From assembly GCF_009299835.1 (NCBI RefSeq), contig NZ_VKCZ01000018.1, positions 1 through 64,000 of the forward strand: 64,000 nt of DNA. The letters are read 5' to 3'. The position numbers and the translations under genes are program-made. The first letter of the stretch is position 1, and each line of letters starts with the position of its first letter. Under the pieces are notes generated by a model, which was given only the letters and a program-made list of their open reading frames with translations, ran no database searches and was not told the origin of the DNA. The stretch is from Microlunatus speluncae (lineage in GTDB: Bacteria; Actinomycetota; Actinomycetes; Propionibacteriales; Propionibacteriaceae). Shown one piece after another: positions 1 through 64,000 of the stretch.

Positions 1-1
1 G

Positions 2-79
2 AACGCTCGACCCCGACCCACCCTCGACCTCAAGACCCCAGCACAGGCCCTGAACAAATTCCTGACCAAAGTTGCTTAG
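2..79 (+). mobile_element. C-terminal fragment of an IS30-type transposase
   Basis: The frame from base 2 to the TAG at 77-79 reads as 25 residues with the pattern RPRPTL-D-LKTPAQALN, which matches the usual C-terminal end of IS30-family transposases (RPRKTLG-x-KTPAEALN). The rest of the element lies outside the window to the left. No clear terminal inverted repeat could be fixed after the stop. The identification rests on a short motif, but that motif is very characteristic of the family. Confidence 0.7.
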
Positions 80-170
80 ACCGCTTGACTTTGGGGCTGC
101 TGCCGCGTCGTTATCGTCACACTCGACGACGCTGCCGGACCGGCCGCCGGGAGAGGCACCGAGTGGCTGC

Positions 171-255
171 CCCTTCGACAGGCTCAGGACATGCTTCGAG
201 GGGCTCAGGGAACGGAACAGGCGCCCTTCAACGGGGCTCAGGGAGCGGAACAGGC
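171..255. repeat. Degenerate tandem copies of the dispersed REP-like repeat
   Basis: Three imperfect copies of the arm CCCTTCGACAGGCTCAGGGA lie in a row in the same orientation at about 171-187, 193-216 and 223-247, each losing bases relative to the intact copies elsewhere in the window. They fill the gap between the transposase remnant and the first gene. The decay suggests an old copy. Confidence 0.7.
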
Positions 256-288
256 GGTTGTCCGGGACGTAGGTTTGGCGTTACACTC

Positions 289-324
289 TGATTCCAGAAT
301 ATGGGTCATTGATTCCACAATATG
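289..324. promoter_or_regulatory. Two direct repeats with a 21-bp period upstream of the amidohydrolase pair
   Basis: TGATTCCAGAATATG at 289-303 and TGATTCCACAATATG at 310-324 differ at one base and are exactly 21 bp apart, about two helical turns. They lie 28 bp upstream of the first start codon in an AT-richer stretch. This is the layout of a tandem operator for a transcription factor. Which family binds is not clear from the sequence. Confidence 0.5.
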
Positions 325-351
325 ACACTGATCTGATATCGAGGTAGGGCG

Positions 352-1455
352 ATGGAGTCTCCCGGCGGCGCGGCGCTTGCGGAGTATGCCCGCCCGGCGG
401 CCTGGGGTGACGTCGACGTGGTCGATGCCGACGTCCAGCTGACGGTGCCGTCGCTGGCGGTGCTGACGCCCTATCTCGAGTCGCGCTGGCGGGACTATCT
501 GGCCGAGTCCGGGATGGGCAAGCCGGAGTCGAATCTCTATCCGAGTGTCGAGGGCGTGTTCCTGCCCGGCAGTCGGCCGGCGGACGGTCCACCCGGATCG
601 AGTCTGGAGCTGACCCGGGCCCAGTTGCTGGATCCGTGGCGGACGGCCATCGCGATCATGAACTGCACGTTCGCCGTGGACGCCGTCCACAATGATGATC
701 TTGCCGCCGCCCTGGCCACGGCGGTCAACCGCTGGCAGTCCGAGCACTGGCTTCAGCGGGAGCCGCGGCTGCGCGGATCGCTGGTCGTCCCGTCGCAGAA
801 CGCGGCGCTGGCGGTGGCCGAGATCGAGCGCTGGGCCGGTCACCCCGAGTTCGTCCAGGTGACCCTGCCCGCCCGGTCCCGGGAGCCGCTCGGCCGCCGC
901 GCCTACTGGCCGATCTTCGCCGCGGCCGAGCGGGCCGGGCTGGTGGTCGGCATCCAGGCCGGCGGGGCCAGCGGCAATCCGATCACACCGGTGGGCTGGC
1001 CGACCTACTATCTCGAGGACTACGTGGCGGTGGCGCAGGCCTTCCAGAACCAGGTGCTGAGCCTGGTCAGCGAGGGTGTGTTCGCCGAGTTCGGTGACCT
1101 CCGGGTGGTCCTGATTGAATCCGGCTTCACCTGGCTGCCGGCGCTGATGTGGCGGTTCGACAAGAACTGGAAGGGGTTGCGCCGCGAGGTGCCCTGGGTT
1201 CGGCAGCCACCCTCGGAGATCATCCGGCAGCGGCTTCGGTTCACGGTGCAGCCGCTGGACGCGCCGGCCGCCGATCCGCTGCTGCTCCAGGTGATCGACC
1301 AGCTCGGCGATCCCGGACTGCTGTTGTTCTCCACCGACTATCCGCACCTGCAGTTTCCGGCGGCCGCGGCGGCCCTGCCGGCCGCACTGCCGGACGAGTT
1401 GAGCCGCGCGATCCTCGGCGGCAACGCCCGGGACACCTACCGGCTGGGGAGTTGA
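352..1455 (+). CDS. Amidohydrolase-2 family protein with missing metal ligands
   Basis: This 367-residue protein has the fold signature of the PF04909 amidohydrolases (ACMSD and related decarboxylases or hydrolases), and it is clearly a paralogue of the next gene along its whole length. The start has a good ribosome binding site (AGGTAGGG at 342-349). Two expected metal-binding histidines are glutamines: the N-terminal D-x-D-x-H motif reads D25-A-D27-V-Q29, and the GIH motif reads GIQ with Q202. The later FSTDYPH motif is kept. It may be a non-catalytic partner of the downstream enzyme. It ends 2 bp before that gene, so the two are almost certainly co-translated. Confidence 0.8.
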   Translation: MESPGGAALAEYARPAAWGDVDVVDADVQLTVPSLAVLTPYLESRWRDYLAESGMGKPESNLYPSVEGVFLPGSRPADGPPGSSLELTRAQLLDPWRTAIAIMNCTFAVDAVHNDDLAAALATAVNRWQSEHWLQREPRLRGSLVVPSQNAALAVAEIERWAGHPEFVQVTLPARSREPLGRRAYWPIFAAAERAGLVVGIQAGGASGNPITPVGWPTYYLEDYVAVAQAFQNQVLSLVSEGVFAEFGDLRVVLIESGFTWLPALMWRFDKNWKGLRREVPWVRQPPSEIIRQRLRFTVQPLDAPAADPLLLQVIDQLGDPGLLLFSTDYPHLQFPAAAAALPAALPDELSRAILGGNARDTYRLGS

Positions 1456-1457
1456 TC

Positions 1458-2555
1458 ATGACGCAGGGTCTGTTGTCCCGTGAGAAATCCGGCCGGACCA
1501 CGCCGGCGATCATCGACTGCGACATCCACAACGTGCTGTCGCCCGGATCGCTGGATCCGTTCCTGTCCGAGCGCTGGCGCCGGCACCATCACGAGTTCGG
1601 GCCGCGGGGCCATCCCGGCTCGGTCTATCCGAAGGGTGCGCCGCACGCCGCTCGCGGCGACGCCTGGCCGCCGTCCGGCCTGTTGCCCGGTGCCGATCTT
1701 GATTTCATGCGCGAGCAGCATCTCGATCCGCTCAACGTCGAGTACGGCATCCTCAACTGCCTCGGCCCGGCCGGCACCCAGCTGAACGGTGAGTATTCCG
1801 CGGCGCTGGCCGCCGCGACCAACGACTGGCAGCTCGCCGAGTGGTACGAGAAGGAGCCCCGGCTGCGCTGTGGGGTGGTGGTGCCGACCGAGGATCCTGA
1901 TCTTGCCGTCCGGGAGATCGATCGGGTCGGTGATCATCCGGCCTTCGTCCAGGTGCTGCTGGCCGTGCGTACCGCGGAGCCGTTGGGCCGGCGCAAGTAC
2001 TGGCCGATGTATGAGGCAGCCGAACGGCACGGGCTGCCGATCGGGATCCACTTCGGCGGCGGCTCCCGCGGCGTGCCGATCTCGGCGACCGGCTGGCCGT
2101 CGTACTACATCGAAGATCACACCGGGATGGCGCAGGCCTTCCAGGCCCACGTCGCCAGCTACGTGATCGAGGGCGTCTTCGAGCGGTTCCCGGCGCTGAA
2201 GGTGGTGCTGATCGAGGGTGGCTTCGCCTGGCTGCCGGCGCTGGCCGGGCGACTTGATCATCACTGGCAGCGGCTCCGGGCCGAGGTGCCGCAGCTGACC
2301 CGGCCGCCGTCGTCGTACATCCGCGAGTCGATCTGGATGACCACCCAGCCGATCGAGGAACCGCACCGGCCCAAGGATCTGCTCACCCTGTTCGATCAGC
2401 TCGGCGGCGTGGACAAGATCATGTTCTCCACCGACTATCCGCACTGGGATTTCGACAATCCCGCGAAGGCGTTCCAGGTGCCGCTGCCGGCGCCGGTGCG
2501 GGAGCGCATCTTCACCGAGAACGCCCGCGAGCTGTACCGACTTCCCGGAAGGTAG
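1458..2555 (+). CDS. Amidohydrolase-2 family protein, catalytic paralogue
   Basis: This 365-residue PF04909 amidohydrolase has an intact metal site: D20-C-D22-I-H24, H198 in GIHFGG, and the C-terminal FSTDYPH motif. Family members are zinc-dependent hydrolases or non-oxidative decarboxylases acting on small carboxylic or lactone substrates; the substrate here is unknown. The ATG at 1458 follows the stop of its paralogue by 2 bp in a TTGATCATG context. The gene is followed 10 bp later by an arabinofuranosidase, which hints at a role in sugar or plant-phenolic side-chain breakdown, but that is inference. Confidence 0.85.
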   Translation: MTQGLLSREKSGRTTPAIIDCDIHNVLSPGSLDPFLSERWRRHHHEFGPRGHPGSVYPKGAPHAARGDAWPPSGLLPGADLDFMREQHLDPLNVEYGILNCLGPAGTQLNGEYSAALAAATNDWQLAEWYEKEPRLRCGVVVPTEDPDLAVREIDRVGDHPAFVQVLLAVRTAEPLGRRKYWPMYEAAERHGLPIGIHFGGGSRGVPISATGWPSYYIEDHTGMAQAFQAHVASYVIEGVFERFPALKVVLIEGGFAWLPALAGRLDHHWQRLRAEVPQLTRPPSSYIRESIWMTTQPIEEPHRPKDLLTLFDQLGGVDKIMFSTDYPHWDFDNPAKAFQVPLPAPVRERIFTENARELYRLPGR

Positions 2556-2565
2556 TGATCACCGC

Positions 2566-4098
2566 ATGACCGCTGTCCGACTGTCCGTGCTCCCCGAGGA
2601 GCCCATCGGCCGCATCGCCCCCGAACTGCACGGCCAGTTCGCCGAACATCTCGGCGAGTTGATCTATCCCGGCATCTGGGTCGGCCCGGACAGCTCCGTA
2701 CCGAATGTGGACGGGCTGCGGACCGATGTGATCGAGGCGCTCAAGGGATTGCGGATCCCGGTCCTGCGCTGGCCCGGCGGCTGCTTCGCCGACGACTACC
2801 ACTGGCGGGACGGGATCGGGCCGCGGGAAGACCGGCCGACCCGGCTGAACATCCACTGGGGCATGGCCGAGGAACCGAACGCATTCGGCACCCACGAGTT
2901 CCTCGCGTTCGCCAAGGCCATCGGCGCGGAACCCTACCTGGCAACGAATCTGGGCTCCGGCACGCCGCAGGAGATGCGGGACTGGATCGAGTACTGCAAC
3001 CATCCATCCGGCACCACCCTGTCCGACGAGCGCCGGGCCAACGGCGCGGAGGACCCGTTCGACATCCGCTGGTGGGGGATCGGCAACGAGAACTGGGGTT
3101 GCGGCGGGAACCTGACGCCGGAGTTCTACGCCGAGGAGTACGCCCGCTACCGCACCTTCGCCTTCCCCTTCGGCGGCACCGTCAACGCGCCCGTCGCCTG
3201 CGGCCCGAACGGCTGGGACTGGCCCTGGACCCGGCGCTTCTTCGACCAGATCGCCCGCGGCACCCGGGGCAACCGGCTGGACAAGGTCGAATACTTCGCC
3301 GCCCACTACTACTGCCGCACCGCCGGCACCGCGACCGAATACACCGACGCGCAGTGGCTGGAACTGCTGACCAAGGCGATCGGTATCGAGGGCGTGATCA
3401 CCGGCCACCGGGCGATCATGGACGGCTACGACCCGGACCGCCGGATCGGCCTGATCCTGGACGAGTGGGGCACCTGGCATCCGCCCCAGGAAGGCAAGCC
3501 GCCGCGCGGGCTCTACCAGCAGAACACGATCCGCGACGCCTGTGTCGCCGCGCTCAGCCTGGACATCTTCCACAACCACGCCGACAAGCTGGTGATGGCC
3601 AACATCGCGCAGTTGATCAACGTGCTGCAGGCGATGCTGCTGGTGGACGAGACCCGGGTCGTCGCCACGCCGACCTATCACGTCTTCGCGCTGTACGCCG
3701 AGCATCAGGGCGGCACCGCGCTGCGCGTGGTCAGCGACGCGCCGGTGATCAGCAACGGCGAGGACGGCCAGGCCCAGGCCTCGCTCTGCTACGAGGACAA
3801 GCGCACCGTCGAGCTGCGCGCCGTGAGCGGCTCCGCCTCGGTCCGCGACGGCCGGCTCTGTCTGACGCTGGTCAACGCGGATCCGAACGCCGAGGCCGAC
3901 GTCGAACTGACCGTCCGGGGTGGTGCCGTCTCCGACGCGACCATGATCACCTTGGCCACCGACGACATCCATGATCACAATACGTTCGAGGATCCGGATC
4001 GAGTTGCACCCGGTGCGGCGAAGTCCGTTGCAGGCAACGGCTCCCTTCGACTCACCTTGCCAGCCGCCAGCGTCAGCCGGATCACCGGCCGCCTCTGA
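2566..4098 (+). CDS. abfA: Alpha-L-arabinofuranosidase, GH51
   Basis: This 510-residue GH51 retaining enzyme releases terminal alpha-L-arabinofuranose from arabinan or arabinoxylan side chains. The acid/base glutamate is E175 in the motif GNENWGCGG, and the nucleophile is E300 in ILDEWGTWH; RWPGGCF near residue 68 is also typical. No signal peptide is visible, so it should act in the cytoplasm on imported oligosaccharides. It is the last gene of a three-gene run with the two amidohydrolases. The C-terminal region is the usual GH51 beta domain. The residue matches make the family certain; the preferred substrate is not known. Confidence 0.95.
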   Translation: MTAVRLSVLPEEPIGRIAPELHGQFAEHLGELIYPGIWVGPDSSVPNVDGLRTDVIEALKGLRIPVLRWPGGCFADDYHWRDGIGPREDRPTRLNIHWGMAEEPNAFGTHEFLAFAKAIGAEPYLATNLGSGTPQEMRDWIEYCNHPSGTTLSDERRANGAEDPFDIRWWGIGNENWGCGGNLTPEFYAEEYARYRTFAFPFGGTVNAPVACGPNGWDWPWTRRFFDQIARGTRGNRLDKVEYFAAHYYCRTAGTATEYTDAQWLELLTKAIGIEGVITGHRAIMDGYDPDRRIGLILDEWGTWHPPQEGKPPRGLYQQNTIRDACVAALSLDIFHNHADKLVMANIAQLINVLQAMLLVDETRVVATPTYHVFALYAEHQGGTALRVVSDAPVISNGEDGQAQASLCYEDKRTVELRAVSGSASVRDGRLCLTLVNADPNAEADVELTVRGGAVSDATMITLATDDIHDHNTFEDPDRVAPGAAKSVAGNGSLRLTLPAASVSRITGRL

Positions 4099-4111
4099 CC
4101 AGCGTTGGGTA

Positions 4112-4271
4112 TTCGTTCCCTGAGCGTGTCCGTGTTCGTACCCTGATCCGTTCGTTCCCTGAGCCCGTCGAAGGGCCAGACCTTGCCGTTCTCCCGGGGT
4201 TCCGTCAGGCCGAAACCGGCGGGAGAACGGGCGCTGTCTGGTTTGGCCCCTTCGACAGGCTCAGGGAACGG
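4112..4271. repeat. Facing REP-like repeat pair enclosing a second hairpin
   Basis: A partial arm lies at 4112-4128. An intact arm (GTTCCCTGAGCCCGTCGAAG) lies at 4152-4176 and its inverted copy at 4246-4270. Between them a perfect 11-bp inverted repeat (4186-4196 against 4220-4230, CCGTTCTCCCG) forms an inner stem. The pair sits between the convergent ends of the arabinofuranosidase and the response regulator, where it could act as a bidirectional terminator. Confidence 0.8.
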
Positions 4272-4306
4272 GACGAGCCCGCGCCAGCGCCCGACCAGGG
4301 CCAGGC

Positions 4307-4942
4307 TCAGTCGAGGAGGTGTTGGCGGTAGGCCTCGCCGACGGCGCCAGCCCGATCGCGGACGCCGAGTTTGTCGAAGATGTGCACGAGGTGGGTCTTG
4401 ATGCTGGCCTCGCTGATGAAGAGCCGGTCGGCGGCCTCGCGGTTGGAGGCGCCGGCGGCGACCAGGGCCAGCACCTCGAGTTCGCGCGGGCTGAGCGGGC
4501 TCGGAGGCGGGGTGCGGAGCCGGTCGACCAGGCGGCCGACGACGGCGGGAGACAGGACGGTCTTGCCCGCGGCTGCGGCCCGGACCGCCTCCAGGAGTTC
4601 GGCGGTCGGCGCGTCCTTGAGCAGGTAGCCGACCGCGCCCGCCTCGACCGCGGGCAGCACGTCGGTGTCGGCGTCAAAGGTGGTGAGCACCAGGATCGGC
4701 AGCCTCGGAGCGGTCTCGGCCAGTCGCCGGATCGCCGTGACCCCGTCGATCTTCGGCATCCGCAGGTCCATCAGCACGACGTCCGGGGTCAGCGTGCCGG
4801 CCAGGGTGACGGCCTCGTCACCGTCACCGGCCTCACCGACGACGACGAAGTCGGGCTCGCCGCTGAACGCGGCCCGCAGCCCCTCCCGGACGATCGGGTG
4901 ATCATCGACGATCAACAGCCGGATCGGTTCCCTGGCGTTCAT
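4307..4942 (-). CDS. NarL/FixJ-type response regulator
   Basis: This 211-residue protein has a receiver domain (about residues 7-120) with the acidic pair D13-D14 and phospho-acceptor D59 in LMDLRMP. A LuxR-type helix-turn-helix (about 145-205) contains LSPRELEVL and IKTHLVHIFDKLGV. It is the output partner of the histidine kinase just upstream. The ATG at 4942 is chosen because GGAGG lies 7 bases before it; an ATG at 4948 would overlap the kinase stop as ATGA. The likely target is the ABC exporter operon it belongs to. Confidence 0.95.
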   Translation of the reverse strand: MNAREPIRLLIVDDHPIVREGLRAAFSGEPDFVVVGEAGDGDEAVTLAGTLTPDVVLMDLRMPKIDGVTAIRRLAETAPRLPILVLTTFDADTDVLPAVEAGAVGYLLKDAPTAELLEAVRAAAAGKTVLSPAVVGRLVDRLRTPPPSPLSPRELEVLALVAAGASNREAADRLFISEASIKTHLVHIFDKLGVRDRAGAVGEAYRQHLLD

Positions 4943-4944
4943 GA

Positions 4945-6180
4945 TCATTCCTCCGCAGTCGTTCGCGGCACCTGGATGCTGATCGCGGTGCCCTGTCCGT
5001 CCGAGCTCTCGATCTCCAGCGTGCCAGCCACGGCTCGCAACCGTTGCCGCATCGCCGCCAGCCCGAATCCGGTGGCACTGGCGCCGGGGTCGAAGCCGAC
5101 ACCGTCGTCGCGGAGGTCGAGCAACACCACGTCGTCCAGATAGGAGAGGGTGAGGCCGGCCCGGCTCGCCCGGGCGTGCCGGGCGACGTTGGTCAAACCT
5201 TCCTGCGCGGCCCGGAACAGCGCGACCTCGATCGCCGTCGGCAGCGGACCGGCGACGCCGGTGACCTGGACCGTCGCCGGGACCTCGTGCGCCTCGGACC
5301 AGCGCTCCGCCAGCGCCGCCAGTGCGGCCGGCAGTTGCGAATCCGCCAGCCCGCCGGGTCGCAGCGCCTGGACCGAGCGGCGCACCTCGGCCAGGCTCTC
5401 CCGGGCCAGCGACTCGACCCGGCCCAGGTGGAACCGCCACTGATCGGGGTCGTCGGCGGCCCGTTCGGCGGCGCGGACCTGGGTGACGATGCCGGTCAGG
5501 CCCTGGGCCAGGGTGTCGTGGATGTCGCGGGCCAGCCGTTGCCGCTCGGCCACCTGGCCGCTCTCCCGGGCCCGCTCCAGGAGCAGCGTGTGCAGCCCGG
5601 CGTTCTCCGCAAGGGCCGCCTCCAATTGCCGATTCGCCGCCGCGAGCTCCGCGGTCGCCCGCCGGCGCCGGCGGTCCTCGACCACGCCGATCCAGCCGGC
5701 CACGACCACCGGGACGAAGATCCCGATCGGCAGGATGAACACCAGCGCATCGCTCGGCACCCCGATGGCGATCAGCCCGGCGTACTGCCCGACGGCAGTC
5801 GCCGTCACCGCGATCAGCACCCAGTAGCCCGAGAACAGGGTGAATGCGTACGGATAGCCGACCCAGCCGAACGCGAAGAAGGCCGGACTGCGGACGGCGA
5901 GCAGCGCGCACAGGATCAGCAGCCCGGCGAAGAGGATCGGCACCAGCCAGGGCAGCTCGGTGCGCCGCGGTTGCCACCACGCCGATCCGGCCAACCAGGC
6001 CAGGGCCAACACGACCAGCAGCATCGTGTCCGCCGCCATCGCCGCAGCCGCGCCGGTGGCCGCGGCGAAGCCGATCGCGGCGGCCAGCCCGGCCACCCCG
6101 AGCGCCGGGCACAGCCAGCGGTCCCGCCGCTCGACCGCCGGGTCACGGTCGAGCGGGCGGACGATGCCGGTCGGGCCCAT
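4945..6180 (-). CDS. Two-component sensor histidine kinase, NarL-partner type
   Basis: This protein of about 411 residues has several N-terminal hydrophobic segments (roughly residues 25-170), a coiled-coil-like linker, a HisKA_3 dimerisation domain with the phosphorylated histidine in RDIHDTLAQGL, and a HATPase_c domain with NVARHA and DDGVGFD. It probably senses a membrane or envelope signal and phosphorylates the adjacent regulator. The ATG at 6180 has GGGAGTGAG just upstream; an ATG at 6195 would overlap the permease stop by 10 bp. Genetic coupling to an ABC exporter is typical of drug- or lipid-sensing systems. Confidence 0.92.
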   Translation of the reverse strand: MGPTGIVRPLDRDPAVERRDRWLCPALGVAGLAAAIGFAAATGAAAAMAADTMLLVVLALAWLAGSAWWQPRRTELPWLVPILFAGLLILCALLAVRSPAFFAFGWVGYPYAFTLFSGYWVLIAVTATAVGQYAGLIAIGVPSDALVFILPIGIFVPVVVAGWIGVVEDRRRRRATAELAAANRQLEAALAENAGLHTLLLERARESGQVAERQRLARDIHDTLAQGLTGIVTQVRAAERAADDPDQWRFHLGRVESLARESLAEVRRSVQALRPGGLADSQLPAALAALAERWSEAHEVPATVQVTGVAGPLPTAIEVALFRAAQEGLTNVARHARASRAGLTLSYLDDVVLLDLRDDGVGFDPGASATGFGLAAMRQRLRAVAGTLEIESSDGQGTAISIQVPRTTAEE

Positions 6181-6185
6181 CGGAC

Positions 6186-6923
6186 TCACTCCCATCGGAA
6201 CAGTTTGATCGCACCGGCCCCGCAGACCACGGTGATCAACACCAGGGCGAGGAGGTGACCCTGTTCGGGAAACGTACCGCCCCAGGCGTCCCGCAGTCCC
6301 TGCATGGTCGCACCGAGCGGCGTGAACTGGCTGATCCGAGCCAGCTCGGGCGACATCGCCTCGGTCGGCAGGGCCACGCCGCTGAGGAACAGGCTGGGGA
6401 AGAACACGAACAGGCCGATCCCGGTGGCCGCGTTGCCGGTTCGGGAGACGGCGGCGACCAGCAGACCGAGCGCCAGCAGGGCCAGCACGCCGAGGACGAA
6501 CGCGACCGCGACCGCGCCGAGGTGCGCGGGCAGCGACCAGTCGAACGCGAAGTGGCCGACCAAGGTGACCAGCAGCAGGGTGGCCAGGGCCATGCCGCCG
6601 CTGACCACGAGCTGGGCGACCAGCACCATGGCCGGTCGGGTCGGGGTGGTGGCCAGTCGACGGAGGATGCCCTTCTCCCGATAGCCGGCCAGGGTCGACG
6701 GCATGATCAGGATGGACATGATCGCCAGCGTCAGCACCAGGACCATCGCCGGGAAGTAGCTCAGCAGCGGGCCGCGCAGCTCCTCGGGCGTTCCGGCCGG
6801 GTTCAAGATCGTTCCGAACACGATCACCAGCAGCAGCGGCAGTCCCGGGACGAAGAACACCGACTCCGGGGCCCGGACGAAGAGGAGGAACTCAGTGAAG
6901 ATCAACTTTCGCAAGGCCTTCAT
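6186..6923 (-). CDS. ABC-2 type transporter permease
   Basis: This 245-residue membrane protein has about six hydrophobic segments and the ABC-2 permease pattern: GYREKGILRRLATTP after the third segment and a conserved FFPSLFLSGVALP region. It is the membrane half of an exporter with the upstream ATPase. The start at 6923 follows GGAG with a 5-base spacer that is itself TGATC; an in-frame GTG two codons earlier is less likely. The substrate is unknown; drugs, lipids or peptides are usual for this family. Confidence 0.92.
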   Translation of the reverse strand: MKALRKLIFTEFLLFVRAPESVFFVPGLPLLLVIVFGTILNPAGTPEELRGPLLSYFPAMVLVLTLAIMSILIMPSTLAGYREKGILRRLATTPTRPAMVLVAQLVVSGGMALATLLLVTLVGHFAFDWSLPAHLGAVAVAFVLGVLALLALGLLVAAVSRTGNAATGIGLFVFFPSLFLSGVALPTEAMSPELARISQFTPLGATMQGLRDAWGGTFPEQGHLLALVLITVVCGAGAIKLFRWE

Positions 6924-6936
6924 GATCACTCCTTCG

Positions 6937-7845
6937 TCAGTTCTCGAACGGTCGGCCGGTGAGCGTCACGAAGGCGTCCTCGAGGGTCGCTCGCTCCAGG
7001 TGCAGGTCCTCGGCCCGGATGTCCTGCCGGTGCAGGGCGACGGCCACGGACTGCAGCACCGGACCGGAGCCGGTGATCGTCAACTGTCCGCCGCTCTGCT
7101 GGACCTCGATGACCTCCGGCAGCGAGCTCAGCAGTCCGTCCGGTACGGCCGCGGACGGCCGGAACCGGATCCGCTGACCGCCGGCCACCCGATCGACCAG
7201 GCCGGCAGGCGTGTCCAGCGCGACGATCCGGCCGTCGTTGATCACCGCGATCCGGTCACAGAGCCGCTCGGCCTCTTCCATGAAGTGGGTGACCAGCACC
7301 ACGGTGACGCCGCGGTCGCGGATCGCCTCGATCAGCGACCAGGCGCCGCGGCGGGCCTGCGGATCGAGCCCGGTGGTCAGTTCGTCGAGCACGGCGATCT
7401 CCGGGTTCCCGATCAGCGCCAAGGCGATGAACAGCCGCTGCTTCTGTCCGCCGGACAACCGGGCGAACGCCGCGTTCCGCTTCTCGGTCAGACCCCAGTC
7501 GTCGATCAACCGGTCCGGGTCCGCCGGGTCGGGATAGAACGACGCGTACAGTCCCAGCGCCTCCCGGACCGTCAGTCGTTCGGGCAGTTCGCTCTCCTGC
7601 AGTTGCACGCCGACCCGATGCCGCAGCCGTCGCCCGTCTCGCTGCGGGTCCAGCCCGAGCACCCGCACCGAGCCGGAATCCGGTCGGCGCAACCCGTTCA
7701 CGCATTCCACCGTGGTGGTCTTGCCGGCGCCGTTCGGGCCGAGGATGCCGAAGATCTCGCCCCGCTCGACCGCGAACGACACCCCGCGCAGGGCGATCTT
7801 GTCGCGATAACGCTTGTGCAGTTCGGTGACCTCGATGACCGCCAT
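6937..7845 (-). CDS. ABC transporter ATP-binding protein
   Basis: This 302-residue ATPase of the DrrA/CcmA class has Walker A GPNGAGKTT at residues 36-44, signature LSGGQKQRL, and Walker B ending in LDELTTGLDP (an E to T variant of the usual DEPTTGLDP). A C-terminal accessory domain typical of drug-exporter ATPases follows. The ATG at 7845 has GGAGG at 7855-7859, so the longer frame to 7920 is rejected. It is the first gene of the minus-strand operon ATPase, permease, kinase, regulator. Confidence 0.93.
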   Translation of the reverse strand: MAVIEVTELHKRYRDKIALRGVSFAVERGEIFGILGPNGAGKTTTVECVNGLRRPDSGSVRVLGLDPQRDGRRLRHRVGVQLQESELPERLTVREALGLYASFYPDPADPDRLIDDWGLTEKRNAAFARLSGGQKQRLFIALALIGNPEIAVLDELTTGLDPQARRGAWSLIEAIRDRGVTVVLVTHFMEEAERLCDRIAVINDGRIVALDTPAGLVDRVAGGQRIRFRPSAAVPDGLLSSLPEVIEVQQSGGQLTITGSGPVLQSVAVALHRQDIRAEDLHLERATLEDAFVTLTGRPFEN

Positions 7846-8031
7846 GGCCGTTCCTCCTGGTTCGCCGTTACCGACGAGCCTGCCCGGGGCTTCGCTTCCA
7901 CGGATCAACGGAACGGCCATCCGATCGATCGATTTCGTACGTCATCCGAACGGCCGTCGTATCCACCGAACGATGGATTGACGGGCCGTGCCGACGAACT
8001 GTGATCAAGCTATTGGGCTGGCGTCCTGCCG

Positions 8032-8163
8032 CGGTGGGGTCTGGGGGATAGGTGCGCGGGCAACCAGTCGCCCGCGGTCAGTCTCTGCCGCTACCGCTAT
8101 TTGGGTGTGCGGGCGACGGCCAGTCCCATCCACGCCCGCGCACCTATCCCCCAGACCCCACCG
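8032..8163. repeat. Perfect 30-bp inverted repeat with a 72-bp spacer
   Basis: The arms 8032-8061 and 8134-8163 are exact reverse complements over 30 bases (each starts CGGTGGGGTCTGGGGGATAG when read inward from its outer end). The spacer holds a shorter internal pairing (GTCGCCCGC against GCGGGCGAC), so a long branched hairpin is possible. It lies in the 582-bp gene-free stretch 7846-8427, in which I also see only the repeat pair at 8263-8336. It could be a miniature mobile element or a structured terminator. Confidence 0.85.
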
Positions 8164-8262
8164 CTCCCTTGGGAGCGCACAGGGGTTTACCGCCACAGCC
8201 GAGCGGAACCCTCGTCTTGCCGACCGCCAAACCGAGCGTATGGCTGATCACGAGGGCTTGTT

Positions 8263-8336
8263 CCGTTCCCTGAGCCTGTCGAAGGGCAAGCCTCATGACA
8301 CCCGACCTGCCTGCCCTTCGACAGACTCAGGAACGA
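8263..8336. repeat. Facing REP-like repeat pair
   Basis: The arm CGTTCCCTGAGCCTGTCGAA begins at 8264 and the inverted copy lies at 8312-8336 (it carries an A for G change and lacks one G). The arms can pair into a hairpin with a loop of about 25 bases. It sits downstream of the AztD-like gene and upstream of the exporter operon. Confidence 0.8.
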
Positions 8337-8427
8337 CACGCTGTGATCAGTTCAGGCGCTCGGTTTGGCAGTCGGCAAGATCAGATCCCCGCGAGATGCC
8401 ACCCCATTCAAGTTGAAAGATGGTGAT

Positions 8428-9639
8428 CTAGCGAACGCCGCTGATCTCGTTCGGCACCTCGGGCAGTTCGACGGAGTCGACCACCTTCTTGCCGGGCAGA
8501 TAGACCACATGAATGGTCGAGGTGGCGGGATCGGTGATCCAGGCGGTGCTGTCTTCGACCAGCAGGGTGGGGCGGGGATCCTGCCAGGCGATGGGTTCCT
8601 GCCAGGGGTCGGTCACCTTGATCCGGGCGGTGATCTTGCCGGTAGCGGGGTCGATCACGTGCAGCCGGCCGTCGGTGCCGAAGACCAGCGCCTCGCCGTT
8701 CGGGCCGCGGCCCAGGGAGCGGAAGGTGTAGCTGGTGTCGAGGTCGACCAGGGTGAGCTTCTCCTTCTCGGTGTCGATCAGGCTGACCCGGGTCGGCCGC
8801 TCCAGTTCGGCGTCGGGATCGGACTTGTAGTCGCCGAGGACGACGTCGGAGTGCTCCGAGCCGGCCTGGTTGCCGATCCGGCCGTAGTCGTCGGGGCTGG
8901 CGATCTTGACGAAGGTGTTGTCCTTCCAGAGGAGCACCCCGTCGCTGCAGCCGGCCAGCACGGTGCCGTTGCCGGAGGTAGCCTCGCCGTGCAGATCGGG
9001 GCAGTCGTCGCTGGTCGCGACCGGCTGCAGGGCCGGGTCGAGCACGATCGCGCCGGTCCGGCCCTCCTCGGTGCCGACGCTGACGAACAGTCCGCCGTCG
9101 TCCAGCGGAACGGCGACGCCGTGGTGCGGATCCGGGGCGGTCCAGGTCGGGGCAGTCGGACCGTCGCCGAGCTTGGCCGGATCGATCACCTGCACGGTCC
9201 CGGCGCCGTCGCTGAACAGCGCCACCTTGCCGGCGTGCCGGACGACGTGCCCGGGCTCGGGCGCGGGGTAGGTGGTGTCGGTGAACGCCGCCTGGTCGCC
9301 GTAGTAGTGGTTGTGGTCGCCGTGGCCGACCACCTCGACGCCGGTGTCGAGCAGCCGGAAGCCGTCCTCGGTGGACACGAACAGGTGCCGTTGATCACCG
9401 GCCGGGTTGAGCCGGAGGAAGCCCGGCAGCTTCAGGTCGGCGACCGGCTCCAGGGTGTCCCGATCCAGCACCAGCAGGCCGCCCTGGTAGCTGACCGTGA
9501 TCCGGGGGCCGGTGACTTCGGGGCGTTTGGTGTCGGCGCCGCCCGGCGGGGCGGCCGGGTCGGCCGGGGTGCCGCAGCCCCCGGTGGCCAGCACGGTCGC
9601 GATCGTGGCCGCGGCCAAGGCCCAGCGCAGCTTTCTCAT
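8428..9639 (-). CDS. aztD: AztD-like zinc metallochaperone lipoprotein
   Basis: This 403-residue secreted lipoprotein has a signal peptide at 1-21 and the lipidated cysteine C22 in ATGGC. The mature part is a repeated-blade beta-propeller (LLVLDRDTLEPV, GTVQVIDPAK, RVSLIDTEK, LHVIDPATG). The histidine cluster HGDHNHYYGD begins at H106, and CPDLHGEA follows later; together these are the hallmark of AztD, which passes zinc to the AztC binding protein of a zinc ABC importer. No aztABC genes are adjacent. A dyad 17 bp upstream could be a zinc-repressor site. The family call rests on the His motif, the propeller pattern and the length. Confidence 0.75.
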   Translation of the reverse strand: MRKLRWALAAATIATVLATGGCGTPADPAAPPGGADTKRPEVTGPRITVSYQGGLLVLDRDTLEPVADLKLPGFLRLNPAGDQRHLFVSTEDGFRLLDTGVEVVGHGDHNHYYGDQAAFTDTTYPAPEPGHVVRHAGKVALFSDGAGTVQVIDPAKLGDGPTAPTWTAPDPHHGVAVPLDDGGLFVSVGTEEGRTGAIVLDPALQPVATSDDCPDLHGEATSGNGTVLAGCSDGVLLWKDNTFVKIASPDDYGRIGNQAGSEHSDVVLGDYKSDPDAELERPTRVSLIDTEKEKLTLVDLDTSYTFRSLGRGPNGEALVFGTDGRLHVIDPATGKITARIKVTDPWQEPIAWQDPRPTLLVEDSTAWITDPATSTIHVVYLPGKKVVDSVELPEVPNEISGVR

Positions 9640-9655
9640 CAGATCCCCTCTTATT

Positions 9656-9674
9656 GAAAACCGTTGTCGTTATC
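9656..9674. promoter_or_regulatory. Dyad upstream of aztD, possible Zur site
   Basis: GAAAACCGTTGTCGTTATC is an interrupted palindrome with half-sites GAWAAC and GTTWTC separated by 7 bases. It lies 17-35 bases before the aztD start in an AT-rich pocket, where a repressor would block transcription. Zinc-dependent Zur repressors of actinobacteria bind AT-rich dyads of this general kind, so the position fits. The assignment to Zur is inference from the gene. Confidence 0.4.
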
Positions 9675-9734
9675 GGTAGGAGGGTAACCCGAACCGCCGG
9701 CCGTCGTCGATCGGGCCGGGATTCGGGACGGCGG

Positions 9735-10742
9735 TCAGGGCCGGGTGAGGTGGGCCAGGACGCGGTCGGCGAGCAGGGCCGGGGCCCGGGTCCGGGCCTC
9801 GACGGTGAAGCCGGCAACGTGGGGCGACAGGGCGACCGTGGTCAGCCGGCGCAGCACGTGGTCGGCGGGCAGCGGCTCGGTGCCGAACACGTCCAGGGCC
9901 GCTCCGGCCAGCCGGCCGTCGACCAGCCGCTCGATCATGGCCGCCTCGTCGACCAACTCGGCCCGGGCGGTGTTGATCAAGATCGCGTCCGGCCGCAGCC
10001 GGTCCAGCTCGGCCGGGCCGATCAGATGCCGGGTCTCCGGGGTCGAGCGGGCGTGCAGCGAGATGATCTCCGCGCGGGCCAACAGGTCCGGCAACGCGAC
10101 GGCCTCGGCACCCGCCGGCAGGCCGGTCGGATCCAGCCAGGGGTCGAAGACCAGCAGCCGGGGCTCGAAGCCGCTCAGTCGACGCGCCACCAGGGAGCCG
10201 ACGGCGCCGTAGCCGATCAGGCCGATGGTGCGCCCGGTCAGCTCGCGAAAGCCGCCCGCCGGGATCTCGGGTCGCCAGCCGCCGGTGCGGATCGCCTGCT
10301 GTCCCTCGCCCAACCGGCGCAGCTGGCCGAGCATCGCCGCGACGGTGAATTCGGCCACGGCATTGGCGTTTCGGCCGGTGTTGCGGATCAGCGTCACGCC
10401 GCGGCGGTCGAGTTCGGCGGTGTCGATGTGCTCGGTGCCGGCGCGCAGGGTCGCGACGAAGTCGAGCCGCGGCCAGCGGCTCAACAGGGCCCGGGGGAGC
10501 GGGTAGAAGTGGGTGATCACGCCGCCGACCTGATCATCGTCCAGCTCCGGCCAGGGCGGTCGGAAGGCGTCCGGGCCCCCTCGTTCGACGAGTCGATTCG
10601 CCTCGATCACCTCCTCGGTCGGCGCCGCCCAGTCCTGGGTCCACGGTCGCCACCCGGCCGGAAGTCGATCATGAAACGCCATCCGTACGGTCTCGGCACT
10701 GATCATCGGATCGCCGAGGATGACGATGAGCCGGTCGGACAT
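9735..10742 (-). CDS. D-2-hydroxyacid dehydrogenase, PGDH/glyoxylate reductase type
   Basis: This 335-residue NAD(P)-dependent oxidoreductase interconverts a 2-hydroxyacid and a 2-oxoacid. It has the Rossmann motif GYGAVG, the catalytic arginine in NTARAELVD, the glutamate in DVFGTEPLP and the histidine in SPHVAGFT. The ATG at 10742 follows GGAG and the spacer CTGATC; the longer frame to 10787 lacks a binding site. It lies 10 bp after the sugar kinase and is probably co-transcribed, which suggests a step in the same sugar-acid pathway. The exact substrate cannot be read from sequence. Confidence 0.88.
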   Translation of the reverse strand: MSDRLIVILGDPMISAETVRMAFHDRLPAGWRPWTQDWAAPTEEVIEANRLVERGGPDAFRPPWPELDDDQVGGVITHFYPLPRALLSRWPRLDFVATLRAGTEHIDTAELDRRGVTLIRNTGRNANAVAEFTVAAMLGQLRRLGEGQQAIRTGGWRPEIPAGGFRELTGRTIGLIGYGAVGSLVARRLSGFEPRLLVFDPWLDPTGLPAGAEAVALPDLLARAEIISLHARSTPETRHLIGPAELDRLRPDAILINTARAELVDEAAMIERLVDGRLAGAALDVFGTEPLPADHVLRRLTTVALSPHVAGFTVEARTRAPALLADRVLAHLTRP

Positions 10743-10752
10743 GATCAGCTCC

Positions 10753-12219
10753 TCACGATCGGCGGAGCTGGTCGAGGAAGGTCGCATAGCCGCGGCGCAA
10801 CGCTGGCCATCGGTCCGGGTCCGGTTCGATCACCCGCCGGGCTCCGCTCAGCAGCGCAAACGCGGTGGCCAGATCGGCGGCGGCCCCGATCGCGACCGCT
10901 CCGCAGAGGGCCGCCCCGAGCGCCGCGCTCCAGCCGGTCCCGGTGACCTCGATCGGCCGCTCGAGCACGTCGGCGAACAGTTGGGCCCAGCGCGGGTTGG
11001 CCGCCGCGCCACCGGCCAGGTGCACCGTTTCGACCGGCACCAGGCCGCAGACCAGTTCGAGGTCCGTTCGGTGGGTGAAGGTGACCCCGTAGAGCACGGC
11101 GCGGAGCAGATCGACCTCGGTGTGCGCGGCCCGGAGGCCGAGCAGGGACGCGGTCTGCGGCCCGTCCCAGGGACCGCCGAAGAGGTACGGCAGATAGCAC
11201 GGCGCATCGTCGTCGGCCGGGGCGGCCAACGCCCGATCGACCGATGGCCCGACCGATCCCTCGATGGCGCCGGTCGGCGCGAATCGGCTGACCGCCCAGT
11301 CGAGGTTGGCGCCGGAGGCGGGGGAGGTGCGGCGCAGCGTCCAGCGGCCCGGCACCGGACCGGGCCGGCAGGTCACCCGGGCCGAGGCGACCGGCCGATC
11401 GGCGAGCGCGACGTTGACGCCGAATGTCCCGGCGATCACGGTGGCCTGGCCCAGCCGCGGACCCGCGGTGCCGAGGTGGCTGGCGGTGACGTCGTGCAGG
11501 CCGGTGATCACCGGCAGTCCGGCGGGGAGGCCGGTCAGGCCGGCGGCCGCGGCGGTCAGCGTCCCGGCGACCGAGGCCGACGGTCGGATCGGCGGCAGCT
11601 TCGGCCGCAGCGCGGACAGCCCGAACAGGCCCAGCAGCTCGTCGGAGTAGTCCCAGCGGCCGTGATCGGTGAAGGAGGAGGCGGCATCGGTCGGGTCGGT
11701 GGCGATCGAACCGGTCAGCCGGGCTCGGAGCCAGTCCTTGGCGGTGAGCAGCCAGCGGGCGCGGCGCAGCGCCATCGGTTCATGATCGGCGAACCAGGCG
11801 AGCAGCGGGGCCGGCGATCCGGCGAACGGCACCGTGCCGCCGGCGCGCAGCGCCTGCTCGAACACGTCGCCGGTGGCCCAGCGGCGCAGGATCGGCGTCG
11901 CCCGGGTGTCGCTGGACAGCACGGCCGGGCCGACCGGTCGCAGCCGGTCGTCGACGAGATAGAGCCCGTCGCCGTGCCCGGCCAGGGCGATCGCCTCGAT
12001 CTCTCGGGGCCGGGATCGGTCCGGATGGCCGGCCGCCCGGACGGCGTCGGCGATCACCCGCGCGGTGGTGGCCCAGTGATCATCCGGGTCCCGTTCGCTG
12101 TGCCGGTCGGCCAGCTCGGACCGCGGCGTCGGTGCCGTCGCCGATCCGGTCACGCGACCTCGGTGATCGAAGATCACCGCCTTGGTCGAGGTCAGGCCGG
12201 AATCCAATCCCAAGATCAT
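10753..12219 (-). CDS. FGGY-family carbohydrate kinase
   Basis: This 488-residue kinase has the FGGY N-terminal phosphate loop GLDSGLTSTKAVIFD and the C-terminal motif HLAGGAAANPRWAQLFADVL. Family members phosphorylate pentuloses, hexuloses or polyols such as xylulose, ribulose, fuculose or erythritol. ATG at 12219 with GGAG upstream is preferred over the longer frame to 12270. The gene is transcribed divergently from a LacD-like aldolase, with a LacI-type operator in the shared promoter region, so the two probably act in one route: phosphorylation, then aldol cleavage. Confidence 0.9.
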   Translation of the reverse strand: MILGLDSGLTSTKAVIFDHRGRVTGSATAPTPRSELADRHSERDPDDHWATTARVIADAVRAAGHPDRSRPREIEAIALAGHGDGLYLVDDRLRPVGPAVLSSDTRATPILRRWATGDVFEQALRAGGTVPFAGSPAPLLAWFADHEPMALRRARWLLTAKDWLRARLTGSIATDPTDAASSFTDHGRWDYSDELLGLFGLSALRPKLPPIRPSASVAGTLTAAAAGLTGLPAGLPVITGLHDVTASHLGTAGPRLGQATVIAGTFGVNVALADRPVASARVTCRPGPVPGRWTLRRTSPASGANLDWAVSRFAPTGAIEGSVGPSVDRALAAPADDDAPCYLPYLFGGPWDGPQTASLLGLRAAHTEVDLLRAVLYGVTFTHRTDLELVCGLVPVETVHLAGGAAANPRWAQLFADVLERPIEVTGTGWSAALGAALCGAVAIGAAADLATAFALLSGARRVIEPDPDRWPALRRGYATFLDQLRRS

Positions 12220-12233
12220 CTCCGACTCCGCTC

Positions 12234-12279
12234 TTGACAGGGGTTCGGCCCGGGGTGACGATACGTGCAAACGTTTGTA
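12234..12279. promoter_or_regulatory. Promoter with LacI-type operator in the kinase-aldolase gap
   Basis: TTGACA at 12234-12239 could be a -35 box reading toward the aldolase, with a weak -10-like GATACG near 12260. TGCAAACGTTTGTA at 12266-12279 is a near-perfect 14-bp palindrome centred on CG, the classic form of a LacI/GalR-family operator, and it would cover the transcription start. No LacI gene is adjacent; the one in this window is at 54260. Its half-site differs from the operators next to that gene. Confidence 0.6.
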
Positions 12280-12339
12280 AAAAGGATTCTACGGGATCAG
12301 TCGAGATCCTGTGATCCGTACCGACGCCGGGAGGCGATG

Positions 12340-13212
12340 ATGGTCGAGCCCTTGACGAACGGGCTCGGCGCGCTGGCCAACCCGGGCGGTCGCTTCGGCA
12401 TGGTCGCCCTGGATCAGCGCGAATCCCTGCGCGGCTTGCTGTCCCGGACCGACCGGCCGGCCGGTGACGACGAGCTGCGCGGGTTCAAGGCCGCGGCGGT
12501 GCGGGCCCTGTCGCCGCTCGCGTCGGCGGTGCTGCTCGACCGGCCGTTCGGGCTGAGCGCGGCCGGCACCGCGGTCGCACCGCCGGCTCCGTACTGCGGG
12601 TTGATCTTGGCCGTCGACGACTTCGACCAGCCGGCCGGACGGCCGGTCCGGGCCAGCCGGCTGGATCCGCTGGCCACCCCGGAGCTGATCGCGCGGGCCG
12701 GCGCGGCGGCCCTGAAGTTGTTGATCATCTGGCGCGACGGCGAGGATCCGGGGCCGAGGCAGCGGACCGTCCGCGACTTCTTGCAACTGTGCCGCGAGAC
12801 CGGCCTGCCGAGCATCCTCGAGGGAGTGGTCCGGCCGCCGCTGGGCTCGGCGGAGTGGGCCGGTCCGGATCAGCGTGCCGCGGCGATCGTGGCGGCGGCG
12901 CGGGAGTTCGGCCGGAGCGGTCCGACGCTGTACAAGACGGAGGTGCCGGGCGACGGGCGGGATCCGGAGCTGGTCCAGCGCTGTGGGCGGGAGATCAGCG
13001 CCGCCCTGGACGGGCCCTGGGTCGTGTTGTCGACCGGAGTGAGCCCGGAGGACTTTCCGGGCGCGGTCGAGGCGGCCTGTCGCGGCGGGGCGTCGGGCTT
13101 CCTGGCAGGTCGCGGGATCTGGTCCGAGGCGGCCCGCTCCGACGACTGGGCCGGGGCACTGGCGACCACCGCCGTCGAGCGGCTCCGCCGGTTGCTCGAA
13201 GTCGTCGCCTGA
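12340..13212 (+). CDS. LacD/YihT-like class I aldolase
   Basis: This protein of about 290 residues belongs to the DeoC/LacD aldolase fold. It opens with FGMVALDQRESLRGLL, close to the start of tagatose-1,6-bisphosphate and sulfofructose-phosphate aldolases. The probable Schiff-base lysine lies in LYKTEVPG, and the sequence ends with the phosphate-binding pattern STGVSPEDF and GGASGFLAGRGIW. GGGAGG at 12329-12334 favours the ATG at 12340 over the one at 12337. Together with the divergent FGGY kinase it would cleave a phosphorylated ketose. The exact sugar is unknown. Confidence 0.82.
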   Translation: MVEPLTNGLGALANPGGRFGMVALDQRESLRGLLSRTDRPAGDDELRGFKAAAVRALSPLASAVLLDRPFGLSAAGTAVAPPAPYCGLILAVDDFDQPAGRPVRASRLDPLATPELIARAGAAALKLLIIWRDGEDPGPRQRTVRDFLQLCRETGLPSILEGVVRPPLGSAEWAGPDQRAAAIVAAAREFGRSGPTLYKTEVPGDGRDPELVQRCGREISAALDGPWVVLSTGVSPEDFPGAVEAACRGGASGFLAGRGIWSEAARSDDWAGALATTAVERLRRLLEVVA

Positions 13213-13230
13213 CCAGGGTCAATGGCCGGA

Positions 13231-13261
13231 TCCAATTCGGGTCGGCGAGGGCCGGATTGGA
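13231..13261 (+). terminator. Intercistronic stem-loop before the sugar-binding protein gene
   Basis: TCCAATTCGG at 13231-13240 pairs with CCGGATTGGA at 13252-13261 (9 of 10 bases) around an 11-base loop. It lies between the aldolase and the binding-protein gene, 47 bp before the latter. Such stems often stabilise the downstream transcript or lower read-through, giving binding proteins a different expression level. There is no U-tract. Confidence 0.4.
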
Positions 13262-13308
13262 CCTCGCCCTTCGGCCGTCGGATGTCGATCATCGAGGAAG
13301 GAGGAGCC

Positions 13309-14721
13309 ATGACCAGCAATCTCATCAACAACCTGTCCCGCCGGGCGTTCCTCGGCACAGCCGGGGCCGCCGCGGTGGCCGGCCTGGCCGGCTGTGGCGG
13401 CAGTTCGAGTCGTGACAACGACGGAGGCCCGGGCGGGGGTGGCGGCGGCAGCGCGAAGCTCCAGTTCATGTTCTGGGGATCCGCCTTCGAGAAGACCGCG
13501 ATCGAGCAGATGATCAAGGGCTTCGAGGGGGCGCACTCCGGGGTCACCGTGGACCCGATCCATGTGCCCGGCGACTACCAGACCAAGGTCAACACCCTGG
13601 TCGCCAGCGACGATCTGCCCGACGTCGCCTACATGGATGCGCCGACCGCGTACCGGCTGGCCGAGCAGGGCAAGATCACCAACATCTATCCGTACATCGA
13701 GAAGTTCGATCAACTCTCCGGCCGGCAGCCGGCGAACTTCTTCTGGTACGGCGACAAGCAGGTCGCCGGGACGCCGGGAGCGAGCGAGATCTCCCTGATC
13801 TGGTACAACAAGGCGCTGTTCTCCGGCGGCACGGCGATGCCACCGGCCAGTGCTGACCAGGCCTGGTCCTGGGACGAGCTGCTGCAGACCGCGACCCTGC
13901 TGACCCTTGATCAGGACGGCCGCAATCCGACCGAATCCGGCTTCAAGGGCGACAACATCCGTCAGTTCGGGCTGTCTGCGCCGGTCACCACGCAGTGGAC
14001 CTGGTATCCGCTGATTCGCAGCAACGGCGGCGACATCACCGACGAAACCGGGATGAAATACACGCTGAACAGTCCCGAGTGCGTCGAGGTGTTCCAGAAC
14101 CTGCAGGACCTTGTTTACAAGCACAAGGTCGCGCCGAGCCCGGCCCAGCTGGGCGGGGCCGACGGGGCCAACGCGCCGACCACCACGGTCCTGTTGCAGA
14201 CCAAGCGGGTGGCGATGGTGCTGGACGGCCAGTGGACGCTGCTCGATCTCGGCAAGAGCGACCTCGACTACAGCCTCGGTGTGCTGCCGTCCTACCAGCA
14301 GCCGTTCACGATGGAGGCCGGCAGTTGCCGGATCATGTCGGCCAACACGGCGTCGCCGGAGCAGGCGATCGAGCTGTACGTCTACAGCGTCGACGGCTCC
14401 AACAGCGACCTGTTCTCGCAGGGGCTGTGGATGCCGGTGGAGACCAAGTACTACTCCGACGACGCCGCGATCAACTCCTGGATCGGCAATGACGTGCACC
14501 CGCCCGAATACCGTACGGCGGCGGTGGACTACCGGCTGAACAACTCGATCCGGGACTGGACCCAGACGCTGAAGAACGTGCCGGCGATCCAGGAGGTCGT
14601 CACCCCCGCGATGCAGGAGATCGCCACCGGCTCCCGGCCGGCCAAGGAGGTGCTGGACGGTTTGAAGGACAAGGTCGAGCCGCTGCTGAAGGGCAAGTAC
14701 ACGATCCCGGACTCGCTGTGA
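13309..14721 (+). CDS. Sugar ABC transporter substrate-binding lipoprotein
   Basis: This 470-residue extracellular solute-binding protein of family 1 has a Tat-type signal (SRRAFLG at residues 10-16) and a lipidated cysteine at C29 in AGLAGCGG, followed by a glycine-rich linker. The mature domain starts with LQFMFWGSAFEK, typical of oligosaccharide binders. The start is fixed by GGAAGGAGGAG just upstream. It overlaps the GH127 gene by 4 bp. No permease or ATPase gene is adjacent, so it must use a transporter encoded elsewhere. It is closely similar in pattern along its whole length to the gene at 19181. Confidence 0.9.
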   Translation: MTSNLINNLSRRAFLGTAGAAAVAGLAGCGGSSSRDNDGGPGGGGGGSAKLQFMFWGSAFEKTAIEQMIKGFEGAHSGVTVDPIHVPGDYQTKVNTLVASDDLPDVAYMDAPTAYRLAEQGKITNIYPYIEKFDQLSGRQPANFFWYGDKQVAGTPGASEISLIWYNKALFSGGTAMPPASADQAWSWDELLQTATLLTLDQDGRNPTESGFKGDNIRQFGLSAPVTTQWTWYPLIRSNGGDITDETGMKYTLNSPECVEVFQNLQDLVYKHKVAPSPAQLGGADGANAPTTTVLLQTKRVAMVLDGQWTLLDLGKSDLDYSLGVLPSYQQPFTMEAGSCRIMSANTASPEQAIELYVYSVDGSNSDLFSQGLWMPVETKYYSDDAAINSWIGNDVHPPEYRTAAVDYRLNNSIRDWTQTLKNVPAIQEVVTPAMQEIATGSRPAKEVLDGLKDKVEPLLKGKYTIPDSL

Positions 14722-16655
14722 CGGAAGGCTCCGACAAGTTGATCATGCAACGCTGTGCGCCGGTGCTGCCGAGCCGGCCGACGGCGGCCCACCCGGTCGA
14801 TCTTCGCGCAGTCAAGGTCACCGGTGGGCTCTGGGCCGACCGGCAGCGCGCCAACCGTACGGTGAGCTTTCCGCTCGGCCTGAAACGTCTCGAGTCCGAA
14901 GGAAACTTCAGGAATCTGCGCCTTGCCGCCGGTGCGGAGACCGGTGACTACCGGCTGCCGATGTTCATGGACGGGGCCATCCACAAGATGCTCGAGGCCG
15001 CCGCCTGGGAGATCGCCCGGGAGCCCGACCCGGAGTTAGAGCGGTTCATCGCGGAGACCACTGAGCTGTTGGAGCGGGTGCAGGACGACGACGGCTATCT
15101 CAACTCCTACCAGCAGGCGGTCCGGCCGGGGCCGCGCTATGCCCAGCTGGAGCGGAGCCACGAGATCTATCTGGCCGGGTTGCTCGCCCTGGCCGGGGTG
15201 GCCGCCGACCGGGCCGGGTTGGGGGACCGGCTGCTCGCGGTCGGCCGACGGTTCGCCGATCACCTGGTGCAGCGGTTCCTGGGCAGCCCCAGCGGCGGTG
15301 CCGACGGGCATCCCGGCGCCGAGTTGGCCATGATCGAACTGTTCCGGCACACCGGTGAGGCTCGCTATCTGGAGCTGGCCCGGGCCATGATCGACAACCG
15401 TGGCCACGGTCGGATCGGTGGTGCCCACGGTGGGCTGCGTTATCTGCAAGATCATCAACCGGTCCGGGAGGCGGCCAGTGCGGTGGGTCACGCCGTCCGG
15501 CAGCATTATCTCGACGCCGGCACCGTGGATCTGTTCCTGGAGACCCTTGATCGGGAGCTGCTGGACGGTTCCGTGCGGCGCTGGGACGACCTGGTCGCGA
15601 CCAAACTGTCGATCACCGGCGGCACCGGGTCGCGGCATCGCGGCGAGGCGTTCGGCGACGGCTACGAACTGCCGCCGGACCGGGCCTACAACGAGAGCTG
15701 TGCCGCCTTCGCCGCGGTCTTCTGGAACTGGCGGCTGCTGCTCGCCACCGGTGAGTCGCGCTATGCCGACCTGATCGAACGCCTGCTCTACAACGCGTTC
15801 GCGGCGTCCACCTCGGTGGACGGATCCCGGTTCTTCTACGTCAACCCGCTGCAGCGCCGCGAAGATCATTTCGAGGCGGACGACGACGGTCGGCGGCACG
15901 AGTGGTTCGACTGCCCGTGCTGTCCGCCCAACATCATGCGGCTGGTCTCCTCGCTCGGCGGCTATCTGGTGACGACCGGCGACGACGAGATCACCTTGCA
16001 GCAGTTCATGCCGAGCGAACTGACGCTCGACCTGCCCGCCGGCCGGGTGATCTTGGACGTGGCGACCGACTTTCCGTGGCAGGGCACCGTGGTGATCACC
16101 GTCCGGGAGGCTCCGGACGCCCCGATCACCCTCGGCCTGCGCCGGCCCGGTTGGGCCGGTCCCGACGCGGTGCGCTGGCGGGTCGCCGACGAGGAACAGG
16201 ACGATGATCATGAGGCCGGCTATCTGCGGCACCGGCGGACCTGGCTGGCCGGCGACGTGATCACGCTTGAGCTCGACCTGACGCCGCGGCTGGTCGCGGC
16301 CCACCACCGGGTCGATGCGCTGCGCGGCTGCGTCGCCGTCGAGCGCGGACCGCTGGTCTATTGCTTCGAGCAACGGGACCAGGCAACCGACGCACCGTTG
16401 CCGGACACCTTCGTCGACTCCGCCACCGGGCTGCGTGAGGTGACCCGGGATCTGCCCGGGCTCGGCTCGACCGTCCTGGTCGAGCTGGACGCCGTCGTCG
16501 CTACGCCGCCGGGGAAGCCGGGCACCCTGCCGTACGGGCCGCCGGGCGCCCCGGTCGCGGAGCGCCGGGTGACGGCGACCGCGCTGCCGTACTTCCTCTG
16601 GGACAACCGGGGACCCGGCGGGATGCGGGTCTGGCTACCGGGCTGGGTGGGCTGA
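14718..16655 (+). CDS. GH127 beta-L-arabinofuranosidase (DUF1680)
   Basis: This 645-residue cytoplasmic enzyme belongs to the GH127 family, whose reference HypBA1 of Bifidobacterium longum removes beta-L-arabinofuranose. The zinc-cysteine catalytic site is complete: E326 and C328 in YNESCA, and C401-C402 in CPCCPPN, correspond to HypBA1 E338, C340, C417 and C418. E310 sits at the same distance as the HypBA1 acid/base E322. The GTG start at 14718 overlaps the upstream TGA as GTGA; an in-frame ATG at 14745 is possible. It is co-transcribed with a sugar-binding protein and a peptidase. Confidence 0.92.
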   Translation: MTEGSDKLIMQRCAPVLPSRPTAAHPVDLRAVKVTGGLWADRQRANRTVSFPLGLKRLESEGNFRNLRLAAGAETGDYRLPMFMDGAIHKMLEAAAWEIAREPDPELERFIAETTELLERVQDDDGYLNSYQQAVRPGPRYAQLERSHEIYLAGLLALAGVAADRAGLGDRLLAVGRRFADHLVQRFLGSPSGGADGHPGAELAMIELFRHTGEARYLELARAMIDNRGHGRIGGAHGGLRYLQDHQPVREAASAVGHAVRQHYLDAGTVDLFLETLDRELLDGSVRRWDDLVATKLSITGGTGSRHRGEAFGDGYELPPDRAYNESCAAFAAVFWNWRLLLATGESRYADLIERLLYNAFAASTSVDGSRFFYVNPLQRREDHFEADDDGRRHEWFDCPCCPPNIMRLVSSLGGYLVTTGDDEITLQQFMPSELTLDLPAGRVILDVATDFPWQGTVVITVREAPDAPITLGLRRPGWAGPDAVRWRVADEEQDDDHEAGYLRHRRTWLAGDVITLELDLTPRLVAAHHRVDALRGCVAVERGPLVYCFEQRDQATDAPLPDTFVDSATGLREVTRDLPGLGSTVLVELDAVVATPPGKPGTLPYGPPGAPVAERRVTATALPYFLWDNRGPGGMRVWLPGWVG

Positions 16656-16659
16656 CCGG

Positions 16660-19068
16660 GTGTACGACGAGGACAGCTATCGCCGGGCCGCAGGCTTCCT
16701 GCCCGACCGGGTGATCGACGCGATCTCCGGCCTGGCCGGCCCGGTCCGCTGGGCCGACGACTCCTCCCTCGCCTGGTATCGGGTCACCACCGCCCCCGGC
16801 TGGCGCTACGTCGCCGTCGACCCGGCCACCGGCGAGCAACGCCCCGCCTTCAACCATGATCAACTCGCCGCCGCCCTCGGCGCAGACCCCACCCGGCTGG
16901 CGATCGACGACCTGACCTGGGTCGGCGGGCCCACGGGGGACCATCACCGGCGCCCTTCGACAGGCTCAGGGAACGACCACCCCAACGTCCCCACCGACCG
17001 GCCGAGCCGCGATCGGACACTGCAGACCGCGGACTCTCTCGAAGGGCAGGCCGGGTCCGGTTCGTTCCCTGAGCTTGTCGAAGGGCAGGCCCGATGGGAG
17101 TTCACCCACGAGGACACCCGGTGGCACTGTGATCCCGACGGAGCCGACGCCCGCCGGCTGACCGACGACGAACGCGACGCCGCCCCCTCCCCGGACGGCC
17201 TACACACGGCGTTCACTCGTGATCATGATCTCTGGCTCCGTGATCACCGGACCGGGGTCGAGCGCCGGCTGACCGACGACGGCACCGCGGAGGCCTACTA
17301 CGGCCGGCCGGTCCCGTCCCCGCTGCGCGCGGCCGGCCTGCCCGGCGCCGGTCAACCCTGGCGGGAGACGGCAGCGCTCTGGTCGCCCGACGGGCGGCTG
17401 TTGATCACCCACCGGATGCACACCGCCGGCGCCGGCCGACTGACCATGACCCGCTCGACCCGACCGCTCGGTGTTCGGCCCGACGCCGTCGACTACCTCT
17501 ACCCGCTGCCGGGCGACGAGCACCCGCCGCGCGCCGAGTTGATCATCGTCGACACCGAGTCCGGGCGGATCGCCCCGGTCGGGCTGTCGCCGATCGAGCA
17601 GCTCTACTACGGCAGTCCGATCCCGCGCGCCGGCCAGCGATCCCGGCGGCTGTGGTGGTCGCCGGACGGGGCGGCCGTCTATCTGCTGTGGTCCTCCCGC
17701 GGCTGCCTCCGGCTGGTCCTGTATCGGATCGACGCCCGGACCGGAGCGGCGACGGTGCTGGCCGAGGAGGAGGCCGAGACGCCGGTCGACCCGAACCTGA
17801 CCACGTCGGGGTCACCCAACGTCGCCGTGCTGTCCGGCGGCCGGGAGGTGATCTGGTACTCCCATCGGGACGGCTGGGGCCACCTCTATCTACACGACGT
17901 CGAGACCGACGGGCCGGCCCGCCGGCTGACCACGGGCGACTGGGCCGTAGCCGACCTGGTGCACGTGGACGAGGACACCCGGACCGTCTGGTTCACCGCG
18001 ATGGGCCGGGCCGGCGATCCGTACTGGCGACAGCTCTGCCGCGTCGGCCTGGACGGCGGCGAGCCGGAGTTGATCACGCCCGAGGACGCCGATCAATCCG
18101 TCTCCTTCGCCCCCGACGGCAGCACGTTCACCGTCAGCCGGGCCGGGCTCGACTCGGCTCCCGTCCTCGACCTCTGTCGCCCGGACGGCACGACGATCAG
18201 CACCCTCGAACGCGGTGATCATCAACGGCTGCTGGACCGAGGCTGGACCTACCCGGAACGGCTCGTGGCCACCGCCCGGGACGGCGTGACCGAGATCCGC
18301 GGCGTGATCATCCGACCGACCGACTTCGATCCGGCCCACCGCTATCCGGTGATCGACGCGATCTACGCCGGCCCGCAGACCAACGTCGCGCCGGCCTCGT
18401 TCGCCGACCTGGACGAGAAGCACGCCTACTGGCAGGCCCAGGCGATCGCCGAGCTGGGCTTCGTGGTGGTCATGATCGACGGCCTCGGCATGCCGTACCG
18501 GTCCCGAGAGTTCCGCGACCTGTCCTACCGCAATCTCGGCGACGCCGGACTGCCCGACCACCGCGCGGCGCTGAGTCAACTGGCCGAACGCTACCCGCAG
18601 CTCGACCTCGACCGGGTCGGGATCTACGGCCACTCTGCCGGCGGCTACGCCTCCGCCCGGGCGATGCTGGCCCACCCGGACTTCTACCGGGTCGGCGTCT
18701 CGTCGGCCGGAAATCATGATCATCGACTGGACAAGGCCTGGTGGATCGAGCGCTACCAGGGCTGGCCGGTCGGTGATCACTACACCGACCAGGCCAACCG
18801 CACCCAGGCCCATCGACTGCAGGGCAAGCTACTGCTGATCCACGGCGAACTGGACGAGAACGTGCCCGTCGCCGCCACCCTCTCCCTGGCCGAAGCCCTG
18901 GTCGCCGCGGACAAGGACTTCGACCTGCTGATCCTTCCCGGCCGCCCCCACGCCTGCGCCGCCGACCCGTACCTCGTCCGCCGCCGCTGGGACTACTTCG
19001 TCCGCCACCTCGCCGGCACCGAGCCGCCGTCGTACTCGATCACCCAAGGGGCCCCATCCGTTCCCTGA
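16660..19068 (+). CDS. S9-family prolyl oligopeptidase/dipeptidyl peptidase with a repeat inserted in frame
   Basis: This 802-residue serine peptidase has an N-terminal beta-propeller and a C-terminal alpha/beta hydrolase domain with the triad S659 (GHSAGG), D732 (GELDEN) and H764 (GRPHA). It starts with GTG, 4 bp after the GH127 stop. About 54 residues (roughly 91-144) between WVGG and RWEFTHEDT are encoded by REP-like repeat arms plus spacer and look foreign to the family; this lies in the propeller, far from the active site. Its stop codon is also supplied by the next repeat copy (CCCTGA). No signal peptide is visible. Confidence 0.9.
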   Translation: MYDEDSYRRAAGFLPDRVIDAISGLAGPVRWADDSSLAWYRVTTAPGWRYVAVDPATGEQRPAFNHDQLAAALGADPTRLAIDDLTWVGGPTGDHHRRPSTGSGNDHPNVPTDRPSRDRTLQTADSLEGQAGSGSFPELVEGQARWEFTHEDTRWHCDPDGADARRLTDDERDAAPSPDGLHTAFTRDHDLWLRDHRTGVERRLTDDGTAEAYYGRPVPSPLRAAGLPGAGQPWRETAALWSPDGRLLITHRMHTAGAGRLTMTRSTRPLGVRPDAVDYLYPLPGDEHPPRAELIIVDTESGRIAPVGLSPIEQLYYGSPIPRAGQRSRRLWWSPDGAAVYLLWSSRGCLRLVLYRIDARTGAATVLAEEEAETPVDPNLTTSGSPNVAVLSGGREVIWYSHRDGWGHLYLHDVETDGPARRLTTGDWAVADLVHVDEDTRTVWFTAMGRAGDPYWRQLCRVGLDGGEPELITPEDADQSVSFAPDGSTFTVSRAGLDSAPVLDLCRPDGTTISTLERGDHQRLLDRGWTYPERLVATARDGVTEIRGVIIRPTDFDPAHRYPVIDAIYAGPQTNVAPASFADLDEKHAYWQAQAIAELGFVVVMIDGLGMPYRSREFRDLSYRNLGDAGLPDHRAALSQLAERYPQLDLDRVGIYGHSAGGYASARAMLAHPDFYRVGVSSAGNHDHRLDKAWWIERYQGWPVGDHYTDQANRTQAHRLQGKLLLIHGELDENVPVAATLSLAEALVAADKDFDLLILPGRPHACAADPYLVRRRWDYFVRHLAGTEPPSYSITQGAPSVP
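16951..17089. repeat. Facing REP-like repeat pair inside a coding sequence
   Basis: One arm (CCTTCGACAGGCTCAGGGAA) lies at 16952-16975, the inverted arm at 17061-17086, and a partial arm at 17036-17050. All stay in frame within the S9 peptidase and are translated as the short signatures RPSTGSGN and FPELVEGQA. The insertion adds about 160 bp without a stop codon. Confidence 0.9.
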
Positions 19069-19150
19069 GCCTGTCGAAGGGCAGACCAGATCTCAGGGCC
19101 GAACGGAATCTAAGGGATCCGGCTTGCCCTTCGACAGGCTCAGGGAACGA
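19058..19150. repeat. Facing REP-like repeat pair between convergent genes
   Basis: The arm CGTTCCCTGAGCCTGTCGAA starts at 19059 and the inverted arm runs 19124-19149. The first arm overlaps the end of the peptidase gene and provides its TGA. The pair separates the convergent peptidase and binding-protein genes and could form a large bidirectional terminator hairpin. Confidence 0.85.
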
Positions 19151-19180
19151 ACACTCGAGCGTCCATCGACAGTCGAGGTG

Positions 19181-20551
19181 TCAGCGGTAGGTCTCGGGGC
19201 CGGGATACCAGCCCTGCAACAGCGGTTCGACCTTGGCCGCGAGCTCGTTCAGGACGTCGGCGGCGGGGCGGGTGCCGAGCTCGATCTGCTGCAGCGCGGG
19301 GGTGACCACTTCGTTGATCGCGGTTGCGTTCTTCAGCCGCTCGGCGTAGCCGGTGACCGAGTTGTTGATCATGTAGTCGATCGCCGCGGTCTTGAATTCG
19401 GGCGGATGCACGTCCGGGTTGATCCAGGTCGCGAGGGCCGTCTCGTCGGTGAAGTACTTCTCGTCCACCGGCATCCACAGCCCGGCCCGGAACAGGTCGA
19501 TGTGCTCGGGATCCATGGCGTACGTGTACAACTGGAGCGTCTGCTCCAGGTGCTCGGCACCGGATCTGATCACCCGCGGTGTCCGGTTGCGCTGAGTGAT
19601 CGGCTCCTGGAAGGCCGGCAGCACGCCGACGCCGTAGTCGAGATCACTCTGGCCCAGGTCGAGCAAGGTCCAGTGCCCGTCGATCGCCATCGCCACCCGC
19701 TTGGTCTGCAGCAGCACCGTCGTCGTCGGCGCGGAGCCCGACTCGGCCGCGCCCAGCTGGGCCGGGCTCGGCGAAACACGGTGGCGGTGCACGGCGTCCT
19801 GCATCCGCTGGAACACCTCGATCACCTCGGGCGTGTTGAGCAGACACCTGGTGCCGGCCTCATCGGCGATGTTGCCGCCGTTGCTGCGGACCAGCGAATA
19901 CCAGTGCGTCATCGGCAGTGACAATCCGAACTGGGCGACCTGATCGGCATTGAAGCCGGCCTCGCTCGGATGCCGGCCATCGCGGTCGACGGTCAGCCGG
20001 TCGGCGGTGTTGATCAAGGTGTCCCAGTCCCAGGCGTCGGCGGCGACGGCCGGCGGCGGCTCGACGCCGGCGGCGGTCAGGGTGGCCCGGTTGTACCAGG
20101 TGAGGATGATCTGGTTCGACGCGTGGGTGCCGAGGTTCTTGCCCTCGGCCCAGTAGAAGTAGCTGCCGGGGGAGCGGTCGGCCAGCAGCGGATAGTCCTT
20201 CAGGTGTGGCTCGAGGTCGAGCAGTTTGCCCTGCTCGGCCAGCCGGTACGCGGTCGCGGCACCGAGGTAGGCGACGTCGGGAAGATCATTGCTGGCCACC
20301 AGGGTGTTGATCTTGGTCTCGTAGTCGCCCGGCACATGGATCGGCTCGACCGTCACACCGGGGTGCTCGTCGCCGAACTGGTCCAGCATCTGCTCGATGC
20401 CGCGCTTCTCGAACGCCGAGCCCCAGTACATGTAGCGCAGCCCGACGCCCGAGCCGGTGCTGCTGCCACCACAGCCGGAGAGCGCCGCGGCGGCGCCGGC
20501 CAGACCTGCGGTGGCGAGGAAACGGCGGCGCTGCCAGACCGGCTGGACCAT
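19181..20551 (-). CDS. Sugar ABC transporter substrate-binding lipoprotein, paralogue
   Basis: This 456-residue extracellular binding protein has a Tat-like signal (QRRRFLATAG) and a lipidated cysteine at C27. It shares long blocks with the protein at 13309 (YWGSAFEK, PIHVPGDY, TLVASNDLPDVAY, TTTVLLQTKRVAM), so the two are paralogues flanking the same locus. The ATG at 20551 has GGAG 7 bases upstream; the ATG at 20557 is too close to it. As with its paralogue, no permease genes are adjacent. The next minus-strand gene upstream is a Gfo/Idh oxidoreductase, but that gene lies on its promoter-distal side only if both share a transcript starting at 21713. Confidence 0.9.
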   Translation of the reverse strand: MVQPVWQRRRFLATAGLAGAAAALSGCGGSSTGSGVGLRYMYWGSAFEKRGIEQMLDQFGDEHPGVTVEPIHVPGDYETKINTLVASNDLPDVAYLGAATAYRLAEQGKLLDLEPHLKDYPLLADRSPGSYFYWAEGKNLGTHASNQIILTWYNRATLTAAGVEPPPAVAADAWDWDTLINTADRLTVDRDGRHPSEAGFNADQVAQFGLSLPMTHWYSLVRSNGGNIADEAGTRCLLNTPEVIEVFQRMQDAVHRHRVSPSPAQLGAAESGSAPTTTVLLQTKRVAMAIDGHWTLLDLGQSDLDYGVGVLPAFQEPITQRNRTPRVIRSGAEHLEQTLQLYTYAMDPEHIDLFRAGLWMPVDEKYFTDETALATWINPDVHPPEFKTAAIDYMINNSVTGYAERLKNATAINEVVTPALQQIELGTRPAADVLNELAAKVEPLLQGWYPGPETYR

Positions 20552-20585
20552 GATCATTCTCCTGTTGTGGGGTGCTGCGCTGAGG

Positions 20586-21713
20586 TCAGAGCTGGGGAAC
20601 CGGGATCTCGGCGCCGCCGGCGAGCGCGGATTCGTGCGCGCAGATCCCCGGCAGGGTCCAGGCGGCGGAGATCCGGGCGTCGATCGCCGGCGGCCGGCCG
20701 GCGACGATGCTCTCGACGAACTCGTGCACCAGGTGCGGATGCGATCCGCCGTGACCTCCGCCGCGACGCCGGCCGTCCGGGCCGGTGATCGAGCGGACGA
20801 ACGGCTGCAGGTCGGCCGGCAGCGACTCCGTCCGGTCGGGTGACTCGAGCTCCTCGGTGATCACCGTCGGATGACGGCCGTGCTCGGGGGCGCCGGCCTC
20901 CAGTCGGTGCAGCAGCCCGGGCCGGCCGCGGACTCGGGACCATTCGAAGCCGAGGCGCTCGCCGTACACGTCGAAGCTCTCCAACTCCTGCCGCACCGTG
21001 GCGAAGATCGTCCGGGTGACCTCGGCCGCCAACGGGTACGGCAGCCCGGTCAGCTCGAAGATCGCGGTCTCGCTCGGGAACGGATTGCCGTACGGCTCGG
21101 TGAACCGGGCCGGCATCCGGCCGGAGCCGAGGCAGCGCACACTGGCCACCCGGGTGCCGCTGATCGCCAGCAGCGGGGCCAGCGCGTGGGTCGCGTACAG
21201 CATCGGCGGATACCACTTCCAGGCCGGCCAGTTCTCGTAGTTGGAGTAGTGCGCGCCGCGCAGCAACTGCACCGCGCCAAGATCACCGGTGTCCGTGATC
21301 TCCTTCAGGTGCAGGAATTCCCGGGTGTAGACCGCCGTCTCCATCATCATGTAGTTCCGGCCGCTGGCACGTTGCGCGGCGTGCACGGCCTCGACCTCGC
21401 GCACCGACATCCCCATCGGCACCGCGCAGGCACAGTGCTTGCCCGCCGCTAGCGCCGCGATGCTCTGCTCGGCGTGGATCGGCATCGGGGTGACCAGATG
21501 CACGGCCGTGATCGACTCGTCGGCCAGCACCTCGTCGTAGTCGGTCAGCCGGCGGGCGATCCCGTGCTCGGCACCGACGGCATCCAGCCGGCCGCGGTCC
21601 GGATCGCAGATCACGACCTCGGCGACGGACGGATGACTCTGATAGATCGGCACGAAGGCCGCCCCGAAGCCCAGCCCGACCACAGCGATCGTCAGTTGAT
21701 CATCGGTAGCCAC
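20586..21713 (-). CDS. Gfo/Idh/MocA-family oxidoreductase
   Basis: This protein of about 375 residues has an N-terminal Rossmann domain (TIAVVGLGFGAAFVP) and a C-terminal Gfo/Idh domain. Members oxidise or reduce sugars, inositols or amino sugars with NAD(P). The usual EKP motif after the second nucleotide-binding strand reads CAVPMG, so the common lysine is missing. The GTG at 21713 is chosen because TACGCT at 21721-21726 lies 7 bases before it, the layout of a leaderless transcript. It lies 34 bp upstream of the binding-protein gene on the same strand and is probably in the same operon. Confidence 0.85.
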   Translation of the reverse strand: MATDDQLTIAVVGLGFGAAFVPIYQSHPSVAEVVICDPDRGRLDAVGAEHGIARRLTDYDEVLADESITAVHLVTPMPIHAEQSIAALAAGKHCACAVPMGMSVREVEAVHAAQRASGRNYMMMETAVYTREFLHLKEITDTGDLGAVQLLRGAHYSNYENWPAWKWYPPMLYATHALAPLLAISGTRVASVRCLGSGRMPARFTEPYGNPFPSETAIFELTGLPYPLAAEVTRTIFATVRQELESFDVYGERLGFEWSRVRGRPGLLHRLEAGAPEHGRHPTVITEELESPDRTESLPADLQPFVRSITGPDGRRRGGGHGGSHPHLVHEFVESIVAGRPPAIDARISAAWTLPGICAHESALAGGAEIPVPQL

Positions 21714-21819
21714 GTCGGCGAGCGTACGGCCGGGCGACGGGAGGCTCCAGATCCAATTCGCGGCGATTGGTCCCGTTCCCGGGTGGGAGATCGTCAGGGC
21801 GGCGTGGCAGGCTGGCGGC

Positions 21820-22206
21820 ATGAGTTCCTACGACGAAGAAGTGCCCGACGCCTCGGAGCAGCTTGATCAACTTCAGCCGGAGGACACGTTGGTCGACCGG
21901 GGCGTCGACGACGTCCTGGACGAGGGCTACTCGCCGCCGGAGCGCTGGCAGCGGACGGACGACGACACCACGATCGACGACCGGCTGGACAGCGAGGTGC
22001 CGGAGGGCGAAACGGACGAGGGTGAGTTCCTCGACGACGGCGAGGTCGGCGAACTGCGGGCCGGCCGGCTGGTCGACCCCAACGGCGGCATCGGCGACGA
22101 CGTGGACTCCGAGTTGATCGGCGAGGACGTCGGCATCGACGGCGCCGGCGCCAGTGCCGAGGAGGCTGCCGTACACGTGATCCCGGACGAACCGCGGGAC
22201 GAGTGA
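21820..22206 (+). CDS. DUF5709 family protein
   Basis: This 128-residue very acidic protein contains DTLVDRGVDDVLDEGYSPPE, the signature of the actinobacterial DUF5709 family. No signal peptide or membrane segment is present, and it is probably largely disordered. Function is unknown; homologues occur singly in many actinobacteria. It is divergent from the oxidoreductase gene with 106 bp between the starts. Confidence 0.85.
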   Translation: MSSYDEEVPDASEQLDQLQPEDTLVDRGVDDVLDEGYSPPERWQRTDDDTTIDDRLDSEVPEGETDEGEFLDDGEVGELRAGRLVDPNGGIGDDVDSELIGEDVGIDGAGASAEEAAVHVIPDEPRDE

Positions 22207-22237
22207 CCGACACCCCGCCCCGGCGTGAAGCGCTGCG

Positions 22238-23143
22238 ATGGCTGACGAGGTCGATCGCGACGTGGCGCGGGCGCTGGCCCGCGGCGGCCGCAGCCCCGAT
22301 CCGGCCGGTCAGGTCGCCGCGGTCAACGACCGCACCGGTGCCGGCCTCACCCTGGTCGGGGCGGCCGAGCACGGCGATTCCGGCGGCGCGCTGTATGTCC
22401 GCTGGCCGGACGGGCGGGACGGCGTCCTGACCAGGACTCCCGCCTCGGCCGATCGGATGCGGCTGACCGCCGAGGTGTTGGCCGAAGTGCGGGCCGCCGG
22501 GCTCCCGGTGCCGCGGCACGACCTGATCGTCGAGCTCGGCGGCGGCGTCGTCGCCGTGGTCCAGGAACGCCTGCCCGGCAGCCCGGCCCGGAAGCTGGAC
22601 GCGGCGACGATCGACGCGATGGCCGCCGTCAACGAACGGTTCGCCGGGCTGCTGACGGATCGGCCCGAGGTGCCGGTGCCGGCCCTGCGGATCGGCCCGG
22701 ACCAACCGGACCCGATGAGCGCGGCCCGGTTGGCCGAGCACAGCCCGCGCACCCGGCGGATGCTCCAGCGCATCCGGGAGATCGGCGAATCGGCGCCGGC
22801 GGAGATCGCCGGCGACGACCTGCTGCACCCCGACCTCACCATCGGCAACATCTTGTACGAGTCCGGCCAGGTCACCGGGGTCGTCGACTGGAACTGGGGC
22901 GTCGAGCGCGGCGACCGCCACTTCGCCCTGCTCAAGATCTACATCGACCTGTTCTGGAACACCGGCGGCGCCGATCAGGCGGCCTGGGACCGGCTCGATG
23001 CACTCGTGGAGGAGCGGATCGAGCCCGACCGGCTGACCGCCTACTGGGCCGGCCTCACCCTGGGCCAGCTGAGCTACTGGGTCATGGAGGACAGCCCCAA
23101 GGCCGTCGAGATCTTCCTCCGCTTCGGCGACTACCGCCTCTGA
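22238..23143 (+). CDS. Aminoglycoside phosphotransferase-like kinase
   Basis: This 301-residue protein of the APH/choline-kinase fold has the catalytic loop LLHPDLTIGNIL and the metal-binding GVVDWNWG. Such enzymes phosphorylate small hydroxylated molecules; most chromosomal members in actinobacteria have unknown substrates and do not give drug resistance. It starts 31 bp after the DUF5709 gene and may share its transcript. The start at 22238 gives the normal family length. Confidence 0.8.
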   Translation: MADEVDRDVARALARGGRSPDPAGQVAAVNDRTGAGLTLVGAAEHGDSGGALYVRWPDGRDGVLTRTPASADRMRLTAEVLAEVRAAGLPVPRHDLIVELGGGVVAVVQERLPGSPARKLDAATIDAMAAVNERFAGLLTDRPEVPVPALRIGPDQPDPMSAARLAEHSPRTRRMLQRIREIGESAPAEIAGDDLLHPDLTIGNILYESGQVTGVVDWNWGVERGDRHFALLKIYIDLFWNTGGADQAAWDRLDALVEERIEPDRLTAYWAGLTLGQLSYWVMEDSPKAVEIFLRFGDYRL

Positions 23144-23204
23144 GCCCCGAGCTCACATCCTGAGGGTCCGGGTTCGGGCGCGGTGCGGGTATCGCCGCCG
23201 CCGT

Positions 23205-24497
23205 TCAACCGGTGCGCTGGGTGGAGGCGGCCAGCGCGCCGACGGTGATCGTCGTGGCGACCACCCACGCGGCGCTCCAACCGAGCCCGGCCGGGAGCAG
23301 GTTCCAGGCCAGGAACAGCAGCAACCCGCCGGCGGCCGCCGCGACGATGGTGCCACCGGCCTTCCGGCGGGTAACCGCGAGCCCGGCCAGCAGGACGGCA
23401 ACGGCCAGGGCGGCTGCCACGGCCGGCCCGACCCACGGCGGTGGGTCCGGGAGCGGGTCGTCGGGGAGCGGCGGTACGTCGAGCAGGCTGGTGGCGATCG
23501 CGTTGACCGAGGCGGTGGTGTTGCCGGTGACGGCGACGGCGCGGCCGTCCTCGGTGGCGGCGACGAACGCACTGCCGCCGAGCGCTCCGCCCGCGTGCAG
23601 GATCGCCGCCGAACCACCCAGCCGGCCCCGCACCCACCCCAGCCCCATCAGGTCCGTCGCCGGGTCGGCGGCGGCAGCGCCGGGCGCGGTCCGGGCCTGG
23701 ACGCCGACCAGGAGCCGGGCCAGATCGGCAGGCGTCGAGGAGGCCTGGAACCCGGCCCCCTCCCAGCCGGTCGCCCACGGCACCGGGACCGGCCGGCCGA
23801 GCTCGTCCCGGCTCGGGACCGGATCCGGCGTGTCGGCCATCGAGGTGTGAGCCATGCCCAGGGGCAGGAAGATCCGTTGCCGAGCCAGCTCGGGAAGTTC
23901 GATCCCGGTAGCGGTAGCGAGCGCCTGGCCGAGCAGGGCCATGCCGAGGTTGGAGTAGTCGAATCGACCGCGGCTCGGCAACCCCCGGAGTTCGCCGGCG
24001 GTGGTCAGCGGGTCCCGGTCCAGGATGGTCAGACCGCCGACGTTGGCCGCCGTCACAGCCCACCAGGTGGAGGGGAGGCGGGCGCCGAGTCCGCTTGTGT
24101 GAGTGGCCAGTTCGAGCAAGGTCACCGTGGCGACCTGTGGGTCCGTGAAGGCGGCCGGGCCGAAGATCTCACCGAGGGTGGTCTCGAGCCGCACCTCACC
24201 CCGGCCGGTCGCCTCGGCGAGCAGCATCCCGGTCACGACCTTGGTGACCGACTCGATCCGCATCGGTTGGTCGAGCCGGGCCCCGCCCACCGAGGCCGAC
24301 ACCGTCCGCCCGCCGGACACGACGGTGGCCGAAACCTTGTCGAATCGGCCGTCGTGGACCAGGTCGCCGAGCCGGGCGGCGAGCGCGGGGTCACCGGCGC
24401 TGCCCGGCGCGGGATGGATAGGGCGGGGTGCCACGACCGTCGCGCCGACGAGCGTCGCGACGATCACGGCGACGATGATCACCCGGCGCAACGGCAC
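23205..24497 (-). CDS. Serine hydrolase of the beta-lactamase/PBP4 class with membrane anchor
   Basis: This 430-residue protein has an N-terminal hydrophobic segment (about 5-25), a class C beta-lactamase-like domain with the nucleophile motif SVTK (S-x-x-K) and the tyrosine motif FDYSNLG, the third box HAGG, and three hydrophobic segments at the C-terminus (about 355-425). The catalytic domain should lie outside the membrane. Family members act as D-Ala peptidases, esterases or lactamases; the specific role is unknown. GAGGAGGG precedes the start. Confidence 0.88.
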   Translation of the reverse strand: MPLRRVIIVAVIVATLVGATVVAPRPIHPAPGSAGDPALAARLGDLVHDGRFDKVSATVVSGGRTVSASVGGARLDQPMRIESVTKVVTGMLLAEATGRGEVRLETTLGEIFGPAAFTDPQVATVTLLELATHTSGLGARLPSTWWAVTAANVGGLTILDRDPLTTAGELRGLPSRGRFDYSNLGMALLGQALATATGIELPELARQRIFLPLGMAHTSMADTPDPVPSRDELGRPVPVPWATGWEGAGFQASSTPADLARLLVGVQARTAPGAAAADPATDLMGLGWVRGRLGGSAAILHAGGALGGSAFVAATEDGRAVAVTGNTTASVNAIATSLLDVPPLPDDPLPDPPPWVGPAVAAALAVAVLLAGLAVTRRKAGGTIVAAAAGGLLLFLAWNLLPAGLGWSAAWVVATTITVGALAASTQRTG

Positions 24498-24556
24498 AGT
24501 CAGCCCTCCTCGTACGGAGGATACGGCGTTGTTTCCGGGGATCGCCGGACCGGCAG

Positions 24557-24790
24557 CTACCGGGTCGTCGAGGCGACGGTGGAGGTGGTGGAGTTCGGCT
24601 GCCGGTTAGGCCGACGCTCGGCCCGGAGCAGCAGGGCCAGGGTGATCGCGCCGGCGGTGGCGGCCAGCAGGCTGCGCAGCACCGCGTCCGGATCGGTGAG
24701 CGAGGTGCCCAGGCCGACCAGGCCGATGATCACGGCGACCGTGGCGAGCACCGCGACAAATCCGCGAATCCACTCCGACAGGCTCACCAT
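24557..24790 (-). CDS. Small hypothetical membrane protein
   Basis: This 77-residue protein has two hydrophobic segments (about residues 9-30 and 38-58) and a basic, threonine-rich tail. It matches no family I recognise. It is divergent from the metal transporter, with 28 bp between the two starts, so the DtxR-type operator there could also affect it. The ATG at 24790 is chosen because upstream codons run into that operator region. Confidence 0.55.
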   Translation of the reverse strand: MVSLSEWIRGFVAVLATVAVIIGLVGLGTSLTDPDAVLRSLLAATAGAITLALLLRAERRPNRQPNSTTSTVASTTR

Positions 24791-24805
24791 TCGACAATGA
24801 TGCAC

Positions 24806-24826
24806 TATATTTTTCGGCATGCCAAA
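24806..24826 (+). promoter_or_regulatory. -10 box and DtxR/MntR-type operator overlapping the start codon
   Basis: TATATT at 24806-24811 is a strong -10 element ending 7 bases before the ATG at 24819, which implies a leaderless transcript. TTTCGGCATGCCAAA at 24812-24826 is a near-perfect palindrome centred on GCATGC, of the kind bound by DtxR/MntR repressors, and it covers the start codon. The DtxR-family gene of the same cluster is the obvious regulator. No good -35 is visible. Confidence 0.65.
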
Positions 24827-25757
24827 CTTTGTCGTCCGGTGTGCCGTACCGCTGATCATCGTGCTGGCGATGGTGGTCGGCGGCTGCCAGGCGGTGACCA
24901 GTCGGGCGGAGACCGGCAAGCCCCTCGTGCTGACCACCTTCACGGTGATCGCGGACATGGCGCGCCAGGTCGGCGGTGACCACGTCCAGGTGGAGTCGAT
25001 CGTGAAGCCGGGCGCGGAGATCCACGGATATGACCCGACCCCGAGTGATCTGCGCCGGGTGGCCGAGGCCGATCTGGTGCTGGACAACGGGTTCGGGCTG
25101 GAGAAGTGGTTCGAGCAGTTCATGTCGGGCGTCGATGCGCCGCACGTGACCCTGTCCGACGGGGTGCAGCCGATCCCGATTCACACCGGCGACTCGGCCG
25201 GCCACCCCAACCCGCACGCGTGGATGTCGCCGACCGCCGCCCAGACGTACGTCACCGGGATCGAGCACGCGCTGTCGGAGCTGCTGCCGGAACACCAGGC
25301 GGATTTCGCCGCCGCGGCGGACGCGTACCGGAGCAAGATCAAGGTGATCGCGGACGACCTCACCGAGACCCTGGCCGCGGTGCCGCGGGAACGCCGCGCT
25401 CTGGTCAGCTGCGAGGGCGCGTTCTCCTACCTGGCCCGCGACGCCGGCCTGACCGAGCGCTACCTCTGGCCGGTCAACGCCGAGGCCGATCCGACGCCGC
25501 AGGACGTCGCCGCCGTGGTCGACTTCGTCGAGCAGCAGCGGGTGCCGGCCGTCTTCTGCGAGTCGACGGTCTCCGACGCGGCTCAGCGCCAGGTCGCGGC
25601 CCAGTCGGGGGCCCGCTTCGGCGGCGTCCTGTACGTGGACTCGCTGTCCGAGCCGGACGGGCCGGTGCCGACCTATCTGGATCTGCTCCGGCACGACCTG
25701 AGCACGATCGCCGATGGTCTCGGCGGGGCCGCGCCGGCCGGCGGGGCGGCCCGATGA
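24819..25757 (+). CDS. mntA: Manganese-type metal ABC transporter binding lipoprotein
   Basis: This 312-residue cluster A-I metal-binding protein has a lipoprotein signal and C23 in MVVGGC. TTFTVIADMARQVGG, KPGAEIHGYDPTP, NPHAWMSP and CEGAFSYLARD are the signature blocks of SitA/YfeA-type manganese/iron binders; there is no histidine-rich loop as in zinc proteins. It would capture Mn(II) outside the cell and deliver it to the permease. It overlaps the ATPase gene by 4 bp (ATGA). A DtxR-type operator covers the start codon, pointing to metal repression. Confidence 0.9.
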   Translation: MPNFVVRCAVPLIIVLAMVVGGCQAVTSRAETGKPLVLTTFTVIADMARQVGGDHVQVESIVKPGAEIHGYDPTPSDLRRVAEADLVLDNGFGLEKWFEQFMSGVDAPHVTLSDGVQPIPIHTGDSAGHPNPHAWMSPTAAQTYVTGIEHALSELLPEHQADFAAAADAYRSKIKVIADDLTETLAAVPRERRALVSCEGAFSYLARDAGLTERYLWPVNAEADPTPQDVAAVVDFVEQQRVPAVFCESTVSDAAQRQVAAQSGARFGGVLYVDSLSEPDGPVPTYLDLLRHDLSTIADGLGGAAPAGGAAR

Positions 25758-26530
25758 CCGCGCCCGAGACGACGACCGCCGGGCTCGACCGGGCCGCCGA
25801 CGTGCCGGCGTTGCGGGTGAGCGGGCTGACCGTGACGTACGACCGGGTGCTTGCGGTAGATCAGGCCGACGTCGAGCTGGCGCCGGCCCGGATCTACGGT
25901 CTGGTCGGCGCCAATGGCTCCGGCAAGTCCTCCTTCTTCGGTGCCGTGATGGGCCGGCTGGCCCAGCCTCCCGGGACGGTGGAGATCTTCGGCCTCTCCG
26001 GACGCAGCGCGCGGCAGCGGTCCCTGGTCGCCTTCCTGCCGCAGGCCGACGGGCTGGCGCTCGACCTGCCCTGGAGCGTGGCCGAGGTGATCGCCACCGG
26101 ACGGTACGGGCGGCTGGGCCCCACCCGCCGGCCCCGGGCGGCCGACCGGGCAGTGGCCCGCGAGGCACTGCACCGGGTCGGGCTGGCCGAGCTGGCCCGG
26201 CGGCCGATCGGCGAACTGTCCGGCGGCCAGCGCAAACGGGTGCTGATCGCCCGGGCGATCGCCCAGCAGGCCCGGTTGATCATCCTGGACGAACCGTTCG
26301 CCGGCGTCGACGAGTCGGCCACGGCGGCGATCGGCGGCGTGCTCCGTGATCTTGCCGTCAACGACGGGGTGACCGTGCTGCTGGCCAGCCACGACCTGGA
26401 CGGGCTGGTCGGGTTGTGCGACGAGGTGCTGCTCTGGAACCGCCGGGTGATCCGGCGCGGCGACCCGGTGGCGATGATCAAACCGGAGGCGTTGCTCGAC
26501 GTGTTCGGGCTGACCGTCGAGGAGCGCTGA
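25754..26530 (+). CDS. mntB: Manganese-type ABC transporter ATP-binding protein
   Basis: This 258-residue ATPase has Walker A GANGSGKSS, signature LSGGQRKRV, and Walker B with DEPFAGVDE, which is typical of the metal-type (MntB/ZnuC) importers. An H-loop follows in LLASHDLDG. It is translationally coupled to the binding protein (ATGA overlap) and ends 1 bp before the permease start. Confidence 0.93.
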   Translation: MTAPETTTAGLDRAADVPALRVSGLTVTYDRVLAVDQADVELAPARIYGLVGANGSGKSSFFGAVMGRLAQPPGTVEIFGLSGRSARQRSLVAFLPQADGLALDLPWSVAEVIATGRYGRLGPTRRPRAADRAVAREALHRVGLAELARRPIGELSGGQRKRVLIARAIAQQARLIILDEPFAGVDESATAAIGGVLRDLAVNDGVTVLLASHDLDGLVGLCDEVLLWNRRVIRRGDPVAMIKPEALLDVFGLTVEER

Positions 26531-26531
26531 G

Positions 26532-27398
26532 ATGGGCTTCTGGGAGTTGTTGATCACTCCGCTCGGGTACGACTTCATGGTGCACGCGTTGATCACCACG
26601 GTGGTGGCCAGCATCGTCTGCGCGTTGCTCAGCTGCTGGTTGATCATGGCCGGCTGGTCGCTGATGGGCGACGCCGTGTCCCACGCGGTGTTGCCCGGCG
26701 TGGTGCTGGCCTACATCGGCGGCTTCCCGTACGTGATCGGCGCGTTGATCTTCGGGCTCGGCGCGGTGGTGCTGATCGGCGTGGTCCGGCAGCGCACCCG
26801 GGTCCGCGAGGACGCGGCGATCGGGATCGTGTTCACCACCCTGTTCGCGATCGGGATGGTGTTGATCTCGGTCACCCCGAGCCAGACCGACCTCAATCAC
26901 ATCCTGTTCGGCAGCGTGCTCGGGCTGAGCCGCGGCGACGTGATCCAGGTCGGAGTGGTGGCGCTGCTGGCGGCCGCCTGGATGATCTTCAAACGCCGTG
27001 ATCTCACCCTGTACGTGTTCGATCCGGGTCACGCCCAGGCGATCGGCCTGCGCCCGGGCCGGATGCGCTGGACCCTGCTGATCGCGCTGGCCCTGACCGT
27101 CGTGGTCGCCATCCAGGCTGTCGGCGTGATCATGGTCGTGGCGATGCTGATCACTCCCGGGGCGGCCGCATTCTGCCTGACCCGGCGGTTCGGGTTGATG
27201 CTGGTGCTGGCGCCGGTGATCGCGGCCGGCTGCGCGCTGATCGGCCTGTACGGCAGCTACTACCTCGACCTGTCGCCCGGCGGCTCGGTGGTGGTCTGTC
27301 AGGGCGCGGCCTTCGCAGTTGCGGCCCTGGTCGGCGGCCTCCGCCGGCACGCCGCCCGATCCCGCCTCGCGGCCGATCCGGTCGCGGTGGCCCGGTGA
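26532..27398 (+). CDS. mntC: Manganese-type ABC transporter permease
   Basis: This 288-residue permease of the ABC-3 family has about eight hydrophobic segments and the conserved blocks LMGDAVSHAVLPGV, DAAIGIVFTTLFAIG and DLNHILFGSVLG. It forms the membrane channel of the metal importer with the two preceding genes. The following regulator gene begins 14 bp after its stop, or overlaps it if an upstream GTG is used. Confidence 0.93.
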   Translation: MGFWELLITPLGYDFMVHALITTVVASIVCALLSCWLIMAGWSLMGDAVSHAVLPGVVLAYIGGFPYVIGALIFGLGAVVLIGVVRQRTRVREDAAIGIVFTTLFAIGMVLISVTPSQTDLNHILFGSVLGLSRGDVIQVGVVALLAAAWMIFKRRDLTLYVFDPGHAQAIGLRPGRMRWTLLIALALTVVVAIQAVGVIMVVAMLITPGAAAFCLTRRFGLMLVLAPVIAAGCALIGLYGSYYLDLSPGGSVVVCQGAAFAVAALVGGLRRHAARSRLAADPVAVAR

Positions 27399-27412
27399 CT
27401 ACAATGAATCCG

Positions 27413-28144
27413 ATGAGCACATCGGTGCCGCTGGCCGAGCTGTCCGCGATGGCCCAGGACTATCTGAAGCTCATCTGGAAGTGCCAGGAGTGGTCGGACG
27501 AACCGGTCAGCACCAACGCCCTGGCCGGCCGGCTCGGCGTCTCGCCCTCCACGGTGTCCGGCAACATCAAGAAGCTCGCCTCCCTCGGCCTGATCGACCA
27601 CACCCCGTACGGCGCCATCCAACTGAGCCGGCAGGGACACGACGCGGCGGTGCAGATGGTCCGCCGGCACCGACTGCTGGAGACCTATCTGGTGGTCCGG
27701 CTCGGCTACGGCTGGGACGAGGTGCACGACGAGGCGGAGAACCTCGAGCATTCCGTCTCGGAGCTGTTCATCGACCGGATCGCCGCCGACCTCGGCCATC
27801 CGGCCCGCGACCCGCACGGCGACCCGATCCCGGACGCCGCGGGCCGGTTGGAGCGGCCGGCGGCGCGCCAGCTCTCCCGGGTCGAGCCGGGGGACTGCGG
27901 CTTCATCGCCCGGATCCTGGACGACGACGCGGAGTTGCTGCGTTACCTGGACGAGCAGCGGCTGGTCCTGGACACCCATGTCACCGTCGACGAACACCGC
28001 CGGTTCGCCGGATCGCTGTCCATCACCCGGGCCGTCGGCGCCGAACAACCGGAGCAGCTGGACCTCGGCCTGGCCGCCGCGGAGTCGATCTGGCTGACCA
28101 CGTCGCCGCACCGGCACCGGCGCTCGGTCGCGCTCCGGCCCTGA
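27413..28144 (+). CDS. mntR: DtxR/MntR-family metal-dependent repressor
   Basis: This 243-residue regulator has an N-terminal winged helix (NALAGRLGVSPSTVSGNIKKL), a metal-binding dimerisation domain with HRLLETYL and EAENLEHSVSE, and a C-terminal FeoA/SH3-like part. It probably represses the adjacent importer when Mn(II) is plentiful. TACAAT at 27400-27405 lies 7 bases before the ATG at 27413, so a leaderless transcript of its own is likely in addition to read-through. Longer starts at 27395 (GTG) and 27404 are possible. Confidence 0.88.
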   Translation: MSTSVPLAELSAMAQDYLKLIWKCQEWSDEPVSTNALAGRLGVSPSTVSGNIKKLASLGLIDHTPYGAIQLSRQGHDAAVQMVRRHRLLETYLVVRLGYGWDEVHDEAENLEHSVSELFIDRIAADLGHPARDPHGDPIPDAAGRLERPAARQLSRVEPGDCGFIARILDDDAELLRYLDEQRLVLDTHVTVDEHRRFAGSLSITRAVGAEQPEQLDLGLAAAESIWLTTSPHRHRRSVALRP

Positions 28145-28180
28145 CCCGACCGGGCATTCTCCGTGCGGCCCGGTTTCTCC

Positions 28181-28210
28181 TTGGGCTCTGGCGCAGATCT
28201 TGATTAAGAT
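28181..28210 (+). promoter_or_regulatory. Probable promoter of the phoH-era operon
   Basis: TTGGGC at 28181-28186 and TAAGAT at 28205-28210 are separated by 18 bases, close to the housekeeping sigma-factor pattern. The -10 ends 21 bp before the phoH start. The 86-bp gap between mntR and phoH holds nothing else obvious. Confidence 0.5.
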
Positions 28211-28231
28211 GGCGGGACCTGTCCGTACCGA

Positions 28232-29266
28232 GTGAGGAACACCCTGACCAGTCACGATCAACCGGCCACCCTGGCGACTGCGGGCCAGATCGCCTCGGCC
28301 AATGGAGCCAGCGCGCGCCGGATCACGATTCCCAACTCGATCGAGATGGTCAACGTCCTGGGCTCCGCCGACGAGTTCCTGCGGATCCTCGAACGCGACC
28401 TCGAGGCGGAGATCCATGTCCGCGGCAACGAGATCACCCTCACCGGCAAGCCGGCGGCGGTCACCCTCGCGGTCGAGGTGTTCACCGAACTGGTGGCGGT
28501 GCTGCGCACCGGCCAGGGCCTGACCCCGGACGCGGTGGAGCGGATCTGCAGCATGCTCAACGCCCGCGAGGACGCCAGCCCGGCCGAGGTGCTGACCCAG
28601 AACATCCTGTCCAACCGCGGCAAGACGATCCGGCCCAAGACGCTGAACCAGAAGCGCTACGTCGACGCGATCGACCAGCACACGGTCGTCTTCGGCATCG
28701 GCCCGGCCGGCACCGGCAAGACGTATCTGGCCATGGCCAAGGCGGTGCAGGCGCTGCAGAGCAAGCAGGTCAACCGGATCATCCTGACCCGGCCGGCGGT
28801 CGAGGCGGGCGAGCACCTGGGCTTCCTGCCCGGCACGCTGAACGAGAAGATCGATCCGTATCTGAGGCCGTTGTACGACGCGCTGCACGACATGATCGAC
28901 CCCGACTCGATCCCGCGACTGTTGACCGCCGGGACGATCGAGGTGGCGCCGCTGGCCTACATGCGGGGACGGACGTTGAACGATGCGTTCATCATCCTGG
29001 ACGAGGCGCAGAACACGTCGATGGAACAGATGAAGATGTTCCTGACCCGGCTCGGCTTCGGCTCCAAGATGGTCGTCACCGGCGACGTCACGCAGGTGGA
29101 TCTGCCGGGCGGCACCAAGAGCGGGCTGCGCGTGGTGCAGGGCGTCCTGGACAACGTCGACGACATCACGTTCTGCATGCTGACCAACCACGACGTCGTC
29201 CGGCACAAGCTGGTCGGGCGGATCGTGGCGGCCTACGACCGATTCGAGGCGGCTCGGCCCCGGTGA
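28232..29266 (+). CDS. phoH: PhoH-family ATPase (PhoH-like/YbeZ)
   Basis: This 344-residue cytoplasmic protein carries an N-terminal KH-like segment and a PhoH ATPase core with Walker A GPAGTGKT at residues 157-164 and Walker [10 protein letters not shown]. YbeZ-type proteins work with the RNase YbeY in rRNA processing and ribosome quality control, and ybeY follows immediately here, 25 bp downstream. The GTG at 28232 is the only reasonable in-frame start near the promoter. Confidence 0.93.
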
Positions 29267-29291
29267 TTCGACGAGACGAGACTCGACGACG

Positions 29292-29753
29292 ATGAGCATC
29301 GACATCAGCAATGAGTCCGGATTGGAGGCCGACAGTACCGGCCTGGTCCGGCTCGCCCGTTACGCCCTCGAGCAGCTGCGGATCCATCCGCAGGCCGAGC
29401 TGTCCATCCTGTTGGTGGACACCGACGCGATGAGCGCGTACCACCAGAAGTATCTGGGTGAGGAAGGCCCGACCGACGTGCTGTCGTTCCCGATGGACGA
29501 GTTGCGGCCGCCGGCCGACGACGAGGAGCCGCCGGACGGTCTGCTCGGCGACATCGTGCTCTGCCCCGAGGTGACCAACCGGCAGGCGGCCGAGCACGGC
29601 CGTTCACCCGAGGCCGAGGCCGAATATCTGCTGGTGCACGGTCTGTTGCACCTGCTCGGCTACGACCACGCGACGCCGGCGGAGAAGGCCGAGATGTTCG
29701 GCCTCAAGGACAAGATCATCGCCGGCTGGGCCACAGCTCGGCAACGGAGCTGA
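29292..29753 (+). CDS. ybeY: Endoribonuclease YbeY
   Basis: This 153-residue zinc-dependent endoribonuclease is involved in 16S rRNA 3'-end maturation and ribosome quality control. The metal-binding motif [11 protein letters not shown] gives ligands H116, H120 and H126. The conserved [12 protein letters not shown] block is present. It lies in the conserved order phoH, ybeY, corC, cdd-like, era. Confidence 0.96.
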
Positions 29754-29760
29754 TCGGATC

Positions 29761-31083
29761 ATGAGTCAGTACCTGGTCCAGCTCGGGATCGCCCTGCTGC
29801 TGGCGATCCTGGCCGGCCTGATGGCCGCGGCCGAGGCGGCGCTGGCGTCGTTCTCCCGCAGCCGGGCCGAGAAACTGGTGGCGGAGGGCCGCCCCGGCGC
29901 GCTCCGGGTGAAACGGATCGTCGAGGACCCGCCGCGCTATCTGAACACCGCCCTGTTCCTGCGGATCGTCTTCGAGATCAGCGCGATCGTCCTGGTGGCG
30001 CTGGTCTTCTTCGGCGTCTTCGGGCTGACCTGGCAGGGCGTGTTGATCTCCGCCGGTTCCATGATCATCATCTCGTACGTGCTCTGGGGTGTCGCGCCCC
30101 GGACGCTCGGCCGGCAGCACCATGATCGGGTCGCCTGCCTGTTCGCCGGGCCGCTGGTCGGGCTGACCCGGGTGCTCGGTCCGCTGTCCCAGCTGCTGAT
30201 CCTGATCGGCAACGCGCTCACCCCGGGCAAGGGATTCTCCGAGGGGCCGTTCGCGACCGAGGCCGAGCTGCGCGAGCTGGTCGACCTGGCCGAGGCGAGC
30301 GAGGTGATCGAATCCGGCGAGCGGCGGATGATCCACTCCGTCTTCGAGCTCGGCGACACCATCGTCCGCGAAGTGATGGTGCCGCGCACCGACATGGTGT
30401 TCATCGAGAGCAACAAGACGCTGCGGCAGGCGATGTCGCTCGCGCTGCGGTCAGGCTTCAGCCGGATCCCGGTGATCGGCGACGGCGGCCTGGACGACGT
30501 GGTCGGCGTGCTCTATCTCAAGGACGTGATCAAGCGCGTCTACGACAACTCGAAGTCGGAGACCACGGAGCGGGTCGCCTCGGTGATGCGGACGCCGGAG
30601 TGGTGCCCGGACTCGAAGCCGGTGGACGAACTGCTGCGCGAGATGCAGCTGAAGCGGACCCACCTGGTGATCGTCGTGGACGAGTTCGGCGGCACCGCCG
30701 GGATGGCGACGATCGAAGACATCCTGGAGGAGATCGTCGGCGAGATCACCGACGAGTACGACGAGGAGAACACCGACATCACCCGGCTCGGCGACGACCG
30801 GTTCCGGGTGTCGGCGCGGCTCGGCGTGGACGAACTCGGCGAGCTGTTCGCCCTCGACCTGGACGAGGAGGACGTGGACACCGTCGGCGGTCTGATGGCG
30901 AAGCTGCTGAACAAGGTGCCGATCGTCGGCTCGACCGTGACCTACCACGGCCTGGAGCTGGTGGCCGACCGCTCCACCGGCCGGCGCAACCGGATCGGCA
31001 CGGTGGTGGTCCGCCGGTTCGCGGCACAGACCGCCGAGGTGCCGGAGCTGACTTCATCGGACTCGACCGCGAAGGCCAACTGA
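29761..31083 (+). CDS. CNNM/CorC-family membrane protein with CBS domains
   Basis: This 440-residue protein has an N-terminal DUF21/CNNM membrane domain with about four segments (residues 5-150), two CBS domains (about 205-330, with MVPRTDMVFI and THLVIVVDEFGGTAG) and a C-terminal CorC_HlyC domain. Related proteins take part in magnesium or cobalt homeostasis. It is 7 bp after ybeY and 2 bp before the next gene. Confidence 0.92.
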   Translation: MSQYLVQLGIALLLAILAGLMAAAEAALASFSRSRAEKLVAEGRPGALRVKRIVEDPPRYLNTALFLRIVFEISAIVLVALVFFGVFGLTWQGVLISAGSMIIISYVLWGVAPRTLGRQHHDRVACLFAGPLVGLTRVLGPLSQLLILIGNALTPGKGFSEGPFATEAELRELVDLAEASEVIESGERRMIHSVFELGDTIVREVMVPRTDMVFIESNKTLRQAMSLALRSGFSRIPVIGDGGLDDVVGVLYLKDVIKRVYDNSKSETTERVASVMRTPEWCPDSKPVDELLREMQLKRTHLVIVVDEFGGTAGMATIEDILEEIVGEITDEYDEENTDITRLGDDRFRVSARLGVDELGELFALDLDEEDVDTVGGLMAKLLNKVPIVGSTVTYHGLELVADRSTGRRNRIGTVVVRRFAAQTAEVPELTSSDSTAKAN

Positions 31084-31085
31084 TC

Positions 31086-31448
31086 ATGAATGCTGCACCA
31101 TCGCTCCCTGAGCCTGTCGAAGGGCAAGCCACCTCACCCGAGGACGACAAGATCATCAAGCTGGCCCGGGCCGCCCGGGCCCGGACCGGCGCCGCCGAAG
31201 GCGCCTGCATCCGCGACACCGACGGTCGTACCTACGCGGCGACGACGGTCGACCTGCCGCACCTGAAGCTGTCCGCCGTGGCCGTGGCCGTCGCGATGGG
31301 AGTCTCGTCCGGGGCGCCCGGCCTGGAGGCGGTCGCGCTCGTCGGCGACAGCTCGCTGACCGAGGCCGATCGGGCCGTGATCACCGACCTCGGCGGCGAC
31401 GCCGTGGCGATCCTGCAGGCCGGCCCGGACGGAGTGCTTCGTGACTGA
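31086..31448 (+). CDS. Cytidine-deaminase-like protein lacking zinc motifs
   Basis: This 120-residue protein keeps the cytidine-deaminase-like core found upstream of era in actinobacteria (KLARAARARTGAAEG, RDTDGRTYAA) but has neither the C/H-A-E motif nor the P-C-x-x-C motif. It therefore should not bind catalytic zinc. Its first residues (SLPEPVEGQA) are encoded by a REP-like repeat arm, and homologues as I recall them begin directly at the equivalent of SPEDDK. It overlaps era by 8 bp. The role is unknown. Confidence 0.85.
   Translation: MNAAPSLPEPVEGQATSPEDDKIIKLARAARARTGAAEGACIRDTDGRTYAATTVDLPHLKLSAVAVAVAMGVSSGAPGLEAVALVGDSSLTEADRAVITDLGGDAVAILQAGPDGVLRD
31101..31127 (+). repeat. Single REP-like arm in the N-terminal coding region
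   Basis: One arm (CTCCCTGAGCCTGTCGAAGG) lies just inside the cytidine-deaminase-like gene and is translated. It has no facing partner nearby. The repeat core is unmistakable except for a CGT to CGC change at its edge. Confidence 0.85.
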
Positions 31449-32379
31449 GCCGGCCGAGCCGGCGGAGTTCCGGTCCGGCTTCGCCTGCTTCGTCGGCCGG
31501 CCCAACGCCGGCAAGTCGACGCTGACCAACGCGCTGGTCGGGACCAAGATCGCGATCGCGTCGTCCAAACCGCAGACCACCCGGCACGCGATCCGCGGGA
31601 TCGTGCATCGTGCCGACGCGCAGTTGATCTTGATCGACACGCCGGGCCTGCACAAGCCGCGGACCCTGCTCGGCGAGCGGCTGAACGATGTGGTCCGGGC
31701 GACCTGGTCCGAGGTCGACGTGATCGGCGTGTGTCTGCCGGCGAACCAGAAGATCGGACCCGGCGACACCTACCTGGTCGCCGAGATCGCCAAGCTGCCC
31801 AAGCGTCCGGCGCTGGTCGGGATCGCGACCAAGTCCGACCTGGTGACCCGGGAGCGGATGGCCGAGCACCTGCTCCGGATCTCCGCCCTGGAAGACGAAC
31901 TGGGCATCAGCTGGGCCGAGATCGTCCCCGTGTCGGCGACCGGGAATGATCAACTCGACGTGCTCTCCGGGGTCCTGGCCGGGTTGCTGCCGGCCGGTCC
32001 GCCGCTCTACCCGGACGGCGAGATCACCGACGAACCGGAGGAGACCCTGGTCGCGGAGCTGATCCGGGAAGCCGCCCTGGAAGGCGTCCGGGACGAGCTG
32101 CCGCACTCGATCACCGTGATGATCGACGAGATGGGCCTGCGTGCGGACCGGCCGGCCGAGAAGCCGCTGCTCGACATCTATGCCTCGATGGTGGTGGAAC
32201 GCGATTCGCAGAAGGGGATCGTGATCGGCCACCGCGGCGCCCGGCTGCGCGAGATCGGCACCGCCGCCCGGAAGCAGATCGAAGCCATGCTCGGCACCCC
32301 GGTCTTCCTCGACCTCAAGGTCAAGGTGGTCAAGGAGTGGCAGCGCGACGCCAAGCAACTCAACCGCCTCGGCTTCTGA
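31441..32379 (+). CDS. era: GTPase Era
   Basis: This 312-residue essential ribosome-assembly GTPase binds the 3' end of 16S rRNA. G1 is GRPNAGKS (residues 19-26), G3 is DTPG and G4 is TKSD (in place of NKxD). A C-terminal KH domain follows, with the block DSQKGIVIGHRGARLREIG. The start is GTG, overlapping the preceding gene by 8 bp. The operon ends in a strong terminator directly after the stop. Confidence 0.96.
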   Translation: MTEPAEPAEFRSGFACFVGRPNAGKSTLTNALVGTKIAIASSKPQTTRHAIRGIVHRADAQLILIDTPGLHKPRTLLGERLNDVVRATWSEVDVIGVCLPANQKIGPGDTYLVAEIAKLPKRPALVGIATKSDLVTRERMAEHLLRISALEDELGISWAEIVPVSATGNDQLDVLSGVLAGLLPAGPPLYPDGEITDEPEETLVAELIREAALEGVRDELPHSITVMIDEMGLRADRPAEKPLLDIYASMVVERDSQKGIVIGHRGARLREIGTAARKQIEAMLGTPVFLDLKVKVVKEWQRDAKQLNRLGF

Positions 32380-32445
32380 ACACCCCGACTTGTCAGAGTT
32401 AAGGGACGTCATAGCGTCCCCTAATTCTGACAAGTCGGGGTTGTT
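32379..32445. terminator. Long bidirectional terminator hairpin after era
   Basis: The two arms (about 32379-32408 and 32415-32445) pair over about 29 bases with two mismatches and one bulge. The core is CCCCGACTTGTCAGA. It lies exactly between convergent era and the membrane-protein gene, whose TAA stop begins at the edge of the hairpin. Confidence 0.85.
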
Positions 32446-33628
32446 AGGCGGTGCGGCGGAGGAGCGGGACCCGGTCGATCAGGCCGACCAGGACGTAGAA
32501 GCCGGCGACGGCGATGCAGACCACGGCGATCAGGCCCGGCGGAGTCTGGCCCGGGTCGAGGAAGAAGTACGGGATCGGCACGGCGAAGGCGGCGTTGGCG
32601 GTCCACAGCGTGATCACGTACGCGATCGGGAAGATCATCATCGCCAGCACCTGGCGGAGGGTCAGCGGCTGCATCAGCGAGTGACCGACCCGGACCCCGG
32701 CGATCACCACGATCGGCGCCACCACGTGCATCGAGATGTTGGCCCACATCGTCGCCTCGTCGGTGCGTAGGCCCTGGGTCGGCACCACCACCAGCCAATA
32801 GGCCAGGCTGGACAGCAGGATGCCGGCGATGCCGGAGCGCAGGATCACCTGATAGCCGGGCGGCTTGATCGGCCGGGCGATGGCGGCGGCGGTGACCAGC
32901 AGCGCACTGAGCACCGAGAACAGCAGCAGCACCGGCGTCTTCAGGTCCGGCTGCTGGCCCTGCAGCCAGATCCCGGTCAGGGCGGCGATCGGCACCCAGA
33001 TGTTGATCTTGTAGCGCGGGGTGAAGTAGCTCATCGCCGAGTCGGCGAAGATCGACCAGAGCAGCACGGCGCCGAGCGACGGCACGATCACCACCCAGAA
33101 CCGGGTCGGATAGTCGGGGTTGAGCCGGGCGGCCTCGATGCACATGAAGAAGGTGTAGACCACGCCGAGCGCGTACAACCCGAGGAACGGCAGCAACGCC
33201 GCGATGTAGCGGGAGACCCAGCGATCACCGCGCTCCTGGACGATCGTGTACAGGTTGGTGATCGGGTTCCGCGCCCGCGAGCCGACCAGGCCGCGGCGCG
33301 ACTCCGGCTCCATGCCGGCGATCCGGATCAGTTCGTCCTCCAGCAGCCGGGCCGACCGGGCCCGGCGCGAGGTGCCGGCGATCATGACCGTCTGGTAGAG
33401 CATCAGGAAGACCACCGGCCAGGGCAGGTAGCCGATCAGGCCCGGCGGGAATCCGGTCTGGTAGACGGCGAAGACCGAAACCGGCAGATAGGCGGTGATG
33501 ATCCCGATCAACGCCATGCTGACCTGGGACGCGTTCTGGATGCCCGCGTCCTCCGTCTGCAACAGGGCCGACAGCGCCTCGGTCCGCGCCTCCGGGACGG
33601 CGCTCTCCTCGGCTGGCTGGTCGTTCAT
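32444..33628 (-). CDS. Polytopic membrane protein, Pr6Pr-like C-terminal half
   Basis: This 394-residue integral membrane protein shows two blocks. The N-terminal half has about four hydrophobic segments and a cytoplasmic arginine-rich loop. The C-terminal half has six segments with HVVAPIVVIAGVRVG and PYFFLDPGQTPPG, patterns I associate with Pr6Pr-family proteins. No function is known. GAAGGGG lies upstream of the ATG. It may be a fusion of two membrane modules. Confidence 0.7.
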   Translation of the reverse strand: MNDQPAEESAVPEARTEALSALLQTEDAGIQNASQVSMALIGIITAYLPVSVFAVYQTGFPPGLIGYLPWPVVFLMLYQTVMIAGTSRRARSARLLEDELIRIAGMEPESRRGLVGSRARNPITNLYTIVQERGDRWVSRYIAALLPFLGLYALGVVYTFFMCIEAARLNPDYPTRFWVVIVPSLGAVLLWSIFADSAMSYFTPRYKINIWVPIAALTGIWLQGQQPDLKTPVLLLFSVLSALLVTAAAIARPIKPPGYQVILRSGIAGILLSSLAYWLVVVPTQGLRTDEATMWANISMHVVAPIVVIAGVRVGHSLMQPLTLRQVLAMMIFPIAYVITLWTANAAFAVPIPYFFLDPGQTPPGLIAVVCIAVAGFYVLVGLIDRVPLLRRTA

Positions 33629-33704
33629 CTCGTCCCCTTCACCTGGCGAGTCCTGGCCGTCTCATCGCGAAGTACAGCACGTCTCGGTCCGAGGGACGGC
33701 CGAT

Positions 33705-33733
33705 TGACGTCCGGAAGACGCTTTCCGTACGGT
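33705..33733 (+). promoter_or_regulatory. Housekeeping-type promoter
   Basis: TTGACG at 33705-33710 and TACGGT at 33728-33733 are separated by exactly 17 bases. The predicted start near 33740 leaves a short leader with GGGAGG at 33752-33757 before the ATG at 33764. This is the best sigma-70-like promoter I see in the window. Confidence 0.6.
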
Positions 33734-33763
33734 TGGGACCACGCGCGACGCGGGAGGGAATCC

Positions 33764-35980
33764 ATGATCAACTCGACCCCCGACGCCTCCATCATGATCG
33801 AGTCGCTCGCCGCCTGGGTGGCGGCCGGCGATCGCTACTGGATCGAGCCGAACGGTTCCGGCGAGCTCGGCTGGTACGGCTCCGGCTACAACAACTGGGG
33901 CGTGCAGACGAACCAGAAGTACTTCTCCGCGGTCGGCGCGCTGGCCGCGATCACCGACGATTCGGCGTTGGCGACGCGGGCCCTGGCGGCGCTCCGGTTC
34001 AGCGTCCGCAGTCACCATTCGGGCGGTGGGCGCTGCGCCGACGGTACGGCCTGGGGGCACACCTGGATCAGTCCGCTCGGCGTGGAGCGGATGATGTTCG
34101 CGGTCGACCTGCTGGCCGACCGGATCGACGCCGAGCTCGCGGCCGGGCTGGACCGGATGCTGGTCGACGAGGCGGAATGGATCCGCACCTCCTACCACCG
34201 CGGCCAGGCCCGCGGCGTGGTCGGCGACGTCTGGAACGACTCCGGCCGCAACGGCCCGGAGTCGAACCTGTGGACCGGTGCGCTGCTCTGGCGGACCGCA
34301 CAGCGGATCCTTGATCATCCCCACCGCGCCGACTGGGAAGAGCTGGCCCGGACCTTCCTGATCAACAGCGTCAGCATCGCCGCCGACGAGACCGACGAGA
34401 CGATCGTGGACGACCTGCCGGTCCGGGACCGGTTCCGCGGCGCGAACTTCTTCGACTCCTACGCCCTTGATCATCACGGCTTTCTCAACGTCGGCTACCA
34501 GATCATCTGCGCCAGCAACGCAGCGATCCTGCACTTCGACCTGAAACGGCGGGGGGAGCCCGCCCCGGCGGCACTGCACCATCACCAAGGCGACCTGTGG
34601 CGGCTGATCCGGCCACTGATCGCCCCGGACGGCCGGGCGCTGCGGATCGGCGGCGACAGCCGGGTCCGTTACGCCTACTGCCAGGAGTATCTGTTGCCAG
34701 CGCTCTGCTACGCCGCCGACCGCCTCGGTGATCATGGTGCGTTGGGCCTGCTGCGGGCCCAGGTCGGGCTGATCAGGCGGGAACAGGACGCGGCCGGCGA
34801 CGGTAGCTTCTACGGCGAGCGGCTGGCCGACCTGGCCGTCAGCAGCCCCTATTACTACACCCGACTGGAGAGCGACCGGGCCAGCGCCCTGGCCATGGCC
34901 CAGGTCTTCTCGGCCGAGACCGAGCCGACGCTGCCGATCGAGCCCACGTCGGCGGCATCGATCACGCTGAACTGGGTCGACCATGATCATCAGGCAGTGG
35001 CGCACCGCGGCCGGCACCGGCTGGCCTCCTACTCCTGGCGGGCGTTCAGCCTGACCCAGGGTCTGTGCGTCCCGCTGGTCGACAGTTCGCTGGCCGAGTG
35101 GGATCTCAACCTGGCGCCCGAGATCCGGCTGCTCGGTGATCACCGTGACGGGTTGGGGGCCGGCGGCCCGGGCCGGCTGTCCCGCCGGGTCGAGCACAGC
35201 CGGGTCCGGTCGTTCGACGGCGGCTTCGTCACCTCGGGCACGGTGGTCGAGGGTGCCCGGTTGACCATCCCCGAGGGCTGGTCCGGCGGCGACGGGGCGC
35301 GGACCATGATCGCGATCGCCGCGTTGCCGGACGAGCACACCATGATCGGCATCCACCGCACGGTGACCGCCGACTGGTGGGTCGGCGTCGGCTCGGTGAA
35401 GGGCCTGCACCTGAACGTGCCGAACGACCTCTACAACGCGTCTCGGCGGCGCTACGAGCACGCGGGCGGGACGCTGGAGCGCACGCCGGGCGACGACGAG
35501 CGGCTCGACCTGGGCCGCTGGGTCAACGTCGACGGCGTCCTCGGGGTGGTCGGCCTGTGGGGGAGCGGGCAGCTGTCGGTCGACCGGTCCGGCCGACGCC
35601 GCGGCGGGCCGCAGCACTCCCTGTTCGTCGAGGAGCTGTGCTTCCCGGCCGAGACCGGGCCGCGGTATGCGCCGCCCGGCAGCGTGCTGGTCGAGCACGC
35701 CTTCGCGGTGCTGGCCGGTTGCGACCGAGACCGTACCGCGGACTTCGCGGAGCGCAACGGCGCGGGCCGGCAGGACGCCGACCTCGCCGACGGCCTGGCC
35801 GGGGTGAGCGTCACCGCCCTCGACGGCTGCCGCTACCGGCTGCTGCTCAACGTCGCCGACCAGCCTCGATCGCCGGCCCTGCCGACCGGTGCGAGCGAAG
35901 TGGGCGCCGGTGCTCCGAACGACGCCGCCCTGGAGCCGGGGGCGGCCCGGCTCTATCGCTGGCCCGACGCTGCCCGCTGA
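33764..35980 (+). CDS. Large enzyme-like protein of unknown function, possible alpha/alpha-toroid carbohydrate enzyme
   Basis: This 738-residue cytoplasmic protein has no signal peptide. The N-terminal 400 residues look helical with repeated aromatic motifs (WYGSGYNNWGVQTN, GDVWNDSGRNGPESN, SYALDHHGFLNVGYQ), as in the toroid domains of some polysaccharide lyases and glycosidases. The C-terminal part (about 410-738) looks like beta sheet, as in their sandwich domains. I do not recognise a specific family. The ATG at 33764 follows GGGAGG and a good promoter. Its last 28 bp overlap the end of pepN on the other strand. A role in glycan breakdown is inference from architecture. Confidence 0.65.
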   Translation: MINSTPDASIMIESLAAWVAAGDRYWIEPNGSGELGWYGSGYNNWGVQTNQKYFSAVGALAAITDDSALATRALAALRFSVRSHHSGGGRCADGTAWGHTWISPLGVERMMFAVDLLADRIDAELAAGLDRMLVDEAEWIRTSYHRGQARGVVGDVWNDSGRNGPESNLWTGALLWRTAQRILDHPHRADWEELARTFLINSVSIAADETDETIVDDLPVRDRFRGANFFDSYALDHHGFLNVGYQIICASNAAILHFDLKRRGEPAPAALHHHQGDLWRLIRPLIAPDGRALRIGGDSRVRYAYCQEYLLPALCYAADRLGDHGALGLLRAQVGLIRREQDAAGDGSFYGERLADLAVSSPYYYTRLESDRASALAMAQVFSAETEPTLPIEPTSAASITLNWVDHDHQAVAHRGRHRLASYSWRAFSLTQGLCVPLVDSSLAEWDLNLAPEIRLLGDHRDGLGAGGPGRLSRRVEHSRVRSFDGGFVTSGTVVEGARLTIPEGWSGGDGARTMIAIAALPDEHTMIGIHRTVTADWWVGVGSVKGLHLNVPNDLYNASRRRYEHAGGTLERTPGDDERLDLGRWVNVDGVLGVVGLWGSGQLSVDRSGRRRGGPQHSLFVEELCFPAETGPRYAPPGSVLVEHAFAVLAGCDRDRTADFAERNGAGRQDADLADGLAGVSVTALDGCRYRLLLNVADQPRSPALPTGASEVGAGAPNDAALEPGAARLYRWPDAAR

Positions 35981-38532
35981 GCCCGCAGCGCCCGGGCCGT
36001 CTCGTCCCGGCGCTCGGAGACGATCCGGCGCACCGACGGGGTCAGCTCGGTCCGGTCCAGCCAGTCGTTGACCTGGTCGAGCTGGGCGCCGGTGTCGTCC
36101 AGCCGCGGATAGAGATAGACCAGCGCGTTGTCCCGGAGCGAGGTGCCGCGGGTCGCCCAGACCCCGGTCCCGGCCGACATCGCGGCCGCGGCGTCGAGGT
36201 AGTCGGCCAGATAGGGCCGCACCAGCTCGTCCTGATCGGGCTGGTTGAAGCGCAGACAGGTCTGCCGCTGGGTCTCGTTCGGCACCCCGTCGGCCACCAC
36301 GGCCAGCTGCCACGCAGCGGTCTTCGCCGCCGGGTCGGGCCGGGCGGCGCGGGCCCCGGCCGCCTGCTCGGCCCCGGTGATCGTGTTGTCCCGGGCCGAC
36401 TCGGCGGTGATCACCGCGTCGTCGATCAGCCCCAGCCTGGCCAGGTTGATGATCAGGATCCAGCGCAGATCCTGATCAACGGCCAGCCCGTCCGGCACGT
36501 CGGCACCGTCCAGCCAGCCGCGCAGCAGCGCGCCGGCCTGATCATCGAGCGCGGCGTGCGCGTACGCCTTGGCCAGCGCCAGCTGATGATCGGAGCCGGC
36601 CTCGGCCTTGGCCAGCAGCCCGGCGAGCCCGTCCTGCCAGGTGCGCCGGGTCGCGGCCCGGCGGTCCAGCGGGGTGTAGCTCTGCGCGGCCTGCAACGCC
36701 TGCGCCAGCACAGCGTCCACCGCGGTCAGGTCCGACTCGATCGCGACCCCGCGTAGCACCAGCTCGACGTAATCGCTCGCCGGCAGCTCGCCGTCGCGGC
36801 ACAGGTCCCACGCCGATCCCCAGCAGACGGCACGGGCCAGCGGGTCGTCGAACCGGTCGATGTTGTCGATCAAGGTGCTCAGCGACCGGGGATCGAGCCG
36901 CACCTTGGCATAGCTGAGATCGTCGTCGTTGATCAAGATCAGGTCCGGTTGGGTCAGCCCGACCAGCTCGGCCACCTCGGTCACCGGGCCGGCGAGGTCG
37001 GTCTCGATCCGGTCGGTCCGCACCAGTCGGTCGCCGGTCAGCCGGTAGAGCCCGATCGCGATCCGGTGATCACGCAGCGTCGGCCACTCCGCCGGTGCCG
37101 CCTGGCGGATGGCGAACCGGGTGAACGTCTCGTCCTCGGCCACGGCGAAGTCGGCCCGCAGCGTGTTCACCCCGGCCTGCTCCAGCCACTGCGCCGACCA
37201 GCCGGACAGGTCCCGGCCGGACGCCTGTTGCAGCGCGGCGAGCAAGTCGCTCAGCTCGGTGTTGCCGAATGCGTGCTCGGCGAAGTAGTGCCGCACGCCG
37301 GCCAGGAACGCGTCCTCGCCGACGAAGGCGACCAGCTGCCGCAGCACCGAGGCACCCTTGGCGTACGTGATCCCGTCGAAGTTCTGCTCCACGGCCTCGA
37401 GATCGATCATGTCCGCGGCGACCGGATGGGTGCTGCTGAGTTGATCTTGTCGGTAGGCCCAGGTCTTGCGCTTGTTGCAGAACGTCGCCCAGGCCAGCCG
37501 CGGGTCCGGATCCAGCCGGCTCTGGGCAAACGTCGCCGCCCATTCGGCGAAGGACTCCTTCAGCCACAGGTCGTCCCACCAGCGCATCGTCACCAGGTCG
37601 CCGAACCACATGTGGGCCAGCTCGTGCAGCACGATGTTGTCCCGGTTGTCGTGCGCCGACTTGGTCACCCGGCTGCGGAACACCAGATCGTCCCGGAGTA
37701 CGATGCAGCCGACGTTCTCCATCGCGCCCATGTTGTATTCCGGCACGAACGCCTGGTCGTATTTGCCGAACGGGTACGGATAGCCGAACGCCGCCTCGAA
37801 CACGTCGAAGCCGCCCCGGGTGACCTCGAAGATCATTTCCGGGTCCAGGTGCGGCCGGACCGAGTCCCGGACCAGCAGCGACATCGGTGCGCCGGTCGTG
37901 CCGGCCGGCCGGTCGGCGATCACCCGCTCGTACTCGCCGGCGACCAGGCCGACCAGATAGGTCGAGAACGGCTCGGTCTCGGCGAACTGCCAGCGGGCCA
38001 GCTCTGCCGCCACGTCGGACCGTCCGGTCTCGACGCCGTTGCCGATCACTGTCCAGTGCCGCGGCGCGATCACCGCGACCGCCATCTTCGCCTTCAGGTC
38101 GGGCTGTTCGAAGCAGGCGAACACCCGCCGCGCCTCGGCCGACTCGAACTGGCTGTAGCAATAGATCTTGTTGTCGGCGGGGTCGACGAAGCGGTGCAAC
38201 CCGAGCCCGCTGCGGCTGTACCGGAACTCTGCGGTGACGGTGAGTTGATGATCACCGGCGAACACCTCGACCGGCAGCCGACTGGCCGCGAACCTGCCCG
38301 GATCCAGCGCGACGCCGTCCAGGTCGGCGCTGATCACCCGGTCGGCGATCGCGTCCACGTGCAGACTGCCGTCCTCGCGGGCGCGGAAGCTGACCGTCGT
38401 GGTGGAGCGGAAGGTGGCGGCAGGGTCGGCGACCTCACGGCCGGACAGGTCGATCTCGATCCGATAGTGCGAGGTCTCGATCAGGGCCGACCGTGCCATG
38501 GCCTCGGCGCGGGTGAGGTTGTCCGGAAACAT
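35953..38532 (-). CDS. pepN: Aminopeptidase N, M1 family
   Basis: This 859-residue zinc aminopeptidase removes N-terminal residues from peptides in the cytoplasm. It has the exopeptidase motif GAMEN and the zinc site H303-E304-L-A-H307 with the third ligand E326 in WLKESFAEW. The N-terminal saddle and the C-terminal ERAP1-like helical domain give the normal actinobacterial length. The 3' end overlaps the convergent gene by 28 bp. Confidence 0.96.
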   Translation of the reverse strand: MFPDNLTRAEAMARSALIETSHYRIEIDLSGREVADPAATFRSTTTVSFRAREDGSLHVDAIADRVISADLDGVALDPGRFAASRLPVEVFAGDHQLTVTAEFRYSRSGLGLHRFVDPADNKIYCYSQFESAEARRVFACFEQPDLKAKMAVAVIAPRHWTVIGNGVETGRSDVAAELARWQFAETEPFSTYLVGLVAGEYERVIADRPAGTTGAPMSLLVRDSVRPHLDPEMIFEVTRGGFDVFEAAFGYPYPFGKYDQAFVPEYNMGAMENVGCIVLRDDLVFRSRVTKSAHDNRDNIVLHELAHMWFGDLVTMRWWDDLWLKESFAEWAATFAQSRLDPDPRLAWATFCNKRKTWAYRQDQLSSTHPVAADMIDLEAVEQNFDGITYAKGASVLRQLVAFVGEDAFLAGVRHYFAEHAFGNTELSDLLAALQQASGRDLSGWSAQWLEQAGVNTLRADFAVAEDETFTRFAIRQAAPAEWPTLRDHRIAIGLYRLTGDRLVRTDRIETDLAGPVTEVAELVGLTQPDLILINDDDLSYAKVRLDPRSLSTLIDNIDRFDDPLARAVCWGSAWDLCRDGELPASDYVELVLRGVAIESDLTAVDAVLAQALQAAQSYTPLDRRAATRRTWQDGLAGLLAKAEAGSDHQLALAKAYAHAALDDQAGALLRGWLDGADVPDGLAVDQDLRWILIINLARLGLIDDAVITAESARDNTITGAEQAAGARAARPDPAAKTAAWQLAVVADGVPNETQRQTCLRFNQPDQDELVRPYLADYLDAAAAMSAGTGVWATRGTSLRDNALVYLYPRLDDTGAQLDQVNDWLDRTELTPSVRRIVSERRDETARALRAQRAASGQR

Positions 38533-38565
38533 GGCCTCGATCCTGCCACGAACGTCTCCCGTTCG

Positions 38566-39342
38566 TCAGGCGAAGCGGGCCGTGCTGGCCCGGAGGAAGG
38601 CGCGCCAGGTCTCCGGGTTGCCGAGGTCGTCGCCGGCGCCGAGCTCGCCGGTGACCTCCGCGACCACCTGCCGGGTCGGGTCCGTCCACTGACCGTCGAT
38701 CGGCGCCGGACGATCCCAGACGTGGCTGCAGATCGCTTGCACCGCGTGGATCTGGACCCGGGACTGCCCGGTGAAGGTGGACAGCTCGGGCCCGGTCTGG
38801 CCGTTGTCGATGTGGATGTGGTTCAGATGTTGATCATCGAACAGGTAGGTCAGCACGTCCCGGAAATGGTGGTGCAGGCTGGCCGCGGTGGCCCAGTAGC
38901 GGCGCAACAGCGTCCGCTGCTCGGCGGCCGGAGCAGCCCGCCAGTGGTCGTACCGACAGGAGATCACGTCCTGGCCCCGGTGCCGCAGCCCGGCCAGATC
39001 GAACGCGCGGCCGGCGTTGTGCCAGGAGGAGCACTCCACTCCGCCGTCGGTCCAACTGCCGTAGGTCCGGAGCTCGGAGACCGTTACGCCGGTCTGCTCG
39101 CGGAAGAACGCGAGCCAGTCGATCAGCCGGTCGTAGAAGACGGTGTCGAAGGAGAAGGTCCGGCCCTGCTCGTCCACCTCGTAGATCAGCGGCAGGTCGC
39201 CGAGGCTGTCATGGCCGGTCAACGCCGACCGGGCCGCGCAGAACGGAGGTTCGCCGTCGCCGTCCGGCAGCAGCCCGCAGCCGGCGAAACCCAGAGCCGC
39301 GAATCCGACACCGCCGAGCAGGACCCGCCGCCGCAACGTCAT
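38566..39342 (-). CDS. Extensin-like/M15-type peptidase-fold lipoprotein
   Basis: This protein of about 258 residues has a signal peptide and a lipobox (ALGFAGC). The rest matches the extensin-like C-terminal domain, related to D-Ala-D-Ala carboxypeptidases: SSWHNAGRAFDLAGL and HLNHIHIDNG hold the likely zinc ligands. It probably acts on the cell wall. The ATG at 39342 gives a compact signal; an ATG at 39354 is in frame and possible. It starts 33 bp upstream of pepN's coding boundary region but is a separate gene downstream of pepN's start on the same strand. Confidence 0.8.
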   Translation of the reverse strand: MTLRRRVLLGGVGFAALGFAGCGLLPDGDGEPPFCAARSALTGHDSLGDLPLIYEVDEQGRTFSFDTVFYDRLIDWLAFFREQTGVTVSELRTYGSWTDGGVECSSWHNAGRAFDLAGLRHRGQDVISCRYDHWRAAPAAEQRTLLRRYWATAASLHHHFRDVLTYLFDDQHLNHIHIDNGQTGPELSTFTGQSRVQIHAVQAICSHVWDRPAPIDGQWTDPTRQVVAEVTGELGAGDDLGNPETWRAFLRASTARFA

Positions 39343-39465
39343 GGCAGCGAGCATAGGAGGTCCGCTGAAGCACATCCGGGTGCCGCGCGCCACCCCGATC
39401 TTGATCTTCGAGCGATGCGGACCGGTGCCGGGCCCGGACCGGGCGGGACCTGACATAGTTTTCCC

Positions 39466-39927
39466 ATGCGCGTACACATGGGCAGCGATCACGCCGGGTT
39501 CGAGTTGAAGAACCACCTGGTGTCGGTGCTGCGGGCCGACGGCCATGACGTTGTCGATCACGGGCCGCGGGTGTACGACCCGGACGACGACTACCCGATC
39601 TACTGCATCCCCGCGGCGGAAGGGGTGGTGGCCGATCCGGGTTCGCTCGGCGTGGTGATCGGCGGCTCCGGCAACGGCGAACAGATCTCGGCCAACAAGG
39701 TGGTCGGGGTGCGGGCGGCGCTGGCGTACGACAGCGAGACCGCGGAGCTGGCCCGGCAGCACAACGACGCCAACGTGATCGCGATCGGCGCCCGGATGCA
39801 TGATTCCGACGAGGCGGCCGCCCTGGTCCGCACCTTCCTGACCACGCCGTTCAGCGCGCAGGCCCGGCACGCCCGGCGGATCGAGCAGATCGGCGCGTAC
39901 GAGCAGCGCCGCGGCAGCGAGGACTAG
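39466..39927 (+). CDS. rpiB: Ribose-5-phosphate isomerase B
   Basis: This 153-residue enzyme interconverts ribose-5-phosphate and ribulose-5-phosphate. It shows MRVHMGSDHAGFELK and GGSGNGEQISANK, the actinobacterial form without the cysteine base of the E. coli enzyme. A -10-like CATAGT at 39454-39459 ends 6 bases before the ATG, so the transcript may be leaderless. It is convergent with a small gene across a repeat pair. Confidence 0.95.
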   Translation: MRVHMGSDHAGFELKNHLVSVLRADGHDVVDHGPRVYDPDDDYPIYCIPAAEGVVADPGSLGVVIGGSGNGEQISANKVVGVRAALAYDSETAELARQHNDANVIAIGARMHDSDEAAALVRTFLTTPFSAQARHARRIEQIGAYEQRRGSED

Positions 39928-39966
39928 CAGGAACTCCCGGCGAGAGGCAGTGGGGGAGAGGCTTTA

Positions 39967-40030
39967 CGCTCCCTGAGCCTGTCGAAGGGCAGGCCCGATC
40001 TCCCTAGCCCTTCGACAAGCTCAGGGAACG
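39967..40030. repeat. Facing REP-like repeat pair between convergent genes
   Basis: The arm GCTCCCTGAGCCTGTCGAAG at about 39967-39989 faces an inverted arm at 40008-40030 (with a CAAG variant). The loop is only about 18 bases. It separates rpiB and the small gene at 40037. Confidence 0.85.
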
Positions 40031-40036
40031 GAACAA

Positions 40037-40273
40037 TCAGGGCCGGCGCGGGCGGCGACCCTCGGCCCGGGCCAACAGTTCGGCGAGCACGGACTCGGCC
40101 AGCCGGTCGTCCTCCGGTGTCGGCAGCGACACGTCCCGGGCGCGCATCGCCCGGTCGAGGGTGACCAGACCGGACACGCCGTCGCGGCCGAAGTCCCGGG
40201 GCCAGCCGTCGCGGGTTTGCTCGGTGGATTCTCGGGTGATGGTGGTCGGGGCCGATGCGGCCGCACCTGTCAT
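40037..40273 (-). CDS. Small conserved hypothetical protein
   Basis: This 78-residue protein ends with RAMRARDVSLPTPED and VLAELLARAEGR, a pattern I recognise from short actinobacterial proteins encoded between rpiB and a DNA glycosylase. No function is known and no signal peptide is present. It is divergent from nei2 with 91 bp between the starts. Its stop lies 7 bases after the repeat arm. Confidence 0.65.
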   Translation of the reverse strand: MTGAAASAPTTITRESTEQTRDGWPRDFGRDGVSGLVTLDRAMRARDVSLPTPEDDRLAESVLAELLARAEGRRPRRP

Positions 40274-40364
40274 GGGAAAGAGACTAGTCTCCTGTCCCTC
40301 TGTTGTGCCTGATTTTGGGGATGAACATGCGGCGCCGGGTGATCGCCCGGCGGGGAAGGGTGAG

Positions 40365-41171
40365 ATGCCGGAAGGTCATACCCTGCATCGGCTGGCGCTC
40401 GACGTGACCGCCGGCTTCGGCGGCCGGCCGGCCGCGGTGACCAGCCCGCAGGGCCGCTTCGCCGAGTCGGCCGCGCTGCTCGACGGATCGGTGCTGAGCA
40501 ACGCCACCGCGCACGGCAAACACCTGTTCATCGAGTTCGCGGGCGATCGGCTGCTGCACATCCATCTCGGCCTGATCGGCACCCTGCGGTTCGGGCCGCC
40601 GGCGCCGCCGCAGGGCGAGGTCCGGGTCCGGCTGGCCACGCCGGAGCTGGTCGCCGACCTGCGCGGCCCCCAGCTCTGCACGGTGCGGACCAGCGCCGAG
40701 GTCGCCGAACTGATCACCCGACTCGGCCCGGACCCGCTGCGCGACGATGCCGATCCCGACCTGGCCTGGCGGCGGATTCAGCGGTCGACCCGGTCGGTGG
40801 CGGCACTGCTGATGGACCAGGAGATCCTGTCCGGGGTCGGCAACGTCTACCGGGCCGAGGTGCTGTTCCGGAACCGGATCAACCCGCACCGGCCGGGCAA
40901 CAAACTCAGCCGCCGCAGCTGGCAGGCGATCTGGGCCGACCTGCTGCTGCTGATGCCCAAGGGCGTGATCGACAACCGGATCGACACGGTCCGGCCGGAG
41001 CACACCCCGGAGGCGATGGGACGACCGCCGCGGGAGGATGATCATGGCGGTGAGGTGTACGTCTACCGGCGCAACGCGATGCCCTGCTGGGTCTGTGGCT
41101 CGATGATCAGGACCGAGCTGCTGGCCGGTCGCAATCTCTTCTGGTGTGGTCGATGCCAACGTCGCGGATGA
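40365..41171 (+). CDS. nei2: DNA glycosylase/AP lyase, Nei2 type
   Basis: This 268-residue Fpg/Nei-family enzyme excises oxidised bases. The catalytic N-terminus MPEGHTLHRLA fixes the start, since P2 is the nucleophile. GVGNVYRAEVLF is the H2TH region. The C-terminal zinc finger has C241, C244, C261 and C264. GGGGAAGGG lies upstream. The longer frame to 40161 is rejected because Pro must be residue 2. Confidence 0.94.
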   Translation: MPEGHTLHRLALDVTAGFGGRPAAVTSPQGRFAESAALLDGSVLSNATAHGKHLFIEFAGDRLLHIHLGLIGTLRFGPPAPPQGEVRVRLATPELVADLRGPQLCTVRTSAEVAELITRLGPDPLRDDADPDLAWRRIQRSTRSVAALLMDQEILSGVGNVYRAEVLFRNRINPHRPGNKLSRRSWQAIWADLLLLMPKGVIDNRIDTVRPEHTPEAMGRPPREDDHGGEVYVYRRNAMPCWVCGSMIRTELLAGRNLFWCGRCQRRG

Positions 41172-42709
41172 TCTTCGAGGTGCCGCCCGGGCGGCTCGAC
41201 GTCGATGACGGGGGCCGGATCGTGGCCGCCCTGGCCGGTGATCGCAGCTATCTGTCCGGCGGCAGTGTCGGCGAGGTGATCATCGCCGGCCGACCGCACC
41301 AGCCGACGGTCGCTCGGCTGGCGGTCGACGAGGACGAGATCGACGTCGACCTCGCTGCCGGTGACGGCCTGACGCTCGCGGTCCGGCACTCCTTCGCGGT
41401 CGGCTGGGGCTGGCGGATCCGGCTCTCGAACGACTCGCCGGACGAGCTGGCCGTCGATTCCGTACGGCTGGACCTGACTCTTGGCGCGGAGATGGTCGGC
41501 CATCCGATCGCGGCCGGCAGCGAGGCGGAGCTGGTGATCCGGCCGCGGGACGGCGAGGGACCGATCCTGGCCGGCCGGCTGGTCACCGGCTCGGTCGCGG
41601 AGATCACCGAGACGGGGCTGATCACCGGGCCGCTGCGGCTGCCGCCCGGCGCCGGTTACGTGCTGACCTGGCAGTGGAACTGGTACGACGACGTGGCCCG
41701 GCTGATCGAGCGGCGGCGCGGCATCGTGCCCTGGCCGACGGTGCGGACCGTCGGTGAGCCGATCGACCTGCGCGGCGACCCGGACGCCGCCCTGATCGTC
41801 CCGGACGACCTGCTCGGCGCCGGCGGCATGATGCGCGGCCCGGGCGGCGAACTGACCGAGCTGGTGTCCGACCAGGCCGGGCGCTACCGGATCGAGGAAC
41901 GGTCGGCCCGCGGCACCGTCACGTTCGACCTCGGCTGGGCCGCGCCGGTGGAGCAGGCGCTGGGGGAGCGGGTCGACCGGTTCGCGCGCGCCACCGGGCC
42001 GGAGGCGGCGGCACTGTCGGCCGCGGACGGGATCGTGCTGCACCTGGCGCTCGGCGCCGGCACGGCCACCGACCCGGACCGGGCCACCGACGCCCTCGAG
42101 GTGATCACCGCCGGCCTGGTCGACGCCGGCCCGCGGACCGGCCTGGACGCGACCCTGCTCTGCCTGGAACACCACCGCACCGGCGAGCGGGACCCGCTCG
42201 ACCTCGCTGTCACCTGGATCCTGAGCTGCGACCGGGTCGATCCCGGCCTCGGCTTCGCGGTCACCCAGGCCTGCCTGGCCCGGGTGATCCGCGGCCAGTC
42301 GATCAGCGGGATCATCGACCGCGCCGGCGCCTTGGCCGCCGCCATCCCGGACCGGCCGACCCTGCCCCTGGACGCCGCCGGCGTCGCCGAGCTCGAGCTG
42401 CTCGCGGCCATCCACCGCAACCTGGAGCGCCCCTCCCCGGCATTCCGCTCCCGACTCCGCGCCGCCGGCCCGTACCTCGGCAGCGGCGAGGTCGCCCCGG
42501 CCCGCCCGGCCCTCGACACCGAACGCCGGGCCGCCCTCGTCGCCGTGCTGAGATTCGCCGACGAGCAGGCCGCGGTCGCCATCGGCCGCGACTGGGCCGC
42601 CGCCCCCTCCGCCCTGGCCGAGGTCGCCGCCGCGTACCTGCTCGACGAGATCGCCGACACCGGCTCCAGCGAAACCCTCGCCTGGCTCGCCCTCGGCCTC
42701 GCCACCTGA
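41168..42709 (+). CDS. Hypothetical protein downstream of nei2
   Basis: This 513-residue cytoplasmic protein has no recognisable domain. The first 250 residues look like beta sheet (VEVIIAGRPHQPTVARL, WRIRLSND, GYVLTWQWNWYDD), and the last 250 are Ala/Leu-rich and helical. The start at 41168 is chosen because it overlaps the nei2 stop as ATGA; a GTG at 41144 and an ATG at 41153 are alternatives. Translational coupling with nei2 suggests joint expression, but no function can be given. Confidence 0.75.
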   Translation: MIFEVPPGRLDVDDGGRIVAALAGDRSYLSGGSVGEVIIAGRPHQPTVARLAVDEDEIDVDLAAGDGLTLAVRHSFAVGWGWRIRLSNDSPDELAVDSVRLDLTLGAEMVGHPIAAGSEAELVIRPRDGEGPILAGRLVTGSVAEITETGLITGPLRLPPGAGYVLTWQWNWYDDVARLIERRRGIVPWPTVRTVGEPIDLRGDPDAALIVPDDLLGAGGMMRGPGGELTELVSDQAGRYRIEERSARGTVTFDLGWAAPVEQALGERVDRFARATGPEAAALSAADGIVLHLALGAGTATDPDRATDALEVITAGLVDAGPRTGLDATLLCLEHHRTGERDPLDLAVTWILSCDRVDPGLGFAVTQACLARVIRGQSISGIIDRAGALAAAIPDRPTLPLDAAGVAELELLAAIHRNLERPSPAFRSRLRAAGPYLGSGEVAPARPALDTERRAALVAVLRFADEQAAVAIGRDWAAAPSALAEVAAAYLLDEIADTGSSETLAWLALGLAT

Positions 42710-42713
42710 GCTG

Positions 42714-42741
42714 TTCCGTTCCCTGAGCCGGTCGAAGGGCG
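42714..42741 (+). repeat. Single REP-like arm
   Basis: CCGTTCCCTGAGCCGGTCGA begins at 42715, five bases after the stop of the preceding gene. A partial arm (CCTGTCGAAGGGCAAGCC) in the same orientation lies at 43312-43329. The two bracket the gene-free region 42742-43311 like flanking direct repeats. Confidence 0.75.
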
Positions 42742-42751
42742 GGCCAGACGG

Positions 42752-43285
42752 CGGCCTGACGGCCGGAAAGACGCATCAAGGGCGGGCGGGTCGTTCCGGT
42801 CGGTCCGCCTGGCAGCCGGGCGCCGGTTCCGCCGGCGGCCAGTATCGGAGGGCGCCGCGCGACTGTTATCGGCCGACGCGAGCGTTACAGCAGTCGCGTG
42901 GGCCGATAGGGGTCGCGTCACTGCCTGACCACGATCGGCGCCCCGGAGGCTTGAGTCTTCCGGGGGGGTCTTGGCGCCGAAAGGGGTGGTCCGGGTGCTG
43001 GTTGGGTCGGGTCCGCCCCCTCGCGTCGCTGCGGAGCGTCGAGTAGTGAGTTGGCAACGTGGATTCGGCGATCCCAGGTGGATAGGTCACCAGTCGGCGA
43101 GGTTCGTGCCCGAGGTTGCGTCGAGAGTGACCTTTTCCACGCCAGATCGTCGATTCTGCGTGGAAAAGGTCACACTCGACGCCGCCGGACCGGCGATCCG
43201 GCCGCCGATCCGGCGGCCGGCCCTGATTCTCGCCGGAAGCGCCAACCCGTCCGCCCTTGGTGCGTCTTTTCCGGCCGTCAGGCCG
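42752..43285. mobile_element. About 530-bp gene-free element bounded by 39-bp inverted repeats
   Basis: 42752-42790 and 43246-43285 are inverted copies with only three differences over about 39 bases (outer end CGGCCTGACGGCCGGAAA). Weaker pairing continues inward. No plausible gene lies between the ends; the reading frames here are shadows of repeat sequence. The centre holds a short imperfect hairpin near 42868-42902 and a 25-bp hairpin at 43118-43182. This looks like a non-autonomous or decayed mobile element. No target-site duplication is obvious. Confidence 0.5.
43118..43182. terminator. 25-bp hairpin, terminator-like
   Basis: 43118-43142 and 43158-43182 pair over 25 bases with a single mismatch around a 15-base loop. 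The stem core is GTGACCTTTTCCACGC. Its shape resembles the other long hairpins in the window. It lies in the gap between two plus-strand genes. Confidence 0.6.
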
Positions 43286-43331
43286 AGCCCTCAGCAGAGC
43301 CACCGGCTGCGCCTGTCGAAGGGCAAGCCGG

Positions 43332-43347
43332 ATTTGTCACGACAAAT
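43332..43347. promoter_or_regulatory. Operator-like palindrome upstream of mmsA
   Basis: ATTTGTCACGACAAAT has perfect 7-base arms around AC and lies 48 bp before the mmsA start, just upstream of a -10-like TACTGT at 43383-43388. It is a good candidate for a repressor or activator site. The binding protein is unknown. Confidence 0.5.
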
Positions 43348-43394
43348 GTGGGCACCCCTCGCCGCGGCGCGTGGGCTCGCCGTACTGTCGGAGC

Positions 43395-44873
43395 ATGAGG
43401 ATCGGTCACTACATCCAGGGCAAAATCATCGAGGGCGGCGAGCGGGTCGGGCCCGTGTTCAATCCGGCGACGGGGCAACAGTCGGGGGAGGTCGCGTTGG
43501 CCTCGGCGGCCGAGCTCGGCGCCGCGGTCGACGTGGCCGCGGAGGCGTTTCCCGGGTGGCGCGCCACGTCGCTGACCAAACGGGCCGAGGTGATGTTCGC
43601 GTTCCGGCAGTTGATCAAGACCCGGGCCGGCGAGCTGGCGGCGCTGATCACGGCCGAGCACGGCAAGGTGTTGTCCGATGCGGCCGGGGAGATCAGCCGC
43701 GGCCTGGAGAACGTCGACTTCTGCGCCGGCCTGCCGCATCTGCTCAAGGGCGAGTACGCCGAGCAGGTGTCCCGCGGCGTCGACGTGCACCAGGTGCGCC
43801 AGCCGGTCGGCGTGGTCGCCTGCATCACCCCGTTCAACTTCCCGGCCATGGTGCCGCTGTGGATGATCACCGGCGCGATCGCCTGCGGCAACACGGTGAT
43901 CTTGAAGCCGAGCGAGCGGGACCCGTCGGCGGCGCTGTGGATCGCCGAGCGGCTGACCGAGGCCGGGCTGCCGCCGGGCGTGCTCAACGTCGTCAACGGC
44001 GACGCCGAGACCGTCAACGCGATCCTCGACCACCCGGGCATCGCCGCCGTCAGCTTCGTCGGCTCGACCCCGATCGCCGAGACGGTCTACCGCCGCTCGG
44101 CCGAGACCGGGAAGCGGGTGCAGGCCCTCGGCGGTGCCAAGAACCACATGGTGGTGATGCCCGACGCCGACCTGCCCGCGGCCGCCGACGCCGCCGTCTC
44201 CGCGGCCTACGGCTCGGCCGGCGAACGCTGCATGGCCGTCTCGGTGCTGGTCACCGTCGGCGACGTCGCCGACCCGCTGATCGACCTGCTGAAGGAGCGG
44301 ATCGGCAAGCTGAAGATCGGCGACGGCACCGACCCGGAGTCGGAGATGGGCCCGCTGATCACCGCCCAGGCCCGGGACCGGGTCGCCTCCTACGTGGCCG
44401 GCGCCGCCGACGAGGGCGCGACCGTGGTGGTCGACGGCCGGGAGCAGCAGTTCGACGGAGACGGCTTCTTCCTCGGGGTCAGCCTGGTCGATCACGTCAA
44501 GCCGGGGATGCGGGTCTACGACGAGGAGATCTTCGGCCCGGTGCTGTCCGTGGTCCGGGTCGACAGCTACGACGACGCGGTGGCGCTGGTCAACGAGTGC
44601 CAGTACGCCAACGGGGTGGCGGTCTTCACCCGCGACGGCAAGACGGCCCGGTCCTTCGAGTTCGACATCGAGGTCGGCATGGTCGGGGTCAACGTGCCGA
44701 TCCCGGTCCCGGTCGGGATCTTCTCCTTCGGCGGCTGGAAGCGGTCCCTCTTCGGCGACACCCACATCTACGGCCCGGAGAGCTTCAACTTCTACACCCG
44801 CCGCAAGGTCGTCACCACGCGCTGGCCCGACCCCTCGGAAACCCAGGTCAATCTCGGCTTCCCCACCCACTGA
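43395..44873 (+). CDS. mmsA: Methylmalonate-semialdehyde dehydrogenase (CoA-acylating)
   Basis: This 492-residue aldehyde dehydrogenase converts (methyl)malonate semialdehyde to propionyl- or acetyl-CoA in valine, inositol or beta-alanine catabolism. It has FNFPAMVPLWM, ALGGAKNHMVVMPDAD and the catalytic C279 in GSAGERCMAVS, all diagnostic of the MMSDH subfamily. TACTGT at 43383-43388 is 6 bases before the ATG, suggesting a leaderless transcript. No inositol genes are adjacent. Confidence 0.95.
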   Translation: MRIGHYIQGKIIEGGERVGPVFNPATGQQSGEVALASAAELGAAVDVAAEAFPGWRATSLTKRAEVMFAFRQLIKTRAGELAALITAEHGKVLSDAAGEISRGLENVDFCAGLPHLLKGEYAEQVSRGVDVHQVRQPVGVVACITPFNFPAMVPLWMITGAIACGNTVILKPSERDPSAALWIAERLTEAGLPPGVLNVVNGDAETVNAILDHPGIAAVSFVGSTPIAETVYRRSAETGKRVQALGGAKNHMVVMPDADLPAAADAAVSAAYGSAGERCMAVSVLVTVGDVADPLIDLLKERIGKLKIGDGTDPESEMGPLITAQARDRVASYVAGAADEGATVVVDGREQQFDGDGFFLGVSLVDHVKPGMRVYDEEIFGPVLSVVRVDSYDDAVALVNECQYANGVAVFTRDGKTARSFEFDIEVGMVGVNVPIPVPVGIFSFGGWKRSLFGDTHIYGPESFNFYTRRKVVTTRWPDPSETQVNLGFPTH

Positions 44874-44884
44874 ACCACCGACCC

Positions 44885-44940
44885 ACCGACTTGTCAGAAC
44901 TGAGTTGTGCCGGGGCACAACTCAGTTCTGACAACTCGGT
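44885..44940. terminator. Long bidirectional terminator hairpin after mmsA
   Basis: 44885-44911 and 44914-44940 pair over 27 bases with one mismatch and almost no loop. The outer stem CCGACTTGTCAGAA is shared with the terminator after era. It separates convergent mmsA and the glycosyltransferase gene. Confidence 0.85.
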
Positions 44941-44950
44941 GTAGCCGCGA

Positions 44951-45757
44951 TCAGGCGGAGCGGCGGAGGTCGTCGTACCAGGCGACGGAGCCGGCGCCGA
45001 TCGGGCGGCCACGGTTGGCGACCCGGGGGGCCACGGCGCGGTCGACTACGTAGCGCAGGATCGGGCGCATGTTCGACCCGTCCAGGGACTCGATCTTGGC
45101 GATCTCGTCCTCGGCGTCGGCGTACTCCGTGTTCTTGATCCGCTCCAGGTCGCTGTGCTGCAGCACCCGCAGGAACCGCCGGTCCCGCAGCATCACCGGC
45201 CGCATGAACTTGCGGACGGCGCGGATGAACAGGTCGGAGTCCTCACCGGACCAGCCCTTGAACCGCTCGCTCTCGTCGTAGCCGCCGAGCAGCACGAAGT
45301 TTTCCTTGGACAGCGCGATCCGGCCCATGCAGCCCTTGTGGACGCCGGCGTTGAGCCGGTAGTCGAGCCGGTTCGAGGCCACGATCGAGTTCGGCCGGCG
45401 GCGGAAGATCGCCCGCAGATACGCCGCGAAGCCGAAGCCGACGAAGTTGTCGGCATCCACGTTGCAGAGGATGTCGCCGCTGGCCAGCGAGTGCGCCATG
45501 TTCTTGGCGTGCGAGTGCTGGAAGTACGTCTGCCCCTCCGAGCGCGCGAACTTCAGAATGCCGGCATCGCGATACGGCTTCAGCCGCTCATCCGTCGTGA
45601 TCCACTCGGCCAGGTCGTCCGGCGAGCTGTAGTCGAGCACGACGAACTCGACGTCGTCCGGCCGCGACCAGTCGACGCTGTCCCGCAGGTTCTTGGGCAG
45701 GGTCTCCTTGAGATGGTGAGCCCTGCCCATGCAGGTCGTACAAAAAGAGAGCTTCAT
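44951..45757 (-). CDS. Glycosyltransferase, family A type
   Basis: This 268-residue GT-A fold protein begins MKLSFCTTCMGRAHHL and contains the nucleotide-sugar motif NVDADNF and the acceptor-side block GWSGEDSDLF, seen in the galactosyltransferase-like group. No membrane segment is present. The start region is AT-richer than its neighbours, which may mean acquisition by transfer. ATG at 45757 is chosen because the protein then starts with the first beta strand. It stands alone, so its acceptor is unknown. Confidence 0.8.
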   Translation of the reverse strand: MKLSFCTTCMGRAHHLKETLPKNLRDSVDWSRPDDVEFVVLDYSSPDDLAEWITTDERLKPYRDAGILKFARSEGQTYFQHSHAKNMAHSLASGDILCNVDADNFVGFGFAAYLRAIFRRRPNSIVASNRLDYRLNAGVHKGCMGRIALSKENFVLLGGYDESERFKGWSGEDSDLFIRAVRKFMRPVMLRDRRFLRVLQHSDLERIKNTEYADAEDEIAKIESLDGSNMRPILRYVVDRAVAPRVANRGRPIGAGSVAWYDDLRRSA

Positions 45758-45867
45758 AGCTGACTGAAAAGCCTTCTCTTCGGTTGGGGCACATGTTACT
45801 TCTCCGGTCCAGGGGTGAGACTGTCGCACCTACGGCCTCGACCGCAAGCTTCCCGCGCCGAGATCGG

Positions 45868-46161
45868 TCAGTCGTCGGTGTTCCGGATGATCCGACGCGC
45901 CGACAGAAGCTCCGATTCCGGGCGGGCGGCGACACTCCGTTCGACCGCGTCCAGGATTTGGATCAGATGAGCATGGTCCCCCGAAGCGGCGGCGATTCCG
46001 ATGCCGGCGCGCCGGTGCAGATCGAGGTGGCCGACTTCGGCGACGCTCAGCTGGTACGTCCGCCGCAACTCGGCGATCAGCGGCCGGACCAGGGAGCGCT
46101 TCTCCTTCAGCGACGCGACGTCGCCGAGCAGCAGGTCGAACTCGATCGAGCCGACCCACAT
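45868..46161 (-). CDS. DUF503 family protein (YlxP-like)
   Basis: This 97-residue protein begins MWVGSIEFDLLLGD and contains SLKEKRSLVRPLIAEL and HLDLHRRAGIGIA, the DUF503/YlxP signature. YlxP homologues are encoded near ribosome-maturation genes in other bacteria; no function is proven. The start at 46161 matches the family length; the longer frame is rejected. The 229-bp gap 46162-46390 upstream holds nothing I can identify. Confidence 0.88.
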   Translation of the reverse strand: MWVGSIEFDLLLGDVASLKEKRSLVRPLIAELRRTYQLSVAEVGHLDLHRRAGIGIAAASGDHAHLIQILDAVERSVAARPESELLSARRIIRNTDD

Positions 46162-46390
46162 ATCAGCGGGACCCGGACTGGCGACGGCGCCGGGCGACCG
46201 CCCGAGGTGCGCAAGCCGGTGGGTGTCCCGCAGCCGGAGGGCGAGGATGATCGGCTGCCCCGAGCAGCCGTGTCGCATGATCGGCCATGGGTGAACCCTA
46301 GGGCAATCCGCTCGGCGATATCGACGGCGCCCCAAACCCGGACGGAATCGCAACGGTTGCGTGACCTCCTCCCGCCGGGCCCGTTCCGGA

Positions 46391-47755
46391 TCACCGCAGC
46401 GGCTGCAGGGCGGGGTCGTCGGTGGCGAAGGTACGGACCGGTCCGGGCCCCGTGTCCCGGGTCTCGAACCGGACCGTGACCCGGCCCAGCCCGGTGCCCC
46501 AGACCCAGCCCTGACCATGATCATCGTGCCGGACGTCCTGGCCCGGATGCCAGCCGGTCGAAAAGCGGGGCCGGACCCCCGCGGTGTCCGGCGAAGCCGT
46601 CTCGGCCGGAGCATGATCATCAACGGGATTCTGCTCCGTGGCGGGAGCTCCGGTGATCGCCGGATCGTCGCCGAACAGATCCTCCTGGACCACATCGGTC
46701 AGGCCGGCCACGCCGACGCCGAGCAGCCGGATCCCGTTGCTGGTGTCGATCTGGGTGAGCAGGCTGCGGGCGATCGTGGTGATGGTTTCGGTCCGGTCGG
46801 TGGCCGTGGCCAGGGTGCGGGCCCGGGTCTGGGTGGTGAAGTCGTGCTGTCGGACCTTGATCGTCACGGTCCGCGCGAACAGCTGGGCGGCCCGCAGCCG
46901 GCGACCGACCTGGGCCGCGTGGCCGACCAGGATCTCGCCGAGTTGATCATGGTCGACCAGGTCGGTGGCGAAGGTGTCCTCGACCGAGATCGACTTGGCC
47001 TCCCGTTCCGGCTCGACCGGGCGGTCGTCCCGGGCGTACGCGAGCTCGAGCAGGCCGGTGCCGTGGGCCCGGCCGACCTCGCGGATCAGCTCGTCGGGCG
47101 GGATCGCCTGCAGGTCGGCGACGGTGCTGATGCCGATCCGGCGGAGCTTCTCGGTGGTCACCGGACCGACCCCCGGGATCACCGTCACCTGCATCGGCCG
47201 GAGCAGCTCGACCTCGGTGCCCGGCTCGACGATGAACAGCCCGTCCGGCTTGTCCAGCTCGGTCGCCACCTTGGCCATGAACTTGGAGCTGGCGATCCCG
47301 ATCGAGCAGGTCAGCCCGCCGGTGACGGCGGCCAGCTCGGCCTTGATCGCGACGACCAGCTCGGTCAGGGCGGACGTGTCGAAGATCACGGGGCCGAACG
47401 GGTTCTCGGGCTCGGTCGTTGCCAGGTCGACGAACGCCTCGTCCAGCGACAACGGCTCGACCCGCGGCGAGATCCGGTGCAGCAGGCCCATCACCTGCTG
47501 GCTGGCCTCCCGATAGGCGTCGAACCGGCCGGACAGGAACGCCGCGTGCGGGCAGCGGCGGCGCGCCTCGTGGGTCGGCATCGCGGACCGGACGCCGTAT
47601 CGCCGGGCCTCGTAGGACGCGGTCGCCACCACGCCACGCTGGCCGGTGCCGCCGACGATCACCGGCTTGCCGCGCAGCGACGGCTTGTCCCGCTGCTCGA
47701 CCGAGGCGTAGAACGCGTCCAGATCCAGGTGGAGGACCGAGGACTCAGCGCGCAC
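46391..47755 (-). CDS. dinB: DNA polymerase IV (Y family)
   Basis: This 454-residue translesion polymerase has the catalytic residues D11 (HLDLDAFYASVEQ) and the SLDEAF motif, a helix-hairpin-helix region (VIPGVGPVTTEKL) and a little-finger domain. The C-terminal tail of about 90 residues is rich in Asp/Pro and ends with WVWGTGLGRVTVRFETRDTG, common in actinobacterial DinB. The GTG at 47755 is chosen; the frame continues upstream through a REP-like repeat, which would add a foreign N-terminus. Confidence 0.93.
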   Translation of the reverse strand: MRAESSVLHLDLDAFYASVEQRDKPSLRGKPVIVGGTGQRGVVATASYEARRYGVRSAMPTHEARRRCPHAAFLSGRFDAYREASQQVMGLLHRISPRVEPLSLDEAFVDLATTEPENPFGPVIFDTSALTELVVAIKAELAAVTGGLTCSIGIASSKFMAKVATELDKPDGLFIVEPGTEVELLRPMQVTVIPGVGPVTTEKLRRIGISTVADLQAIPPDELIREVGRAHGTGLLELAYARDDRPVEPEREAKSISVEDTFATDLVDHDQLGEILVGHAAQVGRRLRAAQLFARTVTIKVRQHDFTTQTRARTLATATDRTETITTIARSLLTQIDTSNGIRLLGVGVAGLTDVVQEDLFGDDPAITGAPATEQNPVDDHAPAETASPDTAGVRPRFSTGWHPGQDVRHDDHGQGWVWGTGLGRVTVRFETRDTGPGPVRTFATDDPALQPLR

Positions 47756-47790
47756 GCGCCCATCCTCGCCGATGGCTCCGACGGTGCGTG

Positions 47791-47892
47791 TTCGTTCCCT
47801 GAGCCTGTCGAAGGGCAGGTCTGATGGGTGCCGCTCGGGGATCCGCACAAGGGGCCGATCCGGCTTGCCCTTCGACAGGCTCAGGGAACGAA
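47791..47892. repeat. Facing REP-like repeat pair between divergent genes
   Basis: The arm GTTCCCTGAGCCTGTCGAAG begins at 47792 and the inverted arm runs 47865-47890. Here the pair lies upstream of two divergent genes (dinB and a dehydrogenase), so it cannot serve only as a terminator. Confidence 0.85.
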
Positions 47893-47960
47893 CAGATCGG
47901 CGTCCCGGTCAGCGGGTCCAGTGACGGCCGGGCCTGATCCTGGATGACACGATCGCCGTC

Positions 47961-48962
47961 ATGTCCGGGCAGCCGAGAACGATCGAGCGAGTGCTGGCGA
48001 CGGTCCGCTACGGGCCGGTGGAGCTGGAACGGCTGCGCCAGGCGTTCGCCCCGGCCGAGTTCCGGCACTGTGCGCCGGACGACGAGGCCGGCATCGCCGA
48101 CGCTCTCCGTACCGCCGACGTGGCGGTGATCGCCGGCGACCTCGACGACCGGCACCTGGCGGCGCCGCGGCTGGCCTGGGTGCACTGTGATCACGCCGGG
48201 TTGACCAGATCGGCCCGGCCGGAGGTGTTCGCCCGCGGGCTGGTCGTCACCGGGGCGGCCGGCCGCTCCGCCGCGGCGCTGGCTCAGCACGGCTTCTACT
48301 TCGCGCTGGCCCTCACCTACGACGCCCGCGGCCTGATCGCCGCGCAGGACCGGCAGGACTGGGGGATCCCCGGGTACGAGAGCAGGCTCGGGCTGACCGG
48401 CAAGACCCTCGGCGTGGTCGGCCTCGGCCACACCGGCCGGGCGATGGCCGAGCTCGGGCGGGCGTTCGGGATGCGGGTCCTCGGCCACACCCGGAGCGTG
48501 ATCGAGCCGCCGCCGGGCGTCGACCGGCTGTCCTGCGCCGACCGCGGCGACCGGCTCGAGCCGCTCCTGGACGAGGCCGACGTGCTGATGCTGGCCGCGC
48601 CGCTGACCGACGCCAGCCACCACCTGATCGGCGCCGCCGAACTGGACCGGATGAAGGACTCGGCCTACCTGATCAACCTGGGCCGGGGCGGCCTGATCGA
48701 CTCCGACGCCCTGCTGACTGCGCTGCGGGAAGGCCGGATCGGCGGGGCCGGGCTGGACGTCTTCGAGACCGAACCGCTGCCGGCCGACTCGCCGCTCTGG
48801 TCCGCGCCCAACCTGCTGATCACCCCGCACGCGACGCCGGCCCTGCCGGACCGGACCCAACGGGCGCTGGACATCGTGCTGGCGAACATCGGCCGGTTCC
48901 GCCGCGGCGAACCGCTGCAGAACGCGCTCACCGAGCGCGACGTCTACACCCGGGACCGCTGA
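47961..48962 (+). CDS. D-2-hydroxyacid dehydrogenase
   Basis: This 333-residue NAD(P)-dependent dehydrogenase has the Rossmann motif VVGLGHTGRAMAELG and the catalytic arginine in LGRGGLIDSDAL. The glutamate lies in DVFETEPLP and the histidine in ITPHATPAL. It is a divergent relative of the enzyme at 9735. It stands alone, downstream of a repeat pair. The substrate is unknown; phosphoglycerate and glyoxylate-type acids are typical. Confidence 0.88.
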   Translation: MSGQPRTIERVLATVRYGPVELERLRQAFAPAEFRHCAPDDEAGIADALRTADVAVIAGDLDDRHLAAPRLAWVHCDHAGLTRSARPEVFARGLVVTGAAGRSAAALAQHGFYFALALTYDARGLIAAQDRQDWGIPGYESRLGLTGKTLGVVGLGHTGRAMAELGRAFGMRVLGHTRSVIEPPPGVDRLSCADRGDRLEPLLDEADVLMLAAPLTDASHHLIGAAELDRMKDSAYLINLGRGGLIDSDALLTALREGRIGGAGLDVFETEPLPADSPLWSAPNLLITPHATPALPDRTQRALDIVLANIGRFRRGEPLQNALTERDVYTRDR

Positions 48963-49087
48963 GCCGGGCGCGTTCGACCACCGGCCTGACCAGGCTGTTC
49001 GCGGGTCCGGTCGGCGGTGCCCGCGAACGGCTCGACCCCCGGTCGGCCGGCCCGCCGCGGCACCGAGAGAATGGTCGATCTGGCGAC

Positions 49088-49165
49088 CGGGGAGTCCGGC
49101 GTCTGGGAGAGTCTGGTCCGGGAGAGTCTGACGCCTGGGGTGTCAGGCGTCTGGGAGAGGATCGG
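49088..49165 (+). promoter_or_regulatory. Short repeats in the glgX leader
   Basis: GGAGAGTCTG occurs twice, GCGTCTGGGAGAG occurs twice, and GACGCCT pairs with AGGCGTC around an 8-base loop immediately before the ribosome binding site. The arrangement could form alternative structures in the leader of glgX. The rest of the 203-bp gap 48963-49165 shows nothing else. Confidence 0.35.
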
Positions 49166-51325
49166 ATGGAGACCTGGCCGGGGCAGCCCTACCCCTTGGG
49201 GGCGACCTACGACGGCAGCGGAGTCAGCTTCGCTGTCTTCTCCGAGATCGCCGACCGGGTCGAGCTGTGCCTGATCGACGACGACGGGGTCGAGTCCAGG
49301 ATCGAGATCACCGAGGTCGACGGGGCGATCTGGCACGTCTATCTGCCCGGGATCGAGCCCGGCCAACGGTACGGCTACCGGGTGCACGGCCCGTACGACC
49401 CGGACAACGGGCACCGCTGCAACCCGGCCAAGCTGCTGCTCGACCCGTATGCGAAGGCGATCGAGGGTCAGCCGGACGGCGACGAGTCGCTGTATTCGTA
49501 CCGGTTCGGGAAGCCGGAGGAGTTCAACGGCGACGACTCGCTCGGCCACACCATGCTCTCCGTGGTGATCAACCCCTACTTCGACTGGGGTCATGATCGG
49601 CCGCCGGCGCTGCCGTACCACGAAACGATCTTGTACGAGGCGCACGTGCGCGGGCTGACCATGACCCACCCGGACGTGCCCGAGGCGATCCGCGGCAGCT
49701 ATGCCGGGGTCGGTCATCCGGCCACCGTGGAGCACCTGCTCAAGCTCGGCATCAACGCGCTGGAACTGATGCCGGTGCACCAGTTCGTCAACGACAGCCA
49801 TCTGGTCGAGAAGGGCCTGTCCAACTACTGGGGCTACAACACGATCGGCTTCCTGGCGCCGCACAACGCCTACGCCAGCACCGGGCAGCTCGGCCAGCAG
49901 GTCGGCGAATTCAAGAACATGGTCCGGTCCCTGCACGACGCAGGCATCGAAGTGATCTTGGACGTGGTCTACAACCACACCGCCGAGGGCAACGAGCGCG
50001 GCCCGACGATCGGCTTCCGGGGGATCGACAACGCCGCCTACTACCGGCTGGTCGACTCCGAGAAGGAGCACTACTACGACACCACCGGGACCGGCAACAG
50101 CCTGCTGATGCGCAGCCCGCACGTGCTGCAGTTGATCATGGACTCGTTGCGCTACTGGGTGCTGGAGATGCACGTCGACGGATTCCGGTTCGATCTGGCC
50201 GCGACGCTGGCCCGCCAGTTCCACGAGGTGGACAAGCTGTCGGCGTTCTTCGACATCATCCAGCAGGATCCGGTGATCTCCCAGGTGAAGTTGATCGCCG
50301 AGCCGTGGGATCTCGGCGACGGCGGCTACCAGGTCGGCAACTTCCCGCCGTTGTGGTCGGAGTGGAACGGAAAGTACCGCGACACCGTGCGCGACTTCTG
50401 GCGCGGCCAGCCGGCGACAATGGCCGAGTTCGCGTCCCGGCTGACCGGGTCCAGTGATCTCTACAACCACTCCGATCGCCGGCCGACCGCGTCGATCAAC
50501 TTCGTCACCGCCCACGACGGCTTCACCTTGCGCGATCTGGTGTCGTACAACGAGAAGCACAACCAGGCCAACGGCGAGGACGGCCGGGACGGGGAGAGCC
50601 ACAACCGGTCCTGGAACGGCGGCGCCGAGGGCGAGACCGACGATCCGGCGATCAACCAGCTGCGGTTGCGACAGCAGCGCAACTTCCTCACCACCCTGCT
50701 GCTCAGCCAGGGCGTGCCGATGATCGCCCACGGCGACGAGTTGGGCCGGACCCAGCTGGGCAACAACAACGTGTACGCCCAGGACAACGAGCTGTCCTGG
50801 ATCGACTGGGAGCTGACCGAGGACCAGGTCGGCCTGCTCGACTTCACCGCCCAGTTGATCGCGCTGCGCAAGGCCCATCCGGTGTTCCGGCGGCGTCGGT
50901 TCCTGGCCGACGGAGCCGGGCCGGGTCGCGGCGCCGAGCTGGGCGAGGTCGCCTGGCTGAAGCCGGACGGGAACCCGATGGACGACGAGGACTGGCAGGT
51001 CGGCTTCGCCCGCAGCCTGATGGTGTTCGTCAACGGTGACGCGATCCCGGAGCCGGACGCGATGGGCCGGCCGGTGACCGATGATCGTTTTCTGCTGTTG
51101 TTCAACGCGCACTCCGAGCCGATCGACTTCACCCTGCCGGATGCCGGCTACGGCCAGAACTGGACGACCCGGCTGGACAGCAGCACCGGACTGCTCGAGC
51201 CGGAGGGCGAGGCCGACCGGCAGCCCGGGTCGACGCAGCCGGTGCAGGCGCACTCGGTGCTGGTCCTGTCCGCGGCCGCGGACGACGCGACGGCCGCGAC
51301 CGGCCCCGGCCAAGCGGGCGGGTGA
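49166..51325 (+). CDS. glgX: Glycogen debranching enzyme GlgX, GH13_11
   Basis: This 719-residue enzyme cleaves alpha-1,6 branches in glycogen limit dextrins or starch fragments. An N-terminal CBM48 (PLGATYDGSGVSFAVFSE) precedes the GH13 barrel with DVVYNHT, the nucleophile region DGFRFDLAA, the acid/base in LIAEPWD and the stabiliser in NFVTAHDGF. NELSWIDW is typical of GlgX. GGGAGAGG is the binding site. It lies 7 bp before a methyltransferase gene. Confidence 0.96.
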   Translation: METWPGQPYPLGATYDGSGVSFAVFSEIADRVELCLIDDDGVESRIEITEVDGAIWHVYLPGIEPGQRYGYRVHGPYDPDNGHRCNPAKLLLDPYAKAIEGQPDGDESLYSYRFGKPEEFNGDDSLGHTMLSVVINPYFDWGHDRPPALPYHETILYEAHVRGLTMTHPDVPEAIRGSYAGVGHPATVEHLLKLGINALELMPVHQFVNDSHLVEKGLSNYWGYNTIGFLAPHNAYASTGQLGQQVGEFKNMVRSLHDAGIEVILDVVYNHTAEGNERGPTIGFRGIDNAAYYRLVDSEKEHYYDTTGTGNSLLMRSPHVLQLIMDSLRYWVLEMHVDGFRFDLAATLARQFHEVDKLSAFFDIIQQDPVISQVKLIAEPWDLGDGGYQVGNFPPLWSEWNGKYRDTVRDFWRGQPATMAEFASRLTGSSDLYNHSDRRPTASINFVTAHDGFTLRDLVSYNEKHNQANGEDGRDGESHNRSWNGGAEGETDDPAINQLRLRQQRNFLTTLLLSQGVPMIAHGDELGRTQLGNNNVYAQDNELSWIDWELTEDQVGLLDFTAQLIALRKAHPVFRRRRFLADGAGPGRGAELGEVAWLKPDGNPMDDEDWQVGFARSLMVFVNGDAIPEPDAMGRPVTDDRFLLLFNAHSEPIDFTLPDAGYGQNWTTRLDSSTGLLEPEGEADRQPGSTQPVQAHSVLVLSAAADDATAATGPGQAGG

Positions 51326-51332
51326 GCCGGCG

Positions 51333-51959
51333 ATGACCGGGGAACCGCCGGAGGAAGCGACCGAGTCGCTGTTCGTCCAGCTCGACATCTCCATCGTCGT
51401 GCCGCCCGGGGTGCGGCCGATCACCCGGGTCTCCGACCTGCTCGCCTCGGCCGTGCTGGACGAGGTGACCGAGACCGACCGGGTGCTCGACTACGGCACC
51501 GGGAGCGGCGTGAACGCGATCTTGGCGGCCCGGCGGACGGCGACCGTGGTCGCGGTCGACATCGTGCCGTCGGCGGTGGCCGCGGCCCGGAGCAACGCGG
51601 TCCGCAACCGGGTCGCGGACCGGATCACGGTGCTGCGCAGCGCCGGTTTCGCCGCGGTGCCCGGCCGCTTCGACGTGATCATCGTCGACGCGACCGAGGT
51701 CGACCTGCGGATGCTGAGCGACTTCTTCGCCGACGTCGATGATCATCTGGCCGAGGGCGGCCGGGTGCTGCTGCAGATCGCGCTGACCGACGACCTGGCG
51801 GAGCTGCTCGAACTGATCCGGGTGCACCGGCTGGATCGGACCACGGCCACCCAGCGCTCGATCAGCTGGGGCGGCTCCCGGGTCCCGTTCCTAGTCTTCC
51901 GGCTGACCCGGGCCGGTTCCGGCGGACTCCGGGCCGCGGTCGAACAGGCTTCCGGTTAG
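51333..51959 (+). CDS. Class I SAM-dependent methyltransferase
   Basis: This 208-residue protein has the SAM-binding motif VLDYGTGSGVNAI and the following acidic VVAVDIVPSAV; its third motif is FDVIIVDAT where N-P-P-Y would be expected for HemK/RsmC enzymes. The substrate is therefore open. The ATG at 51333 lies 7 bp after glgX. It is convergent with the GH31 gene with only 3 bp between them. Confidence 0.8.
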   Translation: MTGEPPEEATESLFVQLDISIVVPPGVRPITRVSDLLASAVLDEVTETDRVLDYGTGSGVNAILAARRTATVVAVDIVPSAVAAARSNAVRNRVADRITVLRSAGFAAVPGRFDVIIVDATEVDLRMLSDFFADVDDHLAEGGRVLLQIALTDDLAELLELIRVHRLDRTTATQRSISWGGSRVPFLVFRLTRAGSGGLRAAVEQASG

Positions 51960-51962
51960 GGG

Positions 51963-54209
51963 TCACAGCGTCAGCTGGGCCCGGTTGCCCTGCGCGGGGA
52001 CGACCAGTTCGCCCACCTTGAGCCGCCAGGGCCGATCGGTGCCCTCGGCCGTCGCCATGATCGTTTCGCCGGTGCGGCGGACGAGGAAGCGGGCCGCGCC
52101 GACCGTCAGCGCGAATTGATCACCGTCGGCGAGTTCGTACGCCTGCAGCGTCACTCCGTCGACGTGGTCGTAGTCGGGTCGGTCCTGCCGCGCGCCCCAG
52201 GGCAGCACGGTTCCGGGCCGGACGAACAGCGGCAGCGAGTCGAAGCCGTACGCACCGTGATGCCAGCGCGGCCCGGCCAACCGCTCGCCGGTCAGGGCGT
52301 GGGTCCACGTCCCCTCGGGGAGATAGAAGTCGGCCCGCCCGTCGGCCCGGAACACCGGCGCCACCAGCAGTCGATCACCGAGCAGGTATTGGGTCTGCAG
52401 CCCGGCGGCACCACGATCGTCGGGGAATTCCAAGATCATCGGGCGCATGATCGGCAGGCCCGCGGTGTGTGCCTCCTCGGCCAGCTGCGCCAGGTAGGGC
52501 ATCAGCGACAGCTTCAGCCGGGCGAACTTCCGGGTCACCGCGACCGCTTCGTCGTCGAACGCCCACGGCACCCGGTACGAGCTGGAGCCGTGCAGCCGGG
52601 AATGCGAGGACAGCAGGCCGAAGGCGGTCCAGCGCTTGAACACGGCGGGGTCGGGCTTGCCCTCGAAGCCGCCGATGTCGTGGCTCCAGTAGCCGAACCC
52701 GGACAGTGCCAGGGACAGGCCGCCACGCAGCGATTCGGCCATCGACGGAAAGGTGGACTGGCAGTCGCCGCCCCAGTGCACCGGGAACTGCTGACCGCCG
52801 GCCGTCGCGGAGCGGGCGAAGACGACCGCCTCGCCCTCGCCGCGTTCGGCGCGGAGCAGGTCGAAGACGCACTGGTTGTAGAGCTGGGCGTAGTAGTTGT
52901 GCATCCGGTCCGGATCCGACCCGTCGTGCCAGACCACGCCCTCGCTCGGGATCCGTTCCCCGAAGTCGGTCTTGAACGCGTCGACACCTTGATCAAGAAG
53001 GACCTTGAGCTTCGAGCCGTACCAGTCCCGGGCGTCCGGGTTGGTGAAGTCGACCAGCCCCATTCCGGCCTGCCACAGGTCCCACTGCCAGACATCGCCA
53101 TCGGTGGTGCGGACCAGATAGCCGAGATCCTTGCCCTCCTGGAACAGCGCGGACCGCTGTGCGATGTAGGGGTTGATCCAGACCGAGATCTTGACGCCCT
53201 TCCGCTTCAACCGGGCCAGCATCGCGGCCGGGTCGGGAAACATCGCCGGGTCCCAGGTGAAGTCGCACCAGTGGAACTGGCGCATCCAGAAGCAGTCGAA
53301 GTGGAAGACACTCAGCGGGATCTCCCGGTCGGCCATCCCGTCCAGGAACGAGGTCACCGTCCGCTCGTCGTAGTCGGTGGTGAAGGAGGTGGACAGCCAC
53401 AGCCCGTACGACCAGTCCGGCACCCGGGCCGGCCGACCGGTCAGCGCGGTGTACTTGGTCAGGATCTCCTTCGGGGTCGGGCCGTAGATCACGTAGTACT
53501 GCAGCGATTGGCCTTCGACCGAGAACTGGTTGCGGGAAACCACCTCGGAGCCGACCTCGAAGCTCACCCGGTCCGGATGGGCGACGAACACGCCGTAGCC
53601 GGCGTCGGTCAGATAGAACGGCACATTCTTGTACGCCTGCTCGCTGGCCGTGCCGCCGTCGGCATTCCAGATGTCGATGCTCTGCCCGTTCTTGATCAAC
53701 GGGCCGAACCGCTCACCCAGCCCGTACACGTGATCATCGATGCCCAGGGTCAGTTGCTCCCGGATGAAGTGTCGGCCGGCGCCGTCGGTGATGGCGCCGA
53801 CGCTGTTCGGGGTGGAGGAGGTGAGGACGCTCCCGGCGCCCAGGAAGTCGACCGTCCAGTCGCCGTCGGTCGCGATCCGGGCGGTGAGCGCGCCGGAGCG
53901 GAAGCTCGCCGGGCCGCTGTCCGGCGTGCTGATCACCGGCGTCGGATCGGTCCGGTTGATCATGAAGTGCGGCCCGCGGTCGCGGATGCCGCTGAAGTGC
54001 TCGATCCGGACGCCGATCACGTCCTCGGCCGGGGTGTCGAAGGTCACCGTGATCACCGGCCGGTTGAGTGAATCGCCTCGATGGCGCAACGGTGTGGTCG
54101 GTGCGAACACCGTCAGCGAATCGGCCCCGGCCTCGACCTGGTCGATCGCGCGCGGACGCAAGATCGACACGCCGGGCAAGGTCTGCCAGTAACCATCGGT
54201 GAACTTCAT
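51963..54209 (-). CDS. yicI: Alpha-xylosidase, GH31 (YicI type)
   Basis: This 748-residue cytoplasmic enzyme removes alpha-xylose from xyloglucan oligosaccharides such as isoprimeverose. The nucleophile D415 in KTDFGE and acid/base D482 in HWGGDCQ match E. coli YicI positions almost exactly (D416 and D482). The N-terminal domain and the FHFDCFWMRQFHWCDF block are YicI-like. It is divergent from the LacI gene, with 50 bp between the starts, and so is a likely target of that repressor. Confidence 0.94.
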   Translation of the reverse strand: MKFTDGYWQTLPGVSILRPRAIDQVEAGADSLTVFAPTTPLRHRGDSLNRPVITVTFDTPAEDVIGVRIEHFSGIRDRGPHFMINRTDPTPVISTPDSGPASFRSGALTARIATDGDWTVDFLGAGSVLTSSTPNSVGAITDGAGRHFIREQLTLGIDDHVYGLGERFGPLIKNGQSIDIWNADGGTASEQAYKNVPFYLTDAGYGVFVAHPDRVSFEVGSEVVSRNQFSVEGQSLQYYVIYGPTPKEILTKYTALTGRPARVPDWSYGLWLSTSFTTDYDERTVTSFLDGMADREIPLSVFHFDCFWMRQFHWCDFTWDPAMFPDPAAMLARLKRKGVKISVWINPYIAQRSALFQEGKDLGYLVRTTDGDVWQWDLWQAGMGLVDFTNPDARDWYGSKLKVLLDQGVDAFKTDFGERIPSEGVVWHDGSDPDRMHNYYAQLYNQCVFDLLRAERGEGEAVVFARSATAGGQQFPVHWGGDCQSTFPSMAESLRGGLSLALSGFGYWSHDIGGFEGKPDPAVFKRWTAFGLLSSHSRLHGSSSYRVPWAFDDEAVAVTRKFARLKLSLMPYLAQLAEEAHTAGLPIMRPMILEFPDDRGAAGLQTQYLLGDRLLVAPVFRADGRADFYLPEGTWTHALTGERLAGPRWHHGAYGFDSLPLFVRPGTVLPWGARQDRPDYDHVDGVTLQAYELADGDQFALTVGAARFLVRRTGETIMATAEGTDRPWRLKVGELVVPAQGNRAQLTL

Positions 54210-54259
54210 CGGCTCGCTACCTCCTGCTTATGATGAACAACGTCGACCTGAGGAGGGTG

Positions 54260-55261
54260 ATGGCCACCATCAACGACGTCGCCCGGGCGGCCGGCGTCTC
54301 CAACTCCACGGTCTCCTACGTGCTGAGTGGCAAGCGGTCGATCTCGGCCGAGACCCGGAAGCGGGTCGAGGAAGCGATCCGGCAGCTGGACTACCAGCCG
54401 CACGCCGGCGCGCGGTCGCTGGCGTCCCGCCGGACCTGGACGCTGGCCCTGGTCGCGCCGCTGCGGGCCGACGTCAACGTCGGCGTGATCATGAAGTTCG
54501 TCACCGGAGTGGTGACCCGGGCCCGTGATCATGAGATGGACGTGCTGCTGCTCACCCAGGACGATCCCCGCGGGGTCGAACGCGCAGCCACCTCGTCGAT
54601 GGTCGACGCGTTGATCATGATGGACATCGAGGCCGACGATCCCCGGATCCCCACCCTGGTTGAATTGCGCCGGCCAGCGGTGCTGATCGGCCTGCCCGTC
54701 GACCCGCGCGGCCTGTCGGTGGTGGATCTGGACTTCGAGGCCGCCGGCCGGATGGCGGCGCAGCAGTTGCTGGAGCTGGGGCACACCGAGCTGGCGTTGA
54801 TCGGGCCGACCCCGACCGTGCTGGGCCGGCACACCTCCTACGCCGATCGGTTGCTCCGTGGCTATCGGAGCGCGGCCGAGGACGCCGGACTGGAGCCGGT
54901 GGTGGAGCTGGCCGAGGCCAGCCATGCCGGCGGGGTGGACGCGGTCGAGCGGGTGCTGCGCCGGCGGCCGGAGCTGACCGCCCTGGTGGTGCACAACGAG
55001 GCGGCCCTGCCCGGCGTCCTGACCGCGCTGAGCGCCGCCGGTCATCCGGCCGGGAAGGCAGTCAGCGTGGTCGCGCTCTGCCCGGCCGATGTCGCCACCG
55101 GCCAACAACTCCCGCTGACCTCGATCGACCTGCCGGCGGTCCGGATGGGCGAGATCGCCGTCGATCTGGCGATGGCCCGGATCGAGGGGATCGACGACCC
55201 CGAGATCCGGCTGCTGGTGCCGCAACTGACCGAGCGCGACTCCACCTTCCGGCTGTCCTGA
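54260..55261 (+). CDS. LacI-family transcriptional repressor
   Basis: This 333-residue regulator has the N-terminal HTH MATINDVARAAGVSNSTVSYVLSG and a periplasmic-binding-protein-like effector domain. AGGAGG lies at 54251-54256, so the ATG at 54260 is preferred over the earlier one at 54230. It sits between GH31 and the ABC importer, and LacI-type palindromes lie between the importer and GH3. It probably derepresses these genes when a xylo- or gluco-oligosaccharide is present. Confidence 0.94.
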   Translation: MATINDVARAAGVSNSTVSYVLSGKRSISAETRKRVEEAIRQLDYQPHAGARSLASRRTWTLALVAPLRADVNVGVIMKFVTGVVTRARDHEMDVLLLTQDDPRGVERAATSSMVDALIMMDIEADDPRIPTLVELRRPAVLIGLPVDPRGLSVVDLDFEAAGRMAAQQLLELGHTELALIGPTPTVLGRHTSYADRLLRGYRSAAEDAGLEPVVELAEASHAGGVDAVERVLRRRPELTALVVHNEAALPGVLTALSAAGHPAGKAVSVVALCPADVATGQQLPLTSIDLPAVRMGEIAVDLAMARIEGIDDPEIRLLVPQLTERDSTFRLS

Positions 55262-55298
55262 GCTTTCCGGCCGGCCCGATCCTCTCGACTGCACGGGA

Positions 55299-56279
55299 TC
55301 AGCCCTTGATGGCGCCAAAGATCACGCCCTTGGTGAAGTGCCGCTGCACGAACGGGTAGACGATCAGGATCGGCACCAGCGCCAGCACCATCACCGCCAT
55401 TTTCACCGGCATCCCGGCGACCGTGCCGGTGGCCCGGGTGTCGGTGGCCGACGGTCCGCCGGGCAGGTTCGCGCCCTGCAGCACGTAGGACCGGAGCACC
55501 AGTTGCAGCGGCCACTTCTCGTTGTCGTTGATGTAGAGCATGGCGTTGAAGAACGCGTTGAAGTAGCCGACCCCGTAGAACAAGGCCACCACGGCGATCA
55601 CCGCGCCGGACATCGGCAGCACGATCTGGCCGAGGATCCGCCACTCGCCGGCGCCGTCGATCCGGGCGGCCTCCAGGATGCCCGGCTCGATGCCCATGAA
55701 GAAGTTCCGCAGGATCAGCACGTTGAAGGCCGACACCGCGGTGGGCAGGATCAGCGCCCAGTAGGAGTTGATCAGGCCGAGGTTGCTGACCAGCAGATAG
55801 GTGGGGATCATCCCGGCGCCGAAGAACATCGTGATCAGGAAGACGAACAGGATCGTCCGGTGGCCGAACGAGTTCGGCTTGGACAGCCCGAAGGCGGCCA
55901 TGATCGACACGACGGTGGACAGCACGGTGCCGACGGCGGTGATGCCGACGCTGACCAGGACGGCCCGGGTGACGACGCCGCCGGAGATGATCTGCACGTA
56001 CGCCTGCGCCGTCAGGTCGCCGGGGATCACCACCAGGCCACCGGTCTCGATCGTGTGGGCCTGGGTCGAGAAGCTGGTCAGCACCACGGTGTAGAGCGGG
56101 AAGATCACCACCAGCACGACCGCGGCCAGCGCCACCGCCTTGCCGGCTGAGCCGATGCGACTGGGCTCCTCGTCCCAGATCGGCCGCTTCCGTGGCCGGC
56201 GGCGGTTTCGGGCCGGTGCCGCCGGCCGGGGCGCTGGAGCCGGGACCATGGCGGTCGGCTGGGTCAGTTCGGTGGTCAT
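55299..56279 (-). CDS. Carbohydrate ABC transporter permease, YtcP/LplC type
   Basis: This 326-residue permease has a Pro/Ala/Arg-rich cytoplasmic N-terminus (about 40 residues), about six membrane segments, and the ATPase-contact motif EAARIDGAGEWRILGQIVLP. It is the second membrane subunit of the importer. It overlaps the first permease gene by 4 bp. No ATPase gene is present; family members commonly share a distant MsiK-like ATPase. Confidence 0.94.
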   Translation of the reverse strand: MTTELTQPTAMVPAPAPRPAAPARNRRRPRKRPIWDEEPSRIGSAGKAVALAAVVLVVIFPLYTVVLTSFSTQAHTIETGGLVVIPGDLTAQAYVQIISGGVVTRAVLVSVGITAVGTVLSTVVSIMAAFGLSKPNSFGHRTILFVFLITMFFGAGMIPTYLLVSNLGLINSYWALILPTAVSAFNVLILRNFFMGIEPGILEAARIDGAGEWRILGQIVLPMSGAVIAVVALFYGVGYFNAFFNAMLYINDNEKWPLQLVLRSYVLQGANLPGGPSATDTRATGTVAGMPVKMAVMVLALVPILIVYPFVQRHFTKGVIFGAIKG

Positions 56280-57229
56280 GATTTCTGGTACACCCCGGAT
56301 TCGCCGAAGACGTGCGCGAGCTTGTTGGCGCCCAACACCAACAACAGGCTGATCACTCCCTTGGCCAGACCGGCCGCCGCGGCGAAGCTCCAGTCGCCGT
56401 AGATCACGCCCTGGTAGTAGACGTAGGTGTCGATCACCTCCGACACCTCGGCTCCGACGGCTTCCCGCTGCAGGATGAGCTGTTCGAAGCCGACGGACAG
56501 CGAGTCGCCGAGCCGGAGGATCAGCAGCAGGATGATCACCGGTCGCAAGGCCGGCAGCGTGATGTGCCACAGCCGCCGCCAGCGGTTGGCGCCGTCCGAG
56601 GCCGCCGCCTCGTGCAGGGCGGGGTCGACGGTGCTCAGGGCGGCCAGGAAGATGATGATGCCCCAGCCGGCGTCCTTCCAGACCGACTGCAGGGTGATCA
56701 ACACCAGGAAGGCGTCCGGATTGGTCATCAGGTCGAAGCCCTGATATCCCTGGCTCCGAAGGGTTTGCGCGATCAGTCCGGCGCCGCCGACGATCTGCTG
56801 GAAGATGGTCACCACCAGCACCCAGGAGAAGAAGTGCGGCAGGTAGACCACGGCCTGCACCGCGGTCCGGATCCGCGGTGAGATCACGCTGTTCAGCAGC
56901 AACGCCAGGATGATCGGGATCGGGAAGAAGAACACCAGCTGGAAGGCGGTGATCGTCAAGGTGTTCTTGACCGAGTTCAGGAACAGCGGGTTGTTGAACA
57001 CCCGGGCGAAGTTGTCCAGACCGACGTACGCGCTCCGGAAGAAGCCGGTGTAGGGCGAGTACTGCTGGAACGCCATCACGTTGCCGAGCATCGGCACGTA
57101 GGCGAAGATCGCCAGCAGCGCGACCGCGGGCAGGGTCATGATGATCAACGACCGGTCCCGGTTGAGCCTGGTGCGCCACGTCCGGCGCCGACGAGGTCGT
57201 ACCGCCGGCTCGGCTGATGATGCCGTCAT
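56276..57229 (-). CDS. Carbohydrate ABC transporter permease, LplB type
   Basis: This 317-residue permease of the LplB family has about six membrane segments and the motif EAAASDGANRWRRLWHITLP. The arginine-rich N-terminus is cytoplasmic. It lies 15 bp after the binding-protein gene and overlaps the next permease gene. Together they form the membrane channel for an oligosaccharide. Confidence 0.94.
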   Translation of the reverse strand: MTASSAEPAVRPRRRRTWRTRLNRDRSLIIMTLPAVALLAIFAYVPMLGNVMAFQQYSPYTGFFRSAYVGLDNFARVFNNPLFLNSVKNTLTITAFQLVFFFPIPIILALLLNSVISPRIRTAVQAVVYLPHFFSWVLVVTIFQQIVGGAGLIAQTLRSQGYQGFDLMTNPDAFLVLITLQSVWKDAGWGIIIFLAALSTVDPALHEAAASDGANRWRRLWHITLPALRPVIILLLILRLGDSLSVGFEQLILQREAVGAEVSEVIDTYVYYQGVIYGDWSFAAAAGLAKGVISLLLVLGANKLAHVFGESGVYQKS

Positions 57230-57244
57230 GGAAGCGTCCCCGGC

Positions 57245-58900
57245 CTACTGCTTGTCCAGGATCTCGGAGTAGAACGTCCGCAGCTGCTCGCCGCCGGCCG
57301 CCTTCCAGGTCTTGATCGCCTCGTCCAGATCGGTGAGCGGCTTCCGGCCGCGGGCGATGTCGGCCTCCAGGTCTTCGAACGGCTGGCCGATGGAGGCGTA
57401 CTGGCTCGGTTCGGCGATGTTCATGCCGTAGAACAGCGGCTCCGCGGCGAACTCACCGGCCCGTTGCTGCCAGGTGCTGTACTCCTCGACGTAGCCCGGA
57501 TACTGCATGTGGAACTCCGCCACCGGCGGGTCGGCCAGGAAGACGTACGTCGGCTGCAACTCCTTGGCCGCCAACGAAGTCGGCTCCGGGATCCCCTGCT
57601 CGCCCTTGGTGTAGTGCACCCCCTCGACGCCGTAGTTGATCAGGTGGAACTCGGTGGTGCCGAACGGCGCGGCGAGGACGTTGGCGAGCTTGAGGATCTC
57701 CTCGACCTTGGCCTGATCGTCGCTCTGCTTGATGAACGAGAACATGCCGGCGCCCGCGCCCTTCCAGTAGACGGGCTTGGTCGCCTCGTCGACCGAGATC
57801 AGATCGAACGGTCGCTGGGAGTAGGTCGGGTTGCCGGCGAGGTTGTCCCGCAGCGCCTCGTGCCAGCCGCCGAAACCGTCGAACATGATCAACGCCTTGC
57901 CGGCCTGGAACCGGCTCTTGCTCTCGTCGTCCTTGCCGGCGACGGCATCCGGATGCACCAACCCGGCCTTGAACACGCGCGCGGTCCACTCCAGGGCCGC
58001 CCGGTATTCCTCGGTCTCCACCCGGTGGACCAACCCGCCGTCGCCGAGTTCCCACTCGGCGACGACCGAGTGGGCCATGGTGGCGATGTTCCACGGATCC
58101 TCGGTGGCCCACTGGTTCCCGGCCGGGTTGTTGATCTCGGCCATCAGGTCGTAGAGGTCCTGGACGGTGCGCACCTCGGGCGTGATGCCCAGCTTCTCCA
58201 GCAGGTCGTCGCGGAAGAAGTTCCCGTTCCCGATCGGCGTTCCGGGGAAGGGGATCCCGTACAGCTTGCCGTTCCAGACGCACGCCTTCCAGGCATCGGT
58301 CGGCACGTTGGCCAGGTTCGGATACTTGGTCACGGCCTCGCCCGCCAGGAACGGGGTCAGGTCGGTGAAGACGTTGCCGACGATCTCGGTGCCGAACCGC
58401 GACGGCAGGTTCCAGCTCGGCACCTGGACCCAGTCCGGCACGTCCTTCGGCGAGGCGAGCACGGTGGCGAGCTTGTCGCCGTAGGTGGTGCCGTCGGAGA
58501 TCTGGAAGTTGATCTTGCTGCCCAGGATCTCGTTCACCGCGTCGAAATACTGGTTGCCGCTGCTCGGCGGGATCGTGCCCCACAGCGGTGTCATCGCGTT
58601 GATCGTGATCCCGCTGCCCGGTGGGGTCGGCACCGAGCGGACCAGTTCGGCGGGCATCTTCGTGTAGCCGGGTGGGGACCCGTGCTGGCTGGGCAGGTCC
58701 GGCGTCGCATAGTCCACCGGCACGTACTTGGGCAGCACGGTGTCCGGGATCTCGACGCCCTGCTCGGCCGGGCCGGGTGCGCCGGTCCCGGAACAGCCGG
58801 CCAGCGCCGCGCCGGCGCCGACCGTGGCGACACCGAGGCCGGCCGCGGTGAGGAACCTTCGGCGGTTCAGCCGGCTGCCGAACGCGGTGGATGGAGTCAT
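57245..58900 (-). CDS. Carbohydrate ABC transporter substrate-binding lipoprotein, LplA/YtcQ type
   Basis: This 551-residue extracellular binding protein has a Tat-type signal (NRRRFLTAAG) and a lipidated cysteine at C36 in LAGCSG. The length and the blocks PNLANVPTDAWKACVWNGKLYGIP and TQ-like helical C-terminus fit the large LplA/YtcQ binders that accept oligosaccharides. The ATG at 58900 follows AGGAAG; a GTG at 58909 is an alternative. It is the first gene of the importer operon and is divergent from GH3. Confidence 0.93.
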   Translation of the reverse strand: MTPSTAFGSRLNRRRFLTAAGLGVATVGAGAALAGCSGTGAPGPAEQGVEIPDTVLPKYVPVDYATPDLPSQHGSPPGYTKMPAELVRSVPTPPGSGITINAMTPLWGTIPPSSGNQYFDAVNEILGSKINFQISDGTTYGDKLATVLASPKDVPDWVQVPSWNLPSRFGTEIVGNVFTDLTPFLAGEAVTKYPNLANVPTDAWKACVWNGKLYGIPFPGTPIGNGNFFRDDLLEKLGITPEVRTVQDLYDLMAEINNPAGNQWATEDPWNIATMAHSVVAEWELGDGGLVHRVETEEYRAALEWTARVFKAGLVHPDAVAGKDDESKSRFQAGKALIMFDGFGGWHEALRDNLAGNPTYSQRPFDLISVDEATKPVYWKGAGAGMFSFIKQSDDQAKVEEILKLANVLAAPFGTTEFHLINYGVEGVHYTKGEQGIPEPTSLAAKELQPTYVFLADPPVAEFHMQYPGYVEEYSTWQQRAGEFAAEPLFYGMNIAEPSQYASIGQPFEDLEADIARGRKPLTDLDEAIKTWKAAGGEQLRTFYSEILDKQ

Positions 58901-58966
58901 GGTCGTCACTTCCTCGTGATCGGTGTGGGGTCGAGCGACAGCGGGCGGCCGCGGCCGGGAGAGACA

Positions 58967-58986
58967 CTGTCGAAGCGTTTCGACAG
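58967..58986. promoter_or_regulatory. LacI-type operator upstream of the importer operon
   Basis: CTGTCGAAGCGTTTCGACAG is a 20-bp palindrome with one mismatched pair and a central CG, the standard LacI-family operator form. It lies 67 bp upstream of the binding-protein start and 169 bp upstream of GH3. The LacI repressor encoded at 54260 is the likely partner. Confidence 0.7.
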
Positions 58987-59126
58987 CGAAAGGCTAAGCC
59001 GCCGGTCGGCGCCTGGCAAGAGATCTCCGCGGATTGCGACTGGATCGACACCGATGCCCCGGCGAAATTGGCTTCTCGGGTCGGTGACTTCCCGCGGAGC
59101 TTCGTCGCGCGTGGCACAATCCAGTT

Positions 59127-59140
59127 TCGAATCGATTCGA
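59127..59140. promoter_or_regulatory. LacI-type operator just upstream of GH3
   Basis: TCGAATCGATTCGA is a perfect 14-bp palindrome centred on CG, 15 bp before the GH3 ATG and next to its AAGGAG. It shares the TCGAA-n-CG-n-TTCGA-like outline with the operator at 58967. Binding here would block GH3 expression directly. Confidence 0.65.
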
Positions 59141-59154
59141 TCCAAGGAGCTGGC

Positions 59155-61902
59155 ATGGTGGCCGACCCGGTGGCAGCGTTGCTCGCGGAGCTCAGCGTCG
59201 AGGAGAAGCTGGCCCTGTTGCACCAGGCGGTGCCGGCGCTGCCGCGGCACGGCCTGGCCGCCTTCCACACCGGCGCCGAGGCCGCTCACGGCGTGGCCTG
59301 GGAGGGCCTGGCCACCGTGTTTCCACAGCCCGTGGGGATGGCCGCCAGCTGGGACCGCGACCTGCTGCGCCGGGTCGGTGCGGTGGTCGGCATCGAGCTG
59401 CGGGCCAAGCGGGCCGCGAATCCGGACATCGGCCTGAACGCGTGGGCACCGGTGGTGAACCCGCTCCGGCATCCGCGCTGGGGCCGCAACGAGGAGGGCT
59501 TCTCGGAGGACCCGTGGCTGACCGCCGAGCTGGCCGGCGCCTACGCCGCCGGGATGCGCGGCGACGATGATCATCGGTGGCGGGTGGTGCCGACGCTGAA
59601 GCACTTCTGCGGCTACAACAACGAGACGGACCGCGACGTCAGCGATTCCCAACTGCGGCGCCGGGTGCTGCACGAGTACGAGTTGCCGGCCTACCGCGGC
59701 CCGGTCGTCGCCGGCGCGGTCGGGGCGGTGATGGCCTCCTACAACCTGATCAACGGTCGCCCGGCCCACGTCTCTGCCGACCTGCTGGACGAGCTGAGGT
59801 CCTGGACCGACGACTCGCTGCTGGTGGTTTCCGACGCCTTCGCACCGCGCAACCTGGCCGGTTCGCAGGCCTACTTCGAAGATCATCCGACCTCGCACGC
59901 CGCCGCGCTGCGGGCGGGGATGGACAGCTTCACCGACAACGGCCGGGATCCCGGGCCGACGCTGGAGCGGTTGCGGGCGGCGTTGCGGGACGGCCTGATC
60001 GGCCTGGATGACGTCGACCGGTCGGTAGAGCGGGTGCTGCGGCTGCGGGAGAAGCTGGGCGAACTCGATGATCATGATCCGTACGCGGGCATCGGGCCGG
60101 ACGAGCTGGACCGGCCCGAGCACCGGGAGCTGGCCCGGGAGGCGGTGGCGGCCGGTGTCGTGGTGCTGCGCAACGACGGACTGCTGCCACTGCCGCCGCA
60201 GGGAAAGCTCGCCGTCGTCGGTCCGTTCGCAGAGCGGGTGCTCACCGACTGGTATTCCGGGACTCCGCCGTACACCGTGTCGCTGGCCGCTGCACTGAGC
60301 GAGGCCGCCGGACCTGGCGGGGAGGTCCGGGTCGTCGAGGGGTCGGATCGGATCGCATTGCAGCCGGTCGGGAGCAGCGGCTTCCTCCGCAACGTCGCCG
60401 GCCGGCTGACCGCGGACGGGCTGCTAGCCTCCGGCGGCCGGCCGGAGCCGGCCGCGATCTTCGCCGTCACCGACTGGGGTCATGGCCTGCTCACCCTCAC
60501 CGCCGACGACGGAAGATTGTGGACGATCCCGGACGGCCGCTGGGTCCGGGCCGAGGCCGATCGGGTCGGCGGCTGGGTGGTGCAGGAGAGCTTTCGCCTC
60601 CATCGGCACGACGACGGCAGCTGGTCGCTCCGTCACCAGGGCACCGGGAAATGGCTGCGGGTCGACGTCGCCGGCGGGCTTTCGGCCGAGTGCAGAGATC
60701 TTGCGGACGCGACCCGCTTCCTGATCACCGTGATCTCCGACGGCCGGGCCGAGGTCGCCGCGGCGGCCGCCTGGGCGGACACGGTGATCATGACCGCCGG
60801 CAACGACCCGCATCTGCTCGGCCGGGAGACCGAGGACCGTCCGGACCTGGCCCTGCCCGAGCCGCAGGCGGCGCTGTTGCGGGCGGCCCGAGCGGCCACC
60901 GACCGGGTGCTGTTGATCATCGTCTCCAGCTATCCGTACGCGCTGGACGCCTCGATCGCGTCGACGCCGGCGATCGTCTGGACCAGCCACGCCGGGCAGG
61001 AACTCGGCCACGGCGTGGTCGACGTGATCACCGGCGCGGTCGAACCGGCCGGCCGGCTGGCCCAGGCCTGGCCGGCCCCGGACAACCGGCTGCCCGACCT
61101 GTTCGACTACGACATCATCTCCAGCCGCGGCACCTACTGGTACTCCGATCAGGCGCCGCTGTATTCCTTCGGGCACGGGCTGGGCTACGCGCCGGTGGAC
61201 TATGCGGACCTGACCGTCGCCGCCGCCGCCGGGCCGGTCCGGGTGTCCGTGCGGGTCACCAACGCGGGTGATCGTCCCGTGGTCGAGGTGGTGCAGGCCT
61301 ACGTCTCGGCCCCGGCCCACCGGCTCCAGTTCCCCCGTCGGCTCTGCGGTTGGCAACGGGTCCGGCTCGAGCCGGGGGAGAGCAGGATCGTCGACCTCGA
61401 GCTGCACCCCGGAGCATTCGAGACCTACGACGTCACCCGTTCGGAGTTGATCATCGAACGCGGGGACTACGTGATCGGCGTCGGGACCAATGCCGACGAC
61501 CACCGGTGCGTCGAGACCGTACGCCTGGCCGGCGAGACCGTCGGCCCGCACGATCTGACCGGGCCGGTGGAGGCGGCCGCCTTCGACCACTGCACGCGGA
61601 TCCGGCTGGCACCGCGGGAGTCGTTGCGCGGCGAGGTGGTGGCCGCCGAGGACGGTGTGATCGTCTTCGCCGCCGTCGATCTCGGCCTGCATGATCAACT
61701 CGAGCTGCGGATCCGCCGCGCCGGCCGGATCGACGGCCGGGTCGAGGTGACCCTCGACGGTCGCTCGCTCGGCTCGGTCCCGGCCACCGAGCACTGGCGG
61801 CCCGCGACCCTGCCGGCCGGCCGCGACCCGGTGCGGGGGGAGCTTCGGCTGCGCCTGGTGCAGGCCGCCGTCGACACGATCCGCGCCGTCGGTGCGAGCT
61901 GA
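59155..61902 (+). CDS. GH3 beta-glycosidase with an inserted beta-trefoil-like domain
   Basis: This 915-residue glycosidase has a GH3 N-terminal barrel with the nucleophile D227 in LLVVSDAF, a GH3 C-terminal domain (NDGLLPLPPQGKLAVVGPFA, GRETEDRPDLALPE) and a fibronectin-III-like end. Residues about 400-525 interrupt the second domain with a beta-rich insert (FAVTDWGHGLLTLTADDG, LRHQGTGKWLRVD) resembling a fascin/trefoil sugar-binding module. A further 90-residue beta domain follows at the C-terminus. AAGGAG at 59144-59149 fixes the ATG at 59155. No signal peptide: it should act on imported sugars, as beta-glucosidase or beta-xylosidase. Confidence 0.92.
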   Translation: MVADPVAALLAELSVEEKLALLHQAVPALPRHGLAAFHTGAEAAHGVAWEGLATVFPQPVGMAASWDRDLLRRVGAVVGIELRAKRAANPDIGLNAWAPVVNPLRHPRWGRNEEGFSEDPWLTAELAGAYAAGMRGDDDHRWRVVPTLKHFCGYNNETDRDVSDSQLRRRVLHEYELPAYRGPVVAGAVGAVMASYNLINGRPAHVSADLLDELRSWTDDSLLVVSDAFAPRNLAGSQAYFEDHPTSHAAALRAGMDSFTDNGRDPGPTLERLRAALRDGLIGLDDVDRSVERVLRLREKLGELDDHDPYAGIGPDELDRPEHRELAREAVAAGVVVLRNDGLLPLPPQGKLAVVGPFAERVLTDWYSGTPPYTVSLAAALSEAAGPGGEVRVVEGSDRIALQPVGSSGFLRNVAGRLTADGLLASGGRPEPAAIFAVTDWGHGLLTLTADDGRLWTIPDGRWVRAEADRVGGWVVQESFRLHRHDDGSWSLRHQGTGKWLRVDVAGGLSAECRDLADATRFLITVISDGRAEVAAAAAWADTVIMTAGNDPHLLGRETEDRPDLALPEPQAALLRAARAATDRVLLIIVSSYPYALDASIASTPAIVWTSHAGQELGHGVVDVITGAVEPAGRLAQAWPAPDNRLPDLFDYDIISSRGTYWYSDQAPLYSFGHGLGYAPVDYADLTVAAAAGPVRVSVRVTNAGDRPVVEVVQAYVSAPAHRLQFPRRLCGWQRVRLEPGESRIVDLELHPGAFETYDVTRSELIIERGDYVIGVGTNADDHRCVETVRLAGETVGPHDLTGPVEAAAFDHCTRIRLAPRESLRGEVVAAEDGVIVFAAVDLGLHDQLELRIRRAGRIDGRVEVTLDGRSLGSVPATEHWRPATLPAGRDPVRGELRLRLVQAAVDTIRAVGAS

Positions 61903-61950
61903 CCCTCGAAACGCCGACCCGGCCGCCGGCCGGCGTGATAGGCATGGCGC

Positions 61951-62535
61951 ATGGCCGATCGACCGGAAGATCACCCGGCGGGCGGCGCCGGGTTCGAGCC
62001 GATCACCTTCCGGTTGGTCACCGAGGCCGACTTCCCGCTGCTGGCCCGCTGGCTGTCCCGGGCTCACGTGGCGCGCTGGTGGAACCATGACTTCTCGGCC
62101 GAGGGAGTGGCCCGCGACTTCGGCCCGGCCGCCCGGGGTGAGGAGCCGTCGGAGGACTTCCTGGCCCTGCTCGATGGCGTGCCGTTCGGCCTGATCCAGC
62201 GATCCCGGTTCGACGACTACCCCGACTATCGGGCCGAGGTCGCCGCCCACATCGAGGTGCCGCCCGGCACGGTGACCATTGACTATCTGATCGGCGAAGG
62301 CGGGATGATCGGTCGGGGTGTCGGCACCCGGATGGTCCTGGCGCTGGTCGAACGGACCTGGATCGATCACCCGGATGCGCCGGCGATCATCGTGCCGGTG
62401 GCCGCCGGCAACATCGGGTCGTGGCGGGCGCTGGAGAAGGCGGGCCTGGTCCGGATCGCCTCCGCCGACCTCGTGCCGGACAACCCGATCGACCCGCCGC
62501 TGCATCACCTGCACCGGATCGACCGGCCGATCTGA
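61951..62535 (+). CDS. GNAT acetyltransferase, AAC(6')/siderophore-acetylase-like
   Basis: This 194-residue acetyl-CoA-dependent acyltransferase has the block FPLLARWLSRAHVARWW at its start, IDYLIGEGGMIGRGVGTRMV (pyrophosphate loop) and NIGSWRALEKAGL at its end. This layout is shared by AAC(6')-type enzymes and siderophore acyltransferases. Resistance is not implied for a lone chromosomal copy. It starts 48 bp after GH3. Confidence 0.85.
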   Translation: MADRPEDHPAGGAGFEPITFRLVTEADFPLLARWLSRAHVARWWNHDFSAEGVARDFGPAARGEEPSEDFLALLDGVPFGLIQRSRFDDYPDYRAEVAAHIEVPPGTVTIDYLIGEGGMIGRGVGTRMVLALVERTWIDHPDAPAIIVPVAAGNIGSWRALEKAGLVRIASADLVPDNPIDPPLHHLHRIDRPI

Positions 62536-62545
62536 CGCCGGCCGG

Positions 62546-63388
62546 TCAGCGCCGGACGGCTCCCGCGGTGAACTCGGCGGCGTCGCCGGCCAGCACGCCG
62601 TGCTGATAGCCGGTCGGGTCGTAACCGCCGCGGACGCTGGACCGGATCGTCCGGCCCCCCAGTTCGGCGTCGATGAACTCGCCGATCCGTTCCTCCTGCG
62701 ATCGGAGCACGGGCAGGAAGGTGCCGGCCTCCTGGTCGGCGTAGCTGAGTCGATTGACCTCGGCCAGTCGTTCCCCGATCCGGCCGGCGAATCCCTGCAG
62801 GAAGGCCGATCGGAAACTCACCGATCGCGACCGCGAGCCGGGCGCCGACCCGGCCGCGGTCTGCGCGAGGGCCTGCTGGGCCTGGACCAGTAGGGACGTG
62901 AAGAGCAGGTCGACGGCCTCGAGGTCGGCCGGGTAGCCGATCACGGTCGTCAGTTGAAGCTCCTTCGCGAACAAGGTCCGGCACCGGGTCTCCTCCGCGA
63001 CGATCTGCAGCAGCAGCGCCTTGGCGTCGGGATACGGCGGATCCACCGCCAGCCGGATCACGGCGGGCCGGCCCGGGTCACGCTGATCGGTGTGGTCCAG
63101 CGTCGCGGCGTCGATCGCATGCCGGGTGATCAACTCGTGGGCCTTGGCGGTGAGCGCCGCGGCCTCGGCCTCGTGCCCGGTCGACTCGGCCTTGGCGAGC
63201 AGCGCCCGGACCTTGATCAGGATCGGGTTGACGTCGGTCGTGGCCACCCCGAGCACCCGGCCGGCGGCCGGGATCCCCGGTGGCGGCGGGACCAGCAACT
63301 GGACGGACGGCAGGTGGACGACGACCTCGAGCAGCCTGATCAGGGTCGCGACGATGGTGGGATGGGGAGGCCGCGCAACCGCGCCCAC
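62546..63388 (-). CDS. DUF2786 protein, downstream part of a probably frameshifted gene
   Basis: This frame (up to 280 residues, GTG at 63388) holds the DUF2786 domain (KVRALLAKAESTGHEAEAAALTAKAHELITRHAI) and the conserved C-terminal part of the family (FRSAFLQGFAGRIGERL). The preceding frame at 63340-63870 carries the usual N-terminal part of such proteins, and the two overlap by 49 bp in different frames. A single-base change in a C-run near 63371-63380 would join them. It could also be two coupled genes. Function of the family is unknown. Confidence 0.7.
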   Translation of the reverse strand: MGAVARPPHPTIVATLIRLLEVVVHLPSVQLLVPPPPGIPAAGRVLGVATTDVNPILIKVRALLAKAESTGHEAEAAALTAKAHELITRHAIDAATLDHTDQRDPGRPAVIRLAVDPPYPDAKALLLQIVAEETRCRTLFAKELQLTTVIGYPADLEAVDLLFTSLLVQAQQALAQTAAGSAPGSRSRSVSFRSAFLQGFAGRIGERLAEVNRLSYADQEAGTFLPVLRSQEERIGEFIDAELGGRTIRSSVRGGYDPTGYQHGVLAGDAAEFTAGAVRR

Positions 63389-63870
63389 CGTGCGACCCAG
63401 CGGTCCGCCGTGTCCAACGAGGGCGGTTCGGCCGACTCGAACTGCCGGCGCCAGCGCTGATCGACCGACGACACCCCGTCGAGGGCGCGTTCGGCGCCGA
63501 CCAGCCAGCCGGCCAGGTCGGCGACGGTGGCATCACCCTTGAGCCGCGTTTGCCGGACCAGCTCGGCCGGCAGCCAGCCGTGACCGTACGACTCCCGCAC
63601 ACAGGCCAGCAGATATCGGCCGGCGGTCTCGTAACCGGTCTCCTGCGGGATCGCGGCCAGCTCCTCGATGATCATGGTCGAAGGTCTGTGGCCGACCGAC
63701 CGCAGCAGTTGCAGGGCGCGGTCGAAGTCGCTGGGCTGGGGTTCGGCGCCGAGGCCGGCCCAAGCATCCGCCCAGGGGTTGTGGCCCGGCGGAGCCTGCC
63801 GCTGGTGGGCCCGCTGCCGGGACCGCTGCTTGGCCCGGGCGGCCCGCTTCGCCTGACTGTTCCTGCTCAT
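63340..63870 (-). CDS. N-terminal part of the DUF2786 protein
   Basis: This 176-residue frame starts MSRNSQAKRAARAKQR, a basic start typical of actinobacterial DUF2786 proteins, and continues as a helical domain (ETGYETAGRYLLACVRESYG, TVADLAGWLVGAERALDGV). It ends in LRGLP followed by unrelated residues in the shifted frame, while the other frame continues with HPTIVATLIRLLEVV. The natural join is a minus-one shift at CTCCCCAT. See the finding on the frameshift. Confidence 0.65.
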   Translation of the reverse strand: MSRNSQAKRAARAKQRSRQRAHQRQAPPGHNPWADAWAGLGAEPQPSDFDRALQLLRSVGHRPSTMIIEELAAIPQETGYETAGRYLLACVRESYGHGWLPAELVRQTRLKGDATVADLAGWLVGAERALDGVSSVDQRWRRQFESAEPPSLDTADRWVARWARLRGLPIPPSSRP

Positions 63871-63939
63871 GCCCGAGCACGCTAGCCGGCGGCGCCGACA
63901 ACCGGCTGCCGACTCCGCGGCCGGGAAGAACCGGCCAGG

Positions 63940-64000
63940 TCAGGAGGCGGTCGGCCCGTCGAGGATGCTCCCGTTCGGCGGCAGCTCGTCGCCGTCGATC
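63940..64000 (-). CDS. C-terminal end of an unidentified gene
   Basis: On the minus strand an open frame enters from the right edge and ends in TGA (63940-63942) with the residues ELPPNGSILDGPTAS. Codon use fits the neighbours. It is too short to identify. It could be chance coding. Confidence 0.35.
   Translation of the reverse strand, partial: IDGDELPPNGSILDGPTAS

Follow-up and report, generated by a model that had tools for sequence, protein, structure and literature searches.

The window, that is, the whole 64,000-nt stretch of Microlunatus speluncae DNA analyzed here, carries 134 copies of the palindrome TGATCA (Table 1). Composition alone would give 4.0 copies, a first-order Markov model 9.4 and a second-order model 23.7, and among the 64 six-base palindromes it is TGATCA that has the highest ratio to the second-order expectation in the window. 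That prediction counted about 50 copies by eye in the first 22 kb and judged the density toward the right end to be comparable; the exact counts are 50 and, for the last 22 kb, 46. A third-order Markov model, named in advance as a possible refutation, predicts 68.9 copies, and the excess stands. The fourth-order expectation of 92.9 is inflated because this model is fitted on TGATC and GATCA, both of which are raised by TGATCA itself. Within the open reading frames (ORFs) of the window, 120 copies were observed versus 56.5 +/- 3.6 after within-gene synonymous codon shuffling, a test that we take to be conservative since it retains the GAT, CTT and CAA codons already raised by TGATCA. These copies fall into the reading phases xTG|ATC|Axx (82) and xxT|GAT|CAx (38). 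The four codon strings originally quoted as examples all lie in frame within predicted ORFs, and the iterated TGATCA is confirmed as real. The coding strand at position 34307 is uncertain; a longer antisense ORF (33662-36313) overlaps the predicted one.

Table 1. TGATCA sites and quoted codon strings in the 64,000-nt window.
Feature	Position	Strand	Remarks
TGATCA, 134 copies	1..64000	.	Present throughout, with 4 to 15 in each 4 kb
TTGATCAA, 8-bp optimum	3613..3620	.	One of 8 copies in the window
Remaining TTGATCAA copies	9973, 20010, 21863, 36929, 43611, 52989, 53692		
CGT GAT CAT GAT CTC	17218..17232	+	ORF 16660-19068, DPP IV / S9 peptidase by Pfam
AAT CAT GAT CAT CGA	18712..18726	+	ORF 16660-19068, DPP IV / S9 peptidase by Pfam
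CAG CTT GAT CAA CTT	21859..21873	+	Includes the optimum TTGATCAA at 21863
ATC CTT GAT CAT CCC	34307..34321	+	Predicted ORF 33704-35980, no Pfam match at E 1e-5
TGATCA pair, close together (53930, 53957)	53930..53962	.	

TGATCA lies far above expectation throughout the genome, in coding as well as in noncoding DNA. The 6.79-Mb genome of M. speluncae (G000; assembly completeness 97.4%), probably a soil actinobacterium, contains 12,752 copies, about one site per 530 bp. This density is the highest among 396 genomes sampled from the phylum and 147 sampled from the order. Conservatively masked noncoding DNA of seven TGATCA-rich sets holds 133 copies in 103,248 bp, versus about 7.3 by composition. 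Richness recurs in part of the genus (20 genomes sampled) and in one other sampled genus; the rich genomes are G000, G151, G148, G152, G153 and G149, together with G155, G154 and G150, and G133 represents the other genus. Of these, G148 and G151 are closed; G012, G001, G042, G107, G116 and G147 count as poor. Since a 20-genome tree had weak deep support, we used a tree of 38 genes and 11 genomes (single-copy clusters in at least 6 genomes; quick search, midpoint root), on which richness is patchy and requires at least two changes. We read TGATCA as a highly iterated palindrome characteristic of some lineages within a single actinobacterial genus (Propionibacteriaceae, probably Microlunatus).

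The contexts of the GATC core are not equally enriched; equal enrichment would have spoken against a specific word. In five rich genomes (without G153), TGATCA exceeds codon shuffling 1.9-2.1 times, CGATCC 1.6-1.8 times, CGATCA 1.6-1.7 times, CGATCG 1.5-1.8 times and AGATCT 0.85-1.2 times. GATC itself reaches 1.05-1.44 times codon shuffling in ten other genomes of the family and Auraticoccus L031; the corresponding values in the poorer relative G012 are 1.39 for GATC and 1.41 for TGATCA. The GATC excess is mostly a family-wide background, present also in relatives without the TGATCA motif, and what distinguishes the rich genomes is the whole word, above all as TTGATCAA. In the pooled rich ORFs, TTGATCAA was found 116 times versus 19.7 expected by codon shuffling (5.9 times), while CTGATCAG was found 42 times versus 30 and GCGATCGC 223 times versus 115. 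The optimum of the iterated word is TTGATCAA, and sites are preferred in the form (not C)TGATCA(not G). Half-sites are raised too, with CGATCAA at 1.89 and AGATCAA at 1.97 in the rich sets and each at 1.37 in G012. The sequence dependence covers both arms over a length of about 8 bp and opposes the GC pressure of the genome; toward the flanks it falls off in steps, as in a binding site.

The claim that TGATCA is built at the cost of codon choice, with codons that are otherwise rare, proved correct and extends to the protein sequence for Asp-His. In the genome of M. speluncae, the codon preceding GAT-CA ends in T in 96 of 180 cases, versus 7 of 140 before GAC-CA (odds ratio 21.7). The corresponding fractions are 77/124 versus 4/139 in G151, 112/227 versus 9/109 in G148, 66/161 versus 7/116 in G152, 76/162 versus 12/125 in G153, and 52/120 versus 14/151 in G149. 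No such linkage was detected in G012 (6/68 versus 12/126) or in a pool of nine other genomes of the family (9/97 versus 23/228); G001 has too few GAT-CA cases (1/5) for this test. When stratified by gene, the Mantel-Haenszel odds ratio is 9.27 for the seven rich sets, 0.27 for G012 and 0.59 for the nine family genomes. An apparent pooled linkage in 80 named loci (30/141 versus 32/948; odds ratio 7.7, or 6.34 by Mantel-Haenszel over loci) falls to 1.34 once stratified by gene, and we read it as the mixing of genes that differ in codon use.

Weaker signals surround this linkage. GAT without a following CA shows a smaller preference for a preceding T in the rich genomes (odds ratios 2.0-6.5), and T before C is elevated in most codon boxes. 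Among the His codons of M. speluncae, T precedes CAT-CA at 0.344 (n=32) versus CAC-CA at 0.153 (n=59), and, where the next codon does not begin with C, CAT at 0.419 (n=105) versus CAC at 0.121 (n=595). In the phase xTG|ATC|Axx, xTG rises with a following A in the six rich genomes (odds ratios 2.5-9.0; p 0.076 in M. speluncae itself); an odds ratio of 2.5 (p 0.015) is likewise obtained in the poor G012, a GTC control reaches 3.05 in G153, and this phase is a weaker test than xxT|GAT|CAx. Two general explanations were rejected: selection for hidden TGA stops, as in the six rich genomes T, which creates TGA before GAC too, precedes GAC-CA in only 3-10% of cases, and selection for AT islands in general, as TGTTCA/TGAACA stand at just 1.06 times expectation in the pooled rich ORFs.

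At the protein level, the six rich genomes have observed-to-expected ratios of Asp-His of 1.34-1.83, compared with 1.15 in G012, 1.13 in the family set and 0.90 in the named loci. Between orthologs of four pairs of rich genomes, T-GAT-CA was conserved at 0.90 (n=42), 0.55 (n=33), 0.60 (n=30) and 0.71 (n=34). Three of these pairs offered enough cases of the control, T-GAT before a codon not beginning with C, which was conserved at 0.22 (n=9), 0.13 (n=15) and 0.00 (n=9). T-CAT controls were conserved at 0.29-0.60, and in two pairs they come near the values of T-GAT-CA. Conservation of TGATCA above matched controls is partly shown, being clear in two of the four. Compared with all same-phase AT-rich words, TGATCA in the GAT-CA phase is not exceptional (0.90 versus 0.85, 0.55 versus 0.73, 0.60 versus 0.81, and 0.71 versus 0.76). 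The argument from conservation is weakened by both the T-CAT controls and this comparison.

A resemblance to the cyanobacterial palindrome HIP1 (GCGATCGC) had been proposed. It holds for the GATC core, the high density and the spread over coding and noncoding DNA, and the lineage-patchy occurrence is shared as well; identity with HIP1 does not hold, since TTGATCAA and not GCGATCGC is the leading word. HIP1 occurs in cyanobacteria at about one site per 1000 nt, and Elhai's account describes a methylase able to modify the HIP word as present there and proposes a methylase-coupled origin (Elhai, 2015; PMC4390886). The same account describes TGATCA as modestly over-represented in marine Synechococcus and high-GC Prochlorococcus. 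The hexamer is thus shared with these weak words; as far as that description goes, the Microlunatus case differs from them by its occurrence in the Actinomycetota, its 8-bp extension and its amino-acid-level trace. Unlike HIP1, the word is AT-rich in a GC-rich genome and occurs in another phylum, and no matching methylase was found in the six families searched. TGATCA is HIP-like, not HIP1.

An orphan TGATCA or GATC methylase coupled to methyl-directed repair might ratchet the word upward. The GATC core fits this idea when set beside HIP1 as Elhai (2015; PMC4390886) describes it, and the patchy distribution would suit a horizontally moved gene. The conserved GATC methylase that had been envisaged did not emerge, however: none of the six Pfam families searched (PF02086, PF01555, PF00145, PF02384, PF05869 and PF05063) is common to all rich genomes. 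In M. speluncae itself, whose assembly is 97.4% complete, the D12, N6_N4, N6_Mtase, phage-type Dam and MT-A70 models found no match and the C5 model one fragment. PF02086 matched in one of 20 genus genomes (G151), within an integrase-bearing stretch nearly without TGATCA (1 copy). PF01555 had no match in G000, G148, G151 and G153; PF00145 is scattered, with no match in G148 and G149 and a single 57-position fragment in G000; and PF02384 had no match in G000, G155 and G154. Weak PF02384 matches in G151, G152, G153 and G149 were rejected, as these ORFs do not contain the D/N/S-PP-Y/F/W catalytic motif; we take them to resemble RNA methylases of the THUMP/UPF0020 kind (NLPFGKQVGS-like stretch). 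Two models are less well controlled: PF05869 (Dam), found in none of the 20 genomes, matched one of 14 control genomes, and PF05063 (MT-A70), found only in the poor G042, matched none of 14. G133, searched with PF02384, PF05869 and PF05063 only, has one strong PF02384 match. Given these six families, we do not, on present evidence, include a recognizable orphan GATC methylase in our account, and we consider a methylase-driven origin unlikely.

The reading that we prefer, tentatively and as one nearly as apt to be right as wrong, is a HIP-like palindrome kept by a putative DNA-recognizing factor via weak selection or biased repair. A single such factor would act on the chromosome with a preference for (not C)TGATCA(not G), and most of all for TTGATCAA. 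Compared with other synonymous changes, point changes that complete a site would more often reach fixation or be retained, the push amounting to log-odds of about 2 to 4, either through weak selection for sites or through biased mismatch repair, two routes between which the data do not separate. Long residence would load coding and noncoding DNA alike and would raise Asp-His dipeptides. Word-level cooperativity, flank preference, noncoding enrichment and patchy phylogenetic spread are features of the genomes themselves; context-dependent mutation could mimic most of the word-level linkage, half-site and conservation signals. A purely mutational account, in which C to T changes are favored in the near-palindrome (CGATCA to TGATCA, for example) and reversals disfavored, with neither a fitness nor a recognition role, draws on the ortholog partners of T-GAT-CA in the four rich pairs: TGATCA 98, CGATCA 19, CGACCA 16, GGATCA 3, GGACCA 2 and TGACCA 1 (conserved pairs counted twice; G148 and G153 each in two pairs). 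It would also suit the even distribution of sites across genes and noncoding DNA and the unexceptional conservation among AT-rich words. We nevertheless regard it as improbable, given the two-arm dependence over about 8 bp against GC pressure and the binding-site-like grading at the flanks; neutral mutation spectra with a context of this kind are not known to us unless an enzyme recognizes the site.

Within 1.23 Mb of rich sequence, TGATCA shows no regular spacing of the kind expected from an architectural motif; the sites are near-random and slightly clustered (gap CV 1.06-1.23), and helical phasing was not strong at any of five periods tried (9-12 bp; best p 0.0175). Sites are even along genes, and their density is the same whether or not a gene is shared (three comparisons). 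No positional function is visible from these observations. In G151, a 31-kb stretch that carries PD-Lambda-5-like, D12 methylase and integrase genes holds 1 TGATCA, versus 14.4 expected from a fourth-order Markov model within the stretch and 5.7 from codon shuffling of its ORFs; its left border was set after the counts had been seen, and the preceding 4 kb hold 4 sites. Such depletion might be expected if cells favored TGATCA-rich DNA during uptake, or if a defense system read the absence or presence of the word. This is a single stretch with a border so chosen, however, L277 and two type-I-like loci of G148 are not depleted, and the uptake words known to us are longer and non-palindromic, so that we hold a role in uptake or self-recognition to be very improbable. 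An ordinary effect of composition or codon use, with GATC common in GC-rich actinobacteria and TGATCA following from it, would accommodate the GATC levels of the relatives and of G012, the elevated T before C and the fourth-order expectation, but it is already contradicted by the missing linkage in G012 and the nine pooled family genomes and by the frequency of xxT|GAT|CAx per Mb of ORFs (484 in M. speluncae versus 36 in G012, 31 in the family set and 27 in the named-loci set), and we give it next to no credence.

A more specific version of the factor-based reading is doubtful: a methylase-independent iterated palindrome of the Actinomycetota, in which a putative dimeric protein reads TTGATCAA/TGATCA chromosome-wide. 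Gains or losses would have happened on more than one occasion within a single family (own genus and G133), and since one mobile stretch or more avoids TGATCA, the palindrome might mark resident chromosomal DNA. HIP1 still awaits an explanation; the model in Elhai's account (Elhai, 2015; PMC4390886) links it to methylases. A natural comparison is offered by a second lineage, unrelated to the first, that has a strong word, close rich and poor genomes in graded series and no matching methylase found; here the factor could be named by comparing gene content between rich and poor species. With a push of this size and a trace in protein sequence, the influence of a short DNA word on an entire genome becomes measurable in this case.

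TGATCA is also the recognition word of BclI-type restriction-modification (T^GATCA). Restriction leads to avoidance of its recognition word; unlike in hosts of such systems, TGATCA has here been accumulated. The genome G005 has 0 copies versus 8.9 expected in 29 kb of ORFs, a pattern that suggests restriction-driven avoidance of TGATCA.

The original prediction that TGATCA is iterated far above base composition in the window was borne out: its 64,000 bases (GC 0.70) hold 134 copies against 4.0 expected by composition, and second- and third-order Markov models, the latter a check that had been proposed, predict 23.7 and 68.9 copies, respectively. The whole Microlunatus speluncae genome (G000; 6,787,844 bases in 21 contigs) contains 12,752 copies of TGATCA and 68 of the reversed word ACTAGT. 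Since contig C10 (1585 per Mb) and parts of contigs C2, C5, C12 and C21 (1400-2700 per Mb) are also dense, the trait extends beyond the contig carrying the window. Gaps between sites are near-random and slightly clustered (CV 1.06-1.23; variance/mean 1.09-1.44 in 1-kb bins); we found no strong helical phasing of the sites, and their density within genes is even, with no positional trend. The second most enriched palindrome of the window is TCATGA (24 vs. 5.7 by second-order Markov); T before CAT is also raised, and TCATGA partly overlaps TGATCATGATCA.

For 20 genomes of the genus, we calculated densities by hand from whole-genome counts and rounded sizes; all other analyses of relatives draw on about 13 to 200 kb of sequence per genome. 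The top six, referred to here as rich, are G000 (1879 per Mb), G151 (1862), G148 (1702), G152 (1539), G153 (1511) and G149 (1404). They are followed by G155 (1020), G154 (956), G150 (694), G053 (622), G157 (578), G012 (554), G158 (538), G159 (451), G147 (337), G107 (286), G042 (266), G116 (258), G156 (255) and G001 (195). Outside the genus, G133 was the clearest further outlier in a 147-genome sample of the order (4099 copies in 3.5 Mb). No other genome in a 396-genome sample of the phylum approached the density of the rich set; the highest value calculated, by eye and hand for part of the rows, was G505 with about 590 per Mb. In a tree built from 38 genes of 11 genomes, G000/G151 and G148/G152/G153/G149, the two richest groups, do not pair as sisters, which implies either repeated gains of the trait or an ancestral state with later loss. 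Our searches of the open-licence literature turned up no description of a TGATCA motif in Actinomycetota.

Codon choice is bent toward the word, as had been proposed. In G000, the upstream codon ends in T in 96 of 180 cases before GAT-CA, compared to 7 of 140 before GAC-CA, and the other five rich genomes show the same linkage with odds ratios of 7.5 to 55.3. It is also present in G133 (11/26 vs. 4/38), G155 (21/40 vs. 5/28) and G150 (7/14 vs. 2/80), is not significant in G053 (4/10 vs. 13/75; p 0.11), and is absent from G012 and from nine pooled family genomes (odds ratio 0.9 in each). Stratified by gene, the linkage was 9.27 in the rich genomes, 0.27 in G012, 0.59 in the family and 1.34 in 80 named loci. 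Before codons other than CA in the rich genomes it was weaker (odds ratios 2.0-6.5), and Asn and Tyr codons before CA showed no consistent T linkage. For His codons in G000, T preceded CAT-CA at 0.344 of 32 and CAC-CA at 0.153 of 59; when the next codon did not start with C, the values were 0.419 of 105 (CAT) and 0.121 of 595 (CAC). No His linkage before CA was found in G151, G148, G152 or G153.

The signal has two layers, a GATC background and the whole word. Relative to a codon shuffle, with ORFs called by a GC3 rule without a trained gene finder, GATC reaches 1.54-1.58 in five rich genomes, 1.39 in G012 and 1.17 in G001; among ten further genomes of the family and an Auraticoccus locus (L031) it ranges from 1.05 to 1.44. 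In G000, 13 of the 16 pyrimidine-ending boxes have their highest third-position T when C follows (the exceptions are TGY and AGY; CGY ties), and the pattern in G012 is similar. This GATC excess and the preference for T before C form the background. Across five genome sets, third-position T rises in most pyrimidine-ending boxes when the next codon starts with C. Per Mb of ORFs, xxT-GAT-CAx occurs 484 times in G000 plus the window, 36 in G012, 31 in the nine family genomes and 27 in the named loci; the corresponding values for xTG-ATC-Axx are 1246, 577, 301 and 207.

The pressure toward TGATCA acts on DNA. Conservatively masked noncoding sequence from seven rich sets holds 133 copies in 103,248 bp (about 7.3 by composition), and that of G012 holds 9 in 19,925 bp (1.6 by composition); a looser noncoding set keeps a 3-base periodicity and hence includes missed genes. 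The observed/expected ratio of Asp-His dipeptides is 1.34-1.83 across the six rich genomes, with 1.15 for G012, 1.29 for G001, 1.13 for the family and 0.90 for the named loci; it is not outstanding in G133 (1.14) or G155 (1.28). Asp-Gln reaches 1.27-1.45 in the rich genomes, yet G012 also has 1.27.

Conservation of the word is mixed. With the count restricted to codon triplets whose residues match between the two orthologues, T-GAT-CA was kept at 0.90 (n=42), 0.55 (33), 0.60 (30) and 0.71 (34) in four rich pairs. T-GAT was kept at 0.69, 0.39, 0.31 and 0.32 before C[CGT] in four pairs and at 0.22 (n=9), 0.13 (15) and 0.00 (9) before codons not starting with C in three, while T-CAT controls were kept at 0.29-0.60. 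A clear excess over every control is seen in G000/G151 and G148/G153 only, and against all AT-rich words in the same phase TGATCA is unexceptional.

In the seven pooled rich sets, TTGATCAA occurs 116 times (20 expected), ATGATCAA 252 (72), GTGATCAA 224 (69), GTGATCAC 179 (70) and CTGATCAG 42 (30). C precedes the T of TGATCA at 0.15 of 1986 rich sites and at 0.22 of 115 G012 sites. With G opposite, the excess is small (GGATCAA 1.10, GGATCAT 1.01, GGATCAG 1.12, GGATCAC 1.32); it is intermediate with C or A (CGATCAA 1.89, AGATCAA 1.97; each 1.37 in G012) and highest with T (TGATCAA 2.79; 1.55 in G012). From these excesses in flank and opposite arm, the recognised unit therefore spans about 8 bp; the preference is graded and peaks at the full palindrome.

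A graded preference for a palindrome, weak and persistent, is consistent with recognition of that palindrome by a protein. Such a protein could work in either of two ways: its sites may be selected for, or repair may be biased. For T before GAT-CA vs. GAC-CA, the log odds in the six rich genomes lie between 2.0 and 4.0; under mutation-selection-drift theory, this corresponds to a scaled push of equal magnitude. We rank a DNA-reading factor first, because a profile search of six methylase families found none common to all rich genomes. A methylase, offered in the original prediction, is the obvious candidate for the reading protein, and a survey of the cyanobacterial palindrome HIP1 (Elhai, 2015; PMC4390886) favors it by analogy. 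However, G148 has matches of N6_Mtase type only, G153 one C5 enzyme plus a weak RNA-methylase-like match, and G000 a C5 fragment as the sole match of the six models; G133 was searched with three of them. We thus place a methylase next, about equal to pure mutation as the maker of TGATCA. TGATCA density is normal in the 18 kb around the G000 fragment (L271). NucS, the sole mismatch-repair gene searched, is present in 20 of 20 genomes.

Part of the acquired DNA lacks TGATCA, and avoidance is seen in one case only. A 31-kb stretch of G151 (C1:245001-276000), which carries PD-Lambda-5-like, D12 methylase and integrase genes and whose border was chosen after the counts were seen, has one TGATCA, compared to 14.4 expected by a fourth-order Markov model of the stretch itself and 5.7 by codon shuffle of its ORFs; CGATCA (41), TGATCG (37) and CGATCG (50) are all common there. 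Its L276 half carries metabolic-looking genes and may or may not belong to the same element as the other half. No depletion was found in L277 (10 in 15 kb) or in two type-I-like loci of G148 (21 and 28 in 15 kb). TGATCA is equally dense in genes whether or not they have an orthologue in the region compared (1609 with and 1532 without, 1555 and 1592, and 1812 and 1887 per Mb).

Locations of features in the window and in the rich genomes G000 and G151
Feature	Location	Remark
PD-Lambda-5-like, D12 methylase and integrase genes	G151 C1:245001-276000	L268 4001-20000 plus L276
Gabija-like pair	G151, at and just outside the left end of C1:245001-276000	
C5 DNA methylase fragment	G000 C2:20330-20491 (L025)	within a 242-aa open frame
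DNA polymerase IV (DinB-like)	window 46391-47848	near GlgX
GlgX	window 49166-51325	

Other palindromes deviate as well. GGTACC is strongly avoided in the window (0 vs. 28.7 by second-order Markov or 18 by codon shuffle) and lies below the codon shuffle in 8 of 8 genomes sampled, which looks like long-standing restriction avoidance. In G005, a member of another genus, TGATCA is missing from 29 kb of ORFs (8.9 expected; L246-L247) and occurs 34 times in the whole 2.3 Mb; T stands before 60% of 15 GAC-CA and 0 of 13 GAT-CA. This avoidance suggests a BclI-type system. CGTACG is a second palindrome whose frequency differs between species: it stands at about 2.5 times the codon shuffle in G149 (184/74) and G012 (156/61), at 2.2 times in G148 (137/61), and is depleted in G001 (17/49).
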